In this document: positions 1 to 61,958 of the stretch, in pieces
Position numbering within the stretch: the first letter of the stretch is position 1
Layout of the letters: each line of letters starts with the position of its first letter
From: Ignavibacteriales bacterium
GTDB lineage: Bacteria > Bacteroidota > Ignavibacteria > Ignavibacteriales > Melioribacteraceae
Assembly: GCA_020061355.1 (NCBI GenBank)
Contig: JAGUYK010000027.1
Span: forward strand, 1-61,958
Length of the DNA stretch: 61,958 nucleotides
Direction: 5' to 3'
Made by a program: the position numbers and the translations under genes
Notes under the pieces: generated by a model
Databases searched by the model: none
What the model saw: the letters and a program-made list of their open reading frames with translations, nothing else
What the model was told of the DNA's origin: nothing

Positions 1-480
1 CGGAAACGAAACCGATATAAGGATTTCGATTACTCAAACGATGGATATTATTTTATAACAACCTGTGTCGAAAACCGAATAAATTATTTCGGTAGAATCC
101 TTACGGGCAAAATGTTGCTGAATAAGTGCGGTTTAATTATTGATAAATGCTGGAATGACTTACCTAACCATTATAACTGTTCGCTTGATTTTTATTCAAT
201 TATGCCCGATCACTTTCACGGTATCATAATAATAGAAAAAACAAATGAACCCGGTAAGAAAAACTACTCTCTTTCAGAAATAATTAGGGGTTTTAAAACA
301 TTTTCATCCAAACAAATAAATCTTGAATTAAATGGTAATTCAAAATTCAAATGGCAAAAATCATTTTATGATAGAATAATTCGTAACGAAAAAGAATTGT
401 TTCGGATAAGAAGATATATCGTGAACAATCCTCTAAAATGGGATCTTGAAAAAAATTTACCGGAAAATCTTGATATATAA
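1..480 (+). CDS. REP-associated tyrosine transposase (RAYT), 5' end cut by window edge
   Basis: Reading frame 1 is open from the first base, so the gene starts before the window. The usual N-terminal RAYT sequence (KRNRYKDFDYSNDGYYFITT) is read upstream of the first ATG at 112. The HUH metal-binding pair is in MPDHFHGII and the likely catalytic tyrosine is in KSFYDRIIRN, followed by the conserved tail IRRYIVNNPLKW. This is the Y1/IS200-like single-strand transposase family that acts on REP hairpins; RAYTs are normally single-copy domesticated genes. The C-terminus is intact and a long palindrome lies 40 bp downstream, as expected for a RAYT and its REP. Start and first residues cannot be judged. 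Confidence 0.88.
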   Translation, partial: RKRNRYKDFDYSNDGYYFITTCVENRINYFGRILTGKMLLNKCGLIIDKCWNDLPNHYNCSLDFYSIMPDHFHGIIIIEKTNEPGKKNYSLSEIIRGFKTFSSKQINLELNGNSKFKWQKSFYDRIIRNEKELFRIRRYIVNNPLKWDLEKNLPENLDI

Positions 481-516
481 ACAATACCATTAATTATCTA
501 TAAAAACATAAAATAT

Positions 517-561
517 GTAGACAGTAGGGAACAGTTTGAAACTGTTCCCTACTGTCCCTAC
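517..561. repeat. REP-like palindrome downstream of the RAYT
   Basis: Perfect 18-bp arms at 520-537 and 539-556 flank one central base. The pairing extends outward (GTAG/CTAC) with a two-base bulge on the right arm. The core arm is GACAGTAGGGAACAGTTT. It lies 40 bp after the RAYT stop and more than 140 bp before the next gene. It could be the RAYT substrate (REP/BIME) or a terminator, though no T-run follows. Confidence 0.75.
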
Positions 562-704
562 CATTTCCAATATTTTTAAAAATCATAACCAATTAACTTT
601 GAAACCGTCCAAACTAATTCATAATTTACAATTAAAAGAAAGACCTACTAGTTGAATTGCACACATTTAATTAACATTTCAATTACATACCTTGAAGGGG
701 GTTT

Positions 705-3700
705 ATGAAAAAACTACTTGTCGCAATAACTATACTATTTTCATTTGCAGCAAAAATTAATGCGCAAATTGATGCAAGAATGCTCCAATATCCGGATGTC
801 TCTAAAACACATATTGTGTTTTCTTATGCCGGGGATTTATGGACGGTTCCAAAAGAAGGTGGAACAGCTACCAAGCTCAGTTCACCAAAGGGTCAGGAAG
901 TCTTTCCAAAATTTTCACCCGATGGATCTCAAATTGCATTCAGTGGAAATTATGACGGCAATATGGATGTATATGTAATTCCAACTACCGGTGGAATTCC
1001 AACAAGAGTAACCAACCATGGAATGCCCGATCGTATAATTGATTGGTATCCCGATGGCAAAAATCTTATCTATGCTTCATCTAAACACAGCGGTAAACAG
1101 CGATTCAGTCAATTCTACAAAGTTTCTCAAAAGGGCGGATTACCTGAAGTTCTTCCCGTTCCATACGGCGAACATGCGTCACTATCACCTGACGGAAAGC
1201 AGATTGCATATACAAACAAATCAGAATCATTCCGAACATGGAAAAGATACCGCGGCGGTGATGCAGCAGATATATGGCTCTTCGATCTTGAAAAGTTGAC
1301 AGTTGATTATATCATTGAAAACCCTGCTGGCGATGAATTGCCAATGTGGAGTGGCAGAAAAATTTATTTCCTTTCAGACCGCGGACCTGAAATTAGAATG
1401 AATATCTGGTCGTATAATCTCGATACAAAAGAATTTAAACAAGTTACAAAGTTCACAGATTTTGATATTCACTTTCCTTCTCTCGGTCCATCCGAAATAG
1501 TATTTGAAGCAGGTGGAAAACTTTATCTATTAAATCTTTCCGACGAAAAATACCGCGAAGTAAAAGTAAATGTAGTTACCGACGCAATTACTTTAATGCC
1601 GCGTAGCGAAAAAGTTTCAACCCTAATTCAGAGCTTTTCTCTTTCGCCGGATGGTAAAAGAGCGATGATTGAAGCACGAGGTGAAATATTCAATGTACCG
1701 GCTGAAAACGGTGCCGTTATCAATCTGACAAAAACTTCGGGTGTAGCAGAACGATATCCCGAATGGTCGCCAAATGGAAAGTACGTTGCTTATTGGAGTG
1801 ATAAATCGGGCGAGTATGAATTAACAGTTCGTGACCTTGAGAAACAAGGCGAAGAGAAAAAATTAACTTCTTACGGTGAAGGTTATAGGTATAGATTATA
1901 CTGGTCGCCGAACAGCAAGATGCTCGCTTTCGTTGATAAGGCAATGGAAATAAAAATTTATGATATGGAAAAAGATAAAACTTATGATGTTGATAAAGGG
2001 AAATACTGGTACCAGGGCAATCTTGCACAGTTTAAACCAAGCTGGTCATCCGACAGCAGATGGCTTGCATATCAAAACGATCTTGATAACAGAGGAAGTG
2101 CAATTTTTATCTATGATACAAAAGAGCAGAAATCAGTTCAGGCAACATCCGGATTCTACAGCGATTCGGAACCGGTTTTTGATCCTGATGGAAAGTATTT
2201 ATACTTCTTCACAAACAGAAATTTTGCACCGGTTTACAGCGACTTTGATAACTCCTTCGTTTACCCCAATGCAACCAACTTAGCGCTTGTAACACTTACA
2301 AACGAAATACTTTCTCCTCTCGCTCCGAAGAATGATACTACTTCAATTAAAAAAGAGGAAGTGAAGAAAGAAGAGGGTAAAGATGCAAAGAAAGAAGAAG
2401 GGAAGAAGGAAGGTGTAAAAGACGAAAAGAAGGATGATAAAACAAAGGAAGTTAAAATTACATTCGATGGATTTGAAAACAGAACGGTAATTCTTCCTCC
2501 GACTTACGGCAATTTTGCACGGTTAGCTGCAGTTTCAGGAAAATTAATTTTCCACCGCACTCCTAACAGCGGATCCTCGGAAAAAACCAGACCGCTCTAT
2601 TTCTATGATCTTGAAAAACGTGAAGAGAAAAAAATTGTGGATGATGTTGATGCATTTACTGTATCTGCCGATGGTAAAAAAATAGCAGTTGTAAAGACGG
2701 GATCTTTCTCGGTTATTGATGTTGCAGAGAATCAGAAACTTGATAAAAAGATGCCGACTTCAATGATGGAGATGAACGTTGATCCGATTGCTGAGTGGAA
2801 ACAAATCTTTAATGATGTATGGCGTTTCGAAAGAGATTTCTTCTACGATAAAAACATGCATGGAGTTGACTGGGATGAAATGCGCGACCGTTACGGAAAA
2901 CTAGTAGATGACTGCGTTACACGCTGGGATCTAAACTACATTCTTGGTGAATTAATCTCAGAATTGAATGCATCTCATACTTACCGCGGTGGCGGTGATA
3001 CGGACGAAGCTGATTTTAGAAACGTTGGCTACCTCGGCATCGATTGGGAAATTGCAAACGGTATATACAGAATAAAGAAAATTATAAGCGGAGCAAAGTG
3101 GGATAGCGAGGTTCGCTCACCTCTTACCATGCCCGGATTAAAAGTAAAAGCCGGTGATTATATTCTTGCAGTCAATGGAGAAAAACTTGATGTTAGCAAA
3201 GCTCCCTGGGGCGCATTCGAAGGTCTCGCAGATAAAACTGTTGAGCTTACCGTTAACGATAAACCATCTATGGATGGCGCTAAGAAAATTATTGTTCAAA
3301 CATTAGCATCCGAAACACGTCTGCGCAACCTGGAATGGATCGAATCGAACAGAAAATATGTTGAAGAAAAAACAAACGGTAAAGTAGGCTACATTTATGT
3401 TCCATCTACAGGTGTTGGTGACGGACAATATGAATTGGTGAGAATGTTCTACGCTCAGATTGATAAAGATGCATTAATAATCGATGAAAGATTTAACAAC
3501 GGCGGACAGATTCCGGATCGTTTCATTGAACTCTTGAACAGAAAACCGCTTGCATATTGGGCAGTACGTGATGGAAGTAAATGGCAGTGGCCTCCGGTTG
3601 CTCACTTTGGTCCAAAAGTTATGCTGATCAATGGATGGAGCGGTTCCGGCGGCGATGCATTCCCGGATTATTTCCGCAAAGCAGGTTTAGGACCGCTTAT

Positions 3701-3980
3701 TGGTACAAGAACCTGGGGCGGATTGATCGGAATTACCGGTGCACCCGCATTGATTGACGGTGGTAATGTTACAGTTCCGACTTTCAGAATGTACGACCCG
3801 GATGGTAAATGGTTTAAAGAGGGTCATGGCGTCGATCCAGATATCGAAGTTATTGACGATCCATCTAAATTGGCAAAAGGTGTTGACCCGCAGCTTGAAA
3901 GAGCTGTTCAGGAAATTTTGAAAGCACTTGAAAAGAATCCTTACAAAGAGCCGAAACAACCGGCTTATGAGAAAAGGTAA
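705..3980 (+). CDS. secreted tricorn-type protease (PD40 propeller, PDZ, peptidase S41)
   Basis: 1091 residues with an N-terminal signal peptide ending near INA-QID. The N-terminal half consists of TolB/PD40 propeller blades (motifs such as FSPDGSQIAFSG and WSPNGKYVAYWS). A Lys/Glu-rich linker lies at about residues 545-585. Then come the tricorn core, a PDZ-like domain and the S41 catalytic domain. Likely catalytic residues are His758 (NASHTYRGG) and Ser981 in GWSGSGGDAF, followed by LIGTRTWGG. Archaeal tricorn has Ser-Asp at the nucleophile; here it is Ser-Gly, as in other bacterial homologues. It probably degrades peptides outside the cytoplasm. An AGGGGG-type Shine-Dalgarno precedes the ATG. 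No operon partner is visible. Confidence 0.93.
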   Translation: MKKLLVAITILFSFAAKINAQIDARMLQYPDVSKTHIVFSYAGDLWTVPKEGGTATKLSSPKGQEVFPKFSPDGSQIAFSGNYDGNMDVYVIPTTGGIPTRVTNHGMPDRIIDWYPDGKNLIYASSKHSGKQRFSQFYKVSQKGGLPEVLPVPYGEHASLSPDGKQIAYTNKSESFRTWKRYRGGDAADIWLFDLEKLTVDYIIENPAGDELPMWSGRKIYFLSDRGPEIRMNIWSYNLDTKEFKQVTKFTDFDIHFPSLGPSEIVFEAGGKLYLLNLSDEKYREVKVNVVTDAITLMPRSEKVSTLIQSFSLSPDGKRAMIEARGEIFNVPAENGAVINLTKTSGVAERYPEWSPNGKYVAYWSDKSGEYELTVRDLEKQGEEKKLTSYGEGYRYRLYWSPNSKMLAFVDKAMEIKIYDMEKDKTYDVDKGKYWYQGNLAQFKPSWSSDSRWLAYQNDLDNRGSAIFIYDTKEQKSVQATSGFYSDSEPVFDPDGKYLYFFTNRNFAPVYSDFDNSFVYPNATNLALVTLTNEILSPLAPKNDTTSIKKEEVKKEEGKDAKKEEGKKEGVKDEKKDDKTKEVKITFDGFENRTVILPPTYGNFARLAAVSGKLIFHRTPNSGSSEKTRPLYFYDLEKREEKKIVDDVDAFTVSADGKKIAVVKTGSFSVIDVAENQKLDKKMPTSMMEMNVDPIAEWKQIFNDVWRFERDFFYDKNMHGVDWDEMRDRYGKLVDDCVTRWDLNYILGELISELNASHTYRGGGDTDEADFRNVGYLGIDWEIANGIYRIKKIISGAKWDSEVRSPLTMPGLKVKAGDYILAVNGEKLDVSKAPWGAFEGLADKTVELTVNDKPSMDGAKKIIVQTLASETRLRNLEWIESNRKYVEEKTNGKVGYIYVPSTGVGDGQYELVRMFYAQIDKDALIIDERFNNGGQIPDRFIELLNRKPLAYWAVRDGSKWQWPPVAHFGPKVMLINGWSGSGGDAFPDYFRKAGLGPLIGTRTWGGLIGITGAPALIDGGNVTVPTFRMYDPDGKWFKEGHGVDPDIEVIDDPSKLAKGVDPQLERAVQEILKALEKNPYKEPKQPAYEKR

Positions 3981-3983
3981 AAA

Positions 3984-4076
3984 GGCATACCTTCTGAGAG
4001 AGTATCGAAGCTGGTATGTCTAAAAAACGGAAGCTTTGCTTAAATGCAAAAGCGGCGGACTTAGTTGGACGCCGCT
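3984..4076. terminator. hairpins between convergent genes
   Basis: Two stems lie between the tricorn-like gene and the convergent gene that ends at 4084. The first is GGCATACC (3984-3991) with GGTATGTC (4013-4020), followed by TAAAAAA. The second is AGCGGCG (4051-4057) with CGCCGCT (4070-4076). They may end transcription from both sides; T-runs are weak. Confidence 0.4.
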
Positions 4077-4083
4077 GCTTCCG

Positions 4084-5160
4084 CTAATTACCAAAAAGAT
4101 TTTTCAACCATTTCTCCCCAAAACCCTCTGGTTCCTCCTGTCTTCTGCTGCGATTGTATTTTGCATAATTTTCTTTAGTCAAGATTGAGACCGGGCCTTC
4201 ATAAATTCCGCCGTCTACGAAACCGTCGTAAACGCGGATTGCTATTGTATTCATCTCGCCGAATTTTAAAACACCGGCAGGAATCTTATAGGCACGTAAT
4301 ATCTGCCACTCTTCCCGGTTATGCATCCAGTAGGGGAGATCATTTATCGGTCCAGTCGATCCGACTAGCCTGCCGTTAATAAATACCTGATCGAAATCAT
4401 CTATTTTTCCGGCAACCAGAATTAATTCTTTTCCTTTAAGGCGGTCCGGCACATAAAACTTGAGCCGGTACCATGCATATCCGTCATAATCCTCCTCACC
4501 CTGATACTCCCAGTACCCGGGGACGATGATACTTCTCCAGTTCCGATCATTATAATTCGTTTCTTTCCATTTAGGATTGTCACCCGTTGAGAATTTCCAG
4601 AGACCCGTAAGATTCAGGTCCCAGTTAAGCATCTCATAAATGCCGCAATACCCTTCCAGAATACCCCCCGATAATTCTGCATCGTAAACTCTTACTGAAA
4701 TCAAATTTTCTTTACCGAACCGTATCAGGTTTTCCGGAATTGTATATTTCCGCCATGCATTATACGCCGTTGAATAATCGGGCGGGAATGATCCTGAAAG
4801 ACCGATCAACTCACCGTTGAAATAGACTTGATCAACATCATCTATTCTGCCGAGCTCCAGACTGAGGCTTTTTCCTTTTAAGCCGGTAGGAATTACAACG
4901 CTTCTACGGTACCATGCATGTCCGTTATATCCGTGAAATCCCTGATCCTCCCATGACGAGGGTACTTTTATTGACTCCCAGGATTTGTCATTATAATCAG
5001 TTTTCATCCGGTTAATGTCATCACCGATCGAAAACTTCCATCGTCCGTTCAGATCAATCAATTTTTTAGATGACTGCGGTAAAACTATTCCGGCTGACAA
5101 AAGAAGAATGAATATTATCGTTTGAAAACCGGTTGTATTTACAATTCTATTCTTCATCAT
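4084..5160 (-). CDS. secreted protein with two tandem GH2-type sugar-binding (jelly-roll) domains
   Basis: 358 residues with a signal peptide (IIFILLLSAGIVLPQ). Two copies of one domain follow each other. Each starts with L.G.WKFS.GD, continues with W..I.VP..WE.QG, A.WYR and a variant of IDD.DQV.(F/I)NG.L(I/V)G, and ends near an (I/V)RVYD motif. This is the N-terminal beta-sandwich of family 2 glycoside hydrolases (beta-galactosidase, beta-glucuronidase). No TIM-barrel catalytic domain is present, so the protein probably binds carbohydrate or cell wall rather than cleaving it. Not in an obvious operon. Confidence 0.85.
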   Translation of the reverse strand: MMKNRIVNTTGFQTIIFILLLSAGIVLPQSSKKLIDLNGRWKFSIGDDINRMKTDYNDKSWESIKVPSSWEDQGFHGYNGHAWYRRSVVIPTGLKGKSLSLELGRIDDVDQVYFNGELIGLSGSFPPDYSTAYNAWRKYTIPENLIRFGKENLISVRVYDAELSGGILEGYCGIYEMLNWDLNLTGLWKFSTGDNPKWKETNYNDRNWRSIIVPGYWEYQGEEDYDGYAWYRLKFYVPDRLKGKELILVAGKIDDFDQVFINGRLVGSTGPINDLPYWMHNREEWQILRAYKIPAGVLKFGEMNTIAIRVYDGFVDGGIYEGPVSILTKENYAKYNRSRRQEEPEGFGEKWLKNLFGN

Positions 5161-5243
5161 TTTTATTTTAGCCGAAATCTATAAAAGGAATATGGTTAAA
5201 AAGTCACCTTACTGTTATAAATTGTAAAAAATTGTCACTGTTT

Positions 5244-5690
5244 TCAGTACAACTTAATTTCAGCAATAAAATCCCTGTTTAGTTTATTTCTTGAATACTC
5301 GACATAAATCGCGTTACACATATGACGAACGCGTTCGTTCCTATCTGTCTTTGCAATTTTATATACGGCTTCGATGCCGTCTTTATCACCTATCAGATAT
5401 AATGAAAGCGCGATAAGAACTTTGCAGTTGGAATCATTAACGGAATTCAATTCTTCAATAAGAACCGGAACTGCTTCTTTAACACGGTATTTGCCGGCGA
5501 AATAGACAGAGCATTTCATCAATCCCAAATTATCAGATTTGATCCCGTGAATAAGATTTGCAATAGCTGCCTTTTTATCTCTGCACTTCAACTCATTCTG
5601 CAAATCCGCATAAGTTGAGTTTGTTAAGATTGCCATAGCAAAGAGAATTAAGAATCCTTTCTTTACGAAGTTGTTAGTTGTGCGTTTCAT
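5244..5690 (-). CDS. small exported HEAT-repeat-like protein
   Basis: 148 residues with a signal peptide (LILFAMAILTNSTYA). The mature part is alpha-helical with HEAT/PBS-like units such as VKEAVPVLIEELNSVND and DKDGIEAVYKIAKTDRNERV. A strong Shine-Dalgarno (AGGGGAGG) sits just before the ATG and supports this start. It lies downstream of the two-component pair on the same strand with a 136-bp gap. Function unknown; HEAT proteins usually mediate protein contacts. Confidence 0.72.
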   Translation of the reverse strand: MKRTTNNFVKKGFLILFAMAILTNSTYADLQNELKCRDKKAAIANLIHGIKSDNLGLMKCSVYFAGKYRVKEAVPVLIEELNSVNDSNCKVLIALSLYLIGDKDGIEAVYKIAKTDRNERVRHMCNAIYVEYSRNKLNRDFIAEIKLY

Positions 5691-5826
5691 TTTGAACCTC
5701 CCCTGTCTTTTAGTGAACTTGTTTTTTTGTTTCTCTGGTACTTTAGACTGAAGTGTTCAAAACGAAGTTGTCATGCGTAAGTAATGAATTGTAAAAAGAT
5801 GTAACAGCTATAGTAAATAAAAAATT

Positions 5827-6507
5827 TTAACCGCTTATCAATTTATAACCGATTCCATGAACCGTTAGAATAATTTTGGGATGATCCGGATCTGTTTCAA
5901 TTTTCTGACGCAGGCGCAGAATAAAGTTATCAACCGTCCTGGTAGTTGTTGCTTCCTGTTTCCATACCTCTTTAAGAAGAGAATCCCGGCTAACAGTTTG
6001 GTTATGATGATGCCACAAATATTCGAGCAGCTCAAATTCCCTGTGGGACATTTGAACTTCAATACCGTTTTCGAATGCGTTGAAAGTATTAAAGTGAAGT
6101 TCAAGTCTCCCGATCCTTACCGAATCCGATTTCTGATCAGACTCACCTGAACGTCTCAGAACGGCCTTAATCCTTGCAATTAATTCCCGCAGGCTGAACG
6201 GTTTTGTAATGTAATCATCGGCGCCAAGTTCCAGTCCAACAACTTTATCGATCTCTTCACCTTTGGCTGTGAGCAGAATGATTGGAGTCTTATTACCAGC
6301 TTCACGGACTTTCTTACATACATCAAACCCCGATAACTTTGGTAACATTACATCTAATATTATCAGATCGAACTTGCCATTGTTAATTTTCTTAAGTCCC
6401 AAAGCTCCATCAGAAGCAGAATCTGTTTCATAACCTTCGAACTCAAGATTGTCAATCAGTCCCATTCTCATCGATGGTTCATCTTCAATAATTAATATCC
6501 GCGCCAT
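5827..6507 (-). CDS. OmpR/PhoB-family response regulator
   Basis: 226 residues. The receiver domain (about 1-120) has the acidic pair EDE and the phospho-acceptor Asp in LIILDVMLP, plus the KP(F) switch (DDYITKPFSL). The C-terminal winged helix (about 130-226) has SHREFELLEYL and TVDNFILRLRQKIE. The gene begins 27 bp after the histidine kinase, so the two form one operon and presumably one phosphorelay. The regulon cannot be read from the window. Confidence 0.95.
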   Translation of the reverse strand: MARILIIEDEPSMRMGLIDNLEFEGYETDSASDGALGLKKINNGKFDLIILDVMLPKLSGFDVCKKVREAGNKTPIILLTAKGEEIDKVVGLELGADDYITKPFSLRELIARIKAVLRRSGESDQKSDSVRIGRLELHFNTFNAFENGIEVQMSHREFELLEYLWHHHNQTVSRDSLLKEVWKQEATTTRTVDNFILRLRQKIETDPDHPKIILTVHGIGYKLISG

Positions 6508-6534
6508 ATTCTCTCCGGATTAATATTCATAAAT

Positions 6535-8079
6535 CTATTTAAGGGGAAATAGGAGGCGGAAAGTGCTGCCTCTCCCCTGTTCACTATCAACCTCAATACT
6601 ACCCTTGTGTGAATCCATAATATGTTTAACGAGAGAGAGACCTAGTCCTGTCCCTTTTGTATCATGAACCAACCCTTTAGACGCTCTGTAAAATTTCTCG
6701 AATATTTTTTGCTGCTCTTCTTTCGGAATGCCGATTCCTTTATCTTCAACCTCAACAATTACATTATCATTTCTTCTCGTTAACCGGAGAAGAACCAATT
6801 TTACTTCTACGGAATATTTTACTGCATTGTCTATCAGGTTTATAACAGCTTCGGAGACCGCCTCTTCATCCGCATTGATCATTAATTTTTCATCGGGCTG
6901 TTCAAGAATAAATTCGAATCCCTTATTAGAAAGATGGAACTTGTATGAATCCGCCACACTTTGAATCACGCGGTTAAGCTCTACTTCCTTAAAATGATAA
7001 TTTCTTTTACCCGCTTCAATTTGCGAGAAGCTAAGTATCTTATTCACAATGCTGCTGAGTCTGCCCGCTTCCTGACTAATAATTTTATAATATTCGTTTT
7101 TCTTCTCTTCAGTTTTTACTCTTCGCATCTCAAGAGTCTCTGCGAACATACTTATCAGAGCAAGCGGTGTGCGAAGCTCGTGCGAAACATTTGAAACAAA
7201 ATCCGATTTGATCTGCGCAAGCTCAACTTCCCTTTTTATATTTCTGAAAGCATAGAAAGCAGTAATTAACATTAATCCGGCAAAAACTAAAAAGATTATC
7301 AGGTTAGATGAAGTTCGCTTTTTCACAAGTCCGGCTATGGTCTCACCTTTAAGCTGAATACCAAGCTGGTAACCGGGTATAAGCCAAAGATTTTTTTTGA
7401 TAATGCGTTGTTCAGAATCAATCTGTGATGTTTGATAAATTTGCTTGTTATTCAATGAGTCATAAATTGAAACAATAAACTGATCCCTTGCTACACTCTG
7501 AATTTTTGATGAAATGGATTTCTGAATAAACAATTGTTTATCTATAGAAAGAACGGAAAACTTTCCGCCTGAAAGGATAAATATCAGGAACAATCGATTA
7601 GTTGAACTTGAATTTACCGCCTCAATTTTTCTAAAACCGGATTTGTTGTAACTGTAAAGACGGCGCAATTGATCAAAATTATTTTGTACTAACTCCTTGA
7701 GAGATCTGTTGTTGTCTGCTAAAGTTATACTGCCTGCATTAAACTCAGCATATAATTGACTCTGAAATAAACTATCCGAAACATAAAGTGATTGAACAGA
7801 TTGAGATTCGCTGAACAGACCTGCTAATTCCTTTTTAAGCTTTTCTTTGCTTGCCTCAATTTCAATAATTGAAGTTAAATGTGAGGTCCAGCTTCTTACA
7901 ATATCGTCCGAATACTGGTTTATAGAAAATAGAATCGATTGAAGCTGGCTGCGGTAGATCTCTTCAATTATTTCCTCGTCCCTGCTGAGAGACGTCATCT
8001 CCCGTACACTGAAAAATATTATAGGAAGTATGAGAACAATTAATAGAATTAGAATAATTTTTTTTATAGGTTTGTTCAT
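6535..8079 (-). CDS. membrane sensor histidine kinase, partner of the adjacent OmpR-type regulator
   Basis: About 514 residues from the ATG at 8079 (MNKPIKKIILILL). The frame is open a little further to a TTG at 8103, but the ATG places the first membrane helix at the N-terminus and is preferred; neither has a clear ribosome site. Layout: transmembrane helix, extracytoplasmic sensor of about 240 residues, second helix (SNLIIFLVFAGLMLITAF), HisKA with phospho-His about residue 300 (SNVSHELRTPLAL), then HATPase with N, G1 (DKGIGIP) and G2 (GTGLGLSL) boxes. The sensor region matches nothing I recognise. The response regulator follows at once. Confidence 0.93.
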   Translation of the reverse strand: MNKPIKKIILILLIVLILPIIFFSVREMTSLSRDEEIIEEIYRSQLQSILFSINQYSDDIVRSWTSHLTSIIEIEASKEKLKKELAGLFSESQSVQSLYVSDSLFQSQLYAEFNAGSITLADNNRSLKELVQNNFDQLRRLYSYNKSGFRKIEAVNSSSTNRLFLIFILSGGKFSVLSIDKQLFIQKSISSKIQSVARDQFIVSIYDSLNNKQIYQTSQIDSEQRIIKKNLWLIPGYQLGIQLKGETIAGLVKKRTSSNLIIFLVFAGLMLITAFYAFRNIKREVELAQIKSDFVSNVSHELRTPLALISMFAETLEMRRVKTEEKKNEYYKIISQEAGRLSSIVNKILSFSQIEAGKRNYHFKEVELNRVIQSVADSYKFHLSNKGFEFILEQPDEKLMINADEEAVSEAVINLIDNAVKYSVEVKLVLLRLTRRNDNVIVEVEDKGIGIPKEEQQKIFEKFYRASKGLVHDTKGTGLGLSLVKHIMDSHKGSIEVDSEQGRGSTFRLLFPLK

Positions 8080-8216
8080 ATCAGAGTAGAATACGGGATC
8101 CAATTTGTCTTTTGCACCAGCAAAATATCAAAATTCCAGAATAAATACCTTTCTACATTATTTCAGTCCCTGCAGAATTATTATAATTTATTTCACAATA
8201 AATAATTGGGGTAAAT

Positions 8217-11200
8217 ATGAAAGTAGCGCGATTATTAATTCTTCTATTAATTACAGTATCAATCAATAATTATGCACAGAAGAAACAGGAATCTGCAAAA
8301 CCGAAAGATGTTTTATCATCCTCTTCATTTTCTGGTCTCAAATGGCGGGGTATCGGTCCTGCTTTTACAAGCGGACGCATTGCCGACTTTGCAGTCAATC
8401 CGAAAAATCACAGTGAGTATTACGTAGCTGTTGCAAGCGGTCACGTCTGGAAGACAGTAAATGCCGGAGTAACATGGGCGGCAGTTACAGACACACTTCC
8501 GTATTCAATAGGTGTTGTAGTGATGGATCCGAACAACTCGCATGTTGTCTGGGTTGGAACCGGAGAGAATAACCACCAGCGTGCACTTGGTTGGGGCAAC
8601 GGAGTTTACAAAACAACCGACGGCGGAAAATCCTGGAAGCATATGGGACTTAAAGATTCAAGACAGATCGGCGGAATTATTATTGATCCGAGAAATTCAA
8701 ATGTTGTTTATGTTGCTGCTGAAGGTTCTGTTTGGGGACCTGGCGGAGAACGTGGACTCTATAAAACCATCGACGGCGGTAAAACATGGAACAAGGTATT
8801 AAACATTAGCGAGAACACAGGTGTTAATAATGTTGTGTTTGATCCGAGAGATCCCGATGTAATCTATGCAACATCAGAACAGAGACGAAGGCACATTTTT
8901 AGTAAGATCGGCGGCGGACCTGAAAGTGCAGTTTACAAATCAACCGATGCCGGTGCTACCTGGGAAAAAATAATGAGTGGCTTACCCAAAGTTGATATAG
9001 GCGGAATGGGAATTGCAGTTTCCCCTGTTAATCCCGATGTAGTTTATTTAATTGTTCAGGCAGCCGAGAATGGAAGCGGATTCTACCGATCAACGAATCG
9101 CGGAGCTTCATGGGAAAAGATGAGTGATCACCATGAATCGGGTCAGTATTACAACGAAATTTATTGCGATCCGAAAAATGTTGATAAAGTTTATTCTGTT
9201 GAAACAGTTTCGCATGTAACTGTTGATGCCGGAAGAACATGGAAGCCACTCGGTCTTAACCAGAGACATGTCGACGATCATGCATTATGGATCGATCCAA
9301 ATGATACTGAACATTTTCTTATTGGAGGTGACGGAGGTATCTATGAAACGTTCGATGGAGGAGAACATTACGATTTCAAAGAGAATCTTCCTGTAACACA
9401 ATTCTATAGAGTGAATGTAGATAACGATCTTCCCTTTTATAATATCTACGGCGGAACACAGGATAACAATAGCTTCGGTGGTCCTTCACAAACTATCAGT
9501 GCCGACGGAATCGTAAACGACGACTGGATCGTTACAAACGGAGGTGACGGATTCTGGACTGCAATCGATCCGACTAATCCTGATATTGTTTATGCAGAAT
9601 CACAGTATGGCGGAATGGTTCGCTACGATAGAAAGAGCGGCGAAGCTGTAAGCATCCGACCTGAACCGGGCAAAGGCGAAAAAACTTATAAATGGTACTG
9701 GGATACTCCGCTAATTATAAGTCCCCATTCTCCTACAAGATTATATTGCGCAGCAGAACGTGTTTTCAGAAGCGATGACCGCGGTGATAGCTGGCAGGTT
9801 ATAAGCGATGATTTGACGACACAGACCGATCGTAATACATTTCCTGTGATGGGTAAATATTGGAGCTATGATGCTGTTGCAAAGGATGTTAGTACATCAC
9901 TATTCGGTTTAATAGTGTCATTTGCTGAATCTTCAGTTAAAGAAAATCTATTATATGCCGGAACGGATGACGGATTGATTCAGGTTTCTGAAGATGCAAA
10001 GACATGGAGAAAGATTGAAATTCCGGGTGTTCCAAAATTCACCTTAGTAAGTGATGTACTGCCCGATAAGTTTAACGAAAATGTTGTATATGTCTCATTC
10101 AATAATCACAAGCGCGATGACTTCAAACCTTACATTTTCAAAAGCATGGATAAAGGTAAGACCTGGAAATCTATTGCAAATAATTTACCTGTTGACGGAC
10201 CGGTTAATACTATTGAACAGGATTTTGTAAATCCGAATCTTCTGTTTGTTGGAACAGAGTGGAGTTTCTTCTTCAGTCTGGACGGCGGAGAAAAATGGAT
10301 TGAGCTGAAGAACGGATTGCCAAAAGTAAAAGTATGCGATATCGTTCTGCAGCAACGCGAGAACGATATTGTTATTGCAACGTTCGGAAGAGGTTTTTAT
10401 ATCATTGATGATTTCACTCCCCTCCGTCTTGCATCAAAAGAAATTTTAGAGAAAGATTCTTATCTATTCCCTGTAAAAGATGCACTAACTTATGTTCAGA
10501 AGGGCGGACGATACGGACAGGGTTCAACTTACTTTAAATCGCCAAATCCGGAATTCGGCGCAACATTTACTTACTATGTTAAAGAAGCTCCAAAAACATT
10601 AAAAGCAGAAAGAACACAGAAAGAGAAAGAATTATTCAAGGATGGAAAGCCGATTCCGCAACCTTCGTTCGATGATATAAGATCTGAGCAACAGGAAAAA
10701 GCACCTTATCTAATATTCACAATTAAAGATGATGCCGGTTTAGTTGTTAAGAAGATTACAAAATCTGTATCAGCAGGATTGAACCGGATTGTGTGGGATC
10801 TGCGCTACGAAAGTACAACACCCGTAATGGCGAGTAATAATAAATTCGATCCGGATGGAAGACAGAGCAGCGGAATCTTTGCAATGCCAGGAAAATATAG
10901 TGTTGAATTGTCGATGGTTTACCGAGGCGAAGAGAAGAAATTAACCGGCCCGGCTGATTTTAATATTGTTGTTCTGAATAATACAACGCTCCCTGCTGCA
11001 AACAGGGCTGAACTTACAGCATTCCAGAAGAAGGGTGCAGAACTTGTAAGAACTGTTATGGGCGCACAAAGATTTGCAGATGAGCTAATGAGAAAAGTTG
11101 AAACGATCCGTCAGACGATTAACAACACACCGGGCGCTTCATTTGATCTGATGAAGAAGGCTACAGCTGTTGCAAAAGAGATTGACGATATTCTCTTTGC

Positions 11201-11477
11201 ATTCAACGGACCTCCGGTTAAAGCAAGCTTCGAAGAAACTCCTCCGCGCGATGTTACACTTATTGGAAGATTAAGAACAATGACTTCTTCTCAGATGCGC
11301 TCAACATCTAATGTAACTGCAAAACAGAAAGTTGCATTTGAAGTATTGTACGAAGAGATTCAGCCGGTTCTGCAGCAATTGAAGAAAATTAATGATATTG
11401 ATATCAAAGGACTTGAAGCTGAGTTAGAGAAAGTCGGCGCGCCATGGACACCTGGAAGAACGCCTGAATTGAAATAA
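8217..11477 (+). CDS. secreted sortilin/VPS10-like BNR-repeat (glycosyl hydrolase-like) protein
   Basis: 1086 residues with a signal peptide (LLILLLITVSINNYAQ). It carries at least eight Asp-box/BNR motifs of the form (S/T)xDxGxxW, for example TTDGGKSWK, TIDGGKTWN, STDAGATWE and SMDKGKTWK, forming one or two beta-propellers over about residues 40-720. The C-terminal 300 residues are mixed and end in a helical region. Such proteins are often labelled glycosyl hydrolase, but the Asp-box is a fold marker and no sialidase active site is evident. Secreted, function unknown. A terminator follows. Confidence 0.87.
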   Translation: MKVARLLILLLITVSINNYAQKKQESAKPKDVLSSSSFSGLKWRGIGPAFTSGRIADFAVNPKNHSEYYVAVASGHVWKTVNAGVTWAAVTDTLPYSIGVVVMDPNNSHVVWVGTGENNHQRALGWGNGVYKTTDGGKSWKHMGLKDSRQIGGIIIDPRNSNVVYVAAEGSVWGPGGERGLYKTIDGGKTWNKVLNISENTGVNNVVFDPRDPDVIYATSEQRRRHIFSKIGGGPESAVYKSTDAGATWEKIMSGLPKVDIGGMGIAVSPVNPDVVYLIVQAAENGSGFYRSTNRGASWEKMSDHHESGQYYNEIYCDPKNVDKVYSVETVSHVTVDAGRTWKPLGLNQRHVDDHALWIDPNDTEHFLIGGDGGIYETFDGGEHYDFKENLPVTQFYRVNVDNDLPFYNIYGGTQDNNSFGGPSQTISADGIVNDDWIVTNGGDGFWTAIDPTNPDIVYAESQYGGMVRYDRKSGEAVSIRPEPGKGEKTYKWYWDTPLIISPHSPTRLYCAAERVFRSDDRGDSWQVISDDLTTQTDRNTFPVMGKYWSYDAVAKDVSTSLFGLIVSFAESSVKENLLYAGTDDGLIQVSEDAKTWRKIEIPGVPKFTLVSDVLPDKFNENVVYVSFNNHKRDDFKPYIFKSMDKGKTWKSIANNLPVDGPVNTIEQDFVNPNLLFVGTEWSFFFSLDGGEKWIELKNGLPKVKVCDIVLQQRENDIVIATFGRGFYIIDDFTPLRLASKEILEKDSYLFPVKDALTYVQKGGRYGQGSTYFKSPNPEFGATFTYYVKEAPKTLKAERTQKEKELFKDGKPIPQPSFDDIRSEQQEKAPYLIFTIKDDAGLVVKKITKSVSAGLNRIVWDLRYESTTPVMASNNKFDPDGRQSSGIFAMPGKYSVELSMVYRGEEKKLTGPADFNIVVLNNTTLPAANRAELTAFQKKGAELVRTVMGAQRFADELMRKVETIRQTINNTPGASFDLMKKATAVAKEIDDILFAFNGPPVKASFEETPPRDVTLIGRLRTMTSSQMRSTSNVTAKQKVAFEVLYEEIQPVLQQLKKINDIDIKGLEAELEKVGAPWTPGRTPELK

Positions 11478-11492
11478 CCGCCCATCCCTTTC

Positions 11493-11515
11493 TTCCCTTC
11501 CCGAAGGGAAGGGAA
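11493..11515. repeat. perfect palindrome TTCCCTTCCC/GGGAAGGGAA
   Basis: 10-bp arms around a GAA loop, directly before a second hairpin that looks like a terminator. The sequence type (purine-rich GGGAAGGG arms) suggests a dispersed intergenic repeat rather than a gene-specific site. Confidence 0.6.
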
Positions 11516-11521
11516 TTTAAA

Positions 11522-11555
11522 CCCTCTCTGCTTTAGTGCGGAGAGGGATTTTTAA
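11522..11555 (+). terminator. Rho-independent terminator of the BNR-repeat gene
   Basis: The stem CCCTCTCTGC pairs with GCGGAGAGGG (one T-G pair) around a short loop. It is followed by ATTTTTAATT and lies 45 bp after the stop of the 8217-11477 gene. Confidence 0.75.
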
Positions 11556-11579
11556 TTAGAAAATCAAGAAAGGACAAAA

Positions 11580-12047
11580 ATGAAGCGAACTCTTAAAATA
11601 AATTCATTAGCTATCGTCTTATTACTTCTAATGAATATTACTGCTGCCGCACAGAATCCCAACTACGATTCCACTTTAGCTAAAAGCCTTGATGCGGACG
11701 ACTACGGAATGAAAGGATTTGTCCTTGTCATTCTTAAGACCGGAAGCAATACTACTATCGACAAAGAATTTATAAACAAATGTTTTACGGGACATATGGA
11801 AAACATAAACCGGCTTGTTGATCTTGGAAAATTAATTGTTGCGGGACCGCTCGGCAAAAATGATAAAACTTACAGGGGCATCTTTATTCTGAATACAACA
11901 GACCTGAAAGAAGCAGAAGAGATGCTTCAAACCGATCCGGCAATAAAAGAAAAATTACTTGATGCTGAATTATATAAATGGTACGGCTCAGCCGCACTGC
12001 CGGTTTATTTAGAAGCCTCGGACAAAATCTGGAAGGTAAAACCGTAG
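11580..12047 (+). CDS. exported YciI-like domain protein
   Basis: 155 residues. The signal peptide (LAIVLLLLMNITAAAQ) is followed by a YCII-related ferredoxin-like domain (FVLVILKTGSN, HMENINRLVDLGKLIVAGPL, GIFILNTTDLKEAEEMLQTDPAI). YciI proteins are usually cytoplasmic; an exported version is seen in Bacteroidota. The conserved His of the HM.N motif is present. An AAAGGA site precedes the ATG. No biochemical function is assigned. Confidence 0.8.
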   Translation: MKRTLKINSLAIVLLLLMNITAAAQNPNYDSTLAKSLDADDYGMKGFVLVILKTGSNTTIDKEFINKCFTGHMENINRLVDLGKLIVAGPLGKNDKTYRGIFILNTTDLKEAEEMLQTDPAIKEKLLDAELYKWYGSAALPVYLEASDKIWKVKP

Positions 12048-12130
12048 ATAATCCTTACTGTTATTAAGTGGAAAGCTAAATGGTTTATAAAAAATAGATG
12101 GGTAATCGCAAAAATTAAATTTCGAAATAA

Positions 12131-13036
12131 ATGAAAGACAAAAAAATAATGAGCATAAATAAAATTGTCCCTCACCTATGGTTCGACACAGAAGCTAAGG
12201 AAGCGGCTCAATTTTATACTTCTTTATTCCCTGAGTCTGGAGTAACAAACATTACAACAATTTCCGGCACACCTTCGGGTAATGTACCTATAGTTAGATT
12301 CAAATTGTACGGGATAGAATTCATGGCAATTAGTGCCGGACCGATGTTCAAGATCAATCCCTCAATTTCGTTTTTTATCTACTGCGGTTCGGATAGCGAA
12401 ATAGTCCGGCTATACAACAGGCTTTCAGAAAACGGTTCGGCATTAATGCCGCTCGATAAATACCCGTGGAGTAATAAATATGCGTGGGTAAAGGATAGAT
12501 ATGGCCTTACCTGGCAGTTAGACATTGATTCAATTAATTCAGAACAGAAAATTGTACCTTCACTTCTTTTTGTTAATGAGAAATCCGATAAAGTTAAAGA
12601 AGCAGTTGATTTTTATAGTTCGGTTTTTTCCGATTCAAAAGTTTTGATGGAAGCGCCGTGGGATGAATCCGCCGGCATGCCGGAAGGTTCGCTCCTCTTT
12701 GCTCAATTCAAACTTAACGGTTACATATTCAATGCAATGAGCGGCGGCGCATTGAAACACGAATTTGATTTTAATGAAGCTGTATCATTTATGATTTACT
12801 GCAAGGATCAGGAAGAGATCGACTACTACTGGGAGAAACTTACAGCGGGCGGACAGGAACAACAATGCGGATGGGTGAAAGATATGTTCGGTGTCTCGTG
12901 GCAGATCGTTCCTGTGGAAATTGATGAAATGATGAGAACAAAAAATAAAGAGCAATTAGCAAGAGTTACTGAAGTAATGCTTAAAATGGGTAAACTCGAT
13001 TTAGACCTGCTAAGAAAGGCATTTAATAACGAATAA
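12131..13036 (+). CDS. tandem VOC-fold protein (PhnB/3-demethylubiquinone methyltransferase-like)
   Basis: 301 residues made of two VOC (glyoxalase-fold) modules. Each begins with a V(P)(H/S)L(W/L)F...A..FY.S(L/V)F motif, has a central F.(L/Y)G..F.A(I/M)S segment and ends in W..D..G..WQ (WVKDRYGLTWQL and WVKDMFGVSWQI). Tandem PhnB-like proteins are common and mostly uncharacterised. An alternative ATG at 12149 would remove six residues; neither has a good ribosome site. It stands alone on the plus strand. Confidence 0.85.
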   Translation: MKDKKIMSINKIVPHLWFDTEAKEAAQFYTSLFPESGVTNITTISGTPSGNVPIVRFKLYGIEFMAISAGPMFKINPSISFFIYCGSDSEIVRLYNRLSENGSALMPLDKYPWSNKYAWVKDRYGLTWQLDIDSINSEQKIVPSLLFVNEKSDKVKEAVDFYSSVFSDSKVLMEAPWDESAGMPEGSLLFAQFKLNGYIFNAMSGGALKHEFDFNEAVSFMIYCKDQEEIDYYWEKLTAGGQEQQCGWVKDMFGVSWQIVPVEIDEMMRTKNKEQLARVTEVMLKMGKLDLDLLRKAFNNE

Positions 13037-13045
13037 ATAAGATTT

Positions 13046-13135
13046 TCACGCAAATTTATCAGCCTTTGGCTGAGATCGCAAAGTTTTTCTCTCCGCGCTC
13101 TTTGCGTAATCTCTGCGACCTCTGCGTGTTAATCT
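13046..13135. repeat. probable dispersed repeat rich in CTCTGCG
   Basis: Non-coding stretch after the VOC gene with a small palindrome (CAGCC-TTT-GGCTG) and the repeated word in CTCTTTGCG, TCTCTGCG and CCTCTGCGTG. Sequences of this CTCTGCG type recur in intergenic DNA of many environmental bacteria. Only this copy is in the window, so the repeat status is inference. Confidence 0.45.
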
Positions 13136-13144
13136 TCAAAAATG

Positions 13145-13474
13145 TTATTCAAGGAACCGGTAGTATCTTGATAACTCATCTTCAAGTTCATCAAGATTTA
13201 CAAACCGTGATTTGCGGAGGTATTCTTTCCCTTCAAAGTAAAAAAGGATTGTCGGCACGGTAAAGATATTTTTCTGAGCTGCAAGTTCTTTTGCATCAAG
13301 TATATTAATGTATATAAACTTTACTAACGGAAATTGTTCTGATATAAGTTCTTCAACTTTCGGTCTTAGGACTTTGCAGACATTGCAGTCGGGCGTGCTG
13401 AAATAAAATAGCGCTGCCCTGTTCGATGCAGCAGCCGAATCAAAATCCTGCATTGAAAATATTTCCATCTGCAT
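13145..13474 (-). CDS. thioredoxin-like protein
   Basis: 109 residues with a thioredoxin fold. The redox motif is CNVC in FYFSTPDCNVCKVLRPKVEEL, the cis-proline is in TVPTILFYFEGKE, and there is no signal peptide. The start lies one base after the stop of the upstream lipoprotein gene, so the two are very likely translationally coupled. Whether it acts on that lipoprotein or is a general reductant is unknown. Confidence 0.88.
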   Translation of the reverse strand: MQMEIFSMQDFDSAAASNRAALFYFSTPDCNVCKVLRPKVEELISEQFPLVKFIYINILDAKELAAQKNIFTVPTILFYFEGKEYLRKSRFVNLDELEDELSRYYRFLE

Positions 13475-13475
13475 A

Positions 13476-13997
13476 CTAATTAATACTGCTCTCTATAATT
13501 GCGAGACATTCACCTCTAAGCATTATCACCTTCAGATTACCGAGATTCATTCTTCCGCCGCCTAGTGAATCGGCAACAAGAGGATAATCCTCCGTTGTAA
13601 GGCTGCTGATATTTACAGCCATTGTTAGCGAACCGGTTTTTGTTGTATTGTATTCATTGGTTATTCTTTCATTGCATTCAAGTTCTGCTATGATTTTTTC
13701 TTTACAACTACTTTTTACTTCGGCACGTAATAAAAAGCGGTTCCCCATTCTTACAATATTAACTGCGGTTGTATCAATAATTACAGTTTTATCCAAACAT
13801 AATTCCGGTCTGTTGCAGTCGAATGGGAGGGCATCAAATTCTGCCATTAATAGTTTAATCGAGTCCATCTGCCGTATCTTTATTTCATCAAGAGTTGAAT
13901 TTTCATCCGTCTCTTTTTTGCAGCCGGGAAGTGAGAGAATAGAAAATGCAACATAACCGATGAACAGAATATGGACTGTTATTTTTCCCCAATTCAT
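13476..13997 (-). CDS. predicted lipoprotein, function unknown
   Basis: 173 residues. The lipobox LPGC follows one hydrophobic segment (HILFIGYVAFSILSLPGC) and a charged KKETDEN stretch. The mature part contains four further cysteines (FDCNRPELC, SSCKEKIIAELEC) and one near the end (RGECLAI). I do not recognise a family. The cysteines and the coupled thioredoxin-like gene just downstream suggest, as inference only, a disulphide-bearing protein. Its start is 12 bp after the stop of the NTF2-like gene. Confidence 0.72.
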   Translation of the reverse strand: MNWGKITVHILFIGYVAFSILSLPGCKKETDENSTLDEIKIRQMDSIKLLMAEFDALPFDCNRPELCLDKTVIIDTTAVNIVRMGNRFLLRAEVKSSCKEKIIAELECNERITNEYNTTKTGSLTMAVNISSLTTEDYPLVADSLGGGRMNLGNLKVIMLRGECLAIIESSIN

Positions 13998-14009
13998 TTC
14001 GATCTATTT

Positions 14010-14438
14010 TTATGATGAATGATCCGCAACCACAAGCCACTTCCCCTTAATCTTTCGATAGAGTAAAGTGAAATGTCCATCCACAGATTTATCCGTATAA
14101 TCAAGCTTCCACTTACCGATCATGAACGCTGAGCTACCTCCGGTGCCTTCAAGTGAAATCACTTCAAAGCTTAACCTCCCCATTACTTCCTTTGAAGGAT
14201 AGCTCTTCCTGTAATTTTCGAAAGTAGAATTCCATCCATACTGAACTCCCCGTTTGCCGATGAACCGCAACGAATCCGAGTTCCAGTAACCGTTCATATA
14301 TTTTTCAATACTGCCATCATTCCAAGCAATCCTCTGATCTTCAAGGGATTGTAAAATTTCCTTACGATCCGCTTCGGATAGATTTTGCGCCGCTAATCCG
14401 CCAAAGAAGAACAAACAACTGATAAAGAATATTTTCAT
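14010..14438 (-). CDS. exported NTF2-like (DUF4440/SnoaL) protein
   Basis: 142 residues with a signal peptide (FFISCLFFFGGLAAQ). The cone-shaped NTF2-like domain shows IAWNDGSIEKYMNGYW, the WNSTFENYRKSYPSKEVMG segment and the closing strand pair HFTLLYRKIKGKWLVVADHSS. DUF4440 proteins are small ligand-binding or enzyme scaffolds with no fixed function. The start overlaps the upstream AlaX-like stop by 4 bp, and the lipoprotein gene follows 12 bp later, so the genes at 14893-13145 look like one operon. Confidence 0.83.
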   Translation of the reverse strand: MKIFFISCLFFFGGLAAQNLSEADRKEILQSLEDQRIAWNDGSIEKYMNGYWNSDSLRFIGKRGVQYGWNSTFENYRKSYPSKEVMGRLSFEVISLEGTGGSSAFMIGKWKLDYTDKSVDGHFTLLYRKIKGKWLVVADHSS

Positions 14439-14893
14439 TGCTGCTCGTTTATTTTAAAACGGATTCTAAGCACTCCATTATTAAAATCGGTTGAAATAAT
14501 TTTGAATCCGCCTATCTCTTTAGTTGAGTTTACATGCGGACCGCTGCAGAGGCATTTATCGTAATCGCCTATACTTATTACGCGCAAAGTTTCTCCGGCT
14601 TCATCGGGCAAGCGGTTTAGATTAAAATACTTTTGTGCTTCATCGCGACTCATAAAACTTTCGATTACCGGAAGATCAAATTCGATCTTTTCATTCACAA
14701 TCTCTTCTATCTTTTTTATTTCCTCTTGAGAAAGATTCCGGTCGAAATGATAATCGCATTTTGATTTTTTCTTTTCGATATGAGCGCTGAATGCCCTTCC
14801 CCGTTTGAACATCTGATCCATTGTACCGTTAAGAAGATGCTCAGCGCTATGCATCGGGGCATAATATGATTTAGGATTCTCGTTGTACTCCAT
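14435..14893 (-). CDS. AlaX-like trans-editing protein (threonyl/alanyl-tRNA synthetase second additional domain)
   Basis: 152 residues. Zinc ligands of the editing domain are visible in HSAEHLLNG (HxxxH) and in CLCSGPHVNST (CxxxH). RAFSAHIEKKKSKCDYHFD matches the SAD fold. AlaX-type proteins hydrolyse mischarged aminoacyl-tRNA such as Ser-tRNA(Ala). The length fits the short AlaX-S class. First gene of a tight four-gene run with NTF2-like, lipoprotein and thioredoxin-like genes. Confidence 0.87.
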   Translation of the reverse strand: MEYNENPKSYYAPMHSAEHLLNGTMDQMFKRGRAFSAHIEKKKSKCDYHFDRNLSQEEIKKIEEIVNEKIEFDLPVIESFMSRDEAQKYFNLNRLPDEAGETLRVISIGDYDKCLCSGPHVNSTKEIGGFKIISTDFNNGVLRIRFKINEQQ

Positions 14894-14951
14894 ATATAAT
14901 CTTTCTCTTGTTCTTTATCTATTTGTCGTTTTTGATCTTGCTCATGCTCTC

Positions 14952-14979
14952 GATCATGATCAGGATTAAGATCATGATC
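14952..14979. repeat. two GATCATGATC palindromes 8 bp apart
   Basis: Identical 10-bp palindromes at 14952-14961 and 14970-14979 lie in the 99-bp gap between the DPP-IV gene stop and the AlaX-like start. They can pair with each other to form a long stem. Possible terminator for the DPP-IV gene, regulator site, or dispersed repeat. Confidence 0.5.
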
Positions 14980-14992
14980 AATAGGATAAATG

Positions 14993-17203
14993 CTAATCTT
15001 TATTTGTATCTAACTCTCTTCCTAGAAAATGTTGGAACCAGAATTTTACTCTTTCGCGTGTTGCATGCTGTGCAAGAGGCATTCCTATTCCGTGTCTTTG
15101 ATTCGGATAAAACATCATTTCAAAATCTTTATTCAATTTTTGCAATTCATAAATAAGCTGAATAGAATTTTGCATGTGAACATTATCGTCTATAGTTCCG
15201 TGAGTAATTAACATTTTCCCCTTGTATTTATCGACATAAGAAAGCACAGAGCCTGCTTTATACCCGTCAGGATTTTCTTTCGGTGTATCCATATAGCGTT
15301 CTGTGTAAACATTATCGTAGAGTTGCCAGTCCATTACTCCGAACTCGGCTATTCCGTGTGTAAAATAATCTACTCCTTGTGTTAAAGCCAAAGCTGTAAC
15401 ATAACCGCCGTAGCTTCCGCCTGTAATTCCTATCTTCGTTGTATCAACAAATGATTTTGTCTTGAGCCACTTAACCGCAGCGATGTAGTCATTCATTTCC
15501 CATTTGCCAAGATTACGGTGCATAAGGGCAACTCCCTTTTTGCCGAAATGACCCGTACCGCGATGATCGACCGATATAGAGATTATTCCGTTTTGTGCAA
15601 GGTAATGCTGACCCATTCCAAATGGATAGGAATTTCTAACAGATGGTGCATTCGGTCCACCATACTCATTAAATATCACAGAATACTTTCTATTAGGATC
15701 AAAATCATAAGGCAGATACCAGATTGCAGGAAGATCATATCCGTCGCCAGATGGAATTGTGAATAGTTCTGCATTAGCAAGATCAAATTCTTCGTTAGCC
15801 GGATTTCTTGAGTTGCTTAATTCTCGAATAAGTTTTCCATCAATTGAATACAATTCTGATTTTGTCGGAGTATTAATATTACTATATGAATCAATGTAAT
15901 ATTTCCCGCCAGGTGAAACCGAACAGGTATGAACACCGGGAACAGAAGTAAGTTTTTTTAATCGGCTTCCGTCAAGGCCAACAATAAATAAATGGCGTTC
16001 TGTACTTTTCTCTTTCCATCCTGTGAAATAGATTTTTTTATTTGTCTCGTCAACAAGATTGATACTTGTTACTTCCCATTCGCCCTGAGTTAAACGCTTC
16101 TTTAGTTTTCCATTCAGGTCGTAATAATAAAGATGCGAGTAGCCGTCAACATTAGTATGAAGAATAAATCCGCTTTTATTATTGAAGAAATAGAGGTCTT
16201 CGAACCATTCAACCCATTCTTTCTGTTTCTCATTATAGAGTTCGGATTTCTTACCGGTTTGCGTATCAATATAATAGATAATTATATTACCCTGTGCCCG
16301 ATTCATCCATTGAACAGTTAATTTATTTTCCGGCGTCCATGTAGGCCAGGCAATATAATGGTCTGCATTTTCATCAAAGTCGGTCCATACAACTTTGCCG
16401 TCGGAGGTATTTGCAATGCCGAACTTAACTAACGGATTTGGGTCGCCGGGTTTGGGATACCGCTGTTTTTCAAGTTCACCATGCTGTCCATCAGCTTTAG
16501 TGAGATAAAACTCCGGAACCGGATTATCGTCAAATCGTAAGAATGCAATTTTATCACTGTTCGGAGACCACCAGAAAGCCGAATATTGAGTAGCTCTCCC
16601 AAGAATTTCTTCCATATAGACCCATGATGCCCAGCCATTATAAATAAGATCTGTTCCATCGTTTGTAATCTGAATTTCATTCTCACCCTCTACATCAAAA
16701 ACATAAAGGTTGTTGTTTTTTACATAAGCTACTTTCTTACCGTCTGGAGAAAGTCTTGAAACTTTTTCTTCGGCATCATCTTTTGTCAACTGAATAAAAG
16801 AATTATCGGGACGCGAATAATAGTAGAGATTATTTTTCTGGTAGAAGAGATAATAATTATAATCCTTGCTTACAGCCGAAGGACGTTCTATAGAAAATCC
16901 TTCGGGTAACTCAATTCCGCTGTTATCAATATAAAATACCGATTCGCCTGTTAAAGCATTCGTCTTCATAAGTGCAGGACGAGAGCCGGGTTTTGAAGGA
17001 TCAGCTTTCATCTCGAGATAATGCTCATCATCAGCCCAGCCCTGGGGACGCGACATCATCATCATTGAACGCATATCCCTTCCACTTTCATAAACCTGTT
17101 TATATGTCAGTTTTTTCTTCTGAGCGGTTGAGTCAAATACAGTAGAAAAAAGAATAACAGTAATTAGAAAAAAGTAAACCGATTTTCGGATTATCATAAC
17201 CAT
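14993..17203 (-). CDS. dipeptidyl-peptidase IV-type serine peptidase (S9)
   Basis: 736 residues with a signal peptide (VYFFLITVILFSTVFDSTAQ). The N-terminal DPP-IV beta-propeller (about 40-480) includes RLSPDGKKVAYVKNNNLYV and the catalytic-mouth region MEEILGR. The C-terminal alpha/beta hydrolase has the nucleophile Ser597 in GITGGSYGGY, the Asp in HGTIDDNVH and the His in NQRHGIG. Cleaves X-Pro or X-Ala dipeptides from peptides outside the cytoplasm. Together with the tricorn-like and metallopeptidase genes it suggests growth on proteins. Single gene. Confidence 0.95.
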   Translation of the reverse strand: MVMIIRKSVYFFLITVILFSTVFDSTAQKKKLTYKQVYESGRDMRSMMMMSRPQGWADDEHYLEMKADPSKPGSRPALMKTNALTGESVFYIDNSGIELPEGFSIERPSAVSKDYNYYLFYQKNNLYYYSRPDNSFIQLTKDDAEEKVSRLSPDGKKVAYVKNNNLYVFDVEGENEIQITNDGTDLIYNGWASWVYMEEILGRATQYSAFWWSPNSDKIAFLRFDDNPVPEFYLTKADGQHGELEKQRYPKPGDPNPLVKFGIANTSDGKVVWTDFDENADHYIAWPTWTPENKLTVQWMNRAQGNIIIYYIDTQTGKKSELYNEKQKEWVEWFEDLYFFNNKSGFILHTNVDGYSHLYYYDLNGKLKKRLTQGEWEVTSINLVDETNKKIYFTGWKEKSTERHLFIVGLDGSRLKKLTSVPGVHTCSVSPGGKYYIDSYSNINTPTKSELYSIDGKLIRELSNSRNPANEEFDLANAELFTIPSGDGYDLPAIWYLPYDFDPNRKYSVIFNEYGGPNAPSVRNSYPFGMGQHYLAQNGIISISVDHRGTGHFGKKGVALMHRNLGKWEMNDYIAAVKWLKTKSFVDTTKIGITGGSYGGYVTALALTQGVDYFTHGIAEFGVMDWQLYDNVYTERYMDTPKENPDGYKAGSVLSYVDKYKGKMLITHGTIDDNVHMQNSIQLIYELQKLNKDFEMMFYPNQRHGIGMPLAQHATRERVKFWFQHFLGRELDTNKD

Positions 17204-17235
17204 CTCCCATAAAAATTTAACTACAATACATTTTC

Positions 17236-17805
17236 TTAAACGAAATCGAGGTTTTCAACCCCTTCCTTTTCATATTCACACTTAATGGGATTCTGCTCAA
17301 TGTATTTCCTTATTTAAAACAACTCTTTATCATTTCTAATTATTCTATCATAAAATCCTGTCTGCCAAGCAAATCCCAAATTTCCAAGTTTGTTAATCTT
17401 TTTAGTGCAAACCGATTTAAATTGCCCGATAATAGAACTTAATGAATTTGCTTTTAGCGTCGTAGAGACGACTCGATGAGTCGTCTCATTATTTGGTTTT
17501 ATATTACCCGAGACGACCGAACCGGTCGTCTTTACATTTTCATTAATAATTATAATGCCATGAAAATGATTAGGCATGATAACAAAATAGTCCAACTCAA
17601 CATTATTTCTAATCTTTTTTGTTCGAACTCATTCTTCATTAACAATTGTTCCGAAATCATTTAATTCTACTTTTTTATTATTGACCTTCCCGAAATATTC
17701 AACATGGTTTTTGGTATTGATGGTCACGTAATACCGCCATGGATTTGAACAATCCCAATCTTTCAGACGGGCAGATTCAATTCTATATTTATTTTTAAAT
17801 AACAT
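17236..17805 (-). pseudogene. REP-associated tyrosine transposase interrupted by two in-frame stops
   Basis: From the ATG at 17805 one reading frame of 190 codons runs to a TAA at 17236 with full RAYT homology: KNKYRIESARLKDWD, PNHFHGIIII (HUH), FYDRIIRND (Tyr), IRKYIEQNPIKCEYE. It is broken by TGA at 17629-17631 (after IVNEE, where Trp is usual) and TAA at 17314-17316 (after KELF, where the intact copy at 1-480 has Arg). There is no frameshift. The linker after the HUH motif is longer than in the other RAYT and contains two hairpin repeats. Two point nonsense changes in an otherwise conserved frame suggest recent inactivation. Confidence 0.85.
17465..17531. repeat. two REP-like hairpins inside the RAYT coding frame
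   Basis: Hairpin one has GAGACGACTC and GAGTCGTCTC at 17465-17487 with a GAT loop. Hairpin two has AGACGACCG and CGGTCGTCT at 17511-17531 with an AAC loop. Both share the word AGACGAC. They fall in the linker between the HUH and tyrosine motifs and are translated in frame (for example THRVVSTT). Confidence 0.8.
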
Positions 17806-17820
17806 CCATTAGTAAAAAAA

Positions 17821-18792
17821 TCACCATGCATACGCTTCCGGAGCCTGACCACCGGGACCGGGCCATATTTCATCAAGTTTCTTCATGGTTTCATCGCTAA
17901 GTTTTATTTCTAATGCTTTAACATTTTCTTCAAGCTGCTCAATAGTCCGGGGTCCAACTATTGGTGATGTAACAACCGGATTATTCAAAATCCATGCAAG
18001 CGCAACATCAGCCGGTTTTTGTTCAATTTCTTTGCATAATTTTTCATAAGCTTCAATTTGTGGATGAAGTTTTTCAACCGAATTTTGTAACGGTTCTCTA
18101 GTTCTTCTTCCTTCTCTTGCTTTCTCTAAAACACCGCATAAAATTCCTCCACCGAGCGGACTCCACGGAATCAATCCAATTCCAAATGCTTTGCATGCGG
18201 GAATAACTTCCAGTTCAATATTCCTATTCCGCAGACTGTAAATGCTTTGTTCAGATACAATACCAAGTGAATGTCTTTCTTTCGCTTTGCAATATGCTTC
18301 AGCTAAATTCCATGCTGCAAAATTGCTGCTTCCCACATAAATTATTTTTCCTTCACTAATAAGTTGTTCCATTGCCTGATAAATTTCGTCCCATGGTGTG
18401 CTGCGATCGATATGATGCATTTGATAAAGGTCGATATGATCTGTCTGCATACGTTTCAAACTATCCTCACAAGCTTTCTTAATGTGATATGCAGAAAGTT
18501 TTGAATCGTTTGGACCATCGCCCATCTTGCCGTATACTTTTGTAGCGAGAACAAACTTATCTCTTCTATTCCTGTCTTCAGCAAGCCACCGCCCGATTAT
18601 ATTTTCAGTTACGCCAACTCCCTTTTCCCAACCATAGACATTTGCGGTATCAAAAAAATTGATACCTGATTCAAGCGCATGGTTCATTATTTCAAAACTA
18701 TCTTCCTCTGAAGTATAAGGGCCAAAATTCATTGTGCCCAGACAGAGTTTGCTTACCCTTAATCCGGTTCTTCCTAAAAATGTGTGTTCCAT
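17821..18792 (-). CDS. aldo/keto reductase
   Basis: 323 residues, the usual length. The TIM-barrel catalytic tetrad is visible: Asp and Tyr in FFDTANVYG, Lys in LATKVYG, His in LYQMHHID. NADP-binding segments are IVGPRTIEQLEEN and GLIPWSPLGGG. It reduces aldehydes or ketones with NADPH; the substrate is unknown. Monocistronic. It lies between a RAYT pseudogene and a terminator hairpin. Confidence 0.95.
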   Translation of the reverse strand: MEHTFLGRTGLRVSKLCLGTMNFGPYTSEEDSFEIMNHALESGINFFDTANVYGWEKGVGVTENIIGRWLAEDRNRRDKFVLATKVYGKMGDGPNDSKLSAYHIKKACEDSLKRMQTDHIDLYQMHHIDRSTPWDEIYQAMEQLISEGKIIYVGSSNFAAWNLAEAYCKAKERHSLGIVSEQSIYSLRNRNIELEVIPACKAFGIGLIPWSPLGGGILCGVLEKAREGRRTREPLQNSVEKLHPQIEAYEKLCKEIEQKPADVALAWILNNPVVTSPIVGPRTIEQLEENVKALEIKLSDETMKKLDEIWPGPGGQAPEAYAW

Positions 18793-18871
18793 ATTTTCAC
18801 CTTTTGAATTCTATTCTTATCCAAATATAAAAAAGATAATCATAAAATTTTGCAGATATGCCGTTAATTGA

Positions 18872-18900
18872 AATGCCGGGCTGTTTGACAACCCGGCATT
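18872..18900 (-). terminator. hairpin ending the metalloprotease gene
   Basis: Perfect 9-bp arms AATGCCGGG and CCCGGCATT around an 11-base loop, 8 bp past the stop of the minus-strand gene at 18909. On that strand the stem is followed by TCAATTAA, only a weak T-run. Confidence 0.65.
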
Positions 18901-18908
18901 ACTTGACC

Positions 18909-21359
18909 CTACTTGTTGGGATTCAGAATTTTTTCAATAACCGAAGCCAAATCCTGAATATGATATTTTGTTGTTTCGTCTTTTGTTTTGATTAGGGAAT
19001 TCAAGAGTTTTGTTCTCAGTTCTACTAATTTACCGCGGGCAACCGGCGGAAGATCTGTATATTCCGGTGGACGCTGTGCCGGCTGCATCGTTCGAACGGG
19101 CGTCGCTACAGGTTGTTGTGTTGGTGGCTCAGGATTTATTTTTTTACCGAGTTCATCAACAAATGCTCTTTGTAATTTTCTTCTATATGGATCCACAACA
19201 ATATTTCTTCCGTCAAGTTCGCTGAAGATTCCATTACGCAGATCGGTTAAGAATTCATTTACTGTATATACTTTTTCTCCTTTTTCCAGTTTAACTTCAG
19301 CGTCCATCATCCTTTGAATTCTGTTATCATTCAATAAATTTTTCATTAATGCTATCTGGTCATTTGTAATTCTTTCAACACTTCCAGATGGTTCAATAAG
19401 ATCGAGTAATTCCTTTTTAACGAGGACAAGGTTGAATTTAAATCCTTCTTCTAGTAACAAATTAACCGCCTTCTTCTGTCTATCATAAGGAATCCGGGTG
19501 TAAACCGGTCCCTGCTGCCCTGCATATTTATTTACCAGATTAACTCCGCCAATAATCATTGCAACATGTCCTAACTCCCTTGCTCTTTGCTGCAATACTC
19601 TTTCATAAAGAAGGTTCAGCATTGAATAATCTTCCCCTTCTTTTGTTGTTGCGGCTGGAATAATGAAATCCATAATTCTGTAAATATTTTTTAAACCAAG
19701 TTTTGTAGCTTCTATTCCATCATCTCCCATGTCCTCTGTTTGAGCAGAAGGATCGTACTGAGAAAAATTACTGAACTGTAAAAACGGATTTGTATCCTGT
19801 CGTCTAACTATTTTTTCGAGGAATGGTCTTTCTTCATCGGGAGTTTTTGCCTGTGGAATAGGGACATAGCCCCACTCGGTTGCAAATTTATCGTAGACAC
19901 TTATCATCGGGATTAATCGTGCATTATCCCCCGGTTGTGCAACATAATTAAATCTACCATAGTCCATAATTGATGATTCATTACCATACTTTTCGGTGAA
20001 TGATCTGCTTCTTAAACTATCAACAGGAAAAACTGAACTTGCTCTTCCGTTGTGAGGAAACCCCAGCGAATGACCTACCTCGTGAGCAACTACATAACGC
20101 AAAAGTTCACCCATAAGATCGTCGGGCAATGGCATTTTATGTGCTCTTGGATCAAGTGGAGCTACCTGACTGAAATACCAGGTTGACAATAAATTCATAA
20201 CATTGTGATAAATCTTTACGTCGGCTTCAAGAATTTCGCCGGTACGCGGATCGTGAACATGCGGTCCGAAAGCATTTTCAATTGTACTTGGCAGCCAGCT
20301 TATTGATGATATCGTTGCATCTTCAGTATTCCAGTTCGGATCCTCTTCAACAGTAGGTGCATATTTCCCGATGATCGCATTTTTAAATCCCGCCTGTTCA
20401 AATGCAACCTGCCAATCTTCAATTGCTTGTTTGAAATATGGTTTCCATTTCTCCGGAACACTTCGATCAACATAGAACACAATTGGTTTAATCGGTTCGG
20501 AAATTTCAGCAGTGGGTTCTTTCTTTTCAAGTCTCCACCTTGTAATATATGTTCTCATTTCCGCTCTATGAGATTCATATCCGTAATCTTCCTGAGTAAG
20601 ACTGAAAAAGCCGACCCTCGAATCAGCGAGGCGAGGCATCATAGGCTCCCTTGGTAAATGAACCATGCTATAATGCATCATAACAGAAATAGTATTTAGT
20701 GTATTATCGTTTGGAACTTCATCAACGTCAAAAGTCAATACAACATCGGCTTCAATGTTTTCCTGGTAAGCGGATATTTTTTCGATGAATGAACGTTTCG
20801 GATCAAGCCGCTTCGCTTTAAATGTTTTCTTCGGAACAAATTCTGTTTTCTCTGCAGTCAAAAATTCCGTCACATCAACAACTATCGAGCTATCCTGACC
20901 ATACGCCTGAATATCAAATGACATCAGAATAGGGGGGAAAGTTGAAGCATCAACTGCATTGTAGACAGCTTTTTCTTCATCGGCAACAATTGCATATTGA
21001 ACTCTGCGTAAAAGAATTTGGTCGTTTCTCTTATCCCACCGCACTAACTGGTTATTATATGAAATCCCTCCATAACCAAGTTTAGATTGAGCCTTTTTGA
21101 TTTGCGAAACCCAAAGAAATAATCTACCAATTTCACCTTTGGGAATTTCATAAAACCATTTACCATCTACAAAATGAACCGTGAAAACACCTTTGCTTGA
21201 TTTTGCATCTTTGGTAATAACTTCCGAATAAGATTTAATTTTCGATTTCTTAATTTCCGGTTTTTGCTCCTGAGAGATTGCTAAAGAATTAAAACCAAAT
21301 ATGACAATTATAACTAGAGTTAAGAACCCGTTCATTTGACTTTGTACCTTCATAACCAC
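18909..21359 (-). CDS. secreted zinc metalloprotease of the DUF5117/DUF4953 type
   Basis: 816 residues with a signal peptide (TLVIIVIFGFNSLAISQ). The zinc site is complete: H426, E427, H430 and H436 in HEVGHSLGFPHN, the extended HExxHxxGxxH metzincin motif, followed by SIMDYGRFNYV as the Met-turn. The N-terminal half (SSKGVFTVHFVDGKWFYEIP, RLFLWVSQI) fits DUF5117/5118. Found widely in Bacteroidota as large exported proteases; substrates unknown. Single gene. Confidence 0.9.
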   Translation of the reverse strand: MVMKVQSQMNGFLTLVIIVIFGFNSLAISQEQKPEIKKSKIKSYSEVITKDAKSSKGVFTVHFVDGKWFYEIPKGEIGRLFLWVSQIKKAQSKLGYGGISYNNQLVRWDKRNDQILLRRVQYAIVADEEKAVYNAVDASTFPPILMSFDIQAYGQDSSIVVDVTEFLTAEKTEFVPKKTFKAKRLDPKRSFIEKISAYQENIEADVVLTFDVDEVPNDNTLNTISVMMHYSMVHLPREPMMPRLADSRVGFFSLTQEDYGYESHRAEMRTYITRWRLEKKEPTAEISEPIKPIVFYVDRSVPEKWKPYFKQAIEDWQVAFEQAGFKNAIIGKYAPTVEEDPNWNTEDATISSISWLPSTIENAFGPHVHDPRTGEILEADVKIYHNVMNLLSTWYFSQVAPLDPRAHKMPLPDDLMGELLRYVVAHEVGHSLGFPHNGRASSVFPVDSLRSRSFTEKYGNESSIMDYGRFNYVAQPGDNARLIPMISVYDKFATEWGYVPIPQAKTPDEERPFLEKIVRRQDTNPFLQFSNFSQYDPSAQTEDMGDDGIEATKLGLKNIYRIMDFIIPAATTKEGEDYSMLNLLYERVLQQRARELGHVAMIIGGVNLVNKYAGQQGPVYTRIPYDRQKKAVNLLLEEGFKFNLVLVKKELLDLIEPSGSVERITNDQIALMKNLLNDNRIQRMMDAEVKLEKGEKVYTVNEFLTDLRNGIFSELDGRNIVVDPYRRKLQRAFVDELGKKINPEPPTQQPVATPVRTMQPAQRPPEYTDLPPVARGKLVELRTKLLNSLIKTKDETTKYHIQDLASVIEKILNPNK

Positions 21360-21504
21360 CTCTTTTATAAGAATGAAATTGTATTGTCGGTAATAACTAC
21401 AAATCGTGTTTTAAAACATATAGTCAAAAATAGATAATCTCAACTATGTAGATTTATCTTCTAAAATGTATATTGTGAAGAGTAAAAGCGAATTCATTAG
21501 CAGA

Positions 21505-21972
21505 ATGAAAAAAATTATTATTGTTTCAATAATACTATTGGCTACTTCCTGCAGTAAAAAACCCGATATTTTTCCTGAAAATTTTTTTAATTTGAAACTG
21601 ACACAAAAGATGACGGGTGATAAAGCTGCAAGTTTTGTAAACCGGCTCCATTTCGATTCGGTTACATCAGAGAAAAATGAAATCGGCTTTTACCAGGGCA
21701 GTAAAGGAAATGCAGTAATATATGTCACATATTATGAGAATGAGAAATCTGCTCTGGATAGTTTTGTGAAGATGACACAAAAGATTTCTCCGGAAAATTC
21801 GGTTTTTATTAAGGGCTCGTTAATAAAGATTTCCGGCAAAAGGATTTATAAAACATTTGGAATGGGACAAACACATTATGTTTTTACTTCCGGGAATAAA
21901 TTATTCTGGATTTCTGCTGAAACAATCTGGGCGATTAATTTCTTAAATGATTATCTAAACTTTCTAGAATGA
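21505..21972 (+). CDS. predicted lipoprotein, function unknown
   Basis: 155 residues from the ATG at 21505. The frame opens 39 bp earlier, but only this start puts the signal sequence (MKKIIIVSIILLATSCSKK, lipobox ATSC) at the N-terminus. The mature part alternates strands and helices (TGDKAASFVNRLHF, GNAVIYVTYYENEKSAL) and ends in a Trp-containing segment. I recognise no family. tRNA-Ala begins four bases after the stop. Confidence 0.72.
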   Translation: MKKIIIVSIILLATSCSKKPDIFPENFFNLKLTQKMTGDKAASFVNRLHFDSVTSEKNEIGFYQGSKGNAVIYVTYYENEKSALDSFVKMTQKISPENSVFIKGSLIKISGKRIYKTFGMGQTHYVFTSGNKLFWISAETIWAINFLNDYLNFLE

Positions 21973-21976
21973 ATAG

Positions 21977-22049
21977 GGGGCTGTAGCTCAGTTGGGAGAG
22001 CGGTACGTTCGCAACGTATAGGTCGAGGGTTCGAATCCCTTCAGCTCCA
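21977..22049 (+). tRNA. tRNA-Ala (anticodon CGC)
   Basis: 73-nt cloverleaf. The acceptor stem GGGGCTG pairs with CAGCTCC and has the alanine identity pair G3-U70. D-arm GCTCAGTTGGGAGAGC, anticodon stem GTACG/CGTAT with loop TTCGCAA (anticodon CGC), T-arm with GTTCGAATC. The discriminator is A and CCA is not encoded. It reads GCG codons, usually rare in AT-rich genomes. Confidence 0.95.
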
Positions 22050-22082
22050 CATAAAATCTCCAACCAAAACAAAGGAGCCAAT

Positions 22083-22493
22083 ATGGATCAGATTGACAAT
22101 ATCAACTTGGAATCAGCAGATTCTTTTAAACCACCCACTTATTTTCAAATGACATTCGCCCAGATGATTAGGGACATTAAGTTTGTCGGAATGTTTGTAA
22201 TTATAATGGGTGCTATAAACTGCCTATCTATCATTGGAGCTATTATTGGTATTCCCTATATATTTATCGGATTGAGAATGAGAGAATCAGCCGATCAATT
22301 TGAAATTTTCAAGATGAATAATGACGCACGTGCAATGAGAGCCGGTTTTGAATTCCAGGCTAAATATTTTAGAATTATTAAGATCCTTATAATTATCATG
22401 ATTGTCTTTATGGTGTTAGGAATTATTCTTTTCTTTGCATTGTTAATTCCTATGATCTCAGCCATGTATAACTTTCAGCAATATGGATCTTGA
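22083..22493 (+). CDS. DUF5362-like membrane protein
   Basis: 136 residues with two long hydrophobic regions, about 37-62 (VGMFVIIMGAINCLSIIGAI and onward) and 101-130 (KILIIIMIVFMVLGIILFFA). A cytoplasmic middle part contains GLRMRESADQFEIFK. The pattern fits DUF5362. A good ribosome site (AAAGGAG) precedes the ATG. Function unknown. It lies between the tRNA and a CDF-like transporter on the same strand. Confidence 0.78.
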   Translation: MDQIDNINLESADSFKPPTYFQMTFAQMIRDIKFVGMFVIIMGAINCLSIIGAIIGIPYIFIGLRMRESADQFEIFKMNNDARAMRAGFEFQAKYFRIIKILIIIMIVFMVLGIILFFALLIPMISAMYNFQQYGS

Positions 22494-22532
22494 TAATTCA
22501 AACAGATTATTGTTTTAATAAAAGTGTAATGA

Positions 22533-23189
22533 GTGAATAACAACAATATAAAGCCCGGCAATTCAAAACTTTACAAGCTTGCCTATCTATTAGCACTTAT
22601 AACCATTTTTTATAATTTGGTTGAAGGTGCGATATCAACATTTTTAGGTTTCGAGGATGAAACTCTTGCTCTCTTCGGTTTCGGTGTTGATTCATTCGTA
22701 GAAGTAATATCGGGAGTCGGGATATGGCACATGCTTCGCAGAATTAGAATTAAGGGTGAAGCTGTGAGAGACAAATTTGAAAAGACTGCTTTAAAAATTA
22801 CAGGAACTGCATTTTACATTTTAGTTGCCGGACTGTTAATAAGTTCGGTTTACAATTTGATTACAGGACATATGCCGGAAACAACTTTCTGGGGAATAGT
22901 TATTTCTATCGTTTCAATAATCACGATGACGTTGTTGATCAAGTATAAACTTGGAGTTGGAAAAGCGTTGAATTCTGATGCTATTATAGCAGATGCAAAC
23001 TGTACAAAAACTTGCCTCTATCTCTCTGTTATATTATTAATAGCAAGTGTTGGATATGAACTTACCGGCCTTGGCGGAATTGATTCAATAGGCGCATTAG
23101 CTATAGCGTGGTTCTCATTAAAAGAAGGTAAAGAGGCATTTGAAAAAGCAAAAACGGGTAAGAATTGCGATTGTGAAATAGAAAATTAA
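22533..23189 (+). CDS. cation-diffusion-facilitator-like transporter with a cysteine metal motif
   Basis: 218 residues, about six membrane helices, GTG start (no better start downstream). The CDF topology is recognisable: GFGVDSFVEVISG stands at helix 2 (D53, E56), SDAIIADANCTKTCLYLS at helix 5 (D154, C157, C161) and GGIDSIGALAIAW at helix 6. The usual His/Asp pair of helix 5 is replaced by Asp/Cys, and the tail ends NCDCEIEN. There is no large cytoplasmic C-terminal domain, so it is shorter than classical CDFs and resembles TMEM163-like proteins. Probably metal export; the cysteines hint at a soft metal (inference). Confidence 0.72.
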   Translation: MNNNNIKPGNSKLYKLAYLLALITIFYNLVEGAISTFLGFEDETLALFGFGVDSFVEVISGVGIWHMLRRIRIKGEAVRDKFEKTALKITGTAFYILVAGLLISSVYNLITGHMPETTFWGIVISIVSIITMTLLIKYKLGVGKALNSDAIIADANCTKTCLYLSVILLIASVGYELTGLGGIDSIGALAIAWFSLKEGKEAFEKAKTGKNCDCEIEN

Positions 23190-23201
23190 CCTTTAATCCT
23201 G

Positions 23202-23236
23202 AGCGAAGCGAAGAATCTAATTCTCTCCGCTTCGCT
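23202..23236. repeat. long hairpin of the CTGAGCGAAGCGAAG type, possible bidirectional terminator
   Basis: Outer arms AGCGAAGCG and CGCTTCGCT plus inner arms AGAAT/ATTCT form one interrupted stem between the convergent genes ending at 23189 and 23250. On the plus strand TAAAAATTA follows. The sequence resembles a REP-like word (CCTGAGCGAAGCGAA) seen widely in intergenic DNA of Bacteroidota. Confidence 0.6.
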
Positions 23237-23249
23237 TAAAAATTACTAA

Positions 23250-23960
23250 TTAATCAAACACCTTCTCTAATTCTTGATATTTATTGTGAACTTTATCCAC
23301 TGCTGCAATAACTGCCTCTTTATTATCACCTTTCGCTACAATATCATTAAACGCATTAACTGCATTATCCAATTCATTTCTTGCAGAATTGAATTTTTCC
23401 GTACGCGATTCCAGACGTTTTGAAAGTTGTGCTTTCATAACATCAACCATCTTTTCTTTCATATCAGAAGCTGCCTGCTTGATCTTATCAAAATTATATT
23501 CGGGTGAGTAGTAATGATAAAGCATATAAAGGACTTGATGAAACGCATCAACTTCTTTTACCATCGGTTTTACCACACGAACCATCATTTCATATTTCGT
23601 ATGAAGTTTTTCTGCTGCATCTAATAGTAACTGCGTATCATCTTTTGCAACAGCAGATTTGTAATCAGTAACGGTGGCTTTTAATTCAGCTAAACCTTCG
23701 CTCCATTTAGTTTTCTTATCCTGTAAAATTCCTTTTAATTCAACCTTCTCAATCTTTCCAAATCCATTTTCAATTTCAGGAAGAAGAGATTTCAAAAGTT
23801 TAGTATCCTTCTCAGGCCAGCCAACATGCCATAGTTGATAAATCACATCATGAAACTCGGATAATTCAGGTACATCCGAAGACACTTCATTTTCATTCTG
23901 AGCAAACATCGGAAGTGAAAATACTAAGATTAAAAAAAGAACTGCTAACTTCTTCATCAA
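23250..23960 (-). CDS. exported helical protein with an internal duplication and symmetric histidines
   Basis: 236 residues, signal peptide (LAVLFLILVFSLPMFAQ). The rest is all-helical and made of two related halves. Each begins FH.V(I/L)Y.L(W/Y)H (His37/His45 and His141/His149) and ends (L/V)H(T/N)KY (His120 and His225). The spacing of the three histidines is 8 and 75 in half one, 8 and 76 in half two. I do not recognise a family. The repeated His pattern suggests a metal or haem site per half (inference). It starts 17 bp after the pyrophosphatase stop and is probably co-transcribed with it. Confidence 0.75.
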   Translation of the reverse strand: MMKKLAVLFLILVFSLPMFAQNENEVSSDVPELSEFHDVIYQLWHVGWPEKDTKLLKSLLPEIENGFGKIEKVELKGILQDKKTKWSEGLAELKATVTDYKSAVAKDDTQLLLDAAEKLHTKYEMMVRVVKPMVKEVDAFHQVLYMLYHYYSPEYNFDKIKQAASDMKEKMVDVMKAQLSKRLESRTEKFNSARNELDNAVNAFNDIVAKGDNKEAVIAAVDKVHNKYQELEKVFD

Positions 23961-23977
23961 TTACCTCTATATTTATT

Positions 23978-26173
23978 TTAGAAAATATTATATACAACAA
24001 TAAATCCAGACATAACAATTGCAACCATACTCATTAGTTTAATCAATATATTCAAGCTTGGTCCGGAAGTGTCTTTAAAAGGATCACCAACTGTATCGCC
24101 GATAACTGCTGCTTTGTGGCAGTCAGAACCTTTTCCGCCTAAGTTTCCTTCTTCGATATATTTTTTAGCATTATCCCATGAACCACCGGCATTAGCCATA
24201 AAGATTGCAAGGACAAAACCGCTGGCCAATGCACCCGTTAATAGTCCCATAACACCGGCAACGCCAAAAATCAATCCGACGACAATAGGTACAGCTATTG
24301 CTAAACTTGAAGGAAGTATCATTTCAACCTGTGCACCTTTGGTAGAAATTGCAACACAGCGTGCATAATCCGGTTCAGTTTTACCCTCCAAAATTCCGGA
24401 AATTTCTTTAAACTGTCTTCTCACTTCGTCAACCATTCTTGATGCAGCGCGTCCGACTGCATTCATTGTTAAGCCGCAGAATAAGAATGCCATCATTGAC
24501 CCAATGAAAACTCCAACAAGTACTTTCGGGTTCATAAGATTGATTTCATAATAATTCATTATATCCATTATCCCGGCTTTTTGAGTTGCAATAATTACTC
24601 CGTTACCAAGATCGATCATTTCTGTTCCGGCTCTAACCAAGGCAATTTTAACTTCTTCAATAAATGATGCAAGCAGAGCAAGTGCAGTTAATGCTGCAGA
24701 ACCGATTGCAAATCCTTTCCCGGTTGCGGCAGTAGTGTTCCCGAGAGAATCGAGTGCATCTGTTTTTTTGCGGACCTCTTTACCAAGACCACTCATCTCA
24801 GCATTACCGCCGGCATTATCAGCAATAGGGCCATAAGCGTCCGTAGCTAATGTAATCCCAAGTGTCGAAAGCATTCCAACAGCAGCAATACCGATTCCAT
24901 ATAATCCCATATTTACATTTGCCAGATCAAATCCGGAAGAAAATAAAAATGCTAAAATAATTGCAGTTCCAACAGCTAATACAGGTATTGCTGTAGATAT
25001 CATTCCTACTCCCAATCCGGAAATAATAACTGTTGCCGGACCAGTTTTAGAATTATTTGCAACGAACTGTGTTGGTTTGTATTCATATGCAGTAAAATAT
25101 TCCGTGGCTTTACCAATAATAATTCCGGATACTAATCCGGTAACAATAGAGCCCCAAATACCGAGAGCATTATCAAACCCGAGCATCTGCACAATTAAAT
25201 ATGAAAATATTACGATTAATATTGAACTGAAATTTATTCCGCGATTTAACGATTTTAATAAATCGCCAAGTTTTGCATCTTCTTTAGTTCTTACTGCATA
25301 AATACCGACTATCGAAAGCAGAATGCCTATTGCTGCAATCAGCATAGGAGCTAAAACTGATCTGAATTGCAATGCAGGATTATCGATAAATGCTGCTGAT
25401 CCTAATGCTGCAGTTGCCAGTATTGAACCGCAATAAGATTCATACAAATCCGCTCCCATTCCTGCAACGTCACCAACATTATCGCCGACATTATCAGCAA
25501 TAGTAGCTGGATTACGCGGGTCATCCTCGGGAATCCCGGCTTCAACTTTTCCGACAAGATCGGCACCAACATCCGCGGCTTTAGTAAAAATTCCTCCGCC
25601 TACACGTGCAAACAATGCCTGGGTTGATGCACCCATTCCAAATGTAAGCATGGTTGTTGTTATTATTACAAGATTATGTCCTTCATTTAATTCGGAAGGA
25701 TAAACTGAATTTAAAATGATAAACCAAATAGATATATCCAAAAGACCCAAACCTACAACAACAAGACCCATAACAGCGCCGCTTCGGAAAGCAACTCTTA
25801 AACCTTTATTCAGAGATTCTATTGCCGCATTAGCAGTTCTTGCAGATGCTTGTGTTGCCGTCTTCATACCGAAAAAACCTGCTAAGCCCGAAAAGAAACC
25901 GCCGGTAATAAATGCAAACGGAACCCATGGATTTTGAACATTCAGCCCGTAGGCAAGAAATGCGAAGACAAGTGTCAATCCTACGAAGAAGGCTCCAACA
26001 ATTTTGTACTGCTGTCTGAGATATGCCATTGCACCTTTGCGAACATAAAGTGCAATAGTTGCCATCCTTTCCGTCCCTTCACTTTCTTTCATCATTTGAC
26101 GGTAAAAAAGATATGCAAACATTAAGGCTATAGAAGATGCGATGGGAACAAACCAAAAAAGACTGCTTTGCAT
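23978..26173 (-). CDS. hppA: membrane-bound ion-pumping pyrophosphatase, K+-dependent, probably Na+-translocating
   Basis: 731 residues, about 16 membrane helices. Pyrophosphate-binding motifs are [30 protein letters not shown] and, near the C-terminus, [15 protein letters not shown]. Alanine in [10 protein letters not shown], where K+-independent enzymes have lysine, marks the K+-dependent class. Glu in GADLYESY matches the position found in Na+-pumping members; this ion call is inference. A GGAG ribosome site precedes the ATG. It couples PPi hydrolysis to an ion gradient that Na+ symporters, such as the one at 57802, could use. Confidence 0.97.
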
Positions 26174-26377
26174 AATTACTCCTTATTAGGTTGAGTTATT
26201 TTTTTTGATATAATTTGGTTCTAACTTGGATTTGAAGTTAACTGAAAGATTTGTTCAATCAAACAATATTTGTTGTTTTCTGTCAATAATTACTCAAAAA
26301 TATTGTGGCAAATTTAAGAAAAATAAAGATGAAATTATCTGGTTAACAAACGATTTACAGAAAAAATATTAAATGAA

Positions 26378-26422
26378 TTTAAAATAAAAAAAGCCGGGAG
26401 AAATAATATCCTGTCCCCGGCT
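26378..26422 (-). terminator. strong Rho-independent terminator
   Basis: AGCCGGG (26392-26398) pairs with CCCGGCT (26416-26422). On the minus strand the stem is followed by TTTTTTTATTTT, 32 bp past the stop of the small gene at 26454. In the other direction only CTGCTTTT follows, so the main direction is minus. The rest of the 26174-26453 gap is the AT-rich pyrophosphatase leader with no other feature seen. Confidence 0.85.
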
Positions 26423-26453
26423 CTGCTTTTCTAAGAGGAGTATCTATGTGAAA

Positions 26454-26702
26454 TTAACTTTTGGGTTGATAAACAATTTTGCGGATTGTATCGAATTGAA
26501 GGTATGGATAATCATTTCTCAAAGATTCAATAGCATCGCTTGCACTTACTTTGTTCGACCTGAGATTTTTAAATTTCTTCCGGATGATATAATCGCGTAC
26601 CGATTTTTCATCGATCAAACCGCGGCTGGTTAAAAGAGAATAAATATCATCTGTAATTAATTCAGAAAGAGGATTCTTTTCTGTGAATACCATGCTTTCC
26701 AT
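26454..26702 (-). CDS. small protein of unknown function
   Basis: 82 residues from the ATG at 26702. The frame extends four codons upstream, but a strong Shine-Dalgarno (GGAGGGG) occupies those codons and fixes the start at MESMVF. The sequence is mostly helical and charged (LITDDIYSLLTSRGLIDEKS, KVSASDAIESLRNDYPYLQF). No signal peptide or cysteines. I do not recognise it. It has its own strong terminator and a hairpin upstream, downstream of the LuxR-type regulator on the same strand. A short abundant cytoplasmic protein is likely. Confidence 0.68.
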   Translation of the reverse strand: MESMVFTEKNPLSELITDDIYSLLTSRGLIDEKSVRDYIIRKKFKNLRSNKVSASDAIESLRNDYPYLQFDTIRKIVYQPKS

Positions 26703-26741
26703 TTGCCCCTCCATTTATTGTGTACTGAATTCTTTTTCGTT

Positions 26742-26768
26742 TGCCGGATTTCCCCTCAGAGTCCGGCA
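26742..26768. other. hairpin upstream of the small gene
   Basis: Arms TGCCGGA (26742-26748) and TCCGGCA (26762-26768) lie 40-66 bp upstream of the start at 26702 and 145 bp after the regulator stop at 26913. On the minus strand it is followed by AACGAAAAAG, so it is not a clear terminator. It could be a leader structure or a weak end of the kinase/regulator operon. Confidence 0.45.
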
Positions 26769-26912
26769 CAGAGCGATAGTTCATGTTTCTGAGTTCTAAT
26801 TATGAAATAATAAAAAGCATCTCAACAGCACAGATGTGTGGTTTTTGATTAATTGGGGATAAAAAAATGCACTGACCTGCATGATTATGCGGTGAGTATT
26901 CACAAAAAAAGA

Positions 26913-27563
26913 TTAAATAATTCCTTTCCTTATTGCCTTTGCAACCGCCTCGGATTGTGAGTGAACATGAAGTTTACGGTAGGTGTTTCTTATATGATGA
27001 CGTACCGTATCAACACTAATGAAAAGTTTGTCTGCGATAGATTGATAATTGTTTCCATCAGATAGTGAAGTCAAGACCTCCTTTTCGCGTGCCGAGAGTT
27101 GCGAATCTTTATCATCATCCTGTTTGCCTAGGTTTTGCTGAAATAATGTGATAACCTGCCTTGCAATAAGAGAACTCATCGGTGCGCCGCCTTCGTTAGC
27201 ATCTTTAATCGCTTCAAGTAAACGTATGGGAGGAGTTTTTTTAACAAGGTATCCGCAAGCGCCTGCACACAATGCTTTGAAGACCGATTGACTGTCTTCA
27301 TAAACTGTTAACATAAGAATATTCAATTCCTGTTTGATTTTTTTTGCACGTGTAATTCCGTCTATACCGCTCATACCCGGAAGACCAATATCCATAAGTA
27401 TAACGTTAACATCTAATGTTGGAAGTTTGTGAAGAAATGATTCGCAATCGGGAAACGAACCGACACAGCTATAATCGGGCGTACCATTAATAAGCGCGGC
27501 TAATCCATCCCTAATTGTTGTATTATCTTCTATGATAGCAACTTTAATCATTGGGGTCCGCAT
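26913..27563 (-). CDS. NarL/FixJ (LuxR-type) response regulator
   Basis: 216 residues. The receiver (about 5-125) has EDN, the phospho-Asp in VILMDIGLPGMSG and a YLVKKTPP switch. The C-terminal LuxR helix-turn-helix has LSAREKEVLTSLSDGNNYQS and SVDTVRHHIRNTYRKLHV. A second ATG four codons in (MIKVAIIED) is equally possible. It follows the Reg_prop kinase by 89 bp on the same strand and is its likely partner, since HisKA_3 kinases pair with this regulator class. Confidence 0.94.
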   Translation of the reverse strand: MRTPMIKVAIIEDNTTIRDGLAALINGTPDYSCVGSFPDCESFLHKLPTLDVNVILMDIGLPGMSGIDGITRAKKIKQELNILMLTVYEDSQSVFKALCAGACGYLVKKTPPIRLLEAIKDANEGGAPMSSLIARQVITLFQQNLGKQDDDKDSQLSAREKEVLTSLSDGNNYQSIADKLFISVDTVRHHIRNTYRKLHVHSQSEAVAKAIRKGII

Positions 27564-27652
27564 AAATTCTACACAACAAAAGTAAGTTATTTTTGCGCAA
27601 ATTTATAATTGAAACGAAGTGGTGGATATTTCTCTAATTATTTAGGTCGGTT

Positions 27653-30600
27653 TTAAATAAATTTTTTAATGGTGCTTATCTTGCCGGTAAACTTAATAGT
27701 CGTTCCTTCATCGCTTGAATTTATTTCCAGGTTTCCGCCAATTACCTTTGCGCGGCTCTTCATATTCAGGATTCCGTTTCCATATTTAATGTTATCAGGA
27801 TCCAATCCGGTTCCGTCATCTATCATTATTAATTCCAGAACATCTTTGTTTAAGTTAGCTTCAAGGATGATTTTCTTGCAACCGCTATGCTTTATAGAAT
27901 TATTTATTGCTTCTTTGAAAATCAGAAACAGATTTTGCTTATAATCCATCGGCAGTTTAACTGATGCAAACTTTTCCAGATTAACGGTCCCAAAAGAAAT
28001 TTCCATTGAGCTTAAGAAATCGCTGTATGAATCTTTAAGTCGTAGGATAACATGGTATAATGAATCGCGGTGCGGATTTACCATCCATACAATGTCACTC
28101 ATGTTATCAATAAGCATCCGGGCTTTTTCGCTGATTAAATTTAATTTATGCTGAGGATCCGTGGAGCTGGACTTTATTTCGTTTGCAGCAAGTTCACTTA
28201 ATATAGAAATTTCCGTTAAACCGGAGCCGATATTATCATGCAGATCGGCTGATAATTTGCTCTTCAGCTTTTCAATCGAGAGAAGATTACGAAAGCGAAT
28301 TGTGCTAAGGTAGTAGATAACAAATCCAAGAAATAGAACAGTAAGTGTTATAAACCACCAGGTTTGCCAGTACGGTGGTGAAATGAAAATATGAAGTTCG
28401 GTTCCAACATTATTCCACACACCGTCATTATTAGATCCCCGAACCCGGAAGATATATTTTCCAGGGGCAAGATTAGTATAATTTGCAATCCTTCTTCTTG
28501 AATCAACATAATGCCATTCGTTTTCTATTCCTTCAAGAATATATGCATATTGATTTTCAATAGGATTTGTAAAATCAAGGGCAGAAAATTCAATTGATAA
28601 AAAATTCTGATCATAAGAAAGATAAACAGAATCAATTTCCCCTCTAACAGGTTCATTAAAAATTCTTACAGAACTTATTACAATCGGCGGAATGAAATAA
28701 TTGTCCTTAATACTATCGGGATAAAAGTAATTGAACCCATTAATTCCGCCGAAGAACATTTCACCGGATCTGGATTTGAAATAGGCTCCCCCGCTGAATT
28801 CAAGGCTTTGCAATCCATCGTGAATATCATATTGCGTAAACAATTCTGTTTGGGAATTGAACTTAAATAGTCCATTATCACTGCTTAACCATAAATTTCC
28901 TTTTTCATCCTCAAGCACTCCGTAAACAACCGAGCTAATTAATCTGTTTTTCTGATTATACCTGGTAAACTTTTCGTTTTTCTTATCAAACTTTAAGAGT
29001 CCGCCGCCATATGTAGATATCCATAACCTTCCCGTTCTGTCCTCATAAATACCCATTACCCTGTTATCACTTAAACTCGATTGATCTCCGGCAATATTTT
29101 TATACGAAACGAAACGCTCATTCTTTCTATCAAATTTATTAAGACCGCCCCCAAATGTTCCGACCCACAGTATTCCTTCGCTGTCTTCAAATATTGTATA
29201 AACGCGGTCATCGCTTATACTAAAGGGATCGTTCTGATTATTTTTATACCTCTTGAAATTAAGCTTAGCCGGAATTTTTTCGAATGCATTAATTTGATTC
29301 AACCCGCCGCCAAAAGTACCGATCCAAACCTTATTTGATTTATCAATGTAAATTGATTGAACCTGGTTGGCGCCTAGCGATAGACTATCGAAGGGGTCAT
29401 TCAAATATTTAAAAAACTGATTTGTGCTTTTGTTAAAAAGATTCAGACCGCCATTGTAAGTTCCAATCCAGATAAATCCACGTTCATCATTTTTCAATGC
29501 TCTAATATGATTATCATTTAATGAAGAGTAATCGACCGGATCAGAGCGGTAGTAAGTAAATTTATCCGTTTTCCTCTCCCATTTATTTAATCCCCCTTTA
29601 TAAGTTCCAATCCACAAACTGGAATTCTCGTCTTCCATTATTGACCAGACAACATCGTCATTCAAACCGTTACGGTTATAAATGTCCTTACTAACCTGGT
29701 TGAATTTTATGCTCCATCTTTCAATTTTATTCAAACCTTTGCCCAGATGGGAGCCGACCCATATATTGCCGGATGAATCTTCGAGCAATGAGAGGATATC
29801 GTTTTTTGAAATTGAGAAAGAAATATTTGGATCATTTTTGAAATTTGTAAATAGATTTTTCTGCGGTTCAAACTTATCGAGACCGCCTCCTAAGGTACCT
29901 AGCCAAATTGCACCGAAATCGTCTTCAATAATAGAAGTAACAATATTACTTGATAAACCGTTTTTGTTGCGCATGCTTGCAATATAGTTAATAAAGTTTG
30001 CTTCTTCGGGAGGCAGTATTTTATTTTCGCGTGAAAGAAAATTAAGTCCGCCGCCGTATGTACCAATCCAGAGATTGCCGTTACTATCCAGAGTTAGATC
30101 AACTATTTGGTCATTGCTTAGAGAATTGAGTTCTTTTGAGGTTTTATTATAATTAACAAAATATGTTTGATTATCGCCTTCAATAACCTTAAAGAGTCCG
30201 GATCCGATTGTTCCAACCCAAAGATTACTTTCGTCTTTCACAATTGATTTAATCCTATTGGAGCCAAGACCTTCTTTACTTATCTGATTATAACTGTAGT
30301 GTTTAATCGCACCGGTTTTTTTGTTGTAATTAATTAATCCGATTCCCCAGGTACCAATCCATAGATTATTTTCTTTCCCCTCAGCAATTGTAGTGATAGA
30401 TTTATTGCTGTTGCGTGAGAATGGCAATGGGAAATCAAAATATTTTTCATCAAACGAGGGATCGGCTTTAAGCGTATCGGTTACATTGAACCTGCGAAAA
30501 GTCCCGGTACTCCTATCAAATCGATTTAATACCCCTTCAACCGTACCGATCCAGATATATTCTTCCTTGTCTTCATAAATAGAAAGTATGCTATTGTCAG

Positions 30601-30886
30601 AGATTGTTGTGGAATCGAGAGGGTCATTTACAAATATTTTAAAATTATAGCCGTCGTATCGATTCAATCCGTTTGCAGTACCAAACCATAGAAATCCTTT
30701 TTTATCCTGAAGCATGCAAAAAATTGTACTCTGGGAAAGCCCGTCCTCAATATTTATTTGCTTGAATTGATACTCCCGTGATTGTGCCCCGGTGCTGGAA
30801 AACATTAAAAAGAAAAGAAAAATTATAAGGCGGTAATATTTGTTTGTTATAGTTTGCAAAATTTCTAAAAATCTTTTTAGCATCAT
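27653..30886 (-). CDS. Reg_prop/Y_Y_Y sensor histidine kinase (HisKA_3)
   Basis: 1077 residues. A signal/anchor segment (YRLIIFLFFLMFSSTGAQS) is followed by about 14 Reg_prop propeller repeats (forms of IWIGT.GGGLNKFD) to about residue 700, a Y_Y_Y domain (NYTNLAPGKYIFRVRGSNND) and one membrane helix (WWFITLTVLFLGFVIYYL). HisKA_3 with phospho-His883 (DLHDNIGSGLTEIS) and a HATPase follow. There is no receiver or AraC domain, so unlike the hybrid sensors of Bacteroides it must signal to a separate regulator, probably 26913-27563. Ligands of such periplasmic propellers are often glycans, but nothing here shows which. Confidence 0.93.
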   Translation of the reverse strand: MMLKRFLEILQTITNKYYRLIIFLFFLMFSSTGAQSREYQFKQINIEDGLSQSTIFCMLQDKKGFLWFGTANGLNRYDGYNFKIFVNDPLDSTTISDNSILSIYEDKEEYIWIGTVEGVLNRFDRSTGTFRRFNVTDTLKADPSFDEKYFDFPLPFSRNSNKSITTIAEGKENNLWIGTWGIGLINYNKKTGAIKHYSYNQISKEGLGSNRIKSIVKDESNLWVGTIGSGLFKVIEGDNQTYFVNYNKTSKELNSLSNDQIVDLTLDSNGNLWIGTYGGGLNFLSRENKILPPEEANFINYIASMRNKNGLSSNIVTSIIEDDFGAIWLGTLGGGLDKFEPQKNLFTNFKNDPNISFSISKNDILSLLEDSSGNIWVGSHLGKGLNKIERWSIKFNQVSKDIYNRNGLNDDVVWSIMEDENSSLWIGTYKGGLNKWERKTDKFTYYRSDPVDYSSLNDNHIRALKNDERGFIWIGTYNGGLNLFNKSTNQFFKYLNDPFDSLSLGANQVQSIYIDKSNKVWIGTFGGGLNQINAFEKIPAKLNFKRYKNNQNDPFSISDDRVYTIFEDSEGILWVGTFGGGLNKFDRKNERFVSYKNIAGDQSSLSDNRVMGIYEDRTGRLWISTYGGGLLKFDKKNEKFTRYNQKNRLISSVVYGVLEDEKGNLWLSSDNGLFKFNSQTELFTQYDIHDGLQSLEFSGGAYFKSRSGEMFFGGINGFNYFYPDSIKDNYFIPPIVISSVRIFNEPVRGEIDSVYLSYDQNFLSIEFSALDFTNPIENQYAYILEGIENEWHYVDSRRRIANYTNLAPGKYIFRVRGSNNDGVWNNVGTELHIFISPPYWQTWWFITLTVLFLGFVIYYLSTIRFRNLLSIEKLKSKLSADLHDNIGSGLTEISILSELAANEIKSSSTDPQHKLNLISEKARMLIDNMSDIVWMVNPHRDSLYHVILRLKDSYSDFLSSMEISFGTVNLEKFASVKLPMDYKQNLFLIFKEAINNSIKHSGCKKIILEANLNKDVLELIMIDDGTGLDPDNIKYGNGILNMKSRAKVIGGNLEINSSDEGTTIKFTGKISTIKKFI

Positions 30887-30977
30887 AACAATCGCTTAAA
30901 TTAAAATCCACACCATTTCAGCTTCATTTCAAAGTAATTTAACAGATAATTATTTGTTTATTTTTTCTTTACGGTTC

Positions 30978-31009
30978 TTTGGCGATTTGTAATTAAAAAT
31001 CTATATTTA
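30978..31009 (+). promoter_or_regulatory. Bacteroidota-type promoter for the lipoprotein/TonB receptor pair
   Basis: TTTG at 30978-30981 and TATATTTA at 31002-31009 are 20 bp apart and match the -33 TTTG / -7 TAnnTTTG pattern except for the last base. The predicted start is near 31016, 20 bp before the ATG at 31036. Confidence 0.5.
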
Positions 31010-31035
31010 CCCGGTATTAAGATTAAGGGTCTTAG

Positions 31036-31545
31036 ATGCATAAATATTTTTTTGCCTTCGTTTTGGCTGTTTTGTTTTGCTTAAACAGTTGCGACACAGG
31101 AATTGAACCGGGAGAACCAATAGTACCGGGTGGATTTAGCGGTACTGTAACTTTTTCAGGCACATGGCCCGAAGGAATAAAAAGAACGCACTTAGTTGTT
31201 TTTAAGAATCCAATACAAACAACAGAAGATTTTTTCCTTCCGAATTTAAGTTTTGTTGTTGATTCAATTCCTTACAAAAGCTCTTTTTATAAATTCGACT
31301 CGCTGGAAATGAGTTTTGTTAGCATTCTTCAACTATGGCCCGGTGAATACAAATATGTAGTTGTTGCTCAATCTAAAACGCCGGAAATTTCATTTCAAAG
31401 AAAGGACTGGACAGTTGTTGGAGTTTACTGTATAAATAATGATCAATCTAAACCGGCAAGTTTGGTAATCCGTTCGGACCAGGTTACACCGAATGTAAAT
31501 ATAAATGTGGACTTTAATAATCCTCCTCCTCAACCACCAATGTAA
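31036..31545 (+). CDS. predicted lipoprotein upstream of a TonB receptor
   Basis: 169 residues with a lipoprotein signal (FAFVLAVLFCLNSC, lipobox LNSC) and a Gly/Pro linker (EPGEPIVPGGFSG). The beta-rich body starts FSGTVTFSGTWPEG and ends in a Pro-rich tail (NNPPPQPPM). I recognise no named family. The receptor gene starts 38 bp downstream on the same strand, so the two probably work together at the outer membrane, as paired lipoproteins and TonB receptors often do. Confidence 0.75.
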   Translation: MHKYFFAFVLAVLFCLNSCDTGIEPGEPIVPGGFSGTVTFSGTWPEGIKRTHLVVFKNPIQTTEDFFLPNLSFVVDSIPYKSSFYKFDSLEMSFVSILQLWPGEYKYVVVAQSKTPEISFQRKDWTVVGVYCINNDQSKPASLVIRSDQVTPNVNINVDFNNPPPQPPM

Positions 31546-31583
31546 ATTAGAGGGGTTTTATTCTGAAAATTAAAGAGACATAC

Positions 31584-33755
31584 ATGAAGAAAATTTCTTT
31601 GCTCATTTTAATAATTCCATTTTTAAGTTCATATGGACAAACAGCATCAATAAAAGGTAAGGTTATAAGCGATAAAGCCCAGCCGGTTATCGGTGCAAAT
31701 TTAATTTTATCAGGAACAAATTTTGGCGATGCATCGGATATTAAGGGAAATTTCGAAATCAGAAATATCCCTTTTGGTGTTTATAATCTCGAAGCTTCCT
31801 GCATCGGATACGGAAAGAGAATAATAAAAAATATTACGGTTAATCAATCAACAAAATCATTTACAATAGTATTGAAAGAGACTGCATTCGAAACGGAACA
31901 GGTTATTATAAGCGCATCGAAATACGAACAGAAATTGCAAGACATTACAGCAAGTACAGCTATAATTCAACCGGATTATATCAATCGAAGAAACTTCATT
32001 TCATTTGACGATATGCTGCGATATATCCCTGGTGTTCAAATGAATTTAGAGCAAGTGAGTATCCGTGGTTCCAGTGGATACAGCAAAGGAGTTGGCGCCC
32101 GTGTTCTTGTAGCAATTAATGGTATTCCTCTTTACGCAGGCGATAATGGCGACGTTGTTTGGGAATTGATTCCTCTATCCGATATTGAAAGAGTCGAAGT
32201 TATAAAAGGTCCTGCAAGCTCATTATACGGCTCGTCTGCTATTGGCGGTGTGATCAATATAATTACCAAATCGAAGGTGCAAAGCCCTGTTACATATTTT
32301 AAAAATTATATCGGAGTTTATGATAAACCAGTTCACGAACAATGGGATTGGGATAATAAGTACAGAACTTTTTATGGAGTAGAATTAACACATTCCGGAA
32401 CGACCGAAAATTTGGGTTATACTTTTTCATTCAAAAAATTCGATAACATGAGTTACCGTCAAAATGACTATTACAAAAGATATCTTGGACATGTAAAATT
32501 AAGCTACTCTCTAACACCAGATAATTATTTACTCTTCTTTTCCAATTACCTCTATTCAAATCGCGGAAATTTTTTATACTGGAAAGATTCCCGCAACGCA
32601 CTTGTGCCCAAAGATGATGAAAATGGTAACTATGTTCTGTCCAACAGAATTTTCAGCGGACTCATTTACCATCATAAGTTTAGCGAAAAGTTATCGGGTG
32701 AAGTTAAAACCAGCTACTACAGAACTAATTTCGACGGTTATGGCTTAGAAGTTACTAGTTCGACCGCTAATCTTTTTCGAGGTGAATTACTTACTAACTA
32801 TATTGCATCGGACAAGGTAATCTTAACAACAGGTTTGGAAGCAGCATATTCAGATGTAGCCTCAAACATTTTTCAGAATCCTGAGTTCTTTGGAGCTGGA
32901 GCTTATTTTCAAGCTGAGTATAAAGGAATAGATAAATTGATTGCCTCTTTTGGTTTACGTTATGACTACATAAAAATTGATACGTTGATCGGTAAAAATG
33001 CACTAACTCCACGTATAGGATTCAACTATAAACTTCACGATGACATAGTATTAAGGGGTTCAATAGGGACTGGCTTCCGGGCACCGACCCCGGCTGAAGT
33101 GTTTACATCAACTGCAGTTGGCGGCGGCGTTGGTGTGAAGGAAAATCCAAATCTTACTTCCGAAACTAGTTTGTCTTTTGAATTGGGTGCGCAATACAAA
33201 TATTCATCAAGAATTAATTTTGATATGGCTTTCTTTCAGACAGAATACAATAATTTTATCGAACCTAACTTAACCAAAGAAGGTGACATTCAATTTATTA
33301 ATTTGACGAAAGCGCGCATTCAGGGAATCGAAACAATTCTGGAATGGTCAATTATTCCAGAAGAATTGAAAGTGACAGTTGGTTATAACTATTTGTGGGC
33401 ACGCGACATTGAAAAAAATAAATCTATGAAATATCGGCCGCGTAATTCCGTGTATGCACAAATAAAATATTCACCCGGTCAATTTGATTTTGGAGTCGAT
33501 TTCAGGCATTGGAGCAGAATTGAAGAGATTGATAACGCACTTGTTGAACCGCCACTTGCATTGGTTGTTGATGGAGATAAACGTGTTCCGGTTTATGTTA
33601 CGGATATTACCGCCGGATATAATTTTCTTATCTGGAATATTCCGGCAAAGATTTATTTAAATGCTAAAAATATATTCAATTATAACTACGTCGAATTTAT
33701 TGGTAATATTGCTCCAATAAGGAATGTTTCTTTGAGCACCGAGATCTATTTTTAA
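31584..33755 (+). CDS. TonB-dependent outer-membrane receptor
   Basis: 723 residues with a signal peptide (ISLLILIIPFLSSYGQ). A carboxypeptidase-regulatory-like domain (about 20-105: KGKVISDKAQPVIGANLILS) is followed by the plug (about 115-230: MLRYIPGVQMN, VRVEVIKGPASSLYGSSA in variant form, GGVINIITK) and a 22-strand-type barrel ending NVSLSTEIYF with the terminal Phe needed for insertion. It takes up a ligand using TonB energy; the ligand cannot be told (vitamin, metal complex or glycan). A terminator follows directly. Confidence 0.93.
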   Translation: MKKISLLILIIPFLSSYGQTASIKGKVISDKAQPVIGANLILSGTNFGDASDIKGNFEIRNIPFGVYNLEASCIGYGKRIIKNITVNQSTKSFTIVLKETAFETEQVIISASKYEQKLQDITASTAIIQPDYINRRNFISFDDMLRYIPGVQMNLEQVSIRGSSGYSKGVGARVLVAINGIPLYAGDNGDVVWELIPLSDIERVEVIKGPASSLYGSSAIGGVINIITKSKVQSPVTYFKNYIGVYDKPVHEQWDWDNKYRTFYGVELTHSGTTENLGYTFSFKKFDNMSYRQNDYYKRYLGHVKLSYSLTPDNYLLFFSNYLYSNRGNFLYWKDSRNALVPKDDENGNYVLSNRIFSGLIYHHKFSEKLSGEVKTSYYRTNFDGYGLEVTSSTANLFRGELLTNYIASDKVILTTGLEAAYSDVASNIFQNPEFFGAGAYFQAEYKGIDKLIASFGLRYDYIKIDTLIGKNALTPRIGFNYKLHDDIVLRGSIGTGFRAPTPAEVFTSTAVGGGVGVKENPNLTSETSLSFELGAQYKYSSRINFDMAFFQTEYNNFIEPNLTKEGDIQFINLTKARIQGIETILEWSIIPEELKVTVGYNYLWARDIEKNKSMKYRPRNSVYAQIKYSPGQFDFGVDFRHWSRIEEIDNALVEPPLALVVDGDKRVPVYVTDITAGYNFLIWNIPAKIYLNAKNIFNYNYVEFIGNIAPIRNVSLSTEIYF

Positions 33756-33761
33756 AAATAA

Positions 33762-33787
33762 AAAAGCGTGAGAACCCTCACGCTTTT
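33762..33787. terminator. bidirectional Rho-independent terminator
   Basis: Perfect arms AAAAGCGTGAG and CTCACGCTTTT with a 4-base loop, between the convergent genes ending at 33755 and 33808. The A and T runs on the two sides let it work in both directions. Confidence 0.9.
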
Positions 33788-33807
33788 AATTCTTAATAAT
33801 CGATGAA

Positions 33808-34146
33808 TTATTTTCTTCCGCCGCGGTTAATACTGCCTTTCGGCCCGGTTCCGTCATGAACTCCAGTACCGGTAGCGTTACCGCCTTTTTTACCAAAGCC
33901 AGTGCCGTCCTGTGGTCTTACAGGATTGCCTGTTCCATCTTTCTTTCCATAACCTTTGCCCGATCTATTTACGCCCTGATTTGATGTTCCGACGTTATCA
34001 CAAATTCCATCACCGTCTGCATCAACCCAGTTAACCTTTGTACCAGGGCCTTTGCCCGGACCAGCTGGTGTTGTTTGAGCAAATGAATTTGAAGTGAATA
34101 ATACGGCTAAGAAAAGGATGGATGTTAATAATGCTAAGCGTTTCAT
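33808..34146 (-). CDS. small secreted Gly-rich protein with a calcium-type motif
   Basis: 112 residues with a signal peptide (LALLTSILFLAVLFTSNSFAQ). The mature part has one DxDxDG loop (WVDADGDGICDNVGT), like thrombospondin-3/EF-hand calcium loops. A low-complexity basic tail repeats DGTG/GKKxG units (KKDGTGNP, QDGTGFGKKGG, VHDGTGPKG). Similar short proteins with the DADGDGICDN word occur in many bacteria without known function. Structural or matrix role is a guess. Monocistronic, with a shared terminator. Confidence 0.78.
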   Translation of the reverse strand: MKRLALLTSILFLAVLFTSNSFAQTTPAGPGKGPGTKVNWVDADGDGICDNVGTSNQGVNRSGKGYGKKDGTGNPVRPQDGTGFGKKGGNATGTGVHDGTGPKGSINRGGRK

Positions 34147-34342
34147 TTTGTAACTCCTATTGTTTGTTAATAATGTTTCGTTATAGTAATATTAATTTCC
34201 GTGCCAGTTCAAATGTTTTGATTTATTATTCAAATCACCGATTTTTATCTGTTGTTAAAAATCTTTTAGCAGATTTCGTCGAGGTTCTCGTCAAACCTGT
34301 CGAAGTCTAAAACGAATTGCAAAATAGATTAGGGGGTTTGAG

Positions 34343-34675
34343 GTGGGTAACTGGCAAAAAGAATTTAATGCAGCGATTACTGTTTGCAATGTAAACGGTA
34401 AAATAATTGATATGAATGATAAAGCGGCTTTAACCTTTAAAGATGACGGTGGTTATGATCTGGTTGGAAAAAATTTATTTGAGTGTCACTCTGATAGTTC
34501 ATCTGAAATTATTAAAGAATTACTCTCTGATAGAAAGGAGAATGTATACACTATAGAGAAAGACGAGATCAAAAAATTGATTTTTCAATCTCCATGGTAT
34601 GAAAATGGTGTGATGCAAGGATTGGTGGAATTATCTCTTGAAATTCCATTTGAGATGCCTCACCATATCAGGTAA
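34343..34675 (+). CDS. stand-alone PAS-domain protein
   Basis: 110 residues, GTG start fixed by the ribosome site AGGGGG six bases upstream. The whole chain is one PAS fold: AAITVCNVNGKIIDMNDKAA, LVGKNLFECHSD, and the closing strands WYENGVMQGLVELSLEIP. No output domain is attached, so it must act on another protein or bind a small ligand. It converges on the DUF4342 gene with only a 4-bp gap. Confidence 0.78.
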   Translation: MGNWQKEFNAAITVCNVNGKIIDMNDKAALTFKDDGGYDLVGKNLFECHSDSSSEIIKELLSDRKENVYTIEKDEIKKLIFQSPWYENGVMQGLVELSLEIPFEMPHHIR

Positions 34676-34679
34676 ATAC

Positions 34680-34952
34680 TTAAACCTTACTTGTTTCGGT
34701 ATTATCCCCATTGTTGTCGGTTTCCCGTTTAACTACTTCAATAGTAAAGTTTGCAGCCATACCGGCAAGGGCACCCACTGCTGTTAAGATCGGAGCGAAC
34801 ATGGCGCCAAGAACTCCGACGGTTACGGGAATTTCAATATATGTATGACCTTTTTCGTCCTTGATGATTATTCTTCTGGCATTTCCCTCTTTTATAAGTT
34901 CTTCAACTTTATCGATCAATTCCTGACCTTTAACTTTGAACTCATCAATCAT
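34680..34952 (-). CDS. DUF4342 protein
   Basis: 90 residues. It fits DUF4342: N-terminal helix (FKVKGQELIDKVEELIKEGN), strands RRIIIKDEKGHTYIEIPVT and a hydrophobic segment (VGVLGAMFAPILTAVGALAG), then a polar tail. Found as a small membrane-associated protein in bacteria; role unknown. It is divergent from the ArsR-type gene, whose operators lie 76-146 bp upstream of this start, so shared control is possible. Confidence 0.8.
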   Translation of the reverse strand: MIDEFKVKGQELIDKVEELIKEGNARRIIIKDEKGHTYIEIPVTVGVLGAMFAPILTAVGALAGMAANFTIEVVKRETDNNGDNTETSKV

Positions 34953-35027
34953 ATTTTTCCCCTGTTTGTTTGATTATTTAGATGCCGAGCACATTCCATA
35001 AGTTCCCCAAAGGATAATGTTATTTTA

Positions 35028-35045
35028 TTTCGATATGTATAGAAA
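35028..35045. promoter_or_regulatory. operator dyad 1 upstream of the ArsR-type gene
   Basis: TTTCGATATGTATAGAAA, an imperfect dyad. It is identical at 15 of 18 positions to the second dyad at 35081 and ends three bases before the -33 element. Likely binding site of the ArsR-type protein encoded downstream. Confidence 0.65.
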
Positions 35046-35048
35046 TAG

Positions 35049-35080
35049 TTTGACATTTTCTTAGACTCGATTTATTTTTG
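35049..35080 (+). promoter_or_regulatory. Bacteroidota-type promoter of the ArsR/GIY-YIG operon
   Basis: TTTG (35049-35052) and TATTTTTG (35073-35080) are separated by 20 bp, a full match to -33 TTTG / -7 TAnnTTTG. Transcription should start near 35087, inside the second dyad. An overlapping TTGACA (35050-35055) has no good sigma-70 -10 partner. Confidence 0.65.
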
Positions 35081-35098
35081 TTTCGACATTTATCGAAA
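35081..35098. promoter_or_regulatory. operator dyad 2 over the predicted transcription start
   Basis: TTTCGACATTTATCGAAA, with perfect TTTCGA/TCGAAA half-sites. It adjoins the -7 element and covers the predicted start, 17 bp before the ATG. With dyad 1 it brackets the promoter, the layout of a repressor acting on its own gene. Confidence 0.7.
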
Positions 35099-35114
35099 TA
35101 ATATAAAATGACCA

Positions 35115-35675
35115 ATGGATATATCAAAAAGCATAGAAATAATTAAGTCGCTTGCCGATACTTCACGACTGCGAATACTGAATTCTTTAATCGATAAACC
35201 TCAGTATGTTGAAGAGCTATCGCATCGACTGAATCTTGCAGCTTCAACAATCTCGTTTCACTTGCGTAAACTTGAAGCGGCCGGATTGGCAACTCATTCT
35301 AAAGAGCAATACTATATAATTTATAAAGCTAATGATGATATATTAAACTTGACGTTAAGAAAGCTTGCCGACTCTGATGATATTGAAAAGTATTCGCATG
35401 AAGAGCGAATTAACAAATACAAACAAAAAGTATTAAAAGCTTTTTTTAGGAAGGATAAGTTACTAAGACTTCCCGTTCAGAGGAAAAAAATGATGATCGT
35501 TCTGGACGAATTTGCCGGTAAATTCAAATTTGGGATCAAGTATTCTGAAGAAGCCGTTAACGAAATTATCATGCGGAATTATGACGACTATTGCACGATA
35601 CGGCGCCTGCTGATTGAGGAAGGAATTATGAAGAGAGATAAACATACTTACTGGTTAATAACAGAAAATAATTGA
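35115..35675 (+). CDS. ArsR-family regulator with C-terminal DUF2087 domain
   Basis: 186 residues. The N-terminal ArsR winged helix (about 5-75) has KSLADTSRLRILNSLIDKP and recognition helix LAASTISFHLRKLEAAGLA. The C-terminal DUF2087 (about 100-185) has KVLKAFFRKDKLLRLPVQRK and DDYCTIRRLLIEEGIMKRD. No ArsR metal-site CVC motif is present, so the signal is probably not a classical metal. Autoregulation is suggested by two dyads around its promoter. The GIY-YIG gene follows 11 bp later and is co-transcribed. Confidence 0.9.
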   Translation: MDISKSIEIIKSLADTSRLRILNSLIDKPQYVEELSHRLNLAASTISFHLRKLEAAGLATHSKEQYYIIYKANDDILNLTLRKLADSDDIEKYSHEERINKYKQKVLKAFFRKDKLLRLPVQRKKMMIVLDEFAGKFKFGIKYSEEAVNEIIMRNYDDYCTIRRLLIEEGIMKRDKHTYWLITENN

Positions 35676-35686
35676 CGGGAAATACA

Positions 35687-36034
35687 ATGATTGACAAAAA
35701 GGAAATAAAAAGAAATTATAAACAGGCATTTAAACCAGCCGGTATTTATCAAATTAAATGCTTGGTTAGCGGTAAAATATTCATTGGAAGTTCAAAAAAT
35801 GTTGATGCTAAAATTAATGCTCACAAATTCACTCTCGAAGTAGGAACGCACATGAATAGTGAGCTCCAAAAAGATTATAACGAGTTTGGCAAAGATAAAT
35901 TCATGTTCGAGGTGCTCGAGCTTGTCAAACCGAAAGAAGACCCTTCTTACGACTATTCTGATGATATTAAGGAATTAGAAAAGAAATGGATCCAGAAACT
36001 ACAACCATTTTATGAAGTGGGATATAATAAATAA
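35687..36034 (+). CDS. GIY-YIG-type nuclease-like protein
   Basis: 115 residues from the ATG at 35687; an in-frame TTG at 35672 would overlap the upstream gene and is less likely. The fold signature is AGIYQIKCLVSGKIFIGSSK: GIY intact, YIG altered to FIG. The catalytic-type Arg after the second motif is not obvious (KNVDAKINAHKF), while Glu is available later (KELEKKW) and the last part reads LQPFYEVGYNK. It may therefore be a DNA-binding or weak nuclease version. Cotranscribed with the ArsR-DUF2087 regulator. Confidence 0.8.
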   Translation: MIDKKEIKRNYKQAFKPAGIYQIKCLVSGKIFIGSSKNVDAKINAHKFTLEVGTHMNSELQKDYNEFGKDKFMFEVLELVKPKEDPSYDYSDDIKELEKKWIQKLQPFYEVGYNK

Positions 36035-36047
36035 TTGCGACTGTTAA

Positions 36048-37199
36048 TCATAGAGCTCCGGTTCCATCTTTAATTGTGCATATATAGATCTCCGGAGTTT
36101 TATTATATCTACTTTTATAAGAACTTATTATTGCATTCTCAAAATCGTTTACAAAGCTGTCCTGAACAAGATTAATCGTGCAGCCGCCGAATCCTCCTCC
36201 CATCATTCTTGATCCTAATACACCATTCTGCTTTGAAGCTGCATCCACTAAAAAGTCGAGTTCCGGACAGCTTACTTCGTATAAATCTCTTAATCCCTCG
36301 TGGGATTGATACATTCTATTTCCAAACGACACAAAATCATCCCTGTCTAAATCCTCGCATCCTTTAAGTAACCTTTCGTTTTCCTCAATAACATATTTGC
36401 ACCTATCCCATACTTTAGGCGGAAACTCTAATTCGTGTAACTTGATAATATCCCATTCAACATCACGCAAGCTTTTAATGTGCGAATGGTATTGTTGCAA
36501 AATTCTTACACCATCCTCGCATTGTGCCCTTCGTGTATTGTATTCGGATGAAGCGAGTGAATGGCTGACCATCGTATTGCACAGGACAATTTTAAGTTCT
36601 TCATTTTCAAAGGGGTGGTACTCGTATCCTAAAGTGCGGCAATCAATTTTCAATACTTTCTTTGCTGAACCGAATATATTTATATATTGATCCATTATTC
36701 CGCAATTAACTCCTACAAATTCATTTTCGGATCGCTGGGCAAGTTTAACGAGCTCCAGCTTCTCTATTCCCAATTCAAAAATATAATTAAGTGAAAACGC
36801 TAAGCCCGCTTCTATAGCAGCGGATGATGATAAACCCGCACCAATTGGAATATCGCCTCCAAATACACAGTTAAAGCCTTTTATGTTATGACCTAGTTTT
36901 TGTATCTGATCTACTACTCCGAGCAGATAGTTTGCCCAGTTTTTTCTCTGATGATTAATGCTTGATACTGCCATTTGAACAGTATCATTCAGATCAAATG
37001 AATTCAAGTAACAGATATTATCAGTACGGGGTGAGGTTGCAAAGTAAATTGATTTGTCAATTGCCGCTGGAAGTACAAAACCCATGTTATAATCTGTATG
37101 CTCGCCTATCAAATTTACACGTCCGGGCGATCGAACTATTAGCGGAGTTTCATTAAATACTTCTTTGAATTTTTTTTCTATTTTATCAGCATAAATCAT
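36048..37199 (-). CDS. galK: galactokinase
   Basis: 383 residues, normal length. GHMP kinase motifs: galactose motif RSPGRVNLIGEHTDYN at the N-terminus, ATP loop PIGAGLSSSAAIEAGLA, and C-terminal GGGFGGCTINLV. Phosphorylates galactose at C1 in the Leloir pathway. GAGGTG precedes the ATG. It lies 21 bp after xdhC, so it is co-directional with and possibly read through from the Mo-hydroxylase genes. The aldose-epimerase-like gene is at the far side of the island. Confidence 0.96.
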   Translation of the reverse strand: MIYADKIEKKFKEVFNETPLIVRSPGRVNLIGEHTDYNMGFVLPAAIDKSIYFATSPRTDNICYLNSFDLNDTVQMAVSSINHQRKNWANYLLGVVDQIQKLGHNIKGFNCVFGGDIPIGAGLSSSAAIEAGLAFSLNYIFELGIEKLELVKLAQRSENEFVGVNCGIMDQYINIFGSAKKVLKIDCRTLGYEYHPFENEELKIVLCNTMVSHSLASSEYNTRRAQCEDGVRILQQYHSHIKSLRDVEWDIIKLHELEFPPKVWDRCKYVIEENERLLKGCEDLDRDDFVSFGNRMYQSHEGLRDLYEVSCPELDFLVDAASKQNGVLGSRMMGGGFGGCTINLVQDSFVNDFENAIISSYKSRYNKTPEIYICTIKDGTGAL

Positions 37200-37220
37200 T
37201 TGTTCACCTCAAAACTTTTC

Positions 37221-38180
37221 TTAAGAGTTTTTTACTTTAATAATCTGCGCCGCTATGCTAACAGCGATTTCTTCAACTGTGTTACTGTTTATATTCAATC
37301 CGATTGGTGCATTTACTTTTTTAAATAATGACTGTTTAACACCCTCCTCTTTCAACTCGCTAAAAATTCTTTTTAATTTCGCTTCGCTTCCCATTAGTCC
37401 AATGTACTTAAGTTTTTTACCAATGATTTGTTTAAGTGCTATTTTATCTGTCGGCAATGCAGAAGTCACAATTGCTATATAAGAATACTCTCCTTCCTCG
37501 ATAAAACCGCCTATTTCACCAAAGGAGGTAATGATTATTTCATCAGCAGAATTATTCTCTTTAATCGTTTGAACATCTGCTCTATCATCAAAAACAATCA
37601 CGTGGAATCCGAGCAATTCCATCTGTCGTGACATTGCCAATCCTACATGCCCGCCGCCGATAATATAGATTGTATCGCGTACTCCAACATTCTCATCATA
37701 CCTCCAATTATTCTCTGCAACAAAGCGGTATTTAAGATGCATATCGTTTTTCTTATCCGGTTCGATGTTAAATCCGTCAGGCGAAAGAACTAACACAGCA
37801 GATTCCTTTTTCTCGAATGAATGAATAATTGCTTCAACATTTTTCAAATCGGATTTATCGAGCAAATATGTAAAATTGGTTTGTATTCCCTGACATACAA
37901 GTCCCGATTGTAACTTTCTTACCTTCTTGCTGTGATACAATTTCCTGTGAAGTTGAATTTTCTTTTTTGATTTTAATAATCTTTCACACTCGTTCAACAA
38001 ATCATATTCCATTTGTCCACCGCCAATAGTACCGACAAATTTATTGTCTTTAGTAATAGCAATTTTAAAACCGGCTTTACCAGGTGAGCTTCCTTTTGAT
38101 TCCAAAACTGCTGTCAGAATTACCGGATTATTGCTTAGCAAATTCTTTCTAACAAACTCCCACATTTTCAAATCTTTCAT
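37221..38180 (-). CDS. xdhC: XdhC/CoxI-family molybdenum cofactor maturation protein
   Basis: 319 residues. N-terminal XdhC/CoxI domain (ILTAVLESKGSSPGKAGFKI, FVGTIGGGQMEYDLL), a Cys-containing segment (LVCQGIQTNF), then a Rossmann XdhC_C domain (YIIGGGHVGLAMSRQMELLG). XdhC proteins bind molybdopterin cofactor, help sulfurate it and insert it into xanthine-dehydrogenase-type enzymes. Here it serves the two Mo hydroxylases of the island. It follows mocA by 12 bp. In selenium-dependent systems a related protein (YqeB) exists; this one is shorter and more like ordinary XdhC. Confidence 0.9.
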   Translation of the reverse strand: MKDLKMWEFVRKNLLSNNPVILTAVLESKGSSPGKAGFKIAITKDNKFVGTIGGGQMEYDLLNECERLLKSKKKIQLHRKLYHSKKVRKLQSGLVCQGIQTNFTYLLDKSDLKNVEAIIHSFEKKESAVLVLSPDGFNIEPDKKNDMHLKYRFVAENNWRYDENVGVRDTIYIIGGGHVGLAMSRQMELLGFHVIVFDDRADVQTIKENNSADEIIITSFGEIGGFIEEGEYSYIAIVTSALPTDKIALKQIIGKKLKYIGLMGSEAKLKRIFSELKEEGVKQSLFKKVNAPIGLNINSNTVEEIAVSIAAQIIKVKNS

Positions 38181-38192
38181 TTCCGGTTTCCT

Positions 38193-38765
38193 TTAGATTA
38201 ACTTATCAAAATCTTCTTTCGTATTAATATTGCTAAGAATTTGAGGATAATTACACTCCCATATAAACTTTTTGATATCTGGATTAGAGCCTACATCTTT
38301 TAAAGATCGTTCATCGCTTTCACCAAGTATTATTTTATAAATTGATTGCCCCAGAAGAATCGGATGACCTTTCACAAAATTATATTCTGGTTGAATCCAG
38401 TTATAATGATCACTTATTTGTTCAACAAATTCCTGATAGAAAATTTGGGGGAGCGAGGGTTGATCTACAAAGTGATACAACGTCCAATCTGAATCATAAA
38501 TTTCACTTAATCCCTTCTTCAAAGAAGTGAACATCCCTTTCCGATAATTTTCGTTGAACACAAATTTTATTCGATTTGATTTTTCAACAGACTCTTCTAA
38601 TAAACTTCTATTATGCCCGGCAACAATTACAACCTCATCACAAACACTCCGTAATTTTTCTGTTATTACTAGAATTAGAGGCTTATCATTGATTTTCAGA
38701 ATTGGTTTGAATGAATGCATTCTTCCCGAAAAACCGGCTGCAAGGATAAGTCCGCTGATTTTCAT
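38193..38765 (-). CDS. mocA: MocA-type molybdopterin nucleotidyltransferase
   Basis: 190 residues. MobA/MocA nucleotidyltransferase signature LILAAGFSGRMHSFKPIL (LAAG..RM...K) and acidic metal site FVDQPSLP. This family adds CMP (MocA) or GMP (MobA) to molybdopterin; xanthine-dehydrogenase-type enzymes use the CMP form, and context beside xdhC points to that. The start overlaps the upstream PLP-enzyme stop by 4 bp (ATGA), showing tight coupling. Confidence 0.9.
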   Translation of the reverse strand: MKISGLILAAGFSGRMHSFKPILKINDKPLILVITEKLRSVCDEVVIVAGHNRSLLEESVEKSNRIKFVFNENYRKGMFTSLKKGLSEIYDSDWTLYHFVDQPSLPQIFYQEFVEQISDHYNWIQPEYNFVKGHPILLGQSIYKIILGESDERSLKDVGSNPDIKKFIWECNYPQILSNINTKEDFDKLI

Positions 38766-40012
38766 TTCACCTGAAAAATATCTTTTAGCTGGTCATTGGT
38801 ACATATTTCCGGTTTCGCAGACCACTTCATGATAGCAGCGGTGTCTTTCAATCCGTTTCCGGTTAGCATAATCATTACTCGTGCTTTGCTAGAAACTCGA
38901 ATTGATTGAAGAAATTTTTTGAATCCGGCATAAGCAGCCGCACATGATGGTTCTATTAAGAGTCCTGTGGTTTTAGAAATGAAACATTGTGCATCCAGTA
39001 TTTCATCATCACTTATAGCCAGAGCAGTTCCATCCGATTTTTTAATAGCATCTACCGCCATATATAAGTTACGGGGTGCTGATGCAGAGATACTATCCGC
39101 AATAGTTGAAGCACTCTTAAATTCAAACCCCCCTTTTTCAAGATATCTTACCAAAGCATTGCTTCCTTTGGCTTGCACACCAATGAGTTTCGGATATTTT
39201 TTTATCCACCCAAGTTTCTTCAAATCATAGAATCCTTTGAACAGCCCGGAGATTATCACTCCATCTCCAACGGGTACAAAAATATAATCAGGAAGTTTTC
39301 CCTGTAATTGAAGAAACATATCGAATGCGGCAGATTTTTTACCTTCAATTGTTAGTGGGTTATAAGCAGTATTTCTATTATAGATATTCTTTGCTTTGGA
39401 AATTTCCAGACAGAGATCGAATGCATCATCATAACTTCCTTTAACCAGATAGATATTTGCGCCGTAGGACTGAATTTGGATTCGCTTGGCTTCAGGTATT
39501 GCCGTCGGGACAAAAATATGCGATTTGATTCCTACTCTTGCACATATACCGGCAAGCGATGACCCGGCATTACCGGTTGAGGCTGCTGATATTTCTTTAA
39601 TGCCAAGTTCTAATGCTTTCAACGCGACAAGTGAGCTTGCACGGTCTTTGTATGATAATGTTGGATTTCTAGTATCATCAAAAAAATGAAGTCTTCTTCC
39701 ATCAATCTCATATTCAAGAATAGGATTCTGATTCAATTGTAAACGCGATAATACTTTTTCGGACGGATATTCTTTGATGGGCCATAGAAACGGATAATTC
39801 CAAAACTTTCCGGGTACTAATCGTAAAAATTTCTCTTTAGAATATTTCTTCTTTAACTTCTTATAATCATACTCAACTGTTAGAACACCATTAAGTGGTT
39901 TGTTCCTTTCGACTTTTCCGCAAGCGGGGCAGAGATAAATAAAATTATCTTCAATCTGTTGTGCAGTGTACTGACCACCGCAATCGAAACATTTGTAGAA
40001 ATAATTTGTCAT
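38762..40012 (-). CDS. threonine-synthase-like PLP enzyme with N-terminal zinc ribbon
   Basis: 416 residues. The zinc ribbon (CFDCGGQ, CPACGK) is followed by a fold-type II PLP domain: the PLP lysine is in TLSYKDRASS (about residue 122), with STGNAGSSLAG as the phosphate-side loop and LTGNGLKD near the end. Family members make threonine, but the position between ygeW and mocA in a purine island argues for another amino acid substrate, for example an amino-propionate derived from ring opening (inference). It could stand in for YgeX. A repeat element separates it from ygeW. Confidence 0.82.
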   Translation of the reverse strand: MTNYFYKCFDCGGQYTAQQIEDNFIYLCPACGKVERNKPLNGVLTVEYDYKKLKKKYSKEKFLRLVPGKFWNYPFLWPIKEYPSEKVLSRLQLNQNPILEYEIDGRRLHFFDDTRNPTLSYKDRASSLVALKALELGIKEISAASTGNAGSSLAGICARVGIKSHIFVPTAIPEAKRIQIQSYGANIYLVKGSYDDAFDLCLEISKAKNIYNRNTAYNPLTIEGKKSAAFDMFLQLQGKLPDYIFVPVGDGVIISGLFKGFYDLKKLGWIKKYPKLIGVQAKGSNALVRYLEKGGFEFKSASTIADSISASAPRNLYMAVDAIKKSDGTALAISDDEILDAQCFISKTTGLLIEPSCAAAYAGFKKFLQSIRVSSKARVMIMLTGNGLKDTAAIMKWSAKPEICTNDQLKDIFQVK

Positions 40013-40040
40013 ATTATCACTTATCGTACTTCCTTTGATT

Positions 40041-40080
40041 CTTCGTCATCCCGATTTTGTCGGGATTTCTCAGGATGAAG
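40041..40080. repeat. REP-like element with ATCCCGA/TCGGGAT hairpin
   Basis: ATCCCGA-TTTTG-TCGGGAT stem, flanked by TCATCC and GGATGA that can form an outer stem. It occupies the gap between ygeW and the PLP gene. Similar words (CCTGAGAAATCCCGACAAAA) occur widely between genes in Bacteroidota, so a dispersed repeat is more likely than a gene-specific site. Confidence 0.6.
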
Positions 40081-40087
40081 CTTCACG

Positions 40088-41098
40088 TCACATTGTTAAA
40101 CCCATAATTGCTTTGGCAGTGTGGAGCCGGTTTTCTGCTTCATCAAATACAATAGAAATATTCGGGTCATCCAGAATTTCATCTGTTACTTCATTACCTC
40201 TGTCAGCTGGAAGAGCGTGCATAAGTTTAACATTCTTATCGGTAAGTTTAATTTTCTTATTGTCACAGATCCAATTTTTATGTTTCTCCAGATTCGATTT
40301 CATTTCTTTCTTGCACTCGTCTTCATGAGAGAGAAAATATTCTTCATCATAATAACCGAATCCACCCCAGTTTTTAGGCACAACTATTTGTGCCCCTTCA
40401 AACGCTTCGTCCATATCGTTTGTAAACCTCAGACTGCCTCCGCCTTCTTTCGCATTCTCATGAGCTTTCTCTACAATATTTTTACTCAACGGAAATTCCT
40501 TAGGATGAGCAACAGTCACGTCAATTCCATAGCGAGGGAATAATAGTATTTGTGTTTGCGGAACACTCAACGGTTTTGAATGCGTTGTAGCATAAGCCCA
40601 GGATACGGTTACCTTTAATCCTTTTGTGTTTCTGCCTAAATGCTCGAAAATTGTCATCAAGTCTGCAAGTCCCTGGAAAGGATGATAAACGTCATCTTGA
40701 AGAGACATAACCGGCTTTCTTGAATTTGCAGCTAGTTCGTTCAAATACTTGTTACCGATTCCGTAGAAACAGTTTCGGCACGCAATACCGTGACCCATAC
40801 GGCTCAAGATTATAGCAGTATCCTTAGCAACTTCGCCATGGGTTATCTGCATTTTATCGGGTGTTAAATCGTGCGCATGTCCGCCAAGCTGTGTCATGCC
40901 GGCTTCCATCGAATTGCGGGTTCGGGTTGATTGTTCGAAGAACATCATGAAGAGAGTTTTGTGAGGTAGCCATAGTGTCGGCTCTTCGACATAAAATTTT
41001 TTCTTTAATTCGAATGATGTATCAAAAACAATATCAAGTTCTTCTTTAGTCCAATCGTCTTCAGTTAAAAAGTGTTTACCTTTAAATCTTGACTCCAT
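40088..41098 (-). CDS. ygeW: YgeW-type knotted carbamoyltransferase
   Basis: 336 residues. Carbamoyl-phosphate motif STRTRNS (after MMFFEQ), GGHAHDL in the 80s-loop region, HPFQGLADL (HPxQ) and a C-terminal LMHALPADRGNEV. This is the YgeW branch of aspartate/ornithine carbamoyltransferases; it acts neither on aspartate nor on ornithine. In the purine island it probably runs in reverse, splitting a ureido (carbamoyl-amino) intermediate to give carbamoyl phosphate. No carbamate kinase gene is in the window. E. coli YgeW is somewhat longer. Confidence 0.92.
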   Translation of the reverse strand: MESRFKGKHFLTEDDWTKEELDIVFDTSFELKKKFYVEEPTLWLPHKTLFMMFFEQSTRTRNSMEAGMTQLGGHAHDLTPDKMQITHGEVAKDTAIILSRMGHGIACRNCFYGIGNKYLNELAANSRKPVMSLQDDVYHPFQGLADLMTIFEHLGRNTKGLKVTVSWAYATTHSKPLSVPQTQILLFPRYGIDVTVAHPKEFPLSKNIVEKAHENAKEGGGSLRFTNDMDEAFEGAQIVVPKNWGGFGYYDEEYFLSHEDECKKEMKSNLEKHKNWICDNKKIKLTDKNVKLMHALPADRGNEVTDEILDDPNISIVFDEAENRLHTAKAIMGLTM

Positions 41099-41115
41099 AA
41101 TAATCTCCTTATTTT

Positions 41116-41191
41116 ATAGAACGCTGATGACACGGATTAGACAGATCGCCGCGGATTTAAATTTCAGAGATCCAATTAATCATTGTTCTAT
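41116..41191. repeat. short element with ATAGAAC terminal inverted repeats (copy A)
   Basis: Begins ATAGAACGCTGAT and ends GTTCTAT. It fills the gap between ygeY and ygeW, and its right end includes the ygeY stop codon. It shares ATAGAACGCYGAT with the element at 46043. Confidence 0.55.
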
Positions 41192-42381
41192 TTCTTTAAT
41201 AGTTCAAACGGGAATAGTGAATAAAACTTTGTTGCCTTCAACAAATCGTTCAGCAATATTTCTTCTTTCGATGAGTGTGCAAGTTCTTCTTTTCCCGGCG
41301 CAAAACCAATTGTTGGGATTCCAAAATGTCCGGCAGTAGCAACTCCGTTAGTTGAAAAACTCCACGCTCCGCTTTTTGCTTTTCCGGTTGCCGCTTTAGA
41401 AGTTTTCATTGCAGCATCAACAAGCGGATGTTTCTCATCATAAAACCATGTCGGGAAATAAGCCTCTTGTGAAAAGCGAGCCCCTTTCCAGCTTACACCT
41501 TCAACATTCGGAATAGAAATCTTTGCATAGCTTTTATGTTTTTTGACTATCGCCTTCAGTTCTTTAATAACACTATTTTTATTTTCACCAATTGTCATTC
41601 TTCGATCGATATGAATCTGGCAGAAATCGGAAACAGAACACATTGAAGGAGCTTTAGAAGTAATATTGCTTACTGTAATTGATCCTTTTCCGAGCGGCCA
41701 CTTCGGTTTCAATTTCTTATCGAGTTTTTCAATATCAGAAACGATTGGCATCATTTTATATATAGCATTAATTCCTTTCTGATTATGTGCGCCGTGAGCA
41801 GATTTACCGGTTGCAGTAATTTTCAGTTCCATTCTTCCGCGCTGCCCGCGGTAAACTTTCAAATCTGTTGGTTCACCCAACAAAACATAGTCGGGTTTAA
41901 TCCCTTCATTCTGGATAATATGGTAAAGTGGATAACCGTCAGCATCTTCTTCTAATGTCGATCCAACGACATAAAGTGTAAACGGGAAGTCGTTACCGTA
42001 TAATTGCTTTAACACTTTACCGGCGATCAGGAAACCGGCCATAGCAGGTTTTTCATCAACAGCCCCGCGCCCATATATTTTTCCGTTTTCAATCACTCCA
42101 GCAAACGGCGGGTGCGCCCAACTTTCTGTCTCGGTTACTTTAACAGTATCAATATGGGCATCGTACATAATTTTGATCGGTCCATTGCCAATGCGCCCGA
42201 TTGCATTACCAAATGAATCGTGATAAGCTTCATCGAATCCATATTCTTTCATTTTAGAAACGATAAACTCAACAATTTCTTTTTCGTCGCCGCTGTAGCT
42301 TTTTATCTGAACCAGCTTTTGAATGAGCGAAAACAAATTTTCCCTTTCCGCTTCAACTGCACTAAATAATTTTTCTTTCAT
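41188..42381 (-). CDS. ygeY: YgeY-family hydrolase (M20 peptidase fold)
   Basis: 397 residues from the ATG at 42381; the frame is open to a TTG at 42408, but the family N-terminus (MKEKLFSAVEAE) favours the ATG. M20 metal ligands: His/Asp in YDAHIDTV, Asp in GRGAVDEKP, Glu in STLEEDADG. The lid domain has GRMELKITATGKSAHGAH. YgeY is linked to selenium-dependent Mo-hydroxylase loci and probably hydrolyses an amide or ureido intermediate. Divergent from ygfK, with an 111-bp shared upstream region in which I see no clear operator. Confidence 0.92.
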   Translation of the reverse strand: MKEKLFSAVEAERENLFSLIQKLVQIKSYSGDEKEIVEFIVSKMKEYGFDEAYHDSFGNAIGRIGNGPIKIMYDAHIDTVKVTETESWAHPPFAGVIENGKIYGRGAVDEKPAMAGFLIAGKVLKQLYGNDFPFTLYVVGSTLEEDADGYPLYHIIQNEGIKPDYVLLGEPTDLKVYRGQRGRMELKITATGKSAHGAHNQKGINAIYKMMPIVSDIEKLDKKLKPKWPLGKGSITVSNITSKAPSMCSVSDFCQIHIDRRMTIGENKNSVIKELKAIVKKHKSYAKISIPNVEGVSWKGARFSQEAYFPTWFYDEKHPLVDAAMKTSKAATGKAKSGAWSFSTNGVATAGHFGIPTIGFAPGKEELAHSSKEEILLNDLLKATKFYSLFPFELLKK

Positions 42382-42492
42382 TTCTTCTATTCTCGCTAAA
42401 TGAATCAATAATAATGTGAATTATTTCAAAATTTTCTATTTATAAATTAATGATAATTAAAGATATTTACATCGGTTAACTGGAGCAATAGG

Positions 42493-45400
42493 ATGCCGGA
42501 AATAATGAAACCAATTTCTTTCTCAAGTCTGCTAAATCAGGTTTTATATGAGGGGAAAAAACACTCGAGCATTTTCGGGATAAAGAATGCCAACTTTTTC
42601 CAAAGTAAGAGCTATTCGGGAATAAACTTCCTTGACAGTTATCTTGAAACACCGATTGGTCCGGCAGCCGGTCCTCATACACAGATGACCCAAAATATAA
42701 TTGCTGCATATTTAACCGGAGGAAGATTTTTTGAATTAAAAACTGTTCAGAAAATTGACGAATTAAAAATAGATAGACCATGCATAGATGTTGAAGATGA
42801 AGGATATAATATTGAATGGTCGCAAGAACTGAAACTTGAGCAATCATACGACGAATATTTAAAGGCATGGATTCTTCTTCATTTTATTAAAAGGCAATAT
42901 TCTCTTTCTATTTCAAAGGAATCCGGATTTATTTTTAACATGAGTGTCGGTTACGATTTAGAAGGGATAAAAACTTTTCGAATGGACAAATTTATAGAAC
43001 AATTGAAGGATGCAAACAAATCGGATTCATTTTCAAAATACAAAAATTTATTGATTGAATTTGTTCGGCATAATTTTAATGATCACGTTGACTTTATTGA
43101 AGTCATAGAAAATATCTCTCCAAATATCTCCAATTCGGTTACACTTTCTACGATGCACGGTTGTCCGCCAAATGAAATCGAATCAATTGTAAAATATCTG
43201 ATAAAAGAGAAAGGTTTACATACTTACGTAAAGTTAAACCCTACACTTCTCGGTTATGATTTTGTAAAAGATACTCTAAATAAACTGGGATATAAAAAAG
43301 TAAATCTTGATGAACACTCTTTCGAAAATGATCTGCATTGGGATAATGCTTTAGCTATGCTAAGCCGCCTGAAAGTGTTTGCAAAAGAAAATGGGAAAAA
43401 GTTTGGTGTAAAACTTTCCAACACGCTTGCCGTAAAAAATAATAAGCAGCGAATGCCCGGCGAAGAGATGTATATGTCAGGACGTGCTTTATTCCCTTTG
43501 ACAATAAACCTGGCTTTAAAAATTGCAAATCAATTCAAAGGTGACATAAATATTTCTTTCTCCGGCGGTGCTTCAATCAATAATACAAAAGAGATTTTGG
43601 AAACCGGGATTTACCCCGTAACATTTGCTACCGAGCTTTTGAAGCCCGGAGGATACAACAGGCTTCTTCAAATTGCAGAATCAATTAATAAAGTAGATAT
43701 TGATTATTCTCCTTTTATCAATTTGAATAAGTTAAAATCGCTAGCCGATAAATCTTTGAGCGATCCGGTTTATTTGAAAGAAACAAGAACAGTTGATTCA
43801 ATAAAAATACGTGACAAACTTGAAACGTTTGATTGTTTTATTGCCCCATGTAAAGTTGCATGCCCAATTCATCAGGATGTTCCGGAATATATCCTGTTGG
43901 TTGGTGAAGGAAAGTATGAGGAAGCGTTGGAAGTTATAACGGATAAAAATCCTCTTCCGCATATTACTGGCTATGTATGCGATCACCAATGTATGTACCA
44001 CTGCACAAGGATTGATTACGATGAAACAGTCAAGATTCGCGATTTGAAAAAAGAAGCAGCCCTGAATGGTTTCGATAATTTCATAAAGGGTTTATCAACA
44101 TTCGCGATAAAAGAGAACAATATTAAAGTGGCAATAATTGGCGCCGGTCCTTCCGGCTTATCAGCCGCTTACTTTTTAGCAAAATCAGGATTTGATGTAA
44201 CAGTTTTTGAAAAGAATATGAATGCCGGAGGAATTGTACAGAACGTTTTGCCTCAATTCCGACTTCCCCAATCTGCCATTGATAACGATATAAAATTCAT
44301 AGAACAATTTGGCGTAAGATTTATTTTTGGTGTAGAGGAATCCTTTTCGATACTCAAACTTAAAGAAGAAGGTTACAAATACATTTATATAGCAATCGGG
44401 GCAGAGAAGTCGAATCAATTAAAGATTTCCTCAGATAAAGAAATTCTGAACGCAATAGATTTTCTTTGGAATTATCATCACGACTTGAACACTAGTTTAG
44501 GAGAAAATGTTGCGGTGATTGGCGGAGGAAACTCTGCAATGGACAGTGCTCGCGCTGCTATACGCTGCAAACATGTTGACAAAGTCTTTCTATTATATAG
44601 ACGGGCGAAAGAATTTATGCCGGCTGACCACGAAGAATTTGAAGCGGCTTTAACAGATGGAGTGATATTCAAAGAGTTGTTGCTTCCTTACGATTTTACA
44701 AACGGCAAACTAATATGTCAAAAGATGGAACTCGCTGAATCCGGTACAGACGGCAGAAGAAATGTCGTTCCGATTAACAATGCTTATGAAGAATTTAAGA
44801 TTGACACACTAATCTCCGCCATCGGAGAAAATGTCGATTGCGATATTCTTGAGTTCAATAAAATAAAAATTTTCAAGAATAAAGCTGATGTAAATCCTCA
44901 GACAAATGAAACAAATATTGAAAATGTTTTTATCGGAGGAGATGCGTTAAAAGGTCCGGCGACAGTTGTTGAAGCCATTGCGGATGGAAGAAAAGCTGCT
45001 GATTCGATTATCAAAAAAGAAAGGTTGAATTATCCTTCTGTCGATCCTCGAAAGTACTCTAAGATTAAGACAGATGATATAAGGATGGCAAAAGGAAAAG
45101 TCGGCTGGCATAATGTTGATATGAAAGAAGAAGCATTACGCTGCTTGAGCTGCAACGAAATATGTAATAAATGTGTTGATGTCTGTCCGAACCGTGCTAA
45201 TGTAGAAATTAAAATCGATCACTTTCTTTTTAAAGACCCAAATCAAATTCTACATATTGATTCACTTTGTAATGAATGCGGCAATTGCGAAACATTCTGT
45301 CCGCATCAAGGTGCACCTTATAAAGATAAATTTACTTTATTCTCCGCACTCACTGATTTTAATTCAAGCAAAAATGATGGTTTTGTTCTCTTTAACAATA

Positions 45401-45564
45401 ATGGTTATGAAAAAATAAAAATTAGAACTGGCGGCATTGAGAGCGAAACAACAAGAGAGCAAATAACCAATTTGCAGCCGGAGAAATGTTCGGATACCCA
45501 TTCTGCTTTAATGGTACATTATACTTTGCAGAATTATCCTTATTTATTTTCTGAAAAGGTGTGA
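42493..45564 (+). CDS. ygfK: YgfK-type Fe-S flavoprotein oxidoreductase (putative selenate reductase subunit)
   Basis: 1023 residues. The N-terminal dihydroorotate/dihydropyrimidine-dehydrogenase-like barrel (IGPAAGPHTQMTQNI) is followed by a glutamate-synthase-small-subunit-type Fe-S region (APCKVACPIHQDVPEYI, CDHQCMYHC, about 448-515). FAD (VAIIGAGPSGLSAA, about 547) and NAD(P)H (VAVIGGGNSAMDSA, about 675) sites come next. Two [4Fe-4S] clusters lie near the end (CLSCNEICNKCVDVCP; CNECGNCETFCP). Its electron partner in purine loci is unresolved; it may accept or donate electrons for the Mo enzymes. The only plus-strand gene of the island; converges on the 2Fe-2S gene with a 3-bp gap. Confidence 0.93.
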   Translation: MPEIMKPISFSSLLNQVLYEGKKHSSIFGIKNANFFQSKSYSGINFLDSYLETPIGPAAGPHTQMTQNIIAAYLTGGRFFELKTVQKIDELKIDRPCIDVEDEGYNIEWSQELKLEQSYDEYLKAWILLHFIKRQYSLSISKESGFIFNMSVGYDLEGIKTFRMDKFIEQLKDANKSDSFSKYKNLLIEFVRHNFNDHVDFIEVIENISPNISNSVTLSTMHGCPPNEIESIVKYLIKEKGLHTYVKLNPTLLGYDFVKDTLNKLGYKKVNLDEHSFENDLHWDNALAMLSRLKVFAKENGKKFGVKLSNTLAVKNNKQRMPGEEMYMSGRALFPLTINLALKIANQFKGDINISFSGGASINNTKEILETGIYPVTFATELLKPGGYNRLLQIAESINKVDIDYSPFINLNKLKSLADKSLSDPVYLKETRTVDSIKIRDKLETFDCFIAPCKVACPIHQDVPEYILLVGEGKYEEALEVITDKNPLPHITGYVCDHQCMYHCTRIDYDETVKIRDLKKEAALNGFDNFIKGLSTFAIKENNIKVAIIGAGPSGLSAAYFLAKSGFDVTVFEKNMNAGGIVQNVLPQFRLPQSAIDNDIKFIEQFGVRFIFGVEESFSILKLKEEGYKYIYIAIGAEKSNQLKISSDKEILNAIDFLWNYHHDLNTSLGENVAVIGGGNSAMDSARAAIRCKHVDKVFLLYRRAKEFMPADHEEFEAALTDGVIFKELLLPYDFTNGKLICQKMELAESGTDGRRNVVPINNAYEEFKIDTLISAIGENVDCDILEFNKIKIFKNKADVNPQTNETNIENVFIGGDALKGPATVVEAIADGRKAADSIIKKERLNYPSVDPRKYSKIKTDDIRMAKGKVGWHNVDMKEEALRCLSCNEICNKCVDVCPNRANVEIKIDHFLFKDPNQILHIDSLCNECGNCETFCPHQGAPYKDKFTLFSALTDFNSSKNDGFVLFNNNGYEKIKIRTGGIESETTREQITNLQPEKCSDTHSALMVHYTLQNYPYLFSEKV

Positions 45565-45567
45565 ATA

Positions 45568-46038
45568 TCAAGTATTAATTTTTATTTCTTTTGCAGATTG
45601 TGAGACCGCGTCAATTATTTGTTTATATCCGGTACATCGGCATAGGTTTCCAGCTATTGCTTCTTTTATCTCCTCATCAGTAGGATTCTTTTTTTCAATT
45701 AATAATGCATACGCCGACATAATCATTCCCGGTGTACAGAATCCGCACTGTATAGCCCCGCTCTTCAAAAAGTTTTCCTGAAGCGGGTGAAGTTTCCCAT
45801 CGCTTTCCATTCCTTCTATCGTTATAATCTCAGCACCGTTACACTGTCCGGCAAGGATTAAACATGAGTTAACCGCTTTGCTGTTCATAATAACCGTGCA
45901 TGCACCACATTCACCGATTGAACAACCCTCTTTCGTGCCAGTCAAATTAAACCTATCTCTTAAAAGATCGAGCAGCCGTAGGTTTGGCTCGATTTCTATG
46001 CTTACATTTTGACTATTGAGTGTAAAATTTATTTTCAT
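45568..46038 (-). CDS. 2Fe-2S subunit of a three-subunit molybdenum hydroxylase
   Basis: 156 residues from the ATG at 46038; the longer frame from TTG at 46068 adds a hydrophobic stretch (MIIIICVLLV) and is rejected. Plant-type [2Fe-2S] ligands in GTKEGCSIGECGACTV and NSCLILAG; second cluster in IQCGFCTPGMIM and GNLCRCTGYK. This small subunit passes electrons from the Mo site to FAD. It follows the FAD-subunit gene across a 40-bp repeat-containing gap and forms one enzyme with the next two upstream genes. Confidence 0.94.
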   Translation of the reverse strand: MKINFTLNSQNVSIEIEPNLRLLDLLRDRFNLTGTKEGCSIGECGACTVIMNSKAVNSCLILAGQCNGAEIITIEGMESDGKLHPLQENFLKSGAIQCGFCTPGMIMSAYALLIEKKNPTDEEIKEAIAGNLCRCTGYKQIIDAVSQSAKEIKINT

Positions 46039-46042
46039 AACT

Positions 46043-46100
46043 AATAGAACACAGATAATTATGATCAATCATAATAGATCATAAAGATCGGCGTTCTATT
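46043..46100. repeat. short element with AATAGAAC terminal inverted repeats (copy B)
   Basis: 58 bp from AATAGAACAC to GCGTTCTATT (9 of 10 terminal bases paired), with internal ATGATC/GATCAT. Read on the minus strand it starts AATAGAACGCCGAT, matching copy A. It fills the gap between the FAD and 2Fe-2S genes and supplies the last codons (IERRSL) of the FAD-subunit gene. Confidence 0.6.
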
Positions 46101-46951
46101 CCTTTTATTAGTTGATAACAAACTTGTTGAACAACCGGAATTTTATACTCACTCGACCATCGTAATCCCGAAACCGCCAAAATTCTTTCGCCGAGTTTTA
46201 TGGCAATCTCTTTAAATGCTTCTTCGTTACATACTTTTCCTTTAGCAAACTCTTCAACATCGTATAATCGTGTGCCTATCGGAGTAACCGCACCACTAGC
46301 AATTCTCATTTCCTTGATTATCTTATCCTCATTCATCATAAGCATAGCAAGTGAAATCCTGCTTATCGAAACGGCTCTTCTTCTTCCAAGCTTATAAAAA
46401 TCACCGACAAAATCCGTTGAAGGAACCGGAACCATTATTTTTGTTACAATCTCATCAGGATTCAAACGTGTTGCATATGGTTTAACAAGAAAATCCTGAA
46501 GCTTCATAATTTTCTCGGAGGTAAAAGATTTTATTTTTATTTCCGCATCGTAAACTAAAAGAGGTGCAACACTATCGGCACATGGTGCATTATTAATGAA
46601 ATTCCCACCGAGTGTTGCGCGGTTTCTAATTTGTGTGCTTCCAATAGTCTTTGAAGATTTAACAAGTAACGGCAAGTAACTATTAAGAACCGGGTTTGTA
46701 ATAATATCAGAAAAAGTAATTGCAGCGCCGATTGAAATTATCTGGTGGTTAATCGAAACTGTTTTAAGCTCATCAACAAGCTGAAGATCCAATAAACGTT
46801 TAATACCTGCAAACCTTGGAGAATCAATATGAAAACCCGGTATTATATCGGTCCCCCCGGCAATTATTCTTGTATCCCCATTATTACTCTTAAGAAGTCT
46901 GCAAATTTCATCAACTGACTTCGGCTGAAATATTTCAAGAACCGGAATCAT
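46079..46951 (-). CDS. FAD-binding subunit of a molybdenum hydroxylase (YgfM-like)
   Basis: 290 residues. FAD-binding PCMH signature: IIAGGTDIIPGF and the STQIRNRATLGGNFINNAPCAD loop in parts, followed by a CO-dehydrogenase flavoprotein C-terminal domain (KLGRRRAVSISRISLAMLM, RIASGAVTPIGTRL). It hands electrons from the 2Fe-2S subunit to the final acceptor. The start overlaps the catalytic-subunit stop by 4 bp. Its C-terminal IERRSL is encoded by a repeat element, so the native end may have been altered. Confidence 0.93.
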   Translation of the reverse strand: MIPVLEIFQPKSVDEICRLLKSNNGDTRIIAGGTDIIPGFHIDSPRFAGIKRLLDLQLVDELKTVSINHQIISIGAAITFSDIITNPVLNSYLPLLVKSSKTIGSTQIRNRATLGGNFINNAPCADSVAPLLVYDAEIKIKSFTSEKIMKLQDFLVKPYATRLNPDEIVTKIMVPVPSTDFVGDFYKLGRRRAVSISRISLAMLMMNEDKIIKEMRIASGAVTPIGTRLYDVEEFAKGKVCNEEAFKEIAIKLGERILAVSGLRWSSEYKIPVVQQVCYQLIKGIERRSL

Positions 46952-49362
46952 GATGTACTTCCACGAGTTAAACTTTCGGGATATAATTTCCTTCTAAGCA
47001 GCATTTCTTCAATATTAATCGGCAGATTATAAAATCTTTGTCCGGTTGCGATACATATTGCATTAGCGATTGCGGCGGCTGTCAATTCAAGAGTCGGTTC
47101 ACCGAGGGATTTTCCTCCCCATGCACCATACTTCTCTTTACCTTCAATAAAATAAGGATGAATAGCATCTATATCTTTGCTTGTTGGAATTAAAAACTGA
47201 TCGAAATTATTCTCTCTTATTTTTCCATTGTGGGTTGAGATCTTTTCCCACAAAGCATATCCAGCCCCTTGAGTCAAACCGCCATAAACTTGTCCTTCTG
47301 CACCTAATATGTTAATCACTTTACCGGCATCATGAACTGCCCAGATATTATTAACGTAAACCTCCCCCGTGCCAATATTAACTGTAACTTCAGCAACCTG
47401 GCAACCATAAACATATGTGAAGTAAGCTGATCCATGTCCAGTCTCTTCTTCCCAGTGAACCTTTGGACCCGCATACCATCCAACTGTTGCAAGGTTTATT
47501 CCTTGCTGATAAGCCTGTTTAATTAACTCTCCGAATTCAATCCGTTTTGACTTTTTACTTCTCAATATAATTTCATTATTCACAAAGACTAAATCTTTTC
47601 CGCTTTTCAATTTCCAGATTGTTACCAATAATTTTATCAGACGTTTTTTCAATTCTTCACAAGCATTTTTAGTTGCACCGCCTCCCATCAAGGTAGCGCG
47701 TGAAGCAACAGTTGGACCGCTATCGGGTATCCTGGAAGTGTTCTGTTCAAGATATACGATTTTGTCAGGTGAAATTCCAAAAATCTCAGCGGCAATAATC
47801 GAGAATGTCGTTTTCATACCCTGACCATTCTCTGCTAGACCGGATAACAAATAAACCGTTCCATCGGGTTGAATTGAAACATATGATGCCGCGGCATCGA
47901 TTCCCTCAGCACCAAGCGAACACCCTCTGTAACTAAGTGCAAGACCAATTCCCTTACGCCAAAATTGATCTGGATTTATGAAATCATTTTTATTTAAAAT
48001 CAATGAATCATTAATGTAAGATTGTTTTGCTCCTTCTTTCTTACCTGATGCTTTTTTGTAATCATTCCATTTCGAGTCAAATGAAGAAACCTCCACAGCT
48101 TTTTTGAGCACTTTATGTAATGTAACTTCATGACCGGTTAACTTTTGTCCGCTTGCTGTAAGCGATCCTTGTTTGAACCCATTTAATTTCCGGATTTCAA
48201 AAGGAGTTTTGCTAACTTTAACCGCTATCTCATCCATCAAGGATTCAATTGCAAAAATCGGTTGGGGTGAACCGAAACCGCGCATCGCACCTGTGTACGG
48301 ATTATTTGTGTAAACAACCCGTACATCTGTATGGACATTTTTAATTTCATATGGTCCGGTTGCCTGAACCACTGAACGCCATGTTACAAAAGAACTCATT
48401 GAAGAATAAGCACCGCCATCTGCAAGCAGATCAATCTTCATAGCTTTCAGCTTTCCATCTTTATTAAATCCAACTTTATACTTTAATATATACGGATGGC
48501 GTTTATATGATTCTATTATTGATTCTTCGCGCTCGTATTTAATTTTCACCGGACGATTAAGTTTAAGTGCGGCAATCGCAGCTCGTGCCGAAAGGATATT
48601 CATTGTATCGTCTTTGCCGCCGAATGAACCACCAAGTTCTGCTTGAATAATTTCTACTTCATTCAGTCCGTATCCTAATACAGAGGCAACAACTTTCCTT
48701 GTTGTAAATGGATTTTGGATACTACCGATAATCTTAACTTTTAGATTTCCCTCACCCGGAATTGCGGTAACACATTCCGGTTCTATGTACGCATGTTCTA
48801 TTAATTGTGTTGTGTAAGTTTGCTCTATTATTTCGTCACATTGTTTAAAACCCTTTTCAACATTTCCCTTGCGCAACGGGTAGTGAGTTATAAGGTTGGT
48901 TTTAAAATCAGGATGAATTAAAATCGAATCATTCTCTAATGCTTTTTGAGGATCATCGAGAACAGGCAATTCCTCTAAATCGATTTTAACAAGCTCAGTT
49001 AACTTCCTGAGTTCTTTTACATCTTCCCCAACGAGCATTGCTACTACATCACCGGGGGTTACTATTTTATCAGCACAAAAAATCGGCTGGTCCTGCTTAA
49101 TCGGTCCAACTTTTTTGCTGCCTGGAATATCGTCCGCCGTAATAATTGCTTTAATAAATCGATTTTCGTTTAATTCAGAGTAATCAATTTTTTTAATTAA
49201 TGCATGAGAAGCTTTTGTCCTGATCATAACTCCATATAGCTCACCATCGAAACGGTAATCATCGGCATATTTAGCTTTTCCGGTTACTTTTGAATATCCA
49301 TCCTGACGGATAGCCGGTTTACCAACCACATTAAAATTATTATGTAATTGTTGCTTCTTCAC
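46948..49362 (-). CDS. molybdopterin catalytic subunit of a three-subunit Mo hydroxylase (XdhD-like)
   Basis: 804 residues. Ald_Xan_dh_C N-domain (GYSKVTGKAKYADDY), Mo-pterin loop GGSFGGKDD (about 248) and the catalytic Glu in KSLGEPTLELTAAA (about 753). QGMKTTFSIIAAEIFG and GQVYGGLTQGAGYALWE are typical of xanthine dehydrogenase/aldehyde oxidase. In E. coli the equivalent XdhD carries a fused Fe-S part; here Fe-S and FAD subunits are separate genes downstream. Selenium in the active site (selenium-dependent Mo hydroxylase) is suggested by ygfK/ssnA/ygeY context, not by sequence. Four-base overlaps on both sides. Confidence 0.92.
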   Translation of the reverse strand: MKKQQLHNNFNVVGKPAIRQDGYSKVTGKAKYADDYRFDGELYGVMIRTKASHALIKKIDYSELNENRFIKAIITADDIPGSKKVGPIKQDQPIFCADKIVTPGDVVAMLVGEDVKELRKLTELVKIDLEELPVLDDPQKALENDSILIHPDFKTNLITHYPLRKGNVEKGFKQCDEIIEQTYTTQLIEHAYIEPECVTAIPGEGNLKVKIIGSIQNPFTTRKVVASVLGYGLNEVEIIQAELGGSFGGKDDTMNILSARAAIAALKLNRPVKIKYEREESIIESYKRHPYILKYKVGFNKDGKLKAMKIDLLADGGAYSSMSSFVTWRSVVQATGPYEIKNVHTDVRVVYTNNPYTGAMRGFGSPQPIFAIESLMDEIAVKVSKTPFEIRKLNGFKQGSLTASGQKLTGHEVTLHKVLKKAVEVSSFDSKWNDYKKASGKKEGAKQSYINDSLILNKNDFINPDQFWRKGIGLALSYRGCSLGAEGIDAAASYVSIQPDGTVYLLSGLAENGQGMKTTFSIIAAEIFGISPDKIVYLEQNTSRIPDSGPTVASRATLMGGGATKNACEELKKRLIKLLVTIWKLKSGKDLVFVNNEIILRSKKSKRIEFGELIKQAYQQGINLATVGWYAGPKVHWEEETGHGSAYFTYVYGCQVAEVTVNIGTGEVYVNNIWAVHDAGKVINILGAEGQVYGGLTQGAGYALWEKISTHNGKIRENNFDQFLIPTSKDIDAIHPYFIEGKEKYGAWGGKSLGEPTLELTAAAIANAICIATGQRFYNLPINIEEMLLRRKLYPESLTRGSTS

Positions 49363-50696
49363 TTATATAGAGAAAATAATTTTTTGCCTTGTTTGAAAAT
49401 ATCTTTAAATACTTCAGTATCGTCAATATCTACAAGCTGAAAATCCTTCATTAAAAATTTTCCTTCCTGCATAACTGACTTTATATTAGACTCGAGAGCA
49501 CCGTAAATAAAATGACCCCAGAAATTTGATTCGTTAATTGGAGTTGGCGGGATATAATCCCATATTACAAAGTCTGCCCTGCTTCCGTCAAAAAGATTCG
49601 GAAAATCTTCGAAATACCTTCTTATAAAAGTTAATTGATCAAAATAAGATTTTATGAACAAGCGGAAAGCATCATCAAAACTATTTTTTTGATTCCTGAG
49701 TAAAAGAAAATATTGCTTCATTGATTTTGCAATGTTAGCGTGCATGCCGTCTGTACCGATTAGTATTGGAATGTTTACAGGTACTTTTACATAAACCGGT
49801 AATCCAACCGCATTATTCATGTTGGAATCGGGATTATATACAATAGCGCTTCCACTTGCAGCAATCTGGAAATATTCGTTTTCTGTTAAATAAACTCCGT
49901 GACCCAAAATACTCTTTGCATTAAGCAGTCTATTCTGTGCAAGCCGCTTTACCGGCAATTGATCCGTGTACTGTTTGCTTAGTATTCTATCACTCTTATC
50001 TTCACATAAATGGATATGGATACCGACATTATATTCTTCAACAAGTTCAGATGCTTCTGCCAAAGTGTCGTCTGAAAGCGTGAATGATGCATGAAGCCCT
50101 AAAAGCGGTTTAAGATTAGTGCCGGAGTAATTCTTCAGAAAATTAATATTCTCTTCTAAACCACTCTTAGAAAGTGCAGATCCGTTTCTATCTGTAGTTT
50201 CAAAACAGAGTGCCCCGCGAAGGTTGTTTTCAATCAAGACTTCTGCAATTTTCTCCAGACTACCGTCGGTCGAACCGGGTGAGGAATGATGATCAAAGAT
50301 ATAAGTAACACCATTCTTAATTGCTTCGATTACCGACATCCAGGTAGATGCTTCGATCATATCGAGAGAAAGTTTTTTATCTAAATCCCACCAAAGATTT
50401 TTAAGAACATTCTGAAAATTATCCATTGGTTTGTTGATTGGAAGACCTTTTGCAAGCCGTGAGTAAAAATGATCATGAAAGTTTACAAGTGGAACAGTCA
50501 CCAATCTTCCGCCGGCATCATAAACCGAATTCATAGCCGATGTTCTCTTTTCGATATAATCGTTATGGCTTCTTTTGAGAAGTCTGGAAATTTTTCCGTG
50601 TTCAATTTCCAGATCACCGAAAACTGGAACAATTTTATTATCGATAATCTGACAAATCCAGGCATTCGAAATAATAAATGAATTTTTCTTAATCAT
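49359..50696 (-). CDS. ssnA: SsnA-type amidohydrolase
   Basis: 445 residues of the TIM-barrel amidohydrolase superfamily. Metal ligands: HxH in VNFHDHFYSRLAKG, His in LGLHASFTLSD, His in LGHGVYLTE, Asp in LIGTDGMHAN. Closest to SsnA (putative aminohydrolase of the selenium/purine locus) and to guanine-deaminase/chlorohydrolase-like proteins. Probably deaminates or opens a purine-derived ring. It overlaps the Mo catalytic-subunit start by 4 bp and follows the hydantoinase by 4 bp. Confidence 0.9.
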   Translation of the reverse strand: MIKKNSFIISNAWICQIIDNKIVPVFGDLEIEHGKISRLLKRSHNDYIEKRTSAMNSVYDAGGRLVTVPLVNFHDHFYSRLAKGLPINKPMDNFQNVLKNLWWDLDKKLSLDMIEASTWMSVIEAIKNGVTYIFDHHSSPGSTDGSLEKIAEVLIENNLRGALCFETTDRNGSALSKSGLEENINFLKNYSGTNLKPLLGLHASFTLSDDTLAEASELVEEYNVGIHIHLCEDKSDRILSKQYTDQLPVKRLAQNRLLNAKSILGHGVYLTENEYFQIAASGSAIVYNPDSNMNNAVGLPVYVKVPVNIPILIGTDGMHANIAKSMKQYFLLLRNQKNSFDDAFRLFIKSYFDQLTFIRRYFEDFPNLFDGSRADFVIWDYIPPTPINESNFWGHFIYGALESNIKSVMQEGKFLMKDFQLVDIDDTEVFKDIFKQGKKLFSLYK

Positions 50697-50700
50697 AATA

Positions 50701-52140
50701 TCACCCTACCTTTACAAAATTTCCATAACTAAACAAATCGTGTAAAGTTTCTTTCGAATCAAATATTTTCTTTCCCCTCAAGAATGTTTGCTTTACAACA
50801 GCATCAAGTCTTAATCCTTCAAATGGAGTAAACTTCCCTTTGCTGTACATATTCATCGCTTCAATTTTCTGATTGTCCCATAAATCAATAATAGAGAAAT
50901 CAGCATCAAGCCCGGCATGTAATTTCCCCTTATTATTTATTTTAAAATATGACGCAATATTGGTTGACAAAAGATTAATAGTTCTTTCAAGAGTAAGTTT
51001 TCCTTTCAGAAAACCTTCACTGAATAGAAATGGGAGTCTGTGCTCAACGCCCGGAATTCCACCATAGACTTCCCAAAAGTTTTGTGATGACTTTTCATTT
51101 TCCGGATTACACCCCGCGTGATCAGTTACAACAAACGAAATTGATCCGTCATTTAATCCATTCCACAGAGCTTCAATATCCTTTTCACATTTTACGGGAG
51201 GAGCTGTTTTCAAATAGTTTCTAATTTTTTCATTCTCAAAATCTTTCTGTGTGAAATAGAGATAGTGAGGGCATGTCTCCGTGGTAATATGAAGTCTTGA
51301 CGCATGGGCTTTTTTAATTTGCTCTAAACCCATTTTGGAACTAAGGTGAACGACGTGAATTTTGCAATTCACTTTCCGCGCAATTGAAATTAGTTTATCA
51401 ACTGCAACAGCTTCAGAGCGTGCATCACGGCTATCACAATAAGCTTTCCAATCATTTCTATTTGCATTTTTAAATTTCATTTCACGCGTTTGGACAAGTT
51501 CTTTATCTTCTGCATGAACAGCTATCGGTTTCCCGGTTTTTTCAATTATGCGGGCTGCCGCTTCCATTTGACGTTCGCTAAGATCTGAATATGTTTCCAT
51601 TCCTGAAATCATGTAGACTTTAAATCCGGCAACACCGGATTCTGAAAGCTCCAATATATTTTTTCCGATCTCGGTTTCATCAAAATTCCTGCCTGAGATT
51701 CCACCCCAAAAGCCATAATCTATTTTACTTCTGCCTTTTAGAGAGGCAAGCTTTGTATTCATATTTTCTAATGAGGTAACGGGTGGAATCGATGTGCATG
51801 GCATATCAATAACCATGGTAACACCTCCGGCTGCAGCTGCTTTAGAGCCGTGTTCAAAATCTTCCCTGAATTCAAAACCGGGTGTGTCAAAGTGAACATG
51901 TGAATCAATTGCGCCGGGAATTACGAGATTAAAATTTTTTTCTTCGTTTTCAGAAACGACCTGATTCAAGATAGAATCACGCCGCTCTCTAATTTTCAAA
52001 TCTTTCCAATCATATTGATGATCTGTTTTAGGCTTAACTTCTATAATCTTTGAATCATAGATCAAATCACAAAGCTGAAGTTTGTTCTCTCCGGAAGAAA
52101 CAAGAACATTAGACATTATATTTTGTTCTTCATTATCCAT
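50701..52140 (-). CDS. cyclic amidohydrolase (hydantoinase/allantoinase type, YgeZ/HyuA-like)
   Basis: 479 residues. Binuclear metal site: HxH in IDSHVHFDTPG, carboxylated Lys in GVAGFKVYMIS, His in AVHAEDKELV, His in IHVVHLSSKMG, Asp in VVTDHAGCNP. The last motif is the allantoinase/dihydroorotase type. It hydrolyses a cyclic ureide or imide, so it fits ring opening of a purine-derived five- or six-membered ring. The start is at an ATG; another ATG eight codons in is possible. A repeat lies just upstream. Confidence 0.92.
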   Translation of the reverse strand: MDNEEQNIMSNVLVSSGENKLQLCDLIYDSKIIEVKPKTDHQYDWKDLKIRERRDSILNQVVSENEEKNFNLVIPGAIDSHVHFDTPGFEFREDFEHGSKAAAAGGVTMVIDMPCTSIPPVTSLENMNTKLASLKGRSKIDYGFWGGISGRNFDETEIGKNILELSESGVAGFKVYMISGMETYSDLSERQMEAAARIIEKTGKPIAVHAEDKELVQTREMKFKNANRNDWKAYCDSRDARSEAVAVDKLISIARKVNCKIHVVHLSSKMGLEQIKKAHASRLHITTETCPHYLYFTQKDFENEKIRNYLKTAPPVKCEKDIEALWNGLNDGSISFVVTDHAGCNPENEKSSQNFWEVYGGIPGVEHRLPFLFSEGFLKGKLTLERTINLLSTNIASYFKINNKGKLHAGLDADFSIIDLWDNQKIEAMNMYSKGKFTPFEGLRLDAVVKQTFLRGKKIFDSKETLHDLFSYGNFVKVG

Positions 52141-52150
52141 AAGATATCCC

Positions 52151-52187
52151 GAACGCGGATCAAATCCGATTTAGCGGCTTTCCGCAG
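52151..52187. repeat. GC-richer palindromic element upstream of the hydantoinase gene
   Basis: GAACGCGGAT start, CGGAT-CAA-ATCCG and GCGG-CTTT-CCGC stems. It fills most of the 55-bp gap between the PLP gene and the hydantoinase. Its GAACGCGGAT opening resembles the GAACGCYGAT word in the elements at 41116 and 46043. Confidence 0.45.
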
Positions 52188-52195
52188 GTTACACT

Positions 52196-53659
52196 CTATT
52201 CCACTTCAACCTGTTTATTGAAATCTTCTATTAATTTATTCCATAAAGGAACAACGGAAAATCTTTCCTGCCAATAGTTGTCATCATACCACTGAGCATT
52301 AAGTTCTTCTACATCTTTACCTTGCTGTTCGACCCATGTAAAATATTTCAGATTGTGAATTGCTTTCTTGTCGTGATAATTAAGTTCTTTGAAATAATCG
52401 ATACTCTGATGTTTGATTATAGACGTCCAATCAATTTCCGCCTGAAGTTCGGAATATTTTCCCCAACTATCATTCATCTCTTTAAGACGTGAGTTATAAA
52501 GATCAACAGAATCCGTAAATATTGTAAAGATTATATCATTTTCGTTCATTTCGTAATATTTAGCAAGCTTAATTGCTGCGAGCAAATTGCAGTTACATGA
52601 AATTCCGAGTTCGTTTAACTTTTCAATTTTACTTTCATCAACCCCCTGTTTTGCCAGCCACTTTTTACCCGAAGGTTCATTAAATAATCTTAATAGCCTT
52701 AGTGTTTGCTCATCATCAATTGCCGCAACACAATCTGTATTCTTTACATTATGAATCCATGGAACATGTTTATCGCCGATTCCTTCAATACGGTGTCCGC
52801 CGAATCCGTTCATTAAAAGGGTTGGACATTGCAATGCTTCCGAAGCAACAACTTTAACATGCGGAAACTTTGTCCTCAAGTAATCACCGGCACCAATTGT
52901 TCCGGCGGAACCTGTTGCACTTACATATCCGCTAAGCCGGCTCTTATTATTTTTTAACTGATCAAAAAGTTTTTCAATAGTATATCCGGTAACTTCATAA
53001 TGCCATATCGGGTTACCGAATTGGTCGAACTGATTGAAAACTAAATATTCATCGCTTTGTGCTTCAAGCTCATGACACTTATCATAAATTTCTTTCACAT
53101 TGCTTTCGCATCCATGTGTTGCATAAATCTCCGCACCCATTTCTTTAAGCCAGTCAAATCTCTCACGGCTCATTTCTTCCGGTAATATTGCAACTGCATG
53201 AACAGCGAGTAAAACTGAATTAAAAGCACCGCCGCGACAATAATTTCCGGTTGAAGGCCAAACGGCTTTGTGATACTCAGGATTAAATCTACCGGTAATA
53301 AGATATGGTGCTAAACATCCATAAGTTGCACCGACTTTGTGCGTACCCGTAGGAAAATATCTTCCTACAAGTCCAATAATACGAGCTTTTACGCCTGTAA
53401 TTTCGTTTGGTATTTCTAAATAATTAATTCCGCCAATACCTCCACTACCGGGATCATTACACCAGTTGATGCGGAAAAGGTTTAATGGATTTGTCTCTTG
53501 CAAATCGATCGTTTTTAATTTCTCTTGAATCTTATCAGGGATTGTTTCAGGCTTTTTTAATTGCTCAAAGGTTGGTAAAATAATTTTTTTTTCTTTACAG
53601 CGGCTAATAGTTTTTTTCAGATAGTTGCTATTTTCAACTTCCCATTTCCAAACATTCAT
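52196..53659 (-). CDS. fold-type II PLP-dependent enzyme of unknown substrate
   Basis: 487 residues. The PLP lysine is in GTHKVGATYGC (about residue 107); the phosphate/carboxylate loop is STGNYCRGGAFN, with ATGSAGTIGAG as the second loop. It resembles cysteine synthase/cystathionine-beta-synthase-type lyases but is longer, with a 100-residue C-terminal extension (YFTWVEQQGKDVEELNAQWY). Set between xdhB and the hydantoinase, it may carry out the ammonia-lyase or beta-elimination step that YgeX performs in E. coli-type loci; this is inference. Predicted cytoplasmic, no signal peptide. Confidence 0.83.
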   Translation of the reverse strand: MNVWKWEVENSNYLKKTISRCKEKKIILPTFEQLKKPETIPDKIQEKLKTIDLQETNPLNLFRINWCNDPGSGGIGGINYLEIPNEITGVKARIIGLVGRYFPTGTHKVGATYGCLAPYLITGRFNPEYHKAVWPSTGNYCRGGAFNSVLLAVHAVAILPEEMSRERFDWLKEMGAEIYATHGCESNVKEIYDKCHELEAQSDEYLVFNQFDQFGNPIWHYEVTGYTIEKLFDQLKNNKSRLSGYVSATGSAGTIGAGDYLRTKFPHVKVVASEALQCPTLLMNGFGGHRIEGIGDKHVPWIHNVKNTDCVAAIDDEQTLRLLRLFNEPSGKKWLAKQGVDESKIEKLNELGISCNCNLLAAIKLAKYYEMNENDIIFTIFTDSVDLYNSRLKEMNDSWGKYSELQAEIDWTSIIKHQSIDYFKELNYHDKKAIHNLKYFTWVEQQGKDVEELNAQWYDDNYWQERFSVVPLWNKLIEDFNKQVEVE

Positions 53660-53739
53660 TAAAATTCCTCATAAGAAATTCAGTAATACATAACAAATTT
53701 ACCTAAAACGATTAAGAGTTGAAACTTCTTTAGAGAAAA

Positions 53740-55998
53740 TCAGTCGTTTGAATGGAGCCACATCAGAACTTTTTCGTTCGTTACCGGTGCATTGTATATA
53801 ATTGATTTAGCTGGTCTAAAGGACTTCATTGCATTTATGATTGCAAAATATGCACCTATGCCGTACATGAATGGCGGCTCTCCAATCGCTTTTGATTGAA
53901 ATGGTCCGTATGGATTTGGAACGTCTTCCAGAAAATGAACGACTAATTCTTTTGGCGCGAAATGTATATCTGGAACTTTGTATGTTGATAGCGCGTCGGT
54001 TAAAAGTTTTCCTTCATCATTATAAATAACTTCTTCAAGTGTCATCCATCCCAGTCCTTGGACAATCCCACCCTCAGCCTGTCCGCGATCTGTAACAGGA
54101 TGAATACTTTTTCCGAAATCATGAACTGCTTTAACAGAGTCAATTACGTAAGTTCCTCTTAGACAATCAACAGTAGCCTCAACCAATGCAGTGCCGAAAA
54201 CGTGATATGCGAAAGCATTACCTTTCATTTTTTCTCTGTCAAAAAATATATTGGGTGTTGCATGATGTGCTTGGGCAGAAAGACTAACGCGCTTTATATA
54301 TGCAATGTTAATTAGTTTAATCCAGTCGAACTCTGTTTTCGAATTATTGAGATAAACAAGTTCATCTTTTATCTTGATCTGTGAAGAGTTATCAGTGTGC
54401 AGAACTTCAGCAGCGACTTTTATAAGTCGTTCTAAAATCAAATTGCATGCATCCATAGCCGCAAATCCGTTAAGATCAGTCCCTTTGCTTGCTGCTGTAG
54501 GAGAAGTATTTGCAACACGGGATGTGTTCGTCGTATCTATAAGAATTCTTTCCGGTCTAATCGAAAAAATTTGAGATGCAATTGACATTATTTTTGCATT
54601 AACACCCTGACCCATTTCAACAGCGGCAGTGCTTATTCTTAGGCTTCCATCTGTATAAACATGTACGAGTGCACTCGCCTGATTCAAAAAAGTAGTTGTG
54701 AAAGAAATACCGAAACAGACCGGCATTACAGCAAGTCCTTTCTTTACAAGTTTATTCTCTTCGTTAAACTTTTTCACTCTTAAATTCTGTGAAGAGAAAT
54801 CAAATCTTTTTTCTGCTTCTTCAAAACATTTTACTGCGCGGCAGTTCTCGGTTTTTTGACCGAAAGGAAATTCATCTCCCTCTTTCAATAAATTTTTTTT
54901 CTGAATAAATGAGGGCTCAACACCCATTACTTCCGCTGCTTTATGAATTGCAGATTCAATTACAAACATTGCCTGCGGTCCGCCAAATCCGCGGAATGCC
55001 GTAAACGGAGGAAGATTTGTTCTGCAGCAATACGCAGTTGCTTTTACATTAGGAATGAAATAACTATTTGTAGAATGAAAAAGAGTCCGTTCAAGAATTG
55101 CGGTTGAAAGATCGGCGGATGCACCTGCGTTCTGATAATACCATACTTGATAAGCGAGGATTTTTCCATCTTTGCTCAAACCTATTTTGAAATCGGATGA
55201 ATACGGATGGCGCTTGCCTGTCATTCGCATATCTTCCTGGCGAGGTAAAATAATTTTAACAGGTCTGTTTAATTTCTTCGCAGCAAGTGCAGCCATCACT
55301 GCCCATGCTGTTGCCTGATCTTCCTTACCTCCAAAACCGCCGCCGAGACGCGGAACATCAACCTCAACTTTATTCATTGGTATATTCAAAACGCGTGCAG
55401 CTGTTTTTTGAACTGCGGTTGGTCCTTGTGTTGAAGAAATGATTCTTATTCCTTCCCCTTCCAATGGAATAGCTAAAGCTCCCTGCGTTTCAAGATATAG
55501 ATGTTCCTGTGCGCCGGATTCAACTTTACCATCTATAATATAATCGCATTGATGCCAGGCAGAATCAATATTTCCAATTGAAAATATTTTAGGGGGTATA
55601 ATCAATTCCCCTTTTTCGAATGCTTCACGAGGATCAAGAATTGGTTTTAGTTTTTCGAATTCACATTTTATTGCCTTAGCCCCTTTGTGTCCAGAGACTC
55701 TATCTTCAGCAACAACAATTGCAATCGGTTGACCGGCAAAATGAACCTCTTTACTTGCAAAAAGTTCTTCGTCTAAAATTATACCGCCAATTTGATTTTC
55801 CCCGGGTATGTCAGCTGCAGTAACTACAGAATGTACTCCATTTACTTTAAGAGCACTCTCGAAACTAAGTTTAAGTATTTTACCGTGTGCAATCGGGGAA
55901 TAATATACATATCCGAACAAAGTTCCTTCCGGAGCAGTTAAATCGTCAACAAATTTGGATTCACCGCGTACATGCTGAATTGAATCGTAACTTCTCAT
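53740..55998 (-). CDS. xdhB: xanthine dehydrogenase, molybdopterin-binding subunit
   Basis: 752 residues. Ald_Xan_dh_C N-domain (GESKFVDDLTAPEGTLFGYV), Mo-pterin loop GGGFGGKEDQ (about 220), substrate-side Phe/Arg region FTAFRGFGGPQAMF, GQGVNAKIM and the catalytic Glu in KAIGEPPFM (about 705). The Arg/Glu pattern fits purine-type rather than aldehyde substrates. Oxidises hypoxanthine/xanthine, or runs toward urate reduction in anaerobes. Its ATG overlaps the xdhA stop by 4 bp, so the two subunits are coupled. Confidence 0.95.
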   Translation of the reverse strand: MRSYDSIQHVRGESKFVDDLTAPEGTLFGYVYYSPIAHGKILKLSFESALKVNGVHSVVTAADIPGENQIGGIILDEELFASKEVHFAGQPIAIVVAEDRVSGHKGAKAIKCEFEKLKPILDPREAFEKGELIIPPKIFSIGNIDSAWHQCDYIIDGKVESGAQEHLYLETQGALAIPLEGEGIRIISSTQGPTAVQKTAARVLNIPMNKVEVDVPRLGGGFGGKEDQATAWAVMAALAAKKLNRPVKIILPRQEDMRMTGKRHPYSSDFKIGLSKDGKILAYQVWYYQNAGASADLSTAILERTLFHSTNSYFIPNVKATAYCCRTNLPPFTAFRGFGGPQAMFVIESAIHKAAEVMGVEPSFIQKKNLLKEGDEFPFGQKTENCRAVKCFEEAEKRFDFSSQNLRVKKFNEENKLVKKGLAVMPVCFGISFTTTFLNQASALVHVYTDGSLRISTAAVEMGQGVNAKIMSIASQIFSIRPERILIDTTNTSRVANTSPTAASKGTDLNGFAAMDACNLILERLIKVAAEVLHTDNSSQIKIKDELVYLNNSKTEFDWIKLINIAYIKRVSLSAQAHHATPNIFFDREKMKGNAFAYHVFGTALVEATVDCLRGTYVIDSVKAVHDFGKSIHPVTDRGQAEGGIVQGLGWMTLEEVIYNDEGKLLTDALSTYKVPDIHFAPKELVVHFLEDVPNPYGPFQSKAIGEPPFMYGIGAYFAIINAMKSFRPAKSIIYNAPVTNEKVLMWLHSND

Positions 55999-57422
55999 AC
56001 CAGCACCTCTGCATCAATTGATTCAGGGAACAGTTTAATAAAATGTGCTTTGATCAGCTGACAAAGAAGCAAAGTTTTATATTCTTTTGTTCCGCGAGCA
56101 TCCGTAATTGGTGAAATTTCTGACTTAACAATAACAATAGCATCATTGATTGTTGAAGGGGTAACTTCCTTGCCGGTCAAAAATTCACAAGTCGATTTCA
56201 GGAAGAGCGGGATTGGTGAAACACCTCCCGCAGAAAGACTAAGCTGTTTAATTTTTCCTTTATAAATTTCGAGTAGTATCGAGGAGTTTACACTTGCAAT
56301 ATCTAAATATGTTCTTCTTGATACTTTTTCATAATTGAACAAGGCGCGTTTTGAAGGAATTGGTATCGAGATTTCCAGGACAATCTCATTAGTTTTTTTA
56401 TTTAAGGATTTATAACCTAAGTAAAATTCTTTTAGCGGTATAATCTTAATTCTACCTTTAAGGCGAAGATGGATATTCGCATTTAGAGCTATCAAAATAT
56501 TCGTCATATCACCTATTGGTGATGCATTAACAATATTGCCGGCAATAGTCGCCCTATTTCGAATTGGGAGCGAACCAAAAAGTTTTAGGTGTTCCTTCAA
56601 GTTCGGAAAATATTTAATTATTAGATGAGATTCTAAAAATTCCTCGATAGTTACCGCTCCTCCAACATCTATTCTGTTTTTTCTCTTCGAGATATTTTTT
56701 AATTCTCCATAATCGGAAACAAAATCAATATCCGTTTCAAGTAATGATTCCCATTTCTGAACATAAAGATCGGTTCCGCCCGATACAATATTTGTTTTAG
56801 TAACCTTCCCTTTTTTCTTTTTATCAATTTGTGTTCTTATATTTTTCAATCGTTTGGGTATATCTAGAAAGTATTTAGGAAGAAGATTTTTCTGAACGAG
56901 AAGATTTATTGGACCGGCTTTTGAAACATCATTGCTGCCCGTAAAGGTTATTATGTTTTCTATAGCACGTTTTATTCCAGCATAACCGGTACATCTGCAA
57001 ATATTCCCATCGAGAGCACTCACAGCATCTTCAATACAATAATTGCTGTGATTAATAAAATAATTCGTAAGCGAAACAACAAATCCCGGTGTACAGAAAC
57101 CGCATTGTGTTCCACCTTCATCAATCATCTGTAATTGGATATAATTAAGTTCGCTATTGTTCAAACCTTCAATTGATACGACATGTTTTCTATCAATGTC
57201 CGCAATTGGCAGCAAGCAGGAATTAATCGACTTGTATTTTACTTTTCCTTTTATCAACGAGCCAAGCATAATGGTGCATGCACCGCAATCACCTTCGCGG
57301 CACCCCTCTTTTGTGCCCGTAAGTTTTCTATGGTTACGCAGGAAATCTAAAACCGTTAAGGAAGGATTTATCTGAACCGAGACCAGCTCATTATTGCAAA
57401 GAAATGTAATTAGTTTTTCCAT
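55995..57422 (-). CDS. xdhA: xanthine dehydrogenase, Fe-S/FAD subunit
   Basis: 475 residues. Two [2Fe-2S] domains (GTKEGCREGDCGACTIML; TQCGFCTPGFVV and GNICRCTGYAG) are followed by a basic linker (about 165-205) and the FAD-binding domain (IVSGGTDLYVQK, LPIRNRATIAGNIVNASPIGD) and its C-terminal partner. Fused Fe-S plus FAD is the layout of classical bacterial XdhA. First gene of the minus-strand island. A perfect 10-7-10 dyad ends 10 bp upstream of the ATG, so control of the whole operon probably acts here. Confidence 0.95.
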   Translation of the reverse strand: MEKLITFLCNNELVSVQINPSLTVLDFLRNHRKLTGTKEGCREGDCGACTIMLGSLIKGKVKYKSINSCLLPIADIDRKHVVSIEGLNNSELNYIQLQMIDEGGTQCGFCTPGFVVSLTNYFINHSNYCIEDAVSALDGNICRCTGYAGIKRAIENIITFTGSNDVSKAGPINLLVQKNLLPKYFLDIPKRLKNIRTQIDKKKKGKVTKTNIVSGGTDLYVQKWESLLETDIDFVSDYGELKNISKRKNRIDVGGAVTIEEFLESHLIIKYFPNLKEHLKLFGSLPIRNRATIAGNIVNASPIGDMTNILIALNANIHLRLKGRIKIIPLKEFYLGYKSLNKKTNEIVLEISIPIPSKRALFNYEKVSRRTYLDIASVNSSILLEIYKGKIKQLSLSAGGVSPIPLFLKSTCEFLTGKEVTPSTINDAIVIVKSEISPITDARGTKEYKTLLLCQLIKAHFIKLFPESIDAEVLV

Positions 57423-57431
57423 GTTAACACT

Positions 57432-57458
57432 ATTGTACTAATGTGTGTTTAGTACAAT
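57432..57458 (-). promoter_or_regulatory. operator-like dyad directly upstream of xdhA
   Basis: Perfect inverted repeat ATTGTACTAA-N7-TTAGTACAAT, 10 bp upstream of the xdhA start codon. The form fits a dimeric repressor site (TetR/GntR type) or a leader hairpin that could cover the ribosome site. No matching regulator gene is in the window. Confidence 0.7.
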
Positions 57459-57501
57459 TTCCACAGTAAAACTAAATTATTTTTTTCAAAGAATGAATAG
57501 T

Positions 57502-57702
57502 CTATGCCGTTTGTTTTCTTGTTTTCAGAAACATAAAACCACCAAACAGAGCCATAATTACACCCCACCAAATATTTGGATGTAATTCAGAAAGAATTTT
57601 ATTTGTTTCAGGAGGATTAATCAACTGATAAATACCGGTTAGAAAAATGATCCCGCCTATTACAAACAGAATTAATCCTACAAAGTACCAGATAGGTTTC
57701 AT
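57502..57702 (-). CDS. small two-helix membrane protein
   Basis: 66 residues from the ATG at 57702, chosen because GGGAG lies six bases upstream; the longer frame begins with a TTG and places that site inside the coding region. Two membrane helices: PIWYFVGLILFVIGGIIFLT and IWWGVIMALFGGFMFL, ending KTRKQTA. It follows the symporter gene by 99 bp on the same strand. Possibly an accessory subunit of the symporter; no family recognised. Confidence 0.68.
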   Translation of the reverse strand: MKPIWYFVGLILFVIGGIIFLTGIYQLINPPETNKILSELHPNIWWGVIMALFGGFMFLKTRKQTA

Positions 57703-57801
57703 TGACATCTCCCGACCCTCTTCCAAAGGAAGACGGATATTATTTAAACCCTGATCTGCATTTTCTCTATTTAGGAGAAAAGTGGAGTTTGGGTTTTTAA
57801 T

Positions 57802-59463
57802 TTACCAAAACAAAATGTTTAGCACTACCAGAATGATTATGGAAATTATAGCAACAAATTCCGGACGTTTAATAAATGGTAAATGAGAATCATGTTTCTC
57901 TTCAGTTAGTCCTTTTACCAGTCCTATCAATTCCTCTTTTGGTTTCTTCTTTGTAAAAAGGCTTATAATTATTGTTAGAGCAAAACAAATCAACCATGCC
58001 CACCAGGCGCGCCAGAAATTTGCAGCCATATCACTCTGAACCGATGACATTGTTATAATACTTTCACTGAACCAGTGAAACTTTACAGCCAGCCACATAA
58101 AGAATGATGACAGCATTCCAACAACCAATCCCCAAAAAGCGCCATTAGGAGTAATCCACCAGAGAAACATTCCAAGAAGCATTGTTGCAAAGAGAGGAGC
58201 GTTAACCCACGAAAAGATCGCCTGCATATAATCCATAATGCTTGGAAAACTTTTCGCCCAGTAGGCAGTACCTAATGAAAGTATAACACCAACAACTGTG
58301 GAAACACGTCCCATCCTAAGTAGATGTGCATCAGTAGCTTTTTTATTAAGAACTGATTTGTATATATCGTAAGTCCACACTGTATTGAAAGCGCTAATAT
58401 TTCCAGCTTGACCTGCCATGAATCCGGCAAGCAGAGCTGTTACACCCAATCCAACTAATCCGCTTGGATAATACCGTGCAATCAAAAGTGGAAGAGCCGA
58501 ATCATAATTTACCTGACCGCCATCCTCTAAAAGTTTAAATCCGCTATTCGGATCACCTGAAAGTGCAATTGCGATTAAGCCGGCGAGAATAACAATAAAT
58601 GGTAATGCCATTTTAAAAAATGATGCGAGCAATGGAGTCATTCGTGCAGCATGTAAATTTTTAGCCGAGAATGCACGCTGAACTACAAGAAAATCTGTTG
58701 TCCAGTAACCGAATGATAGAACAAACCCGAGTCCCAATACTATTCCACCCCAATGGACCAGCATTCCGTTCTGTGTAGGATCGCCGGATGTTGACCAGAG
58801 CGTATTCATTGACTCGGGTAAACGATTAAGGATCTGATCGAAGCTGCCAATTTCAATAATTCCTAAAATTGAAACCAGAAATAGTCCAAACCAGATTAAA
58901 AAGAACTGAATTATCTCTGTAAAGATTGCCGACATTAGACCGCTAAGTGTAACATAACCCATTACAGTTAACGCAGAGACCCACATACTTATATCCCAAT
59001 TCCACCCGAGGAATGTGTGAAGTACAAGAGCCATAGCATACAGGTTTATACCTGAGACAAGAAGTGTCATAATCGCAAATGCAATTCCATTTAACACTCT
59101 TGTTTTTTCATCAAAGCGAAGTTTAAGGTAACCGGGAATTGATTTGATCTTGCTGCTGTAATAGAAAGGCATCATATAAATTCCCAGGAAAACCATTGCC
59201 GGGATTGCGCCTATCCAGTAAAAATGTGCAACGTACATTCCATACTTGAAGGTATTTCCTGTCATACCAAGAAGTTCAAGTGCGCCTAGATTTGCAGACA
59301 AAAAAGCCAGACCAGCTACCCATGAAGAATTTCTTCTTCCGGCAAGAAAAAAATCCTCTTCGCTCTTTGTAAATTTTTTTAGATACCAGCCGATACCAAG
59401 AATGAAAGCAAAGTAAATTAGAATTATTATCCAGTCAATGAAAGTAAGTCCAATTGCTTCCAT
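57802..59463 (-). CDS. sodium/solute symporter (SSS, SLC5-like)
   Basis: 553 residues, about 14 membrane helices. SSS signatures: the N-terminal YLKKFTKSEEDFFLAGRRNS, the helix-1 break (FLSANLGALELLG), GYWTTDFLVVQRAFSAKN and the Na2-site region GFMAGQAGNISAFNTVWTYD. Length and motifs are like Na+/sugar (vSGLT) members. Context with an aldose-epimerase-like gene supports a sugar substrate, though purine uptake for the neighbouring island cannot be excluded. A GAGG site precedes the ATG. Confidence 0.93.
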   Translation of the reverse strand: MEAIGLTFIDWIIILIYFAFILGIGWYLKKFTKSEEDFFLAGRRNSSWVAGLAFLSANLGALELLGMTGNTFKYGMYVAHFYWIGAIPAMVFLGIYMMPFYYSSKIKSIPGYLKLRFDEKTRVLNGIAFAIMTLLVSGINLYAMALVLHTFLGWNWDISMWVSALTVMGYVTLSGLMSAIFTEIIQFFLIWFGLFLVSILGIIEIGSFDQILNRLPESMNTLWSTSGDPTQNGMLVHWGGIVLGLGFVLSFGYWTTDFLVVQRAFSAKNLHAARMTPLLASFFKMALPFIVILAGLIAIALSGDPNSGFKLLEDGGQVNYDSALPLLIARYYPSGLVGLGVTALLAGFMAGQAGNISAFNTVWTYDIYKSVLNKKATDAHLLRMGRVSTVVGVILSLGTAYWAKSFPSIMDYMQAIFSWVNAPLFATMLLGMFLWWITPNGAFWGLVVGMLSSFFMWLAVKFHWFSESIITMSSVQSDMAANFWRAWWAWLICFALTIIISLFTKKKPKEELIGLVKGLTEEKHDSHLPFIKRPEFVAIISIIILVVLNILFW

Positions 59464-59481
59464 GAAGCTTTCCTCTTGAAA

Positions 59482-59688
59482 TTATCGGAATATATTTTCT
59501 TTGTGTTCTGAAAGATTTTTAGGTTGTGGTGCCTTAAATCTTTTTTTCGAATCATTAGACGTGTAGCTTAGTCGGACTTCAGGAAAAAGTCCTTCTGTAA
59601 CGACTTTCAATTCGAATGATAATTCATCTTTATTCTGTGGTGTGATATTATTGAATTGGTTTTGTGATTCAAGAGTTATTCGTAACAT
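59482..59688 (-). CDS. small hypothetical protein upstream of the symporter gene
   Basis: 68 residues; strand-rich middle (ELSFELKVVTEGLFPEVRLS) and a polar, basic C-terminus. No signal peptide, membrane helix or known motif. It ends 18 bp before the symporter start and begins 135 bp after the epimerase-like stop. No clear ribosome site. It may be real because it sits in line with the operon, but it could be a chance frame. Confidence 0.45.
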   Translation of the reverse strand: MLRITLESQNQFNNITPQNKDELSFELKVVTEGLFPEVRLSYTSNDSKKRFKAPQPKNLSEHKENIFR

Positions 59689-59823
59689 GAAATTCTTTAA
59701 GTGATAATTGGAAATTACTTCTTAGGCACGGGCAAATTATAAAATCATATATTGTTTTCCTAATAGAATTAAAAAAATAAAAAAAGTTTTTTTTCTTGCT
59801 TTATTTCAAAAAAGTTTTACAAA

Positions 59824-60780
59824 TCACGCCTCATTAACAATTGAAAATTCTACCCGCCACTCGGATATTTGCTGAGGTAATAAAATTCCACATTTATTTA
59901 CCTTCATTGCATCTGCCAGAGAATCGTAGGGTGCATTTGTTGGTTCTAAAGCAATTGTAAAATGTTTTTCTTTTATATCCTCGGGCCATCCTCCATAACA
60001 AAGCCAGATTCCAAGAAATGGAATTTCTGAACTGTCAAAAGTGATCAGAAAAGACTCTTTGCTTTTAGGTTTGTGAAAAGTCGCCCAGACAGATTCATTT
60101 AATTTACCAGAAAATAATTTTGCAGCTTTTCTAAAATCACTATTAGGAACTATTGAATAATCGTTTTCATTATCAATTAGCGGCCACTCAAGTTCTTCTC
60201 CTTTTGAACCAAGATTTGGATCGCTGGACCAGTACAACAGGACATTTTGTATTTCATCCGTTAAATATATTTCATCACCGGTTTCAACGTTCAAGAGAGG
60301 ATGTGCCGCCCAAATGTAAGGCAAGGGTTCGTCTTCGTTATTTTGGATAAGATAATCAATAATAAATCTGTTTTCTTCGAGATGTACTTTTTTGGAAAAC
60401 GCGTAATTCCAGTTTATCCCTTTAGCTGTACGAATGAATTTTTCATCCTCGGTTATATGATACTGCCATGATCTTGACCATAGTTGTCCATGATCTGGAA
60501 ATAGAATTTCGGATCCAAGTTTTGTTTTTATCGTACATGCTTCAACGGTGGGGAAACACTCATCAAATCCGCTTACGTCATAATTCTGGAATGGTGCTCC
60601 GTGATAAGCCTGCTTGTAATTTTTATTTTTGTTTTGGGGCTCAAGAAGAAAATTTGTCCCCGTTTTTTTATTAATAAATTTGATCATCTTTCCGCCTATC
60701 TGCGGAAGGAATACCACTTTCAAAAAATCATTTTCAAGTGAAATGTGTTCGAGACTTTCTTTTTCGAATATCTGGATCAC
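59824..60780 (-). CDS. aldose 1-epimerase-like protein
   Basis: 318 residues, GTG start with GGAG eight bases upstream. Galactose-mutarotase-type beta-sandwich: FLPQIGGKMIKFINKKTG, the conserved His in FPDHGQLWSRSWQ, WAAHPLLNVETGD (second His) and an acidic residue late in the chain (FTIALEPTN, Glu). Interconverts sugar anomers or binds sugar. Lies upstream of the symporter and is probably its operon partner. With galK 23 kb away it suggests galactose-type sugar use. Confidence 0.86.
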   Translation of the reverse strand: MIQIFEKESLEHISLENDFLKVVFLPQIGGKMIKFINKKTGTNFLLEPQNKNKNYKQAYHGAPFQNYDVSGFDECFPTVEACTIKTKLGSEILFPDHGQLWSRSWQYHITEDEKFIRTAKGINWNYAFSKKVHLEENRFIIDYLIQNNEDEPLPYIWAAHPLLNVETGDEIYLTDEIQNVLLYWSSDPNLGSKGEELEWPLIDNENDYSIVPNSDFRKAAKLFSGKLNESVWATFHKPKSKESFLITFDSSEIPFLGIWLCYGGWPEDIKEKHFTIALEPTNAPYDSLADAMKVNKCGILLPQQISEWRVEFSIVNEA

Positions 60781-60816
60781 TTTTTATCTCCGGTTAATAT
60801 TTCTTAAGAATGATCA

Positions 60817-60847
60817 GTTCTTTTTATAAAGGTTTATAGGAAAGAAC
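60817..60847. promoter_or_regulatory. imperfect dyad upstream of the epimerase/symporter genes
   Basis: GTTCTTT and AAAGAAC outer arms with inner ATAAA/TTTAT around a GG centre, 37-67 bp upstream of the GTG start at 60780. Candidate operator for the sugar genes. Confidence 0.4.
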
Positions 60848-61178
60848 CGATAATCTTTTATTTAAGATAATATCTGGACAAATATTAATAAAGAAAAGAA
60901 TTTTTTATGTTATATCGGAAAGTAAAACTAATCTGCTAAAACGATACAAGGTGTTCTAAAATCAATAAAACTATTTTTGCAAGCGGCTTTGCTTCATTGA
61001 ATACTTACTTCTGCGCGGATAGTTAATTCAAATGCATTATTTTCTCCGCTTTCATAGAATCTGCAACAGAATTATGAACCAACTAATTATAATGTAAAAT
61101 GATTATTTACAAGAAATAACTCACAAGAATTCAATCAAATATTTATAAAATTATCTGTAAAAACACGTACCATCTCTT
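60848..61178. other. AT-rich gap without a recognised feature
   Basis: 331 bp between the dyad upstream of the epimerase-like gene and the stop of the LytTR regulator. I see no supported coding frame, RNA gene or strong hairpin. Since the gene on the right ends here and the gene on the left starts here, it should hold a terminator and a promoter; none is clear. Confidence 0.5.
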
Positions 61179-61898
61179 TCATGCTTTATCCAGATGTAGC
61201 GATTTGAGAACTTCATTCTTATAATTCCTGCTAATGGGTAGCTCTTTTTTCCCAATCTCAATCGTGGATTTACTGACCGCATCAATTCTATTAATTGAAA
61301 CAATATACGAACGGTGAATTCTTAAAAATGATTTTTTCGGAAGCTGGTCTTCAAAATAACTAATTAATTGTTTTGTAATAATTTTTTGATCCTTAAGGTA
61401 AATAATAACATAATCCTTAAGACTTTCTATATACAAAATCTCATCGAGATGTACTTTCTGCACTTTTCTATTAGCTTTAACATATATAAACAGCTTATCG
61501 AGAGAAAGGGTATTTCCTTCATATTTAATAGGAGCCGGACTTTTAACAAGCTGATAATATTTATCTACTGCCTTCAGGAATCTTTCGAATGATATTGGTT
61601 TAAGAAGATAGTCTACAACATTAAGTTCGAAGCCTTCTATGGCATATTTTCTAAACGCAGTGGTCAATATAACTTTAGGCGGATTATTAAGAGATTTTAA
61701 AAAGTCCAGTCCGCTAACTTGTGGCATTTGGATATCTAAAAAAATAAGATCCACATTTTCACTCTGCAGCAGATGGAAAGCTTCAACTGCATTTTTGCAT
61801 TTAGCAGTAAGTTGAAGGTCTGGCATTTTTTTGATGTACATTTCTAAAATATCAGCGGCAATCGGCTCATCTTCAACTATTATACACTTTGTCTTCAT
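61179..61898 (-). CDS. LytTR-family response regulator
   Basis: 239 residues. The receiver domain (about 1-120) has EDEP and the phospho-Asp in DLIFLDIQMPQVSG, with YLLKPISFERF as switch. The C-terminal LytTR DNA-binding domain (about 140-235) has IFVKANRKVQKV in variant form, ILYIESLKDYVIIYL, and FLRIHRSYIVSINRID. In Bacteroidota these pair with LytS/His_kinase-type membrane kinases, and a kinase tail probably lies just upstream at the window edge. Targets unknown. Confidence 0.95.
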   Translation of the reverse strand: MKTKCIIVEDEPIAADILEMYIKKMPDLQLTAKCKNAVEAFHLLQSENVDLIFLDIQMPQVSGLDFLKSLNNPPKVILTTAFRKYAIEGFELNVVDYLLKPISFERFLKAVDKYYQLVKSPAPIKYEGNTLSLDKLFIYVKANRKVQKVHLDEILYIESLKDYVIIYLKDQKIITKQLISYFEDQLPKKSFLRIHRSYIVSINRIDAVSKSTIEIGKKELPISRNYKNEVLKSLHLDKA

Positions 61899-61902
61899 AA
61901 AT

Positions 61903-61958
61903 TTATAGGATTAGTTTTAGTAACACTGTGAATGATAATTCGTTTTCCTCGGTTGATA
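61903..61958 (-). CDS. possible C-terminal end of the partner sensor kinase (partial)
   Basis: On the minus strand one frame from the window edge reads STEENELSFTVLLKL-IL and stops at 61903, five bases before the LytTR start. The alternating hydrophobic end resembles the last strand of a His_kinase/HATPase domain, and position fits, but only 17 codons are visible and another frame is also open. Confidence 0.3.
   Translation of the reverse strand, partial: STEENELSFTVLLKLIL

Follow-up and report, generated by a model that had tools for sequence, protein, structure and literature searches.

A probable selenium-free variant of reductive uric acid degradation encoded in an Ignavibacteriales gene island

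What is the role of a bacterial gene island that encodes two separate molybdenum (Mo) enzymes together with relatives of E. coli YgfK, SsnA and YgeY? Such an island lies in the window, that is, the whole 61,958-nucleotide stretch of DNA analysed here (Table 1). The source genome is 99.88% complete and has its relatives in Ignavibacteriota. The nearest YgfK relatives of the window likewise belong to Melioribacteraceae/Ignavibacteriota, in support of the FCB-group placement made in a preliminary description of the locus.

Island layout and the proposed pathway

Open reading frames and family scans confirm the identities previously given to both Mo enzymes and to the SsnA-like, allantoinase/hydantoinase-like, YgeY, YgfK and two PALP genes, whereas the labels ygeW, xdhC and mocA hold as family kinship but not by curated or equivalog cut-offs. 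The genes had been described as a single minus-strand run; however, ygfK (42493-45564) lies mid-island on the plus strand, leaving two minus-strand runs, one from 57422 to 45568 and the other from 42408 to 36048. The gap between the divergent ygeY and ygfK, a pair found again in relatives, is presumably a shared promoter region. Three Mo-hydroxylase Pfam domains are each matched with E <1e-18 in both Mo subunits and the arrangement of the island is seen again in relatives, so that the island is far beyond chance. No gene for a purine transporter came to light in the island, and positions 30000-61958 gave no Rfam match to a purine or xanthine riboswitch at E up to 1. The ORF of the 2Fe-2S subunit is listed from a TTG codon, and its real start may sit slightly downstream.

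Table 1. Features of the island, from high to low coordinates
Feature	Position	Strand	Evidence
XDH small subunit, 2Fe-2S + FAD	55995..57422	-	TIGR02963 364 bits (cut-off 467); Fer2, Fer2_2, FAD_binding_5, CO_deh_flav_C
XDH Mo subunit, proposed xanthine to urate	53740..55998	-	TIGR02965 767 bits (cut-off 849.5)
PALP2, cysteine-synthase-like PLP enzyme	52196..53659	-	PF00291 56 bits
Hydantoinase/allantoinase family, proposed HyuA step	50701..52140	-	AllB TIGR03178 358.9 bits (cut-off 357.85)
SsnA-like aminohydrolase	49359..50696	-	NF005540 366.9 bits (cut-off 444), best family; 34% to E. coli SsnA
MoL3 Mo subunit, proposed urate reductase (urate to yanthine)	46948..49362	-	XdhA-type model 461 bits (cut-off 780)
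FAD subunit of MoL3 enzyme	46079..46951	-	FAD_binding_5, CO_deh_flav_C
2Fe-2S subunit of MoL3 enzyme	45568..46068	-	Fer2, Fer2_2
YgfK, proposed yanthine-dearomatising reductase	42493..45564	+	TIGR03315 1328.6 bits (cut-off 835.3)
Intergenic gap, 84 bp	42409..42492	.	Between divergent ygeY and ygfK (coordinates)
YgeY, M20 family hydrolase	41188..42408	-	NF009555 455 bits (cut-off 321)
Carbamoyltransferase, YgeW-like	40088..41098	-	OTCace_N/OTCace
PALP1, threonine-synthase-like, proposed YgeX replacement	38762..40012	-	PF00291 217 bits; TIGR00260 177 bits (cut-off 167)
MocA-like molybdopterin nucleotidyltransferase	38193..38765	-	TIGR03310 101 bits (cut-off 186); NTP_transf_3
XdhC-like Mo-enzyme maturation factor	37221..38180	-	XdhC_C, XdhC_CoxI
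Galactokinase, last gene of run	36048..37199	-	TIGR00131 348.7 bits (cut-off 226.65)

The same gene families make up an anaerobic reductive uric acid pathway of gut bacteria published in 2025, which runs from xanthine via urate to yanthine and on through YgfK, SsnA, HyuA, a carbamoyltransferase, YgeY and a PLP lyase to pyruvate (PMC12507026). Judging from sequence, the island probably represents a selenium-free variant of this pathway. Gene identities, conservation, co-occurrence and enzyme swaps are observed, and from them we infer every reaction. The two-subunit XDH (53740-57422) would oxidise xanthine to urate, the three-subunit MoL3 enzyme would reduce urate to 2,8-dioxopurine (yanthine), and YgfK would convert yanthine to its dihydro form. 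SsnA and HyuA would open both rings to yield 2,3-diureidopropionate, from which the carbamoyltransferase would release one carbamoyl group as carbamoyl phosphate, giving ATP via a carbamate kinase encoded elsewhere; YgeY would hydrolyse the other ureido group, and PALP1, in place of YgeX, would act as the lyase yielding pyruvate and ammonia. With a candidate gene for each step, the earlier proposal of anaerobic purine/urate breakdown gains inferential support. Several observations count against the pathway reading: MoL3 has no E606 loop (see below), the SsnA-like protein, the carbamoyltransferase and the XDH subunits score under their cut-offs, and PALP1 scores over that for threonine synthase and has Thr in place of YgeX Asp120.

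Two Mo enzymes with different putative roles

The two-subunit Mo enzyme looks like a xanthine dehydrogenase, although both subunits score below the curated cut-offs. The best solved relatives of its Mo subunit are xanthine oxidases/dehydrogenases (539 bits), and the equivalents of bovine E802, R880 and E1261 are all kept; these numbers and F1009 follow the bovine enzyme. Rhodobacter capsulatus XDH (1jro, 481 bits) has the same active-site residues and the same two-subunit split, but the window pair differs from it in lying below the TIGR02965/TIGR02963 cut-offs and in its embedding in a putative reductive pathway.

MoL3 forms a clade of its own in the tree and carries the motif GGSFGGKDD. The preliminary description had asked whether the Mo subunits cluster with aldehyde or CO dehydrogenases: XDH models are preferred by score, E. 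coli PaoC (aldehyde) is a long branch outside both the XDH and the MoL3 clades, and for CO dehydrogenases the comparison is one of model scores. It had also assigned the two enzymes to different ring positions. Different jobs remain likely, but instead of another hydroxylation the second enzyme likely catalyses, as far as its sequence tells, a reduction (urate to yanthine). Conversely, both could be oxidative purine hydroxylases, acting on hypoxanthine and xanthine or at C8 and C2/C6, with urate reduced otherwise or never. The best scores of MoL3 are indeed to XdhA-type xanthine dehydrogenase models, and it keeps R880 and E1261; however, E802 is replaced by Asp and F1009 by Leu in 16/16 MoL3 rows of the alignment, the island shows no further candidate for a urate reductase, and the distribution of MoL3 described below, including that of a MoL3-clade enzyme on a uricolytic plasmid, argues against two hydroxylases, making this reading unlikely.

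The distribution of MoL3 suggests instead that it stands in for XdhD in the island. Not one of the 117 genomes of the order has both MoL3 and an XdhD-like protein, and 33 of its 35 YgfK genomes (counting G052, where ygfK is cut by the contig end) have exactly one of them, MoL3 in 24 and XdhD-like in nine. Neither was found in the remaining two, G038 and G052, the latter of which has selD and YgeX, and MoL3 occurs without a true YgfK in G010, G046 and G104. According to the YgfK tree, this exclusion corresponds to one or two swap events only. A search of the source genome with an XdhD-like query at E 1e-120 yielded no XdhD. In the published model, the loop with Glu606, a modelled residue of XdhD, is tied to yanthine formation (PMC12507026). 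In the alignment, the E606 equivalent is kept in the XdhD-like proteins of 9/9 genomes and the loop is missing from MoL3 and from the Salmonella enzyme described next, which implies a swap between two lineages.

The only match to MoL3 on Salmonella enterica plasmid CP053580.1 is a MoL3-clade enzyme in a uricolytic locus, where ygeW-dpaL-ygeY-hydA-arcC and ygfK-ssnA-ygfT are present. This enzyme shares 41% identity over 97% with MoL3, as well as the GGSFGGKDD motif, but its Mo and FAD parts are fused in one 1070-aa ORF, whereas those of the window are separate genes. The Salmonella locus also has E. coli-type YgeW, YgeX and YqeA, and YgfT and formate dehydrogenase adjoin. The plasmid enzyme had no match among 20,395 E. 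coli records (blastn, E 1e-50).

Downstream steps and enzyme swaps

YgfK and YgeY both score over their cut-offs and are 43% and 41% identical to the respective E. coli proteins. The cyclic amidohydrolase is 29% identical to E. coli HyuA, and its AllB score, barely over the cut-off, would fit allantoin or hydantoin catabolism with accessory Mo enzymes; yet an allantoate/ureidoglycolate family is the best match for 0 of the other 14 run genes and YgfK and SsnA are not known to have a place in the allantoin route, so this alternative is very improbable. With 194 bits against a curated cut-off of 453, the carbamoyltransferase falls outside YgeW proper. However, its two top-scoring solved relatives are the YgeW-type transcarbamylases 3q98 and 2yfk, it is 34% identical to E. 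coli YgeW, and it shares the STRTR motif with the latter. A carbamate kinase, for which a genome search had been suggested, is encoded on another contig (382 bits, cut-off 358); together with the STRTR motif, it argues for the carbamoyl-phosphate-yielding step proposed earlier. The idea that the kinase locus holds further pathway genes was rejected: no purine-linked Pfam was found among seven neighbours scanned, five of which have Pfam matches (opine dehydrogenase, asparagine synthase, SIS/glutamine amidotransferase, NodU-type carbamoyltransferase and OTCase) and two none.

In a comparison with the reductive uric acid degradation cluster of Li et al. (2025), YgfK, YgeY and carbamate kinase are found in the island or genome, SsnA and HyuA have the candidates listed in Table 1, and XdhD with Glu606, YgeW/UacY (UacY sought in the island alone) and YgeX are not. 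The E. coli K-12 cluster consists of xdhD-ygfM, ygfK, ssnA, hyuA, ygeW, yqeA, ygeY and ygeX, and the same order of steps is expected in the window. Unlike K-12, the island has no XdhD/YgfM, YgeX, YqeA or purine permease and has MoL3, PALP1 and PALP2 instead, and the genome has no selD over the cut-off. The Clostridioides difficile variant (PMC12507026) uses UacX and UacY, that is, steps are exchanged between unrelated enzymes; in contrast, the window has YgfK and a carbamoyltransferase. Similar swaps occur in relatives of the window. Two congeneric loci (L144, L146) have, in the place of ygfK, a DHO_dh + Fer4 protein of the same Pfam type as UacX, and in a third locus (L145) a true YgeW (654 bits, cut-off 453) replaces the carbamoyltransferase in an operon of similar make-up, beside MoL3, PALP1, PALP2, YgeY and SsnA. 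These swaps support the step assignments, as does a further locus (L136) in which YgeX accompanies PALP2 and PALP1 is lacking.

PLP enzymes, selenium and distribution

The PLP enzymes differ from that of E. coli, as had been noted: PALP1 and PALP2 are in the island, and YgeX is absent from the genome (best score 19.8 versus 274 bits). Among the YgfK genomes of the order, PALP1 is present in 34/35 and PALP2 in 35/35; in other phyla, 12 of the 16 genomes with YgfK that were searched have PALP2 too. Both PALP1 and PALP2 have Thr at the position of Asp120 of YgeX (the PALP2 alignment being weak), the catalytic base of this diaminopropionate ammonia-lyase, and no model of that lyase is among the family matches of PALP2. 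PALP1 as sole threonine synthase is ruled out by two other thrC-type genes over the cut-off in the genome. Each of the five genomes of the order that have YgeX also carries both PALP1 and PALP2, and thus the presence of YgeX does not exclude PALP1 at the genome level.

The C3 end of the pathway may differ from that outlined above, with PALP1 and PALP2 acting in succession, e.g. by exchange or racemisation and then elimination, possibly on a different intermediate. This option, compatible with the rest of the favoured explanation, is a serious one, if somewhat short of an even chance. Sixty genomes have both genes, six have just one and 51 have neither (counts uncorrected for kinship); moreover, the two are adjacent in L116, L118 and L138 and in L135 are separated by a serine hydroxymethyltransferase gene. 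However, L136 has PALP2 next to YgeX and lacks PALP1. In that run the two PALP genes thus need not occur together, and the case for PALP2 as a replacement of YgeX is weakened. PALP2 is a conserved extra enzyme, which presumably acts late in the route, on the C3 amino acids. On two rhizobial plasmids it is found near a sulfite exporter and an M20 hydrolase, in one also RidA, a context that hints weakly at beta-elimination.

The selenium link drawn in the preliminary description fails for this genome, since the suggested search for selD gave two matches only, of ~31 bits (family cut-off 125). It is extremely improbable that the island is a selenium-dependent Mo hydroxylase system in the sense of Haft and Self: ygfK and ygeY score over the thresholds of families that are termed selenium-linked, and such a family is also the best match of ssnA, but selD is present in just 2/35 YgfK genomes of the order, the NCBIfam models of selenium-dependent Mo hydroxylases are far below cut-off for both Mo subunits, and the XdhC-like protein has no match to the YqeB model TIGR03309. 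A selenium link may exist for two MoL3 genomes with selD (G048, G104) and for the Salmonella locus, which encodes a protein similar to YqeB (77% over 48% of the E. coli sequence).

Several related loci come from records titled groundwater, fen or mines, and parts of them are deeply diverged. We give roughly even odds to the broader proposal that environmental Ignavibacteriota harbour an old selenium-free reductive uricolysis, in which MoL3 is a urate dehydroxylase of a lineage separate from that of XdhD and PALP2 catalyses a step unmet in E. coli and C. difficile studies. If so, the pathway would not be a late adaptation to the gut but one that is widespread in the environment and whose enzymes can be interchanged. 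For uricolytic strains, a urate reductase free of selenium would also be a useful component. A commentary left open whether the pathway is ancient or a recent gut adaptation, leaning towards recent (PMC12990295); environmental loci with deeply diverged parts make this question testable. The published neighbourhood survey (PMC12507026) scored YgeX by PF00291 and YgeW by PF00185, which PALP1, PALP2 and the carbamoyltransferase match too, so that such swaps would be hidden in it.

At the low-coordinate end of the island, the XdhC-like protein aligns with E. coli YqeB, a member of the XdhC-CoxI family, at 31% identity over 155 residues. The galactokinase, left unnamed in the preliminary description, is probably outside the pathway; it is also the neighbour in a congener locus (L093).

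Layout and host of the purine island

Open reading frames and family scans bear out, across 36048-57422, the genes that the preliminary description had listed for the island. The single minus-strand run proposed there did not hold, ygfK being on the plus strand. The other genes overlap by four bases or are separated by short gaps, which suggests that, ygfK aside, the sequence is organized as two minus-strand operons. Galactokinase lies at one island end and the sodium symporter with an aldose-epimerase-like gene at the other, and the island seems to be placed within a galactose operon. The symporter is probably a sugar carrier, and no purine transporter was seen within the island. The same flanks are present in a congener (G040, stretches L093 and L108), with a 90% identical symporter, and were not seen elsewhere among the 105 annotated stretches, many of which end too early. 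The carbamoyltransferase is 90-94% identical across many loci of the order, above most of its neighbours.

Coordinates of features in the window and in related loci
Feature	Stretch	Position	Strand	Remarks
Galactokinase	window	36048-37199		Terminal gene of the run; unnamed in the preliminary description
PALP1	window	38762-40012		Threonine-synthase-like PLP enzyme
Carbamoyltransferase	window	40088-41098
ygfK	window	42493-45564	+	Transcribed away from ygeY across an 84-bp gap; converges on the 2Fe-2S gene
MoL3	window	46948-49362		Mo subunit
PALP2	window	52196-53659		Cysteine-synthase-like PLP enzyme
XDH	window	53740-57422		Two-subunit Mo enzyme
Sodium symporter	window	57802-59463		Family match: general solute:sodium symporter
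Symporter and aldose-epimerase-like gene	window	57802-60780
YhcG/DUF1016 nuclease gene	L144	9886-10950
YhcG/DUF1016 nuclease gene	L146	8837-9880
PALP1 to carbamoyltransferase	L135	720-5870		Fretibacterium
PALP1 of G073	L088	13394-14618		Two ORFs
PALP2 of G018	L090	17634-19149		Two ORFs
Uricolytic region	L143	4430-29884		Salmonella enterica plasmid

A YgfK search of genome contigs returned 33 loci, the nearest of which (72-80% identity) belong to Melioribacter, Stygiobacter and Melioribacteraceae (Ignavibacteriota, FCB group), in agreement with the FCB-group host proposed initially. The assembly comprises 47 contigs and is 99.88% complete. In the literature collection searched, two papers mention yanthine and none links Melioribacter with xanthine dehydrogenase; the sole match for Ignavibacteri- and purine degradation was, judged by its listing, a tuberculosis gut study, and a broader search gave nothing on the subject among the matches listed.

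Fit to the reductive urate pathway

According to Li et al. 2025 (PMC12507026), XdhD-YgfM of E. coli reduces urate to yanthine (2,8-dioxopurine), after which YgfK, SsnA, HyuA, YgeW, YgeY and YgeX lead to pyruvate; this study and Liu et al. 2025 are summed up in a commentary by Percudani (PMC12990295). Every step of the pathway of Li et al. has a candidate gene in the window by predicted role, and the reading of the island as a putative variant of this pathway is well supported, although several island proteins score below curated cut-offs and the island shows no purine transporter, both of which count against it.

Of the 117 genomes analysed from the order, 50 exceed the cut-off of the YgfK model, in two score classes whose separation is our own judgement from the scores. 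True YgfK is present in 35 genomes: 31 with at least 1190 bits (~1.2-1.4 per model position) and four (G026, G052, G080, G092; ~1.4 to 1.5 bits per position) in which the gene is cut or split at contig ends. The second class (20 genomes, ~0.9-1.0 bits per position) consists mostly of ORFs near 1090 aa, with a few fragments below the cut-off; G006, G012 and G053, matching only in the N-terminal ~400 positions, were left out of both. Second-class proteins of ~1090 aa (L074, L076, L077, L111, L112) form a run with XDH, an XdhC-like protein and a fused 2Fe-2S/Mo protein.

Exchanges at single steps support the step assignments, since three genomes retain the remaining set despite one or two replacements. 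In G010 and G046, a DHO_dh + Fer4 protein, the Pfam type of C. difficile UacX, occupies the place of ygfK. In G104, which has selD, an 827-aa FAD/DHO_dh protein replaces YgfK, and true YgeW (654 bits) shares an operon with MoL3, PALP1, PALP2, YgeY and SsnA. A YhcG/DUF1016 nuclease gene lies inside the uricolytic operon beside the UacX-like gene in the congeneric G010 and G046.

Two molybdenum enzymes and selenium

The nearest relative of XDH is xanthine oxidase/dehydrogenase (539 bits), and equivalents of Glu802, Arg880 and Glu1261 (bovine numbering) are conserved in 15/15 rows of its clade. XDH would convert xanthine to urate. The best match of MoL3, which has FAD and FeS partners, is the XdhA-type model, far under the cut-off. 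In a tree of 49 Mo subunits (E. coli PaoC included, one short row removed), 16 MoL3 rows form one clade (support 100). The XDH clade is separate, as is E. coli XdhD, which groups with an XdhD-like protein of L011, and other rows with MoL3 as best window match (~30%) fall outside the MoL3 clade. Position 802 is Asp in all 16 MoL3 rows.

MoL3 occurs in 27/117 genomes (E up to 1e-150) and XdhD-like proteins in 9/117 (E up to 1e-120), never together. Among the 35 YgfK genomes, 24 have MoL3, nine XdhD and two neither: in G038 ygfK sits on a 6.3-kb contig, and in G052 a contig ends at the expected MoL3 place (L109, L110). Mapped onto a YgfK tree of 31 genomes and E. coli, this distribution needs two changes, at least one of them forced, so the exclusion reflects few events, not 33. 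Glu606 of XdhD, modelled as tied to yanthine formation, is conserved in 9/9 XdhD-like proteins, and its loop is missing from MoL3, the Salmonella enzyme described below, window XDH and E. coli XdhA. This absence counts against MoL3 as a urate reductase; nevertheless, MoL3 likely represents a new urate reductase lineage.

Salmonella plasmid CP053580.1 (L143) carries ygeW, ygeX (dpaL), ygeY, hydA, arcC, ygfK, ssnA, ygfT and a purine permease. Its sole MoL3 match, a fused Mo-FAD ORF, falls within the MoL3 clade (support 100) and shares the GGSFGGKDD motif, making the plasmid, by gene content, an independent case of a MoL3-type enzyme in a predicted uricolytic set. The plasmid is conjugative and also bears formate-linked urate genes.

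The selenium link suggested initially was not upheld: the best selD match of the host genome (31.6 bits) stays below the cut-off of 125, and five of the 117 genomes have selD above it, of which only G048 and G052 belong to the 35 with YgfK. Therefore, the YgfK cluster of this order usually does without selenophosphate. Against a general selenium-free claim stand selD in 2/27 MoL3 genomes (G048, G104) and a YqeB-like protein in L143.

PLP enzymes and a possible YgeX replacement

YgeX was not found in the own genome (19.8 bits vs 274) and exceeds the cut-off in 5/117 genomes, two of which have YgfK (G050, with YgeX in a different neighbourhood, L114, and G052). All five carry PALP1 and PALP2, hence there is no exclusion at the genome level. 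PALP1 is present in 34/35 and PALP2 in 35/35 YgfK genomes, and in 10 and nine, respectively, of the 62 genomes outside both YgfK classes; comparison with the two classes pooled gives Fisher p 8e-22 and 5e-21, uncorrected for kinship. Overall, 60 of the 117 genomes have both, six one and 51 neither. Among the 105 annotated stretches, many of which overlap or share a genome, YgeX is found in nine and PALP1 in 50, never together. Because one run (L136) combines PALP2, YgeX, YgeY and YgeW and lacks PALP1, it suggests that PALP1 substitutes for YgeX and PALP2 has a different job; PALP1 is thus a possible YgeX replacement. PALP2 also occurs in 12/16 YgfK-locus genomes from other phyla (L026 of the intended 17 was left out) and is a conserved enzyme additional to the known pathway. 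Profile alignment places Thr opposite YgeX Asp120 in both enzymes, the PALP2 alignment being weak (71.7% probability).

All 20 genomes of the second YgfK class have PALP1, and 18 have PALP2. PALP1 of G073 and PALP2 of G018 are split by frameshift or assembly error. In one Fretibacterium genome (L135), serine hydroxymethyltransferase lies between PALP1 and PALP2, followed by carbamoyltransferase. PALP2 relatives (42-43%) reside on Rhizobium and Bosea plasmids (L106, L107) close to a TauE/SafE exporter and M20 hydrolases and, in Bosea, also RidA.
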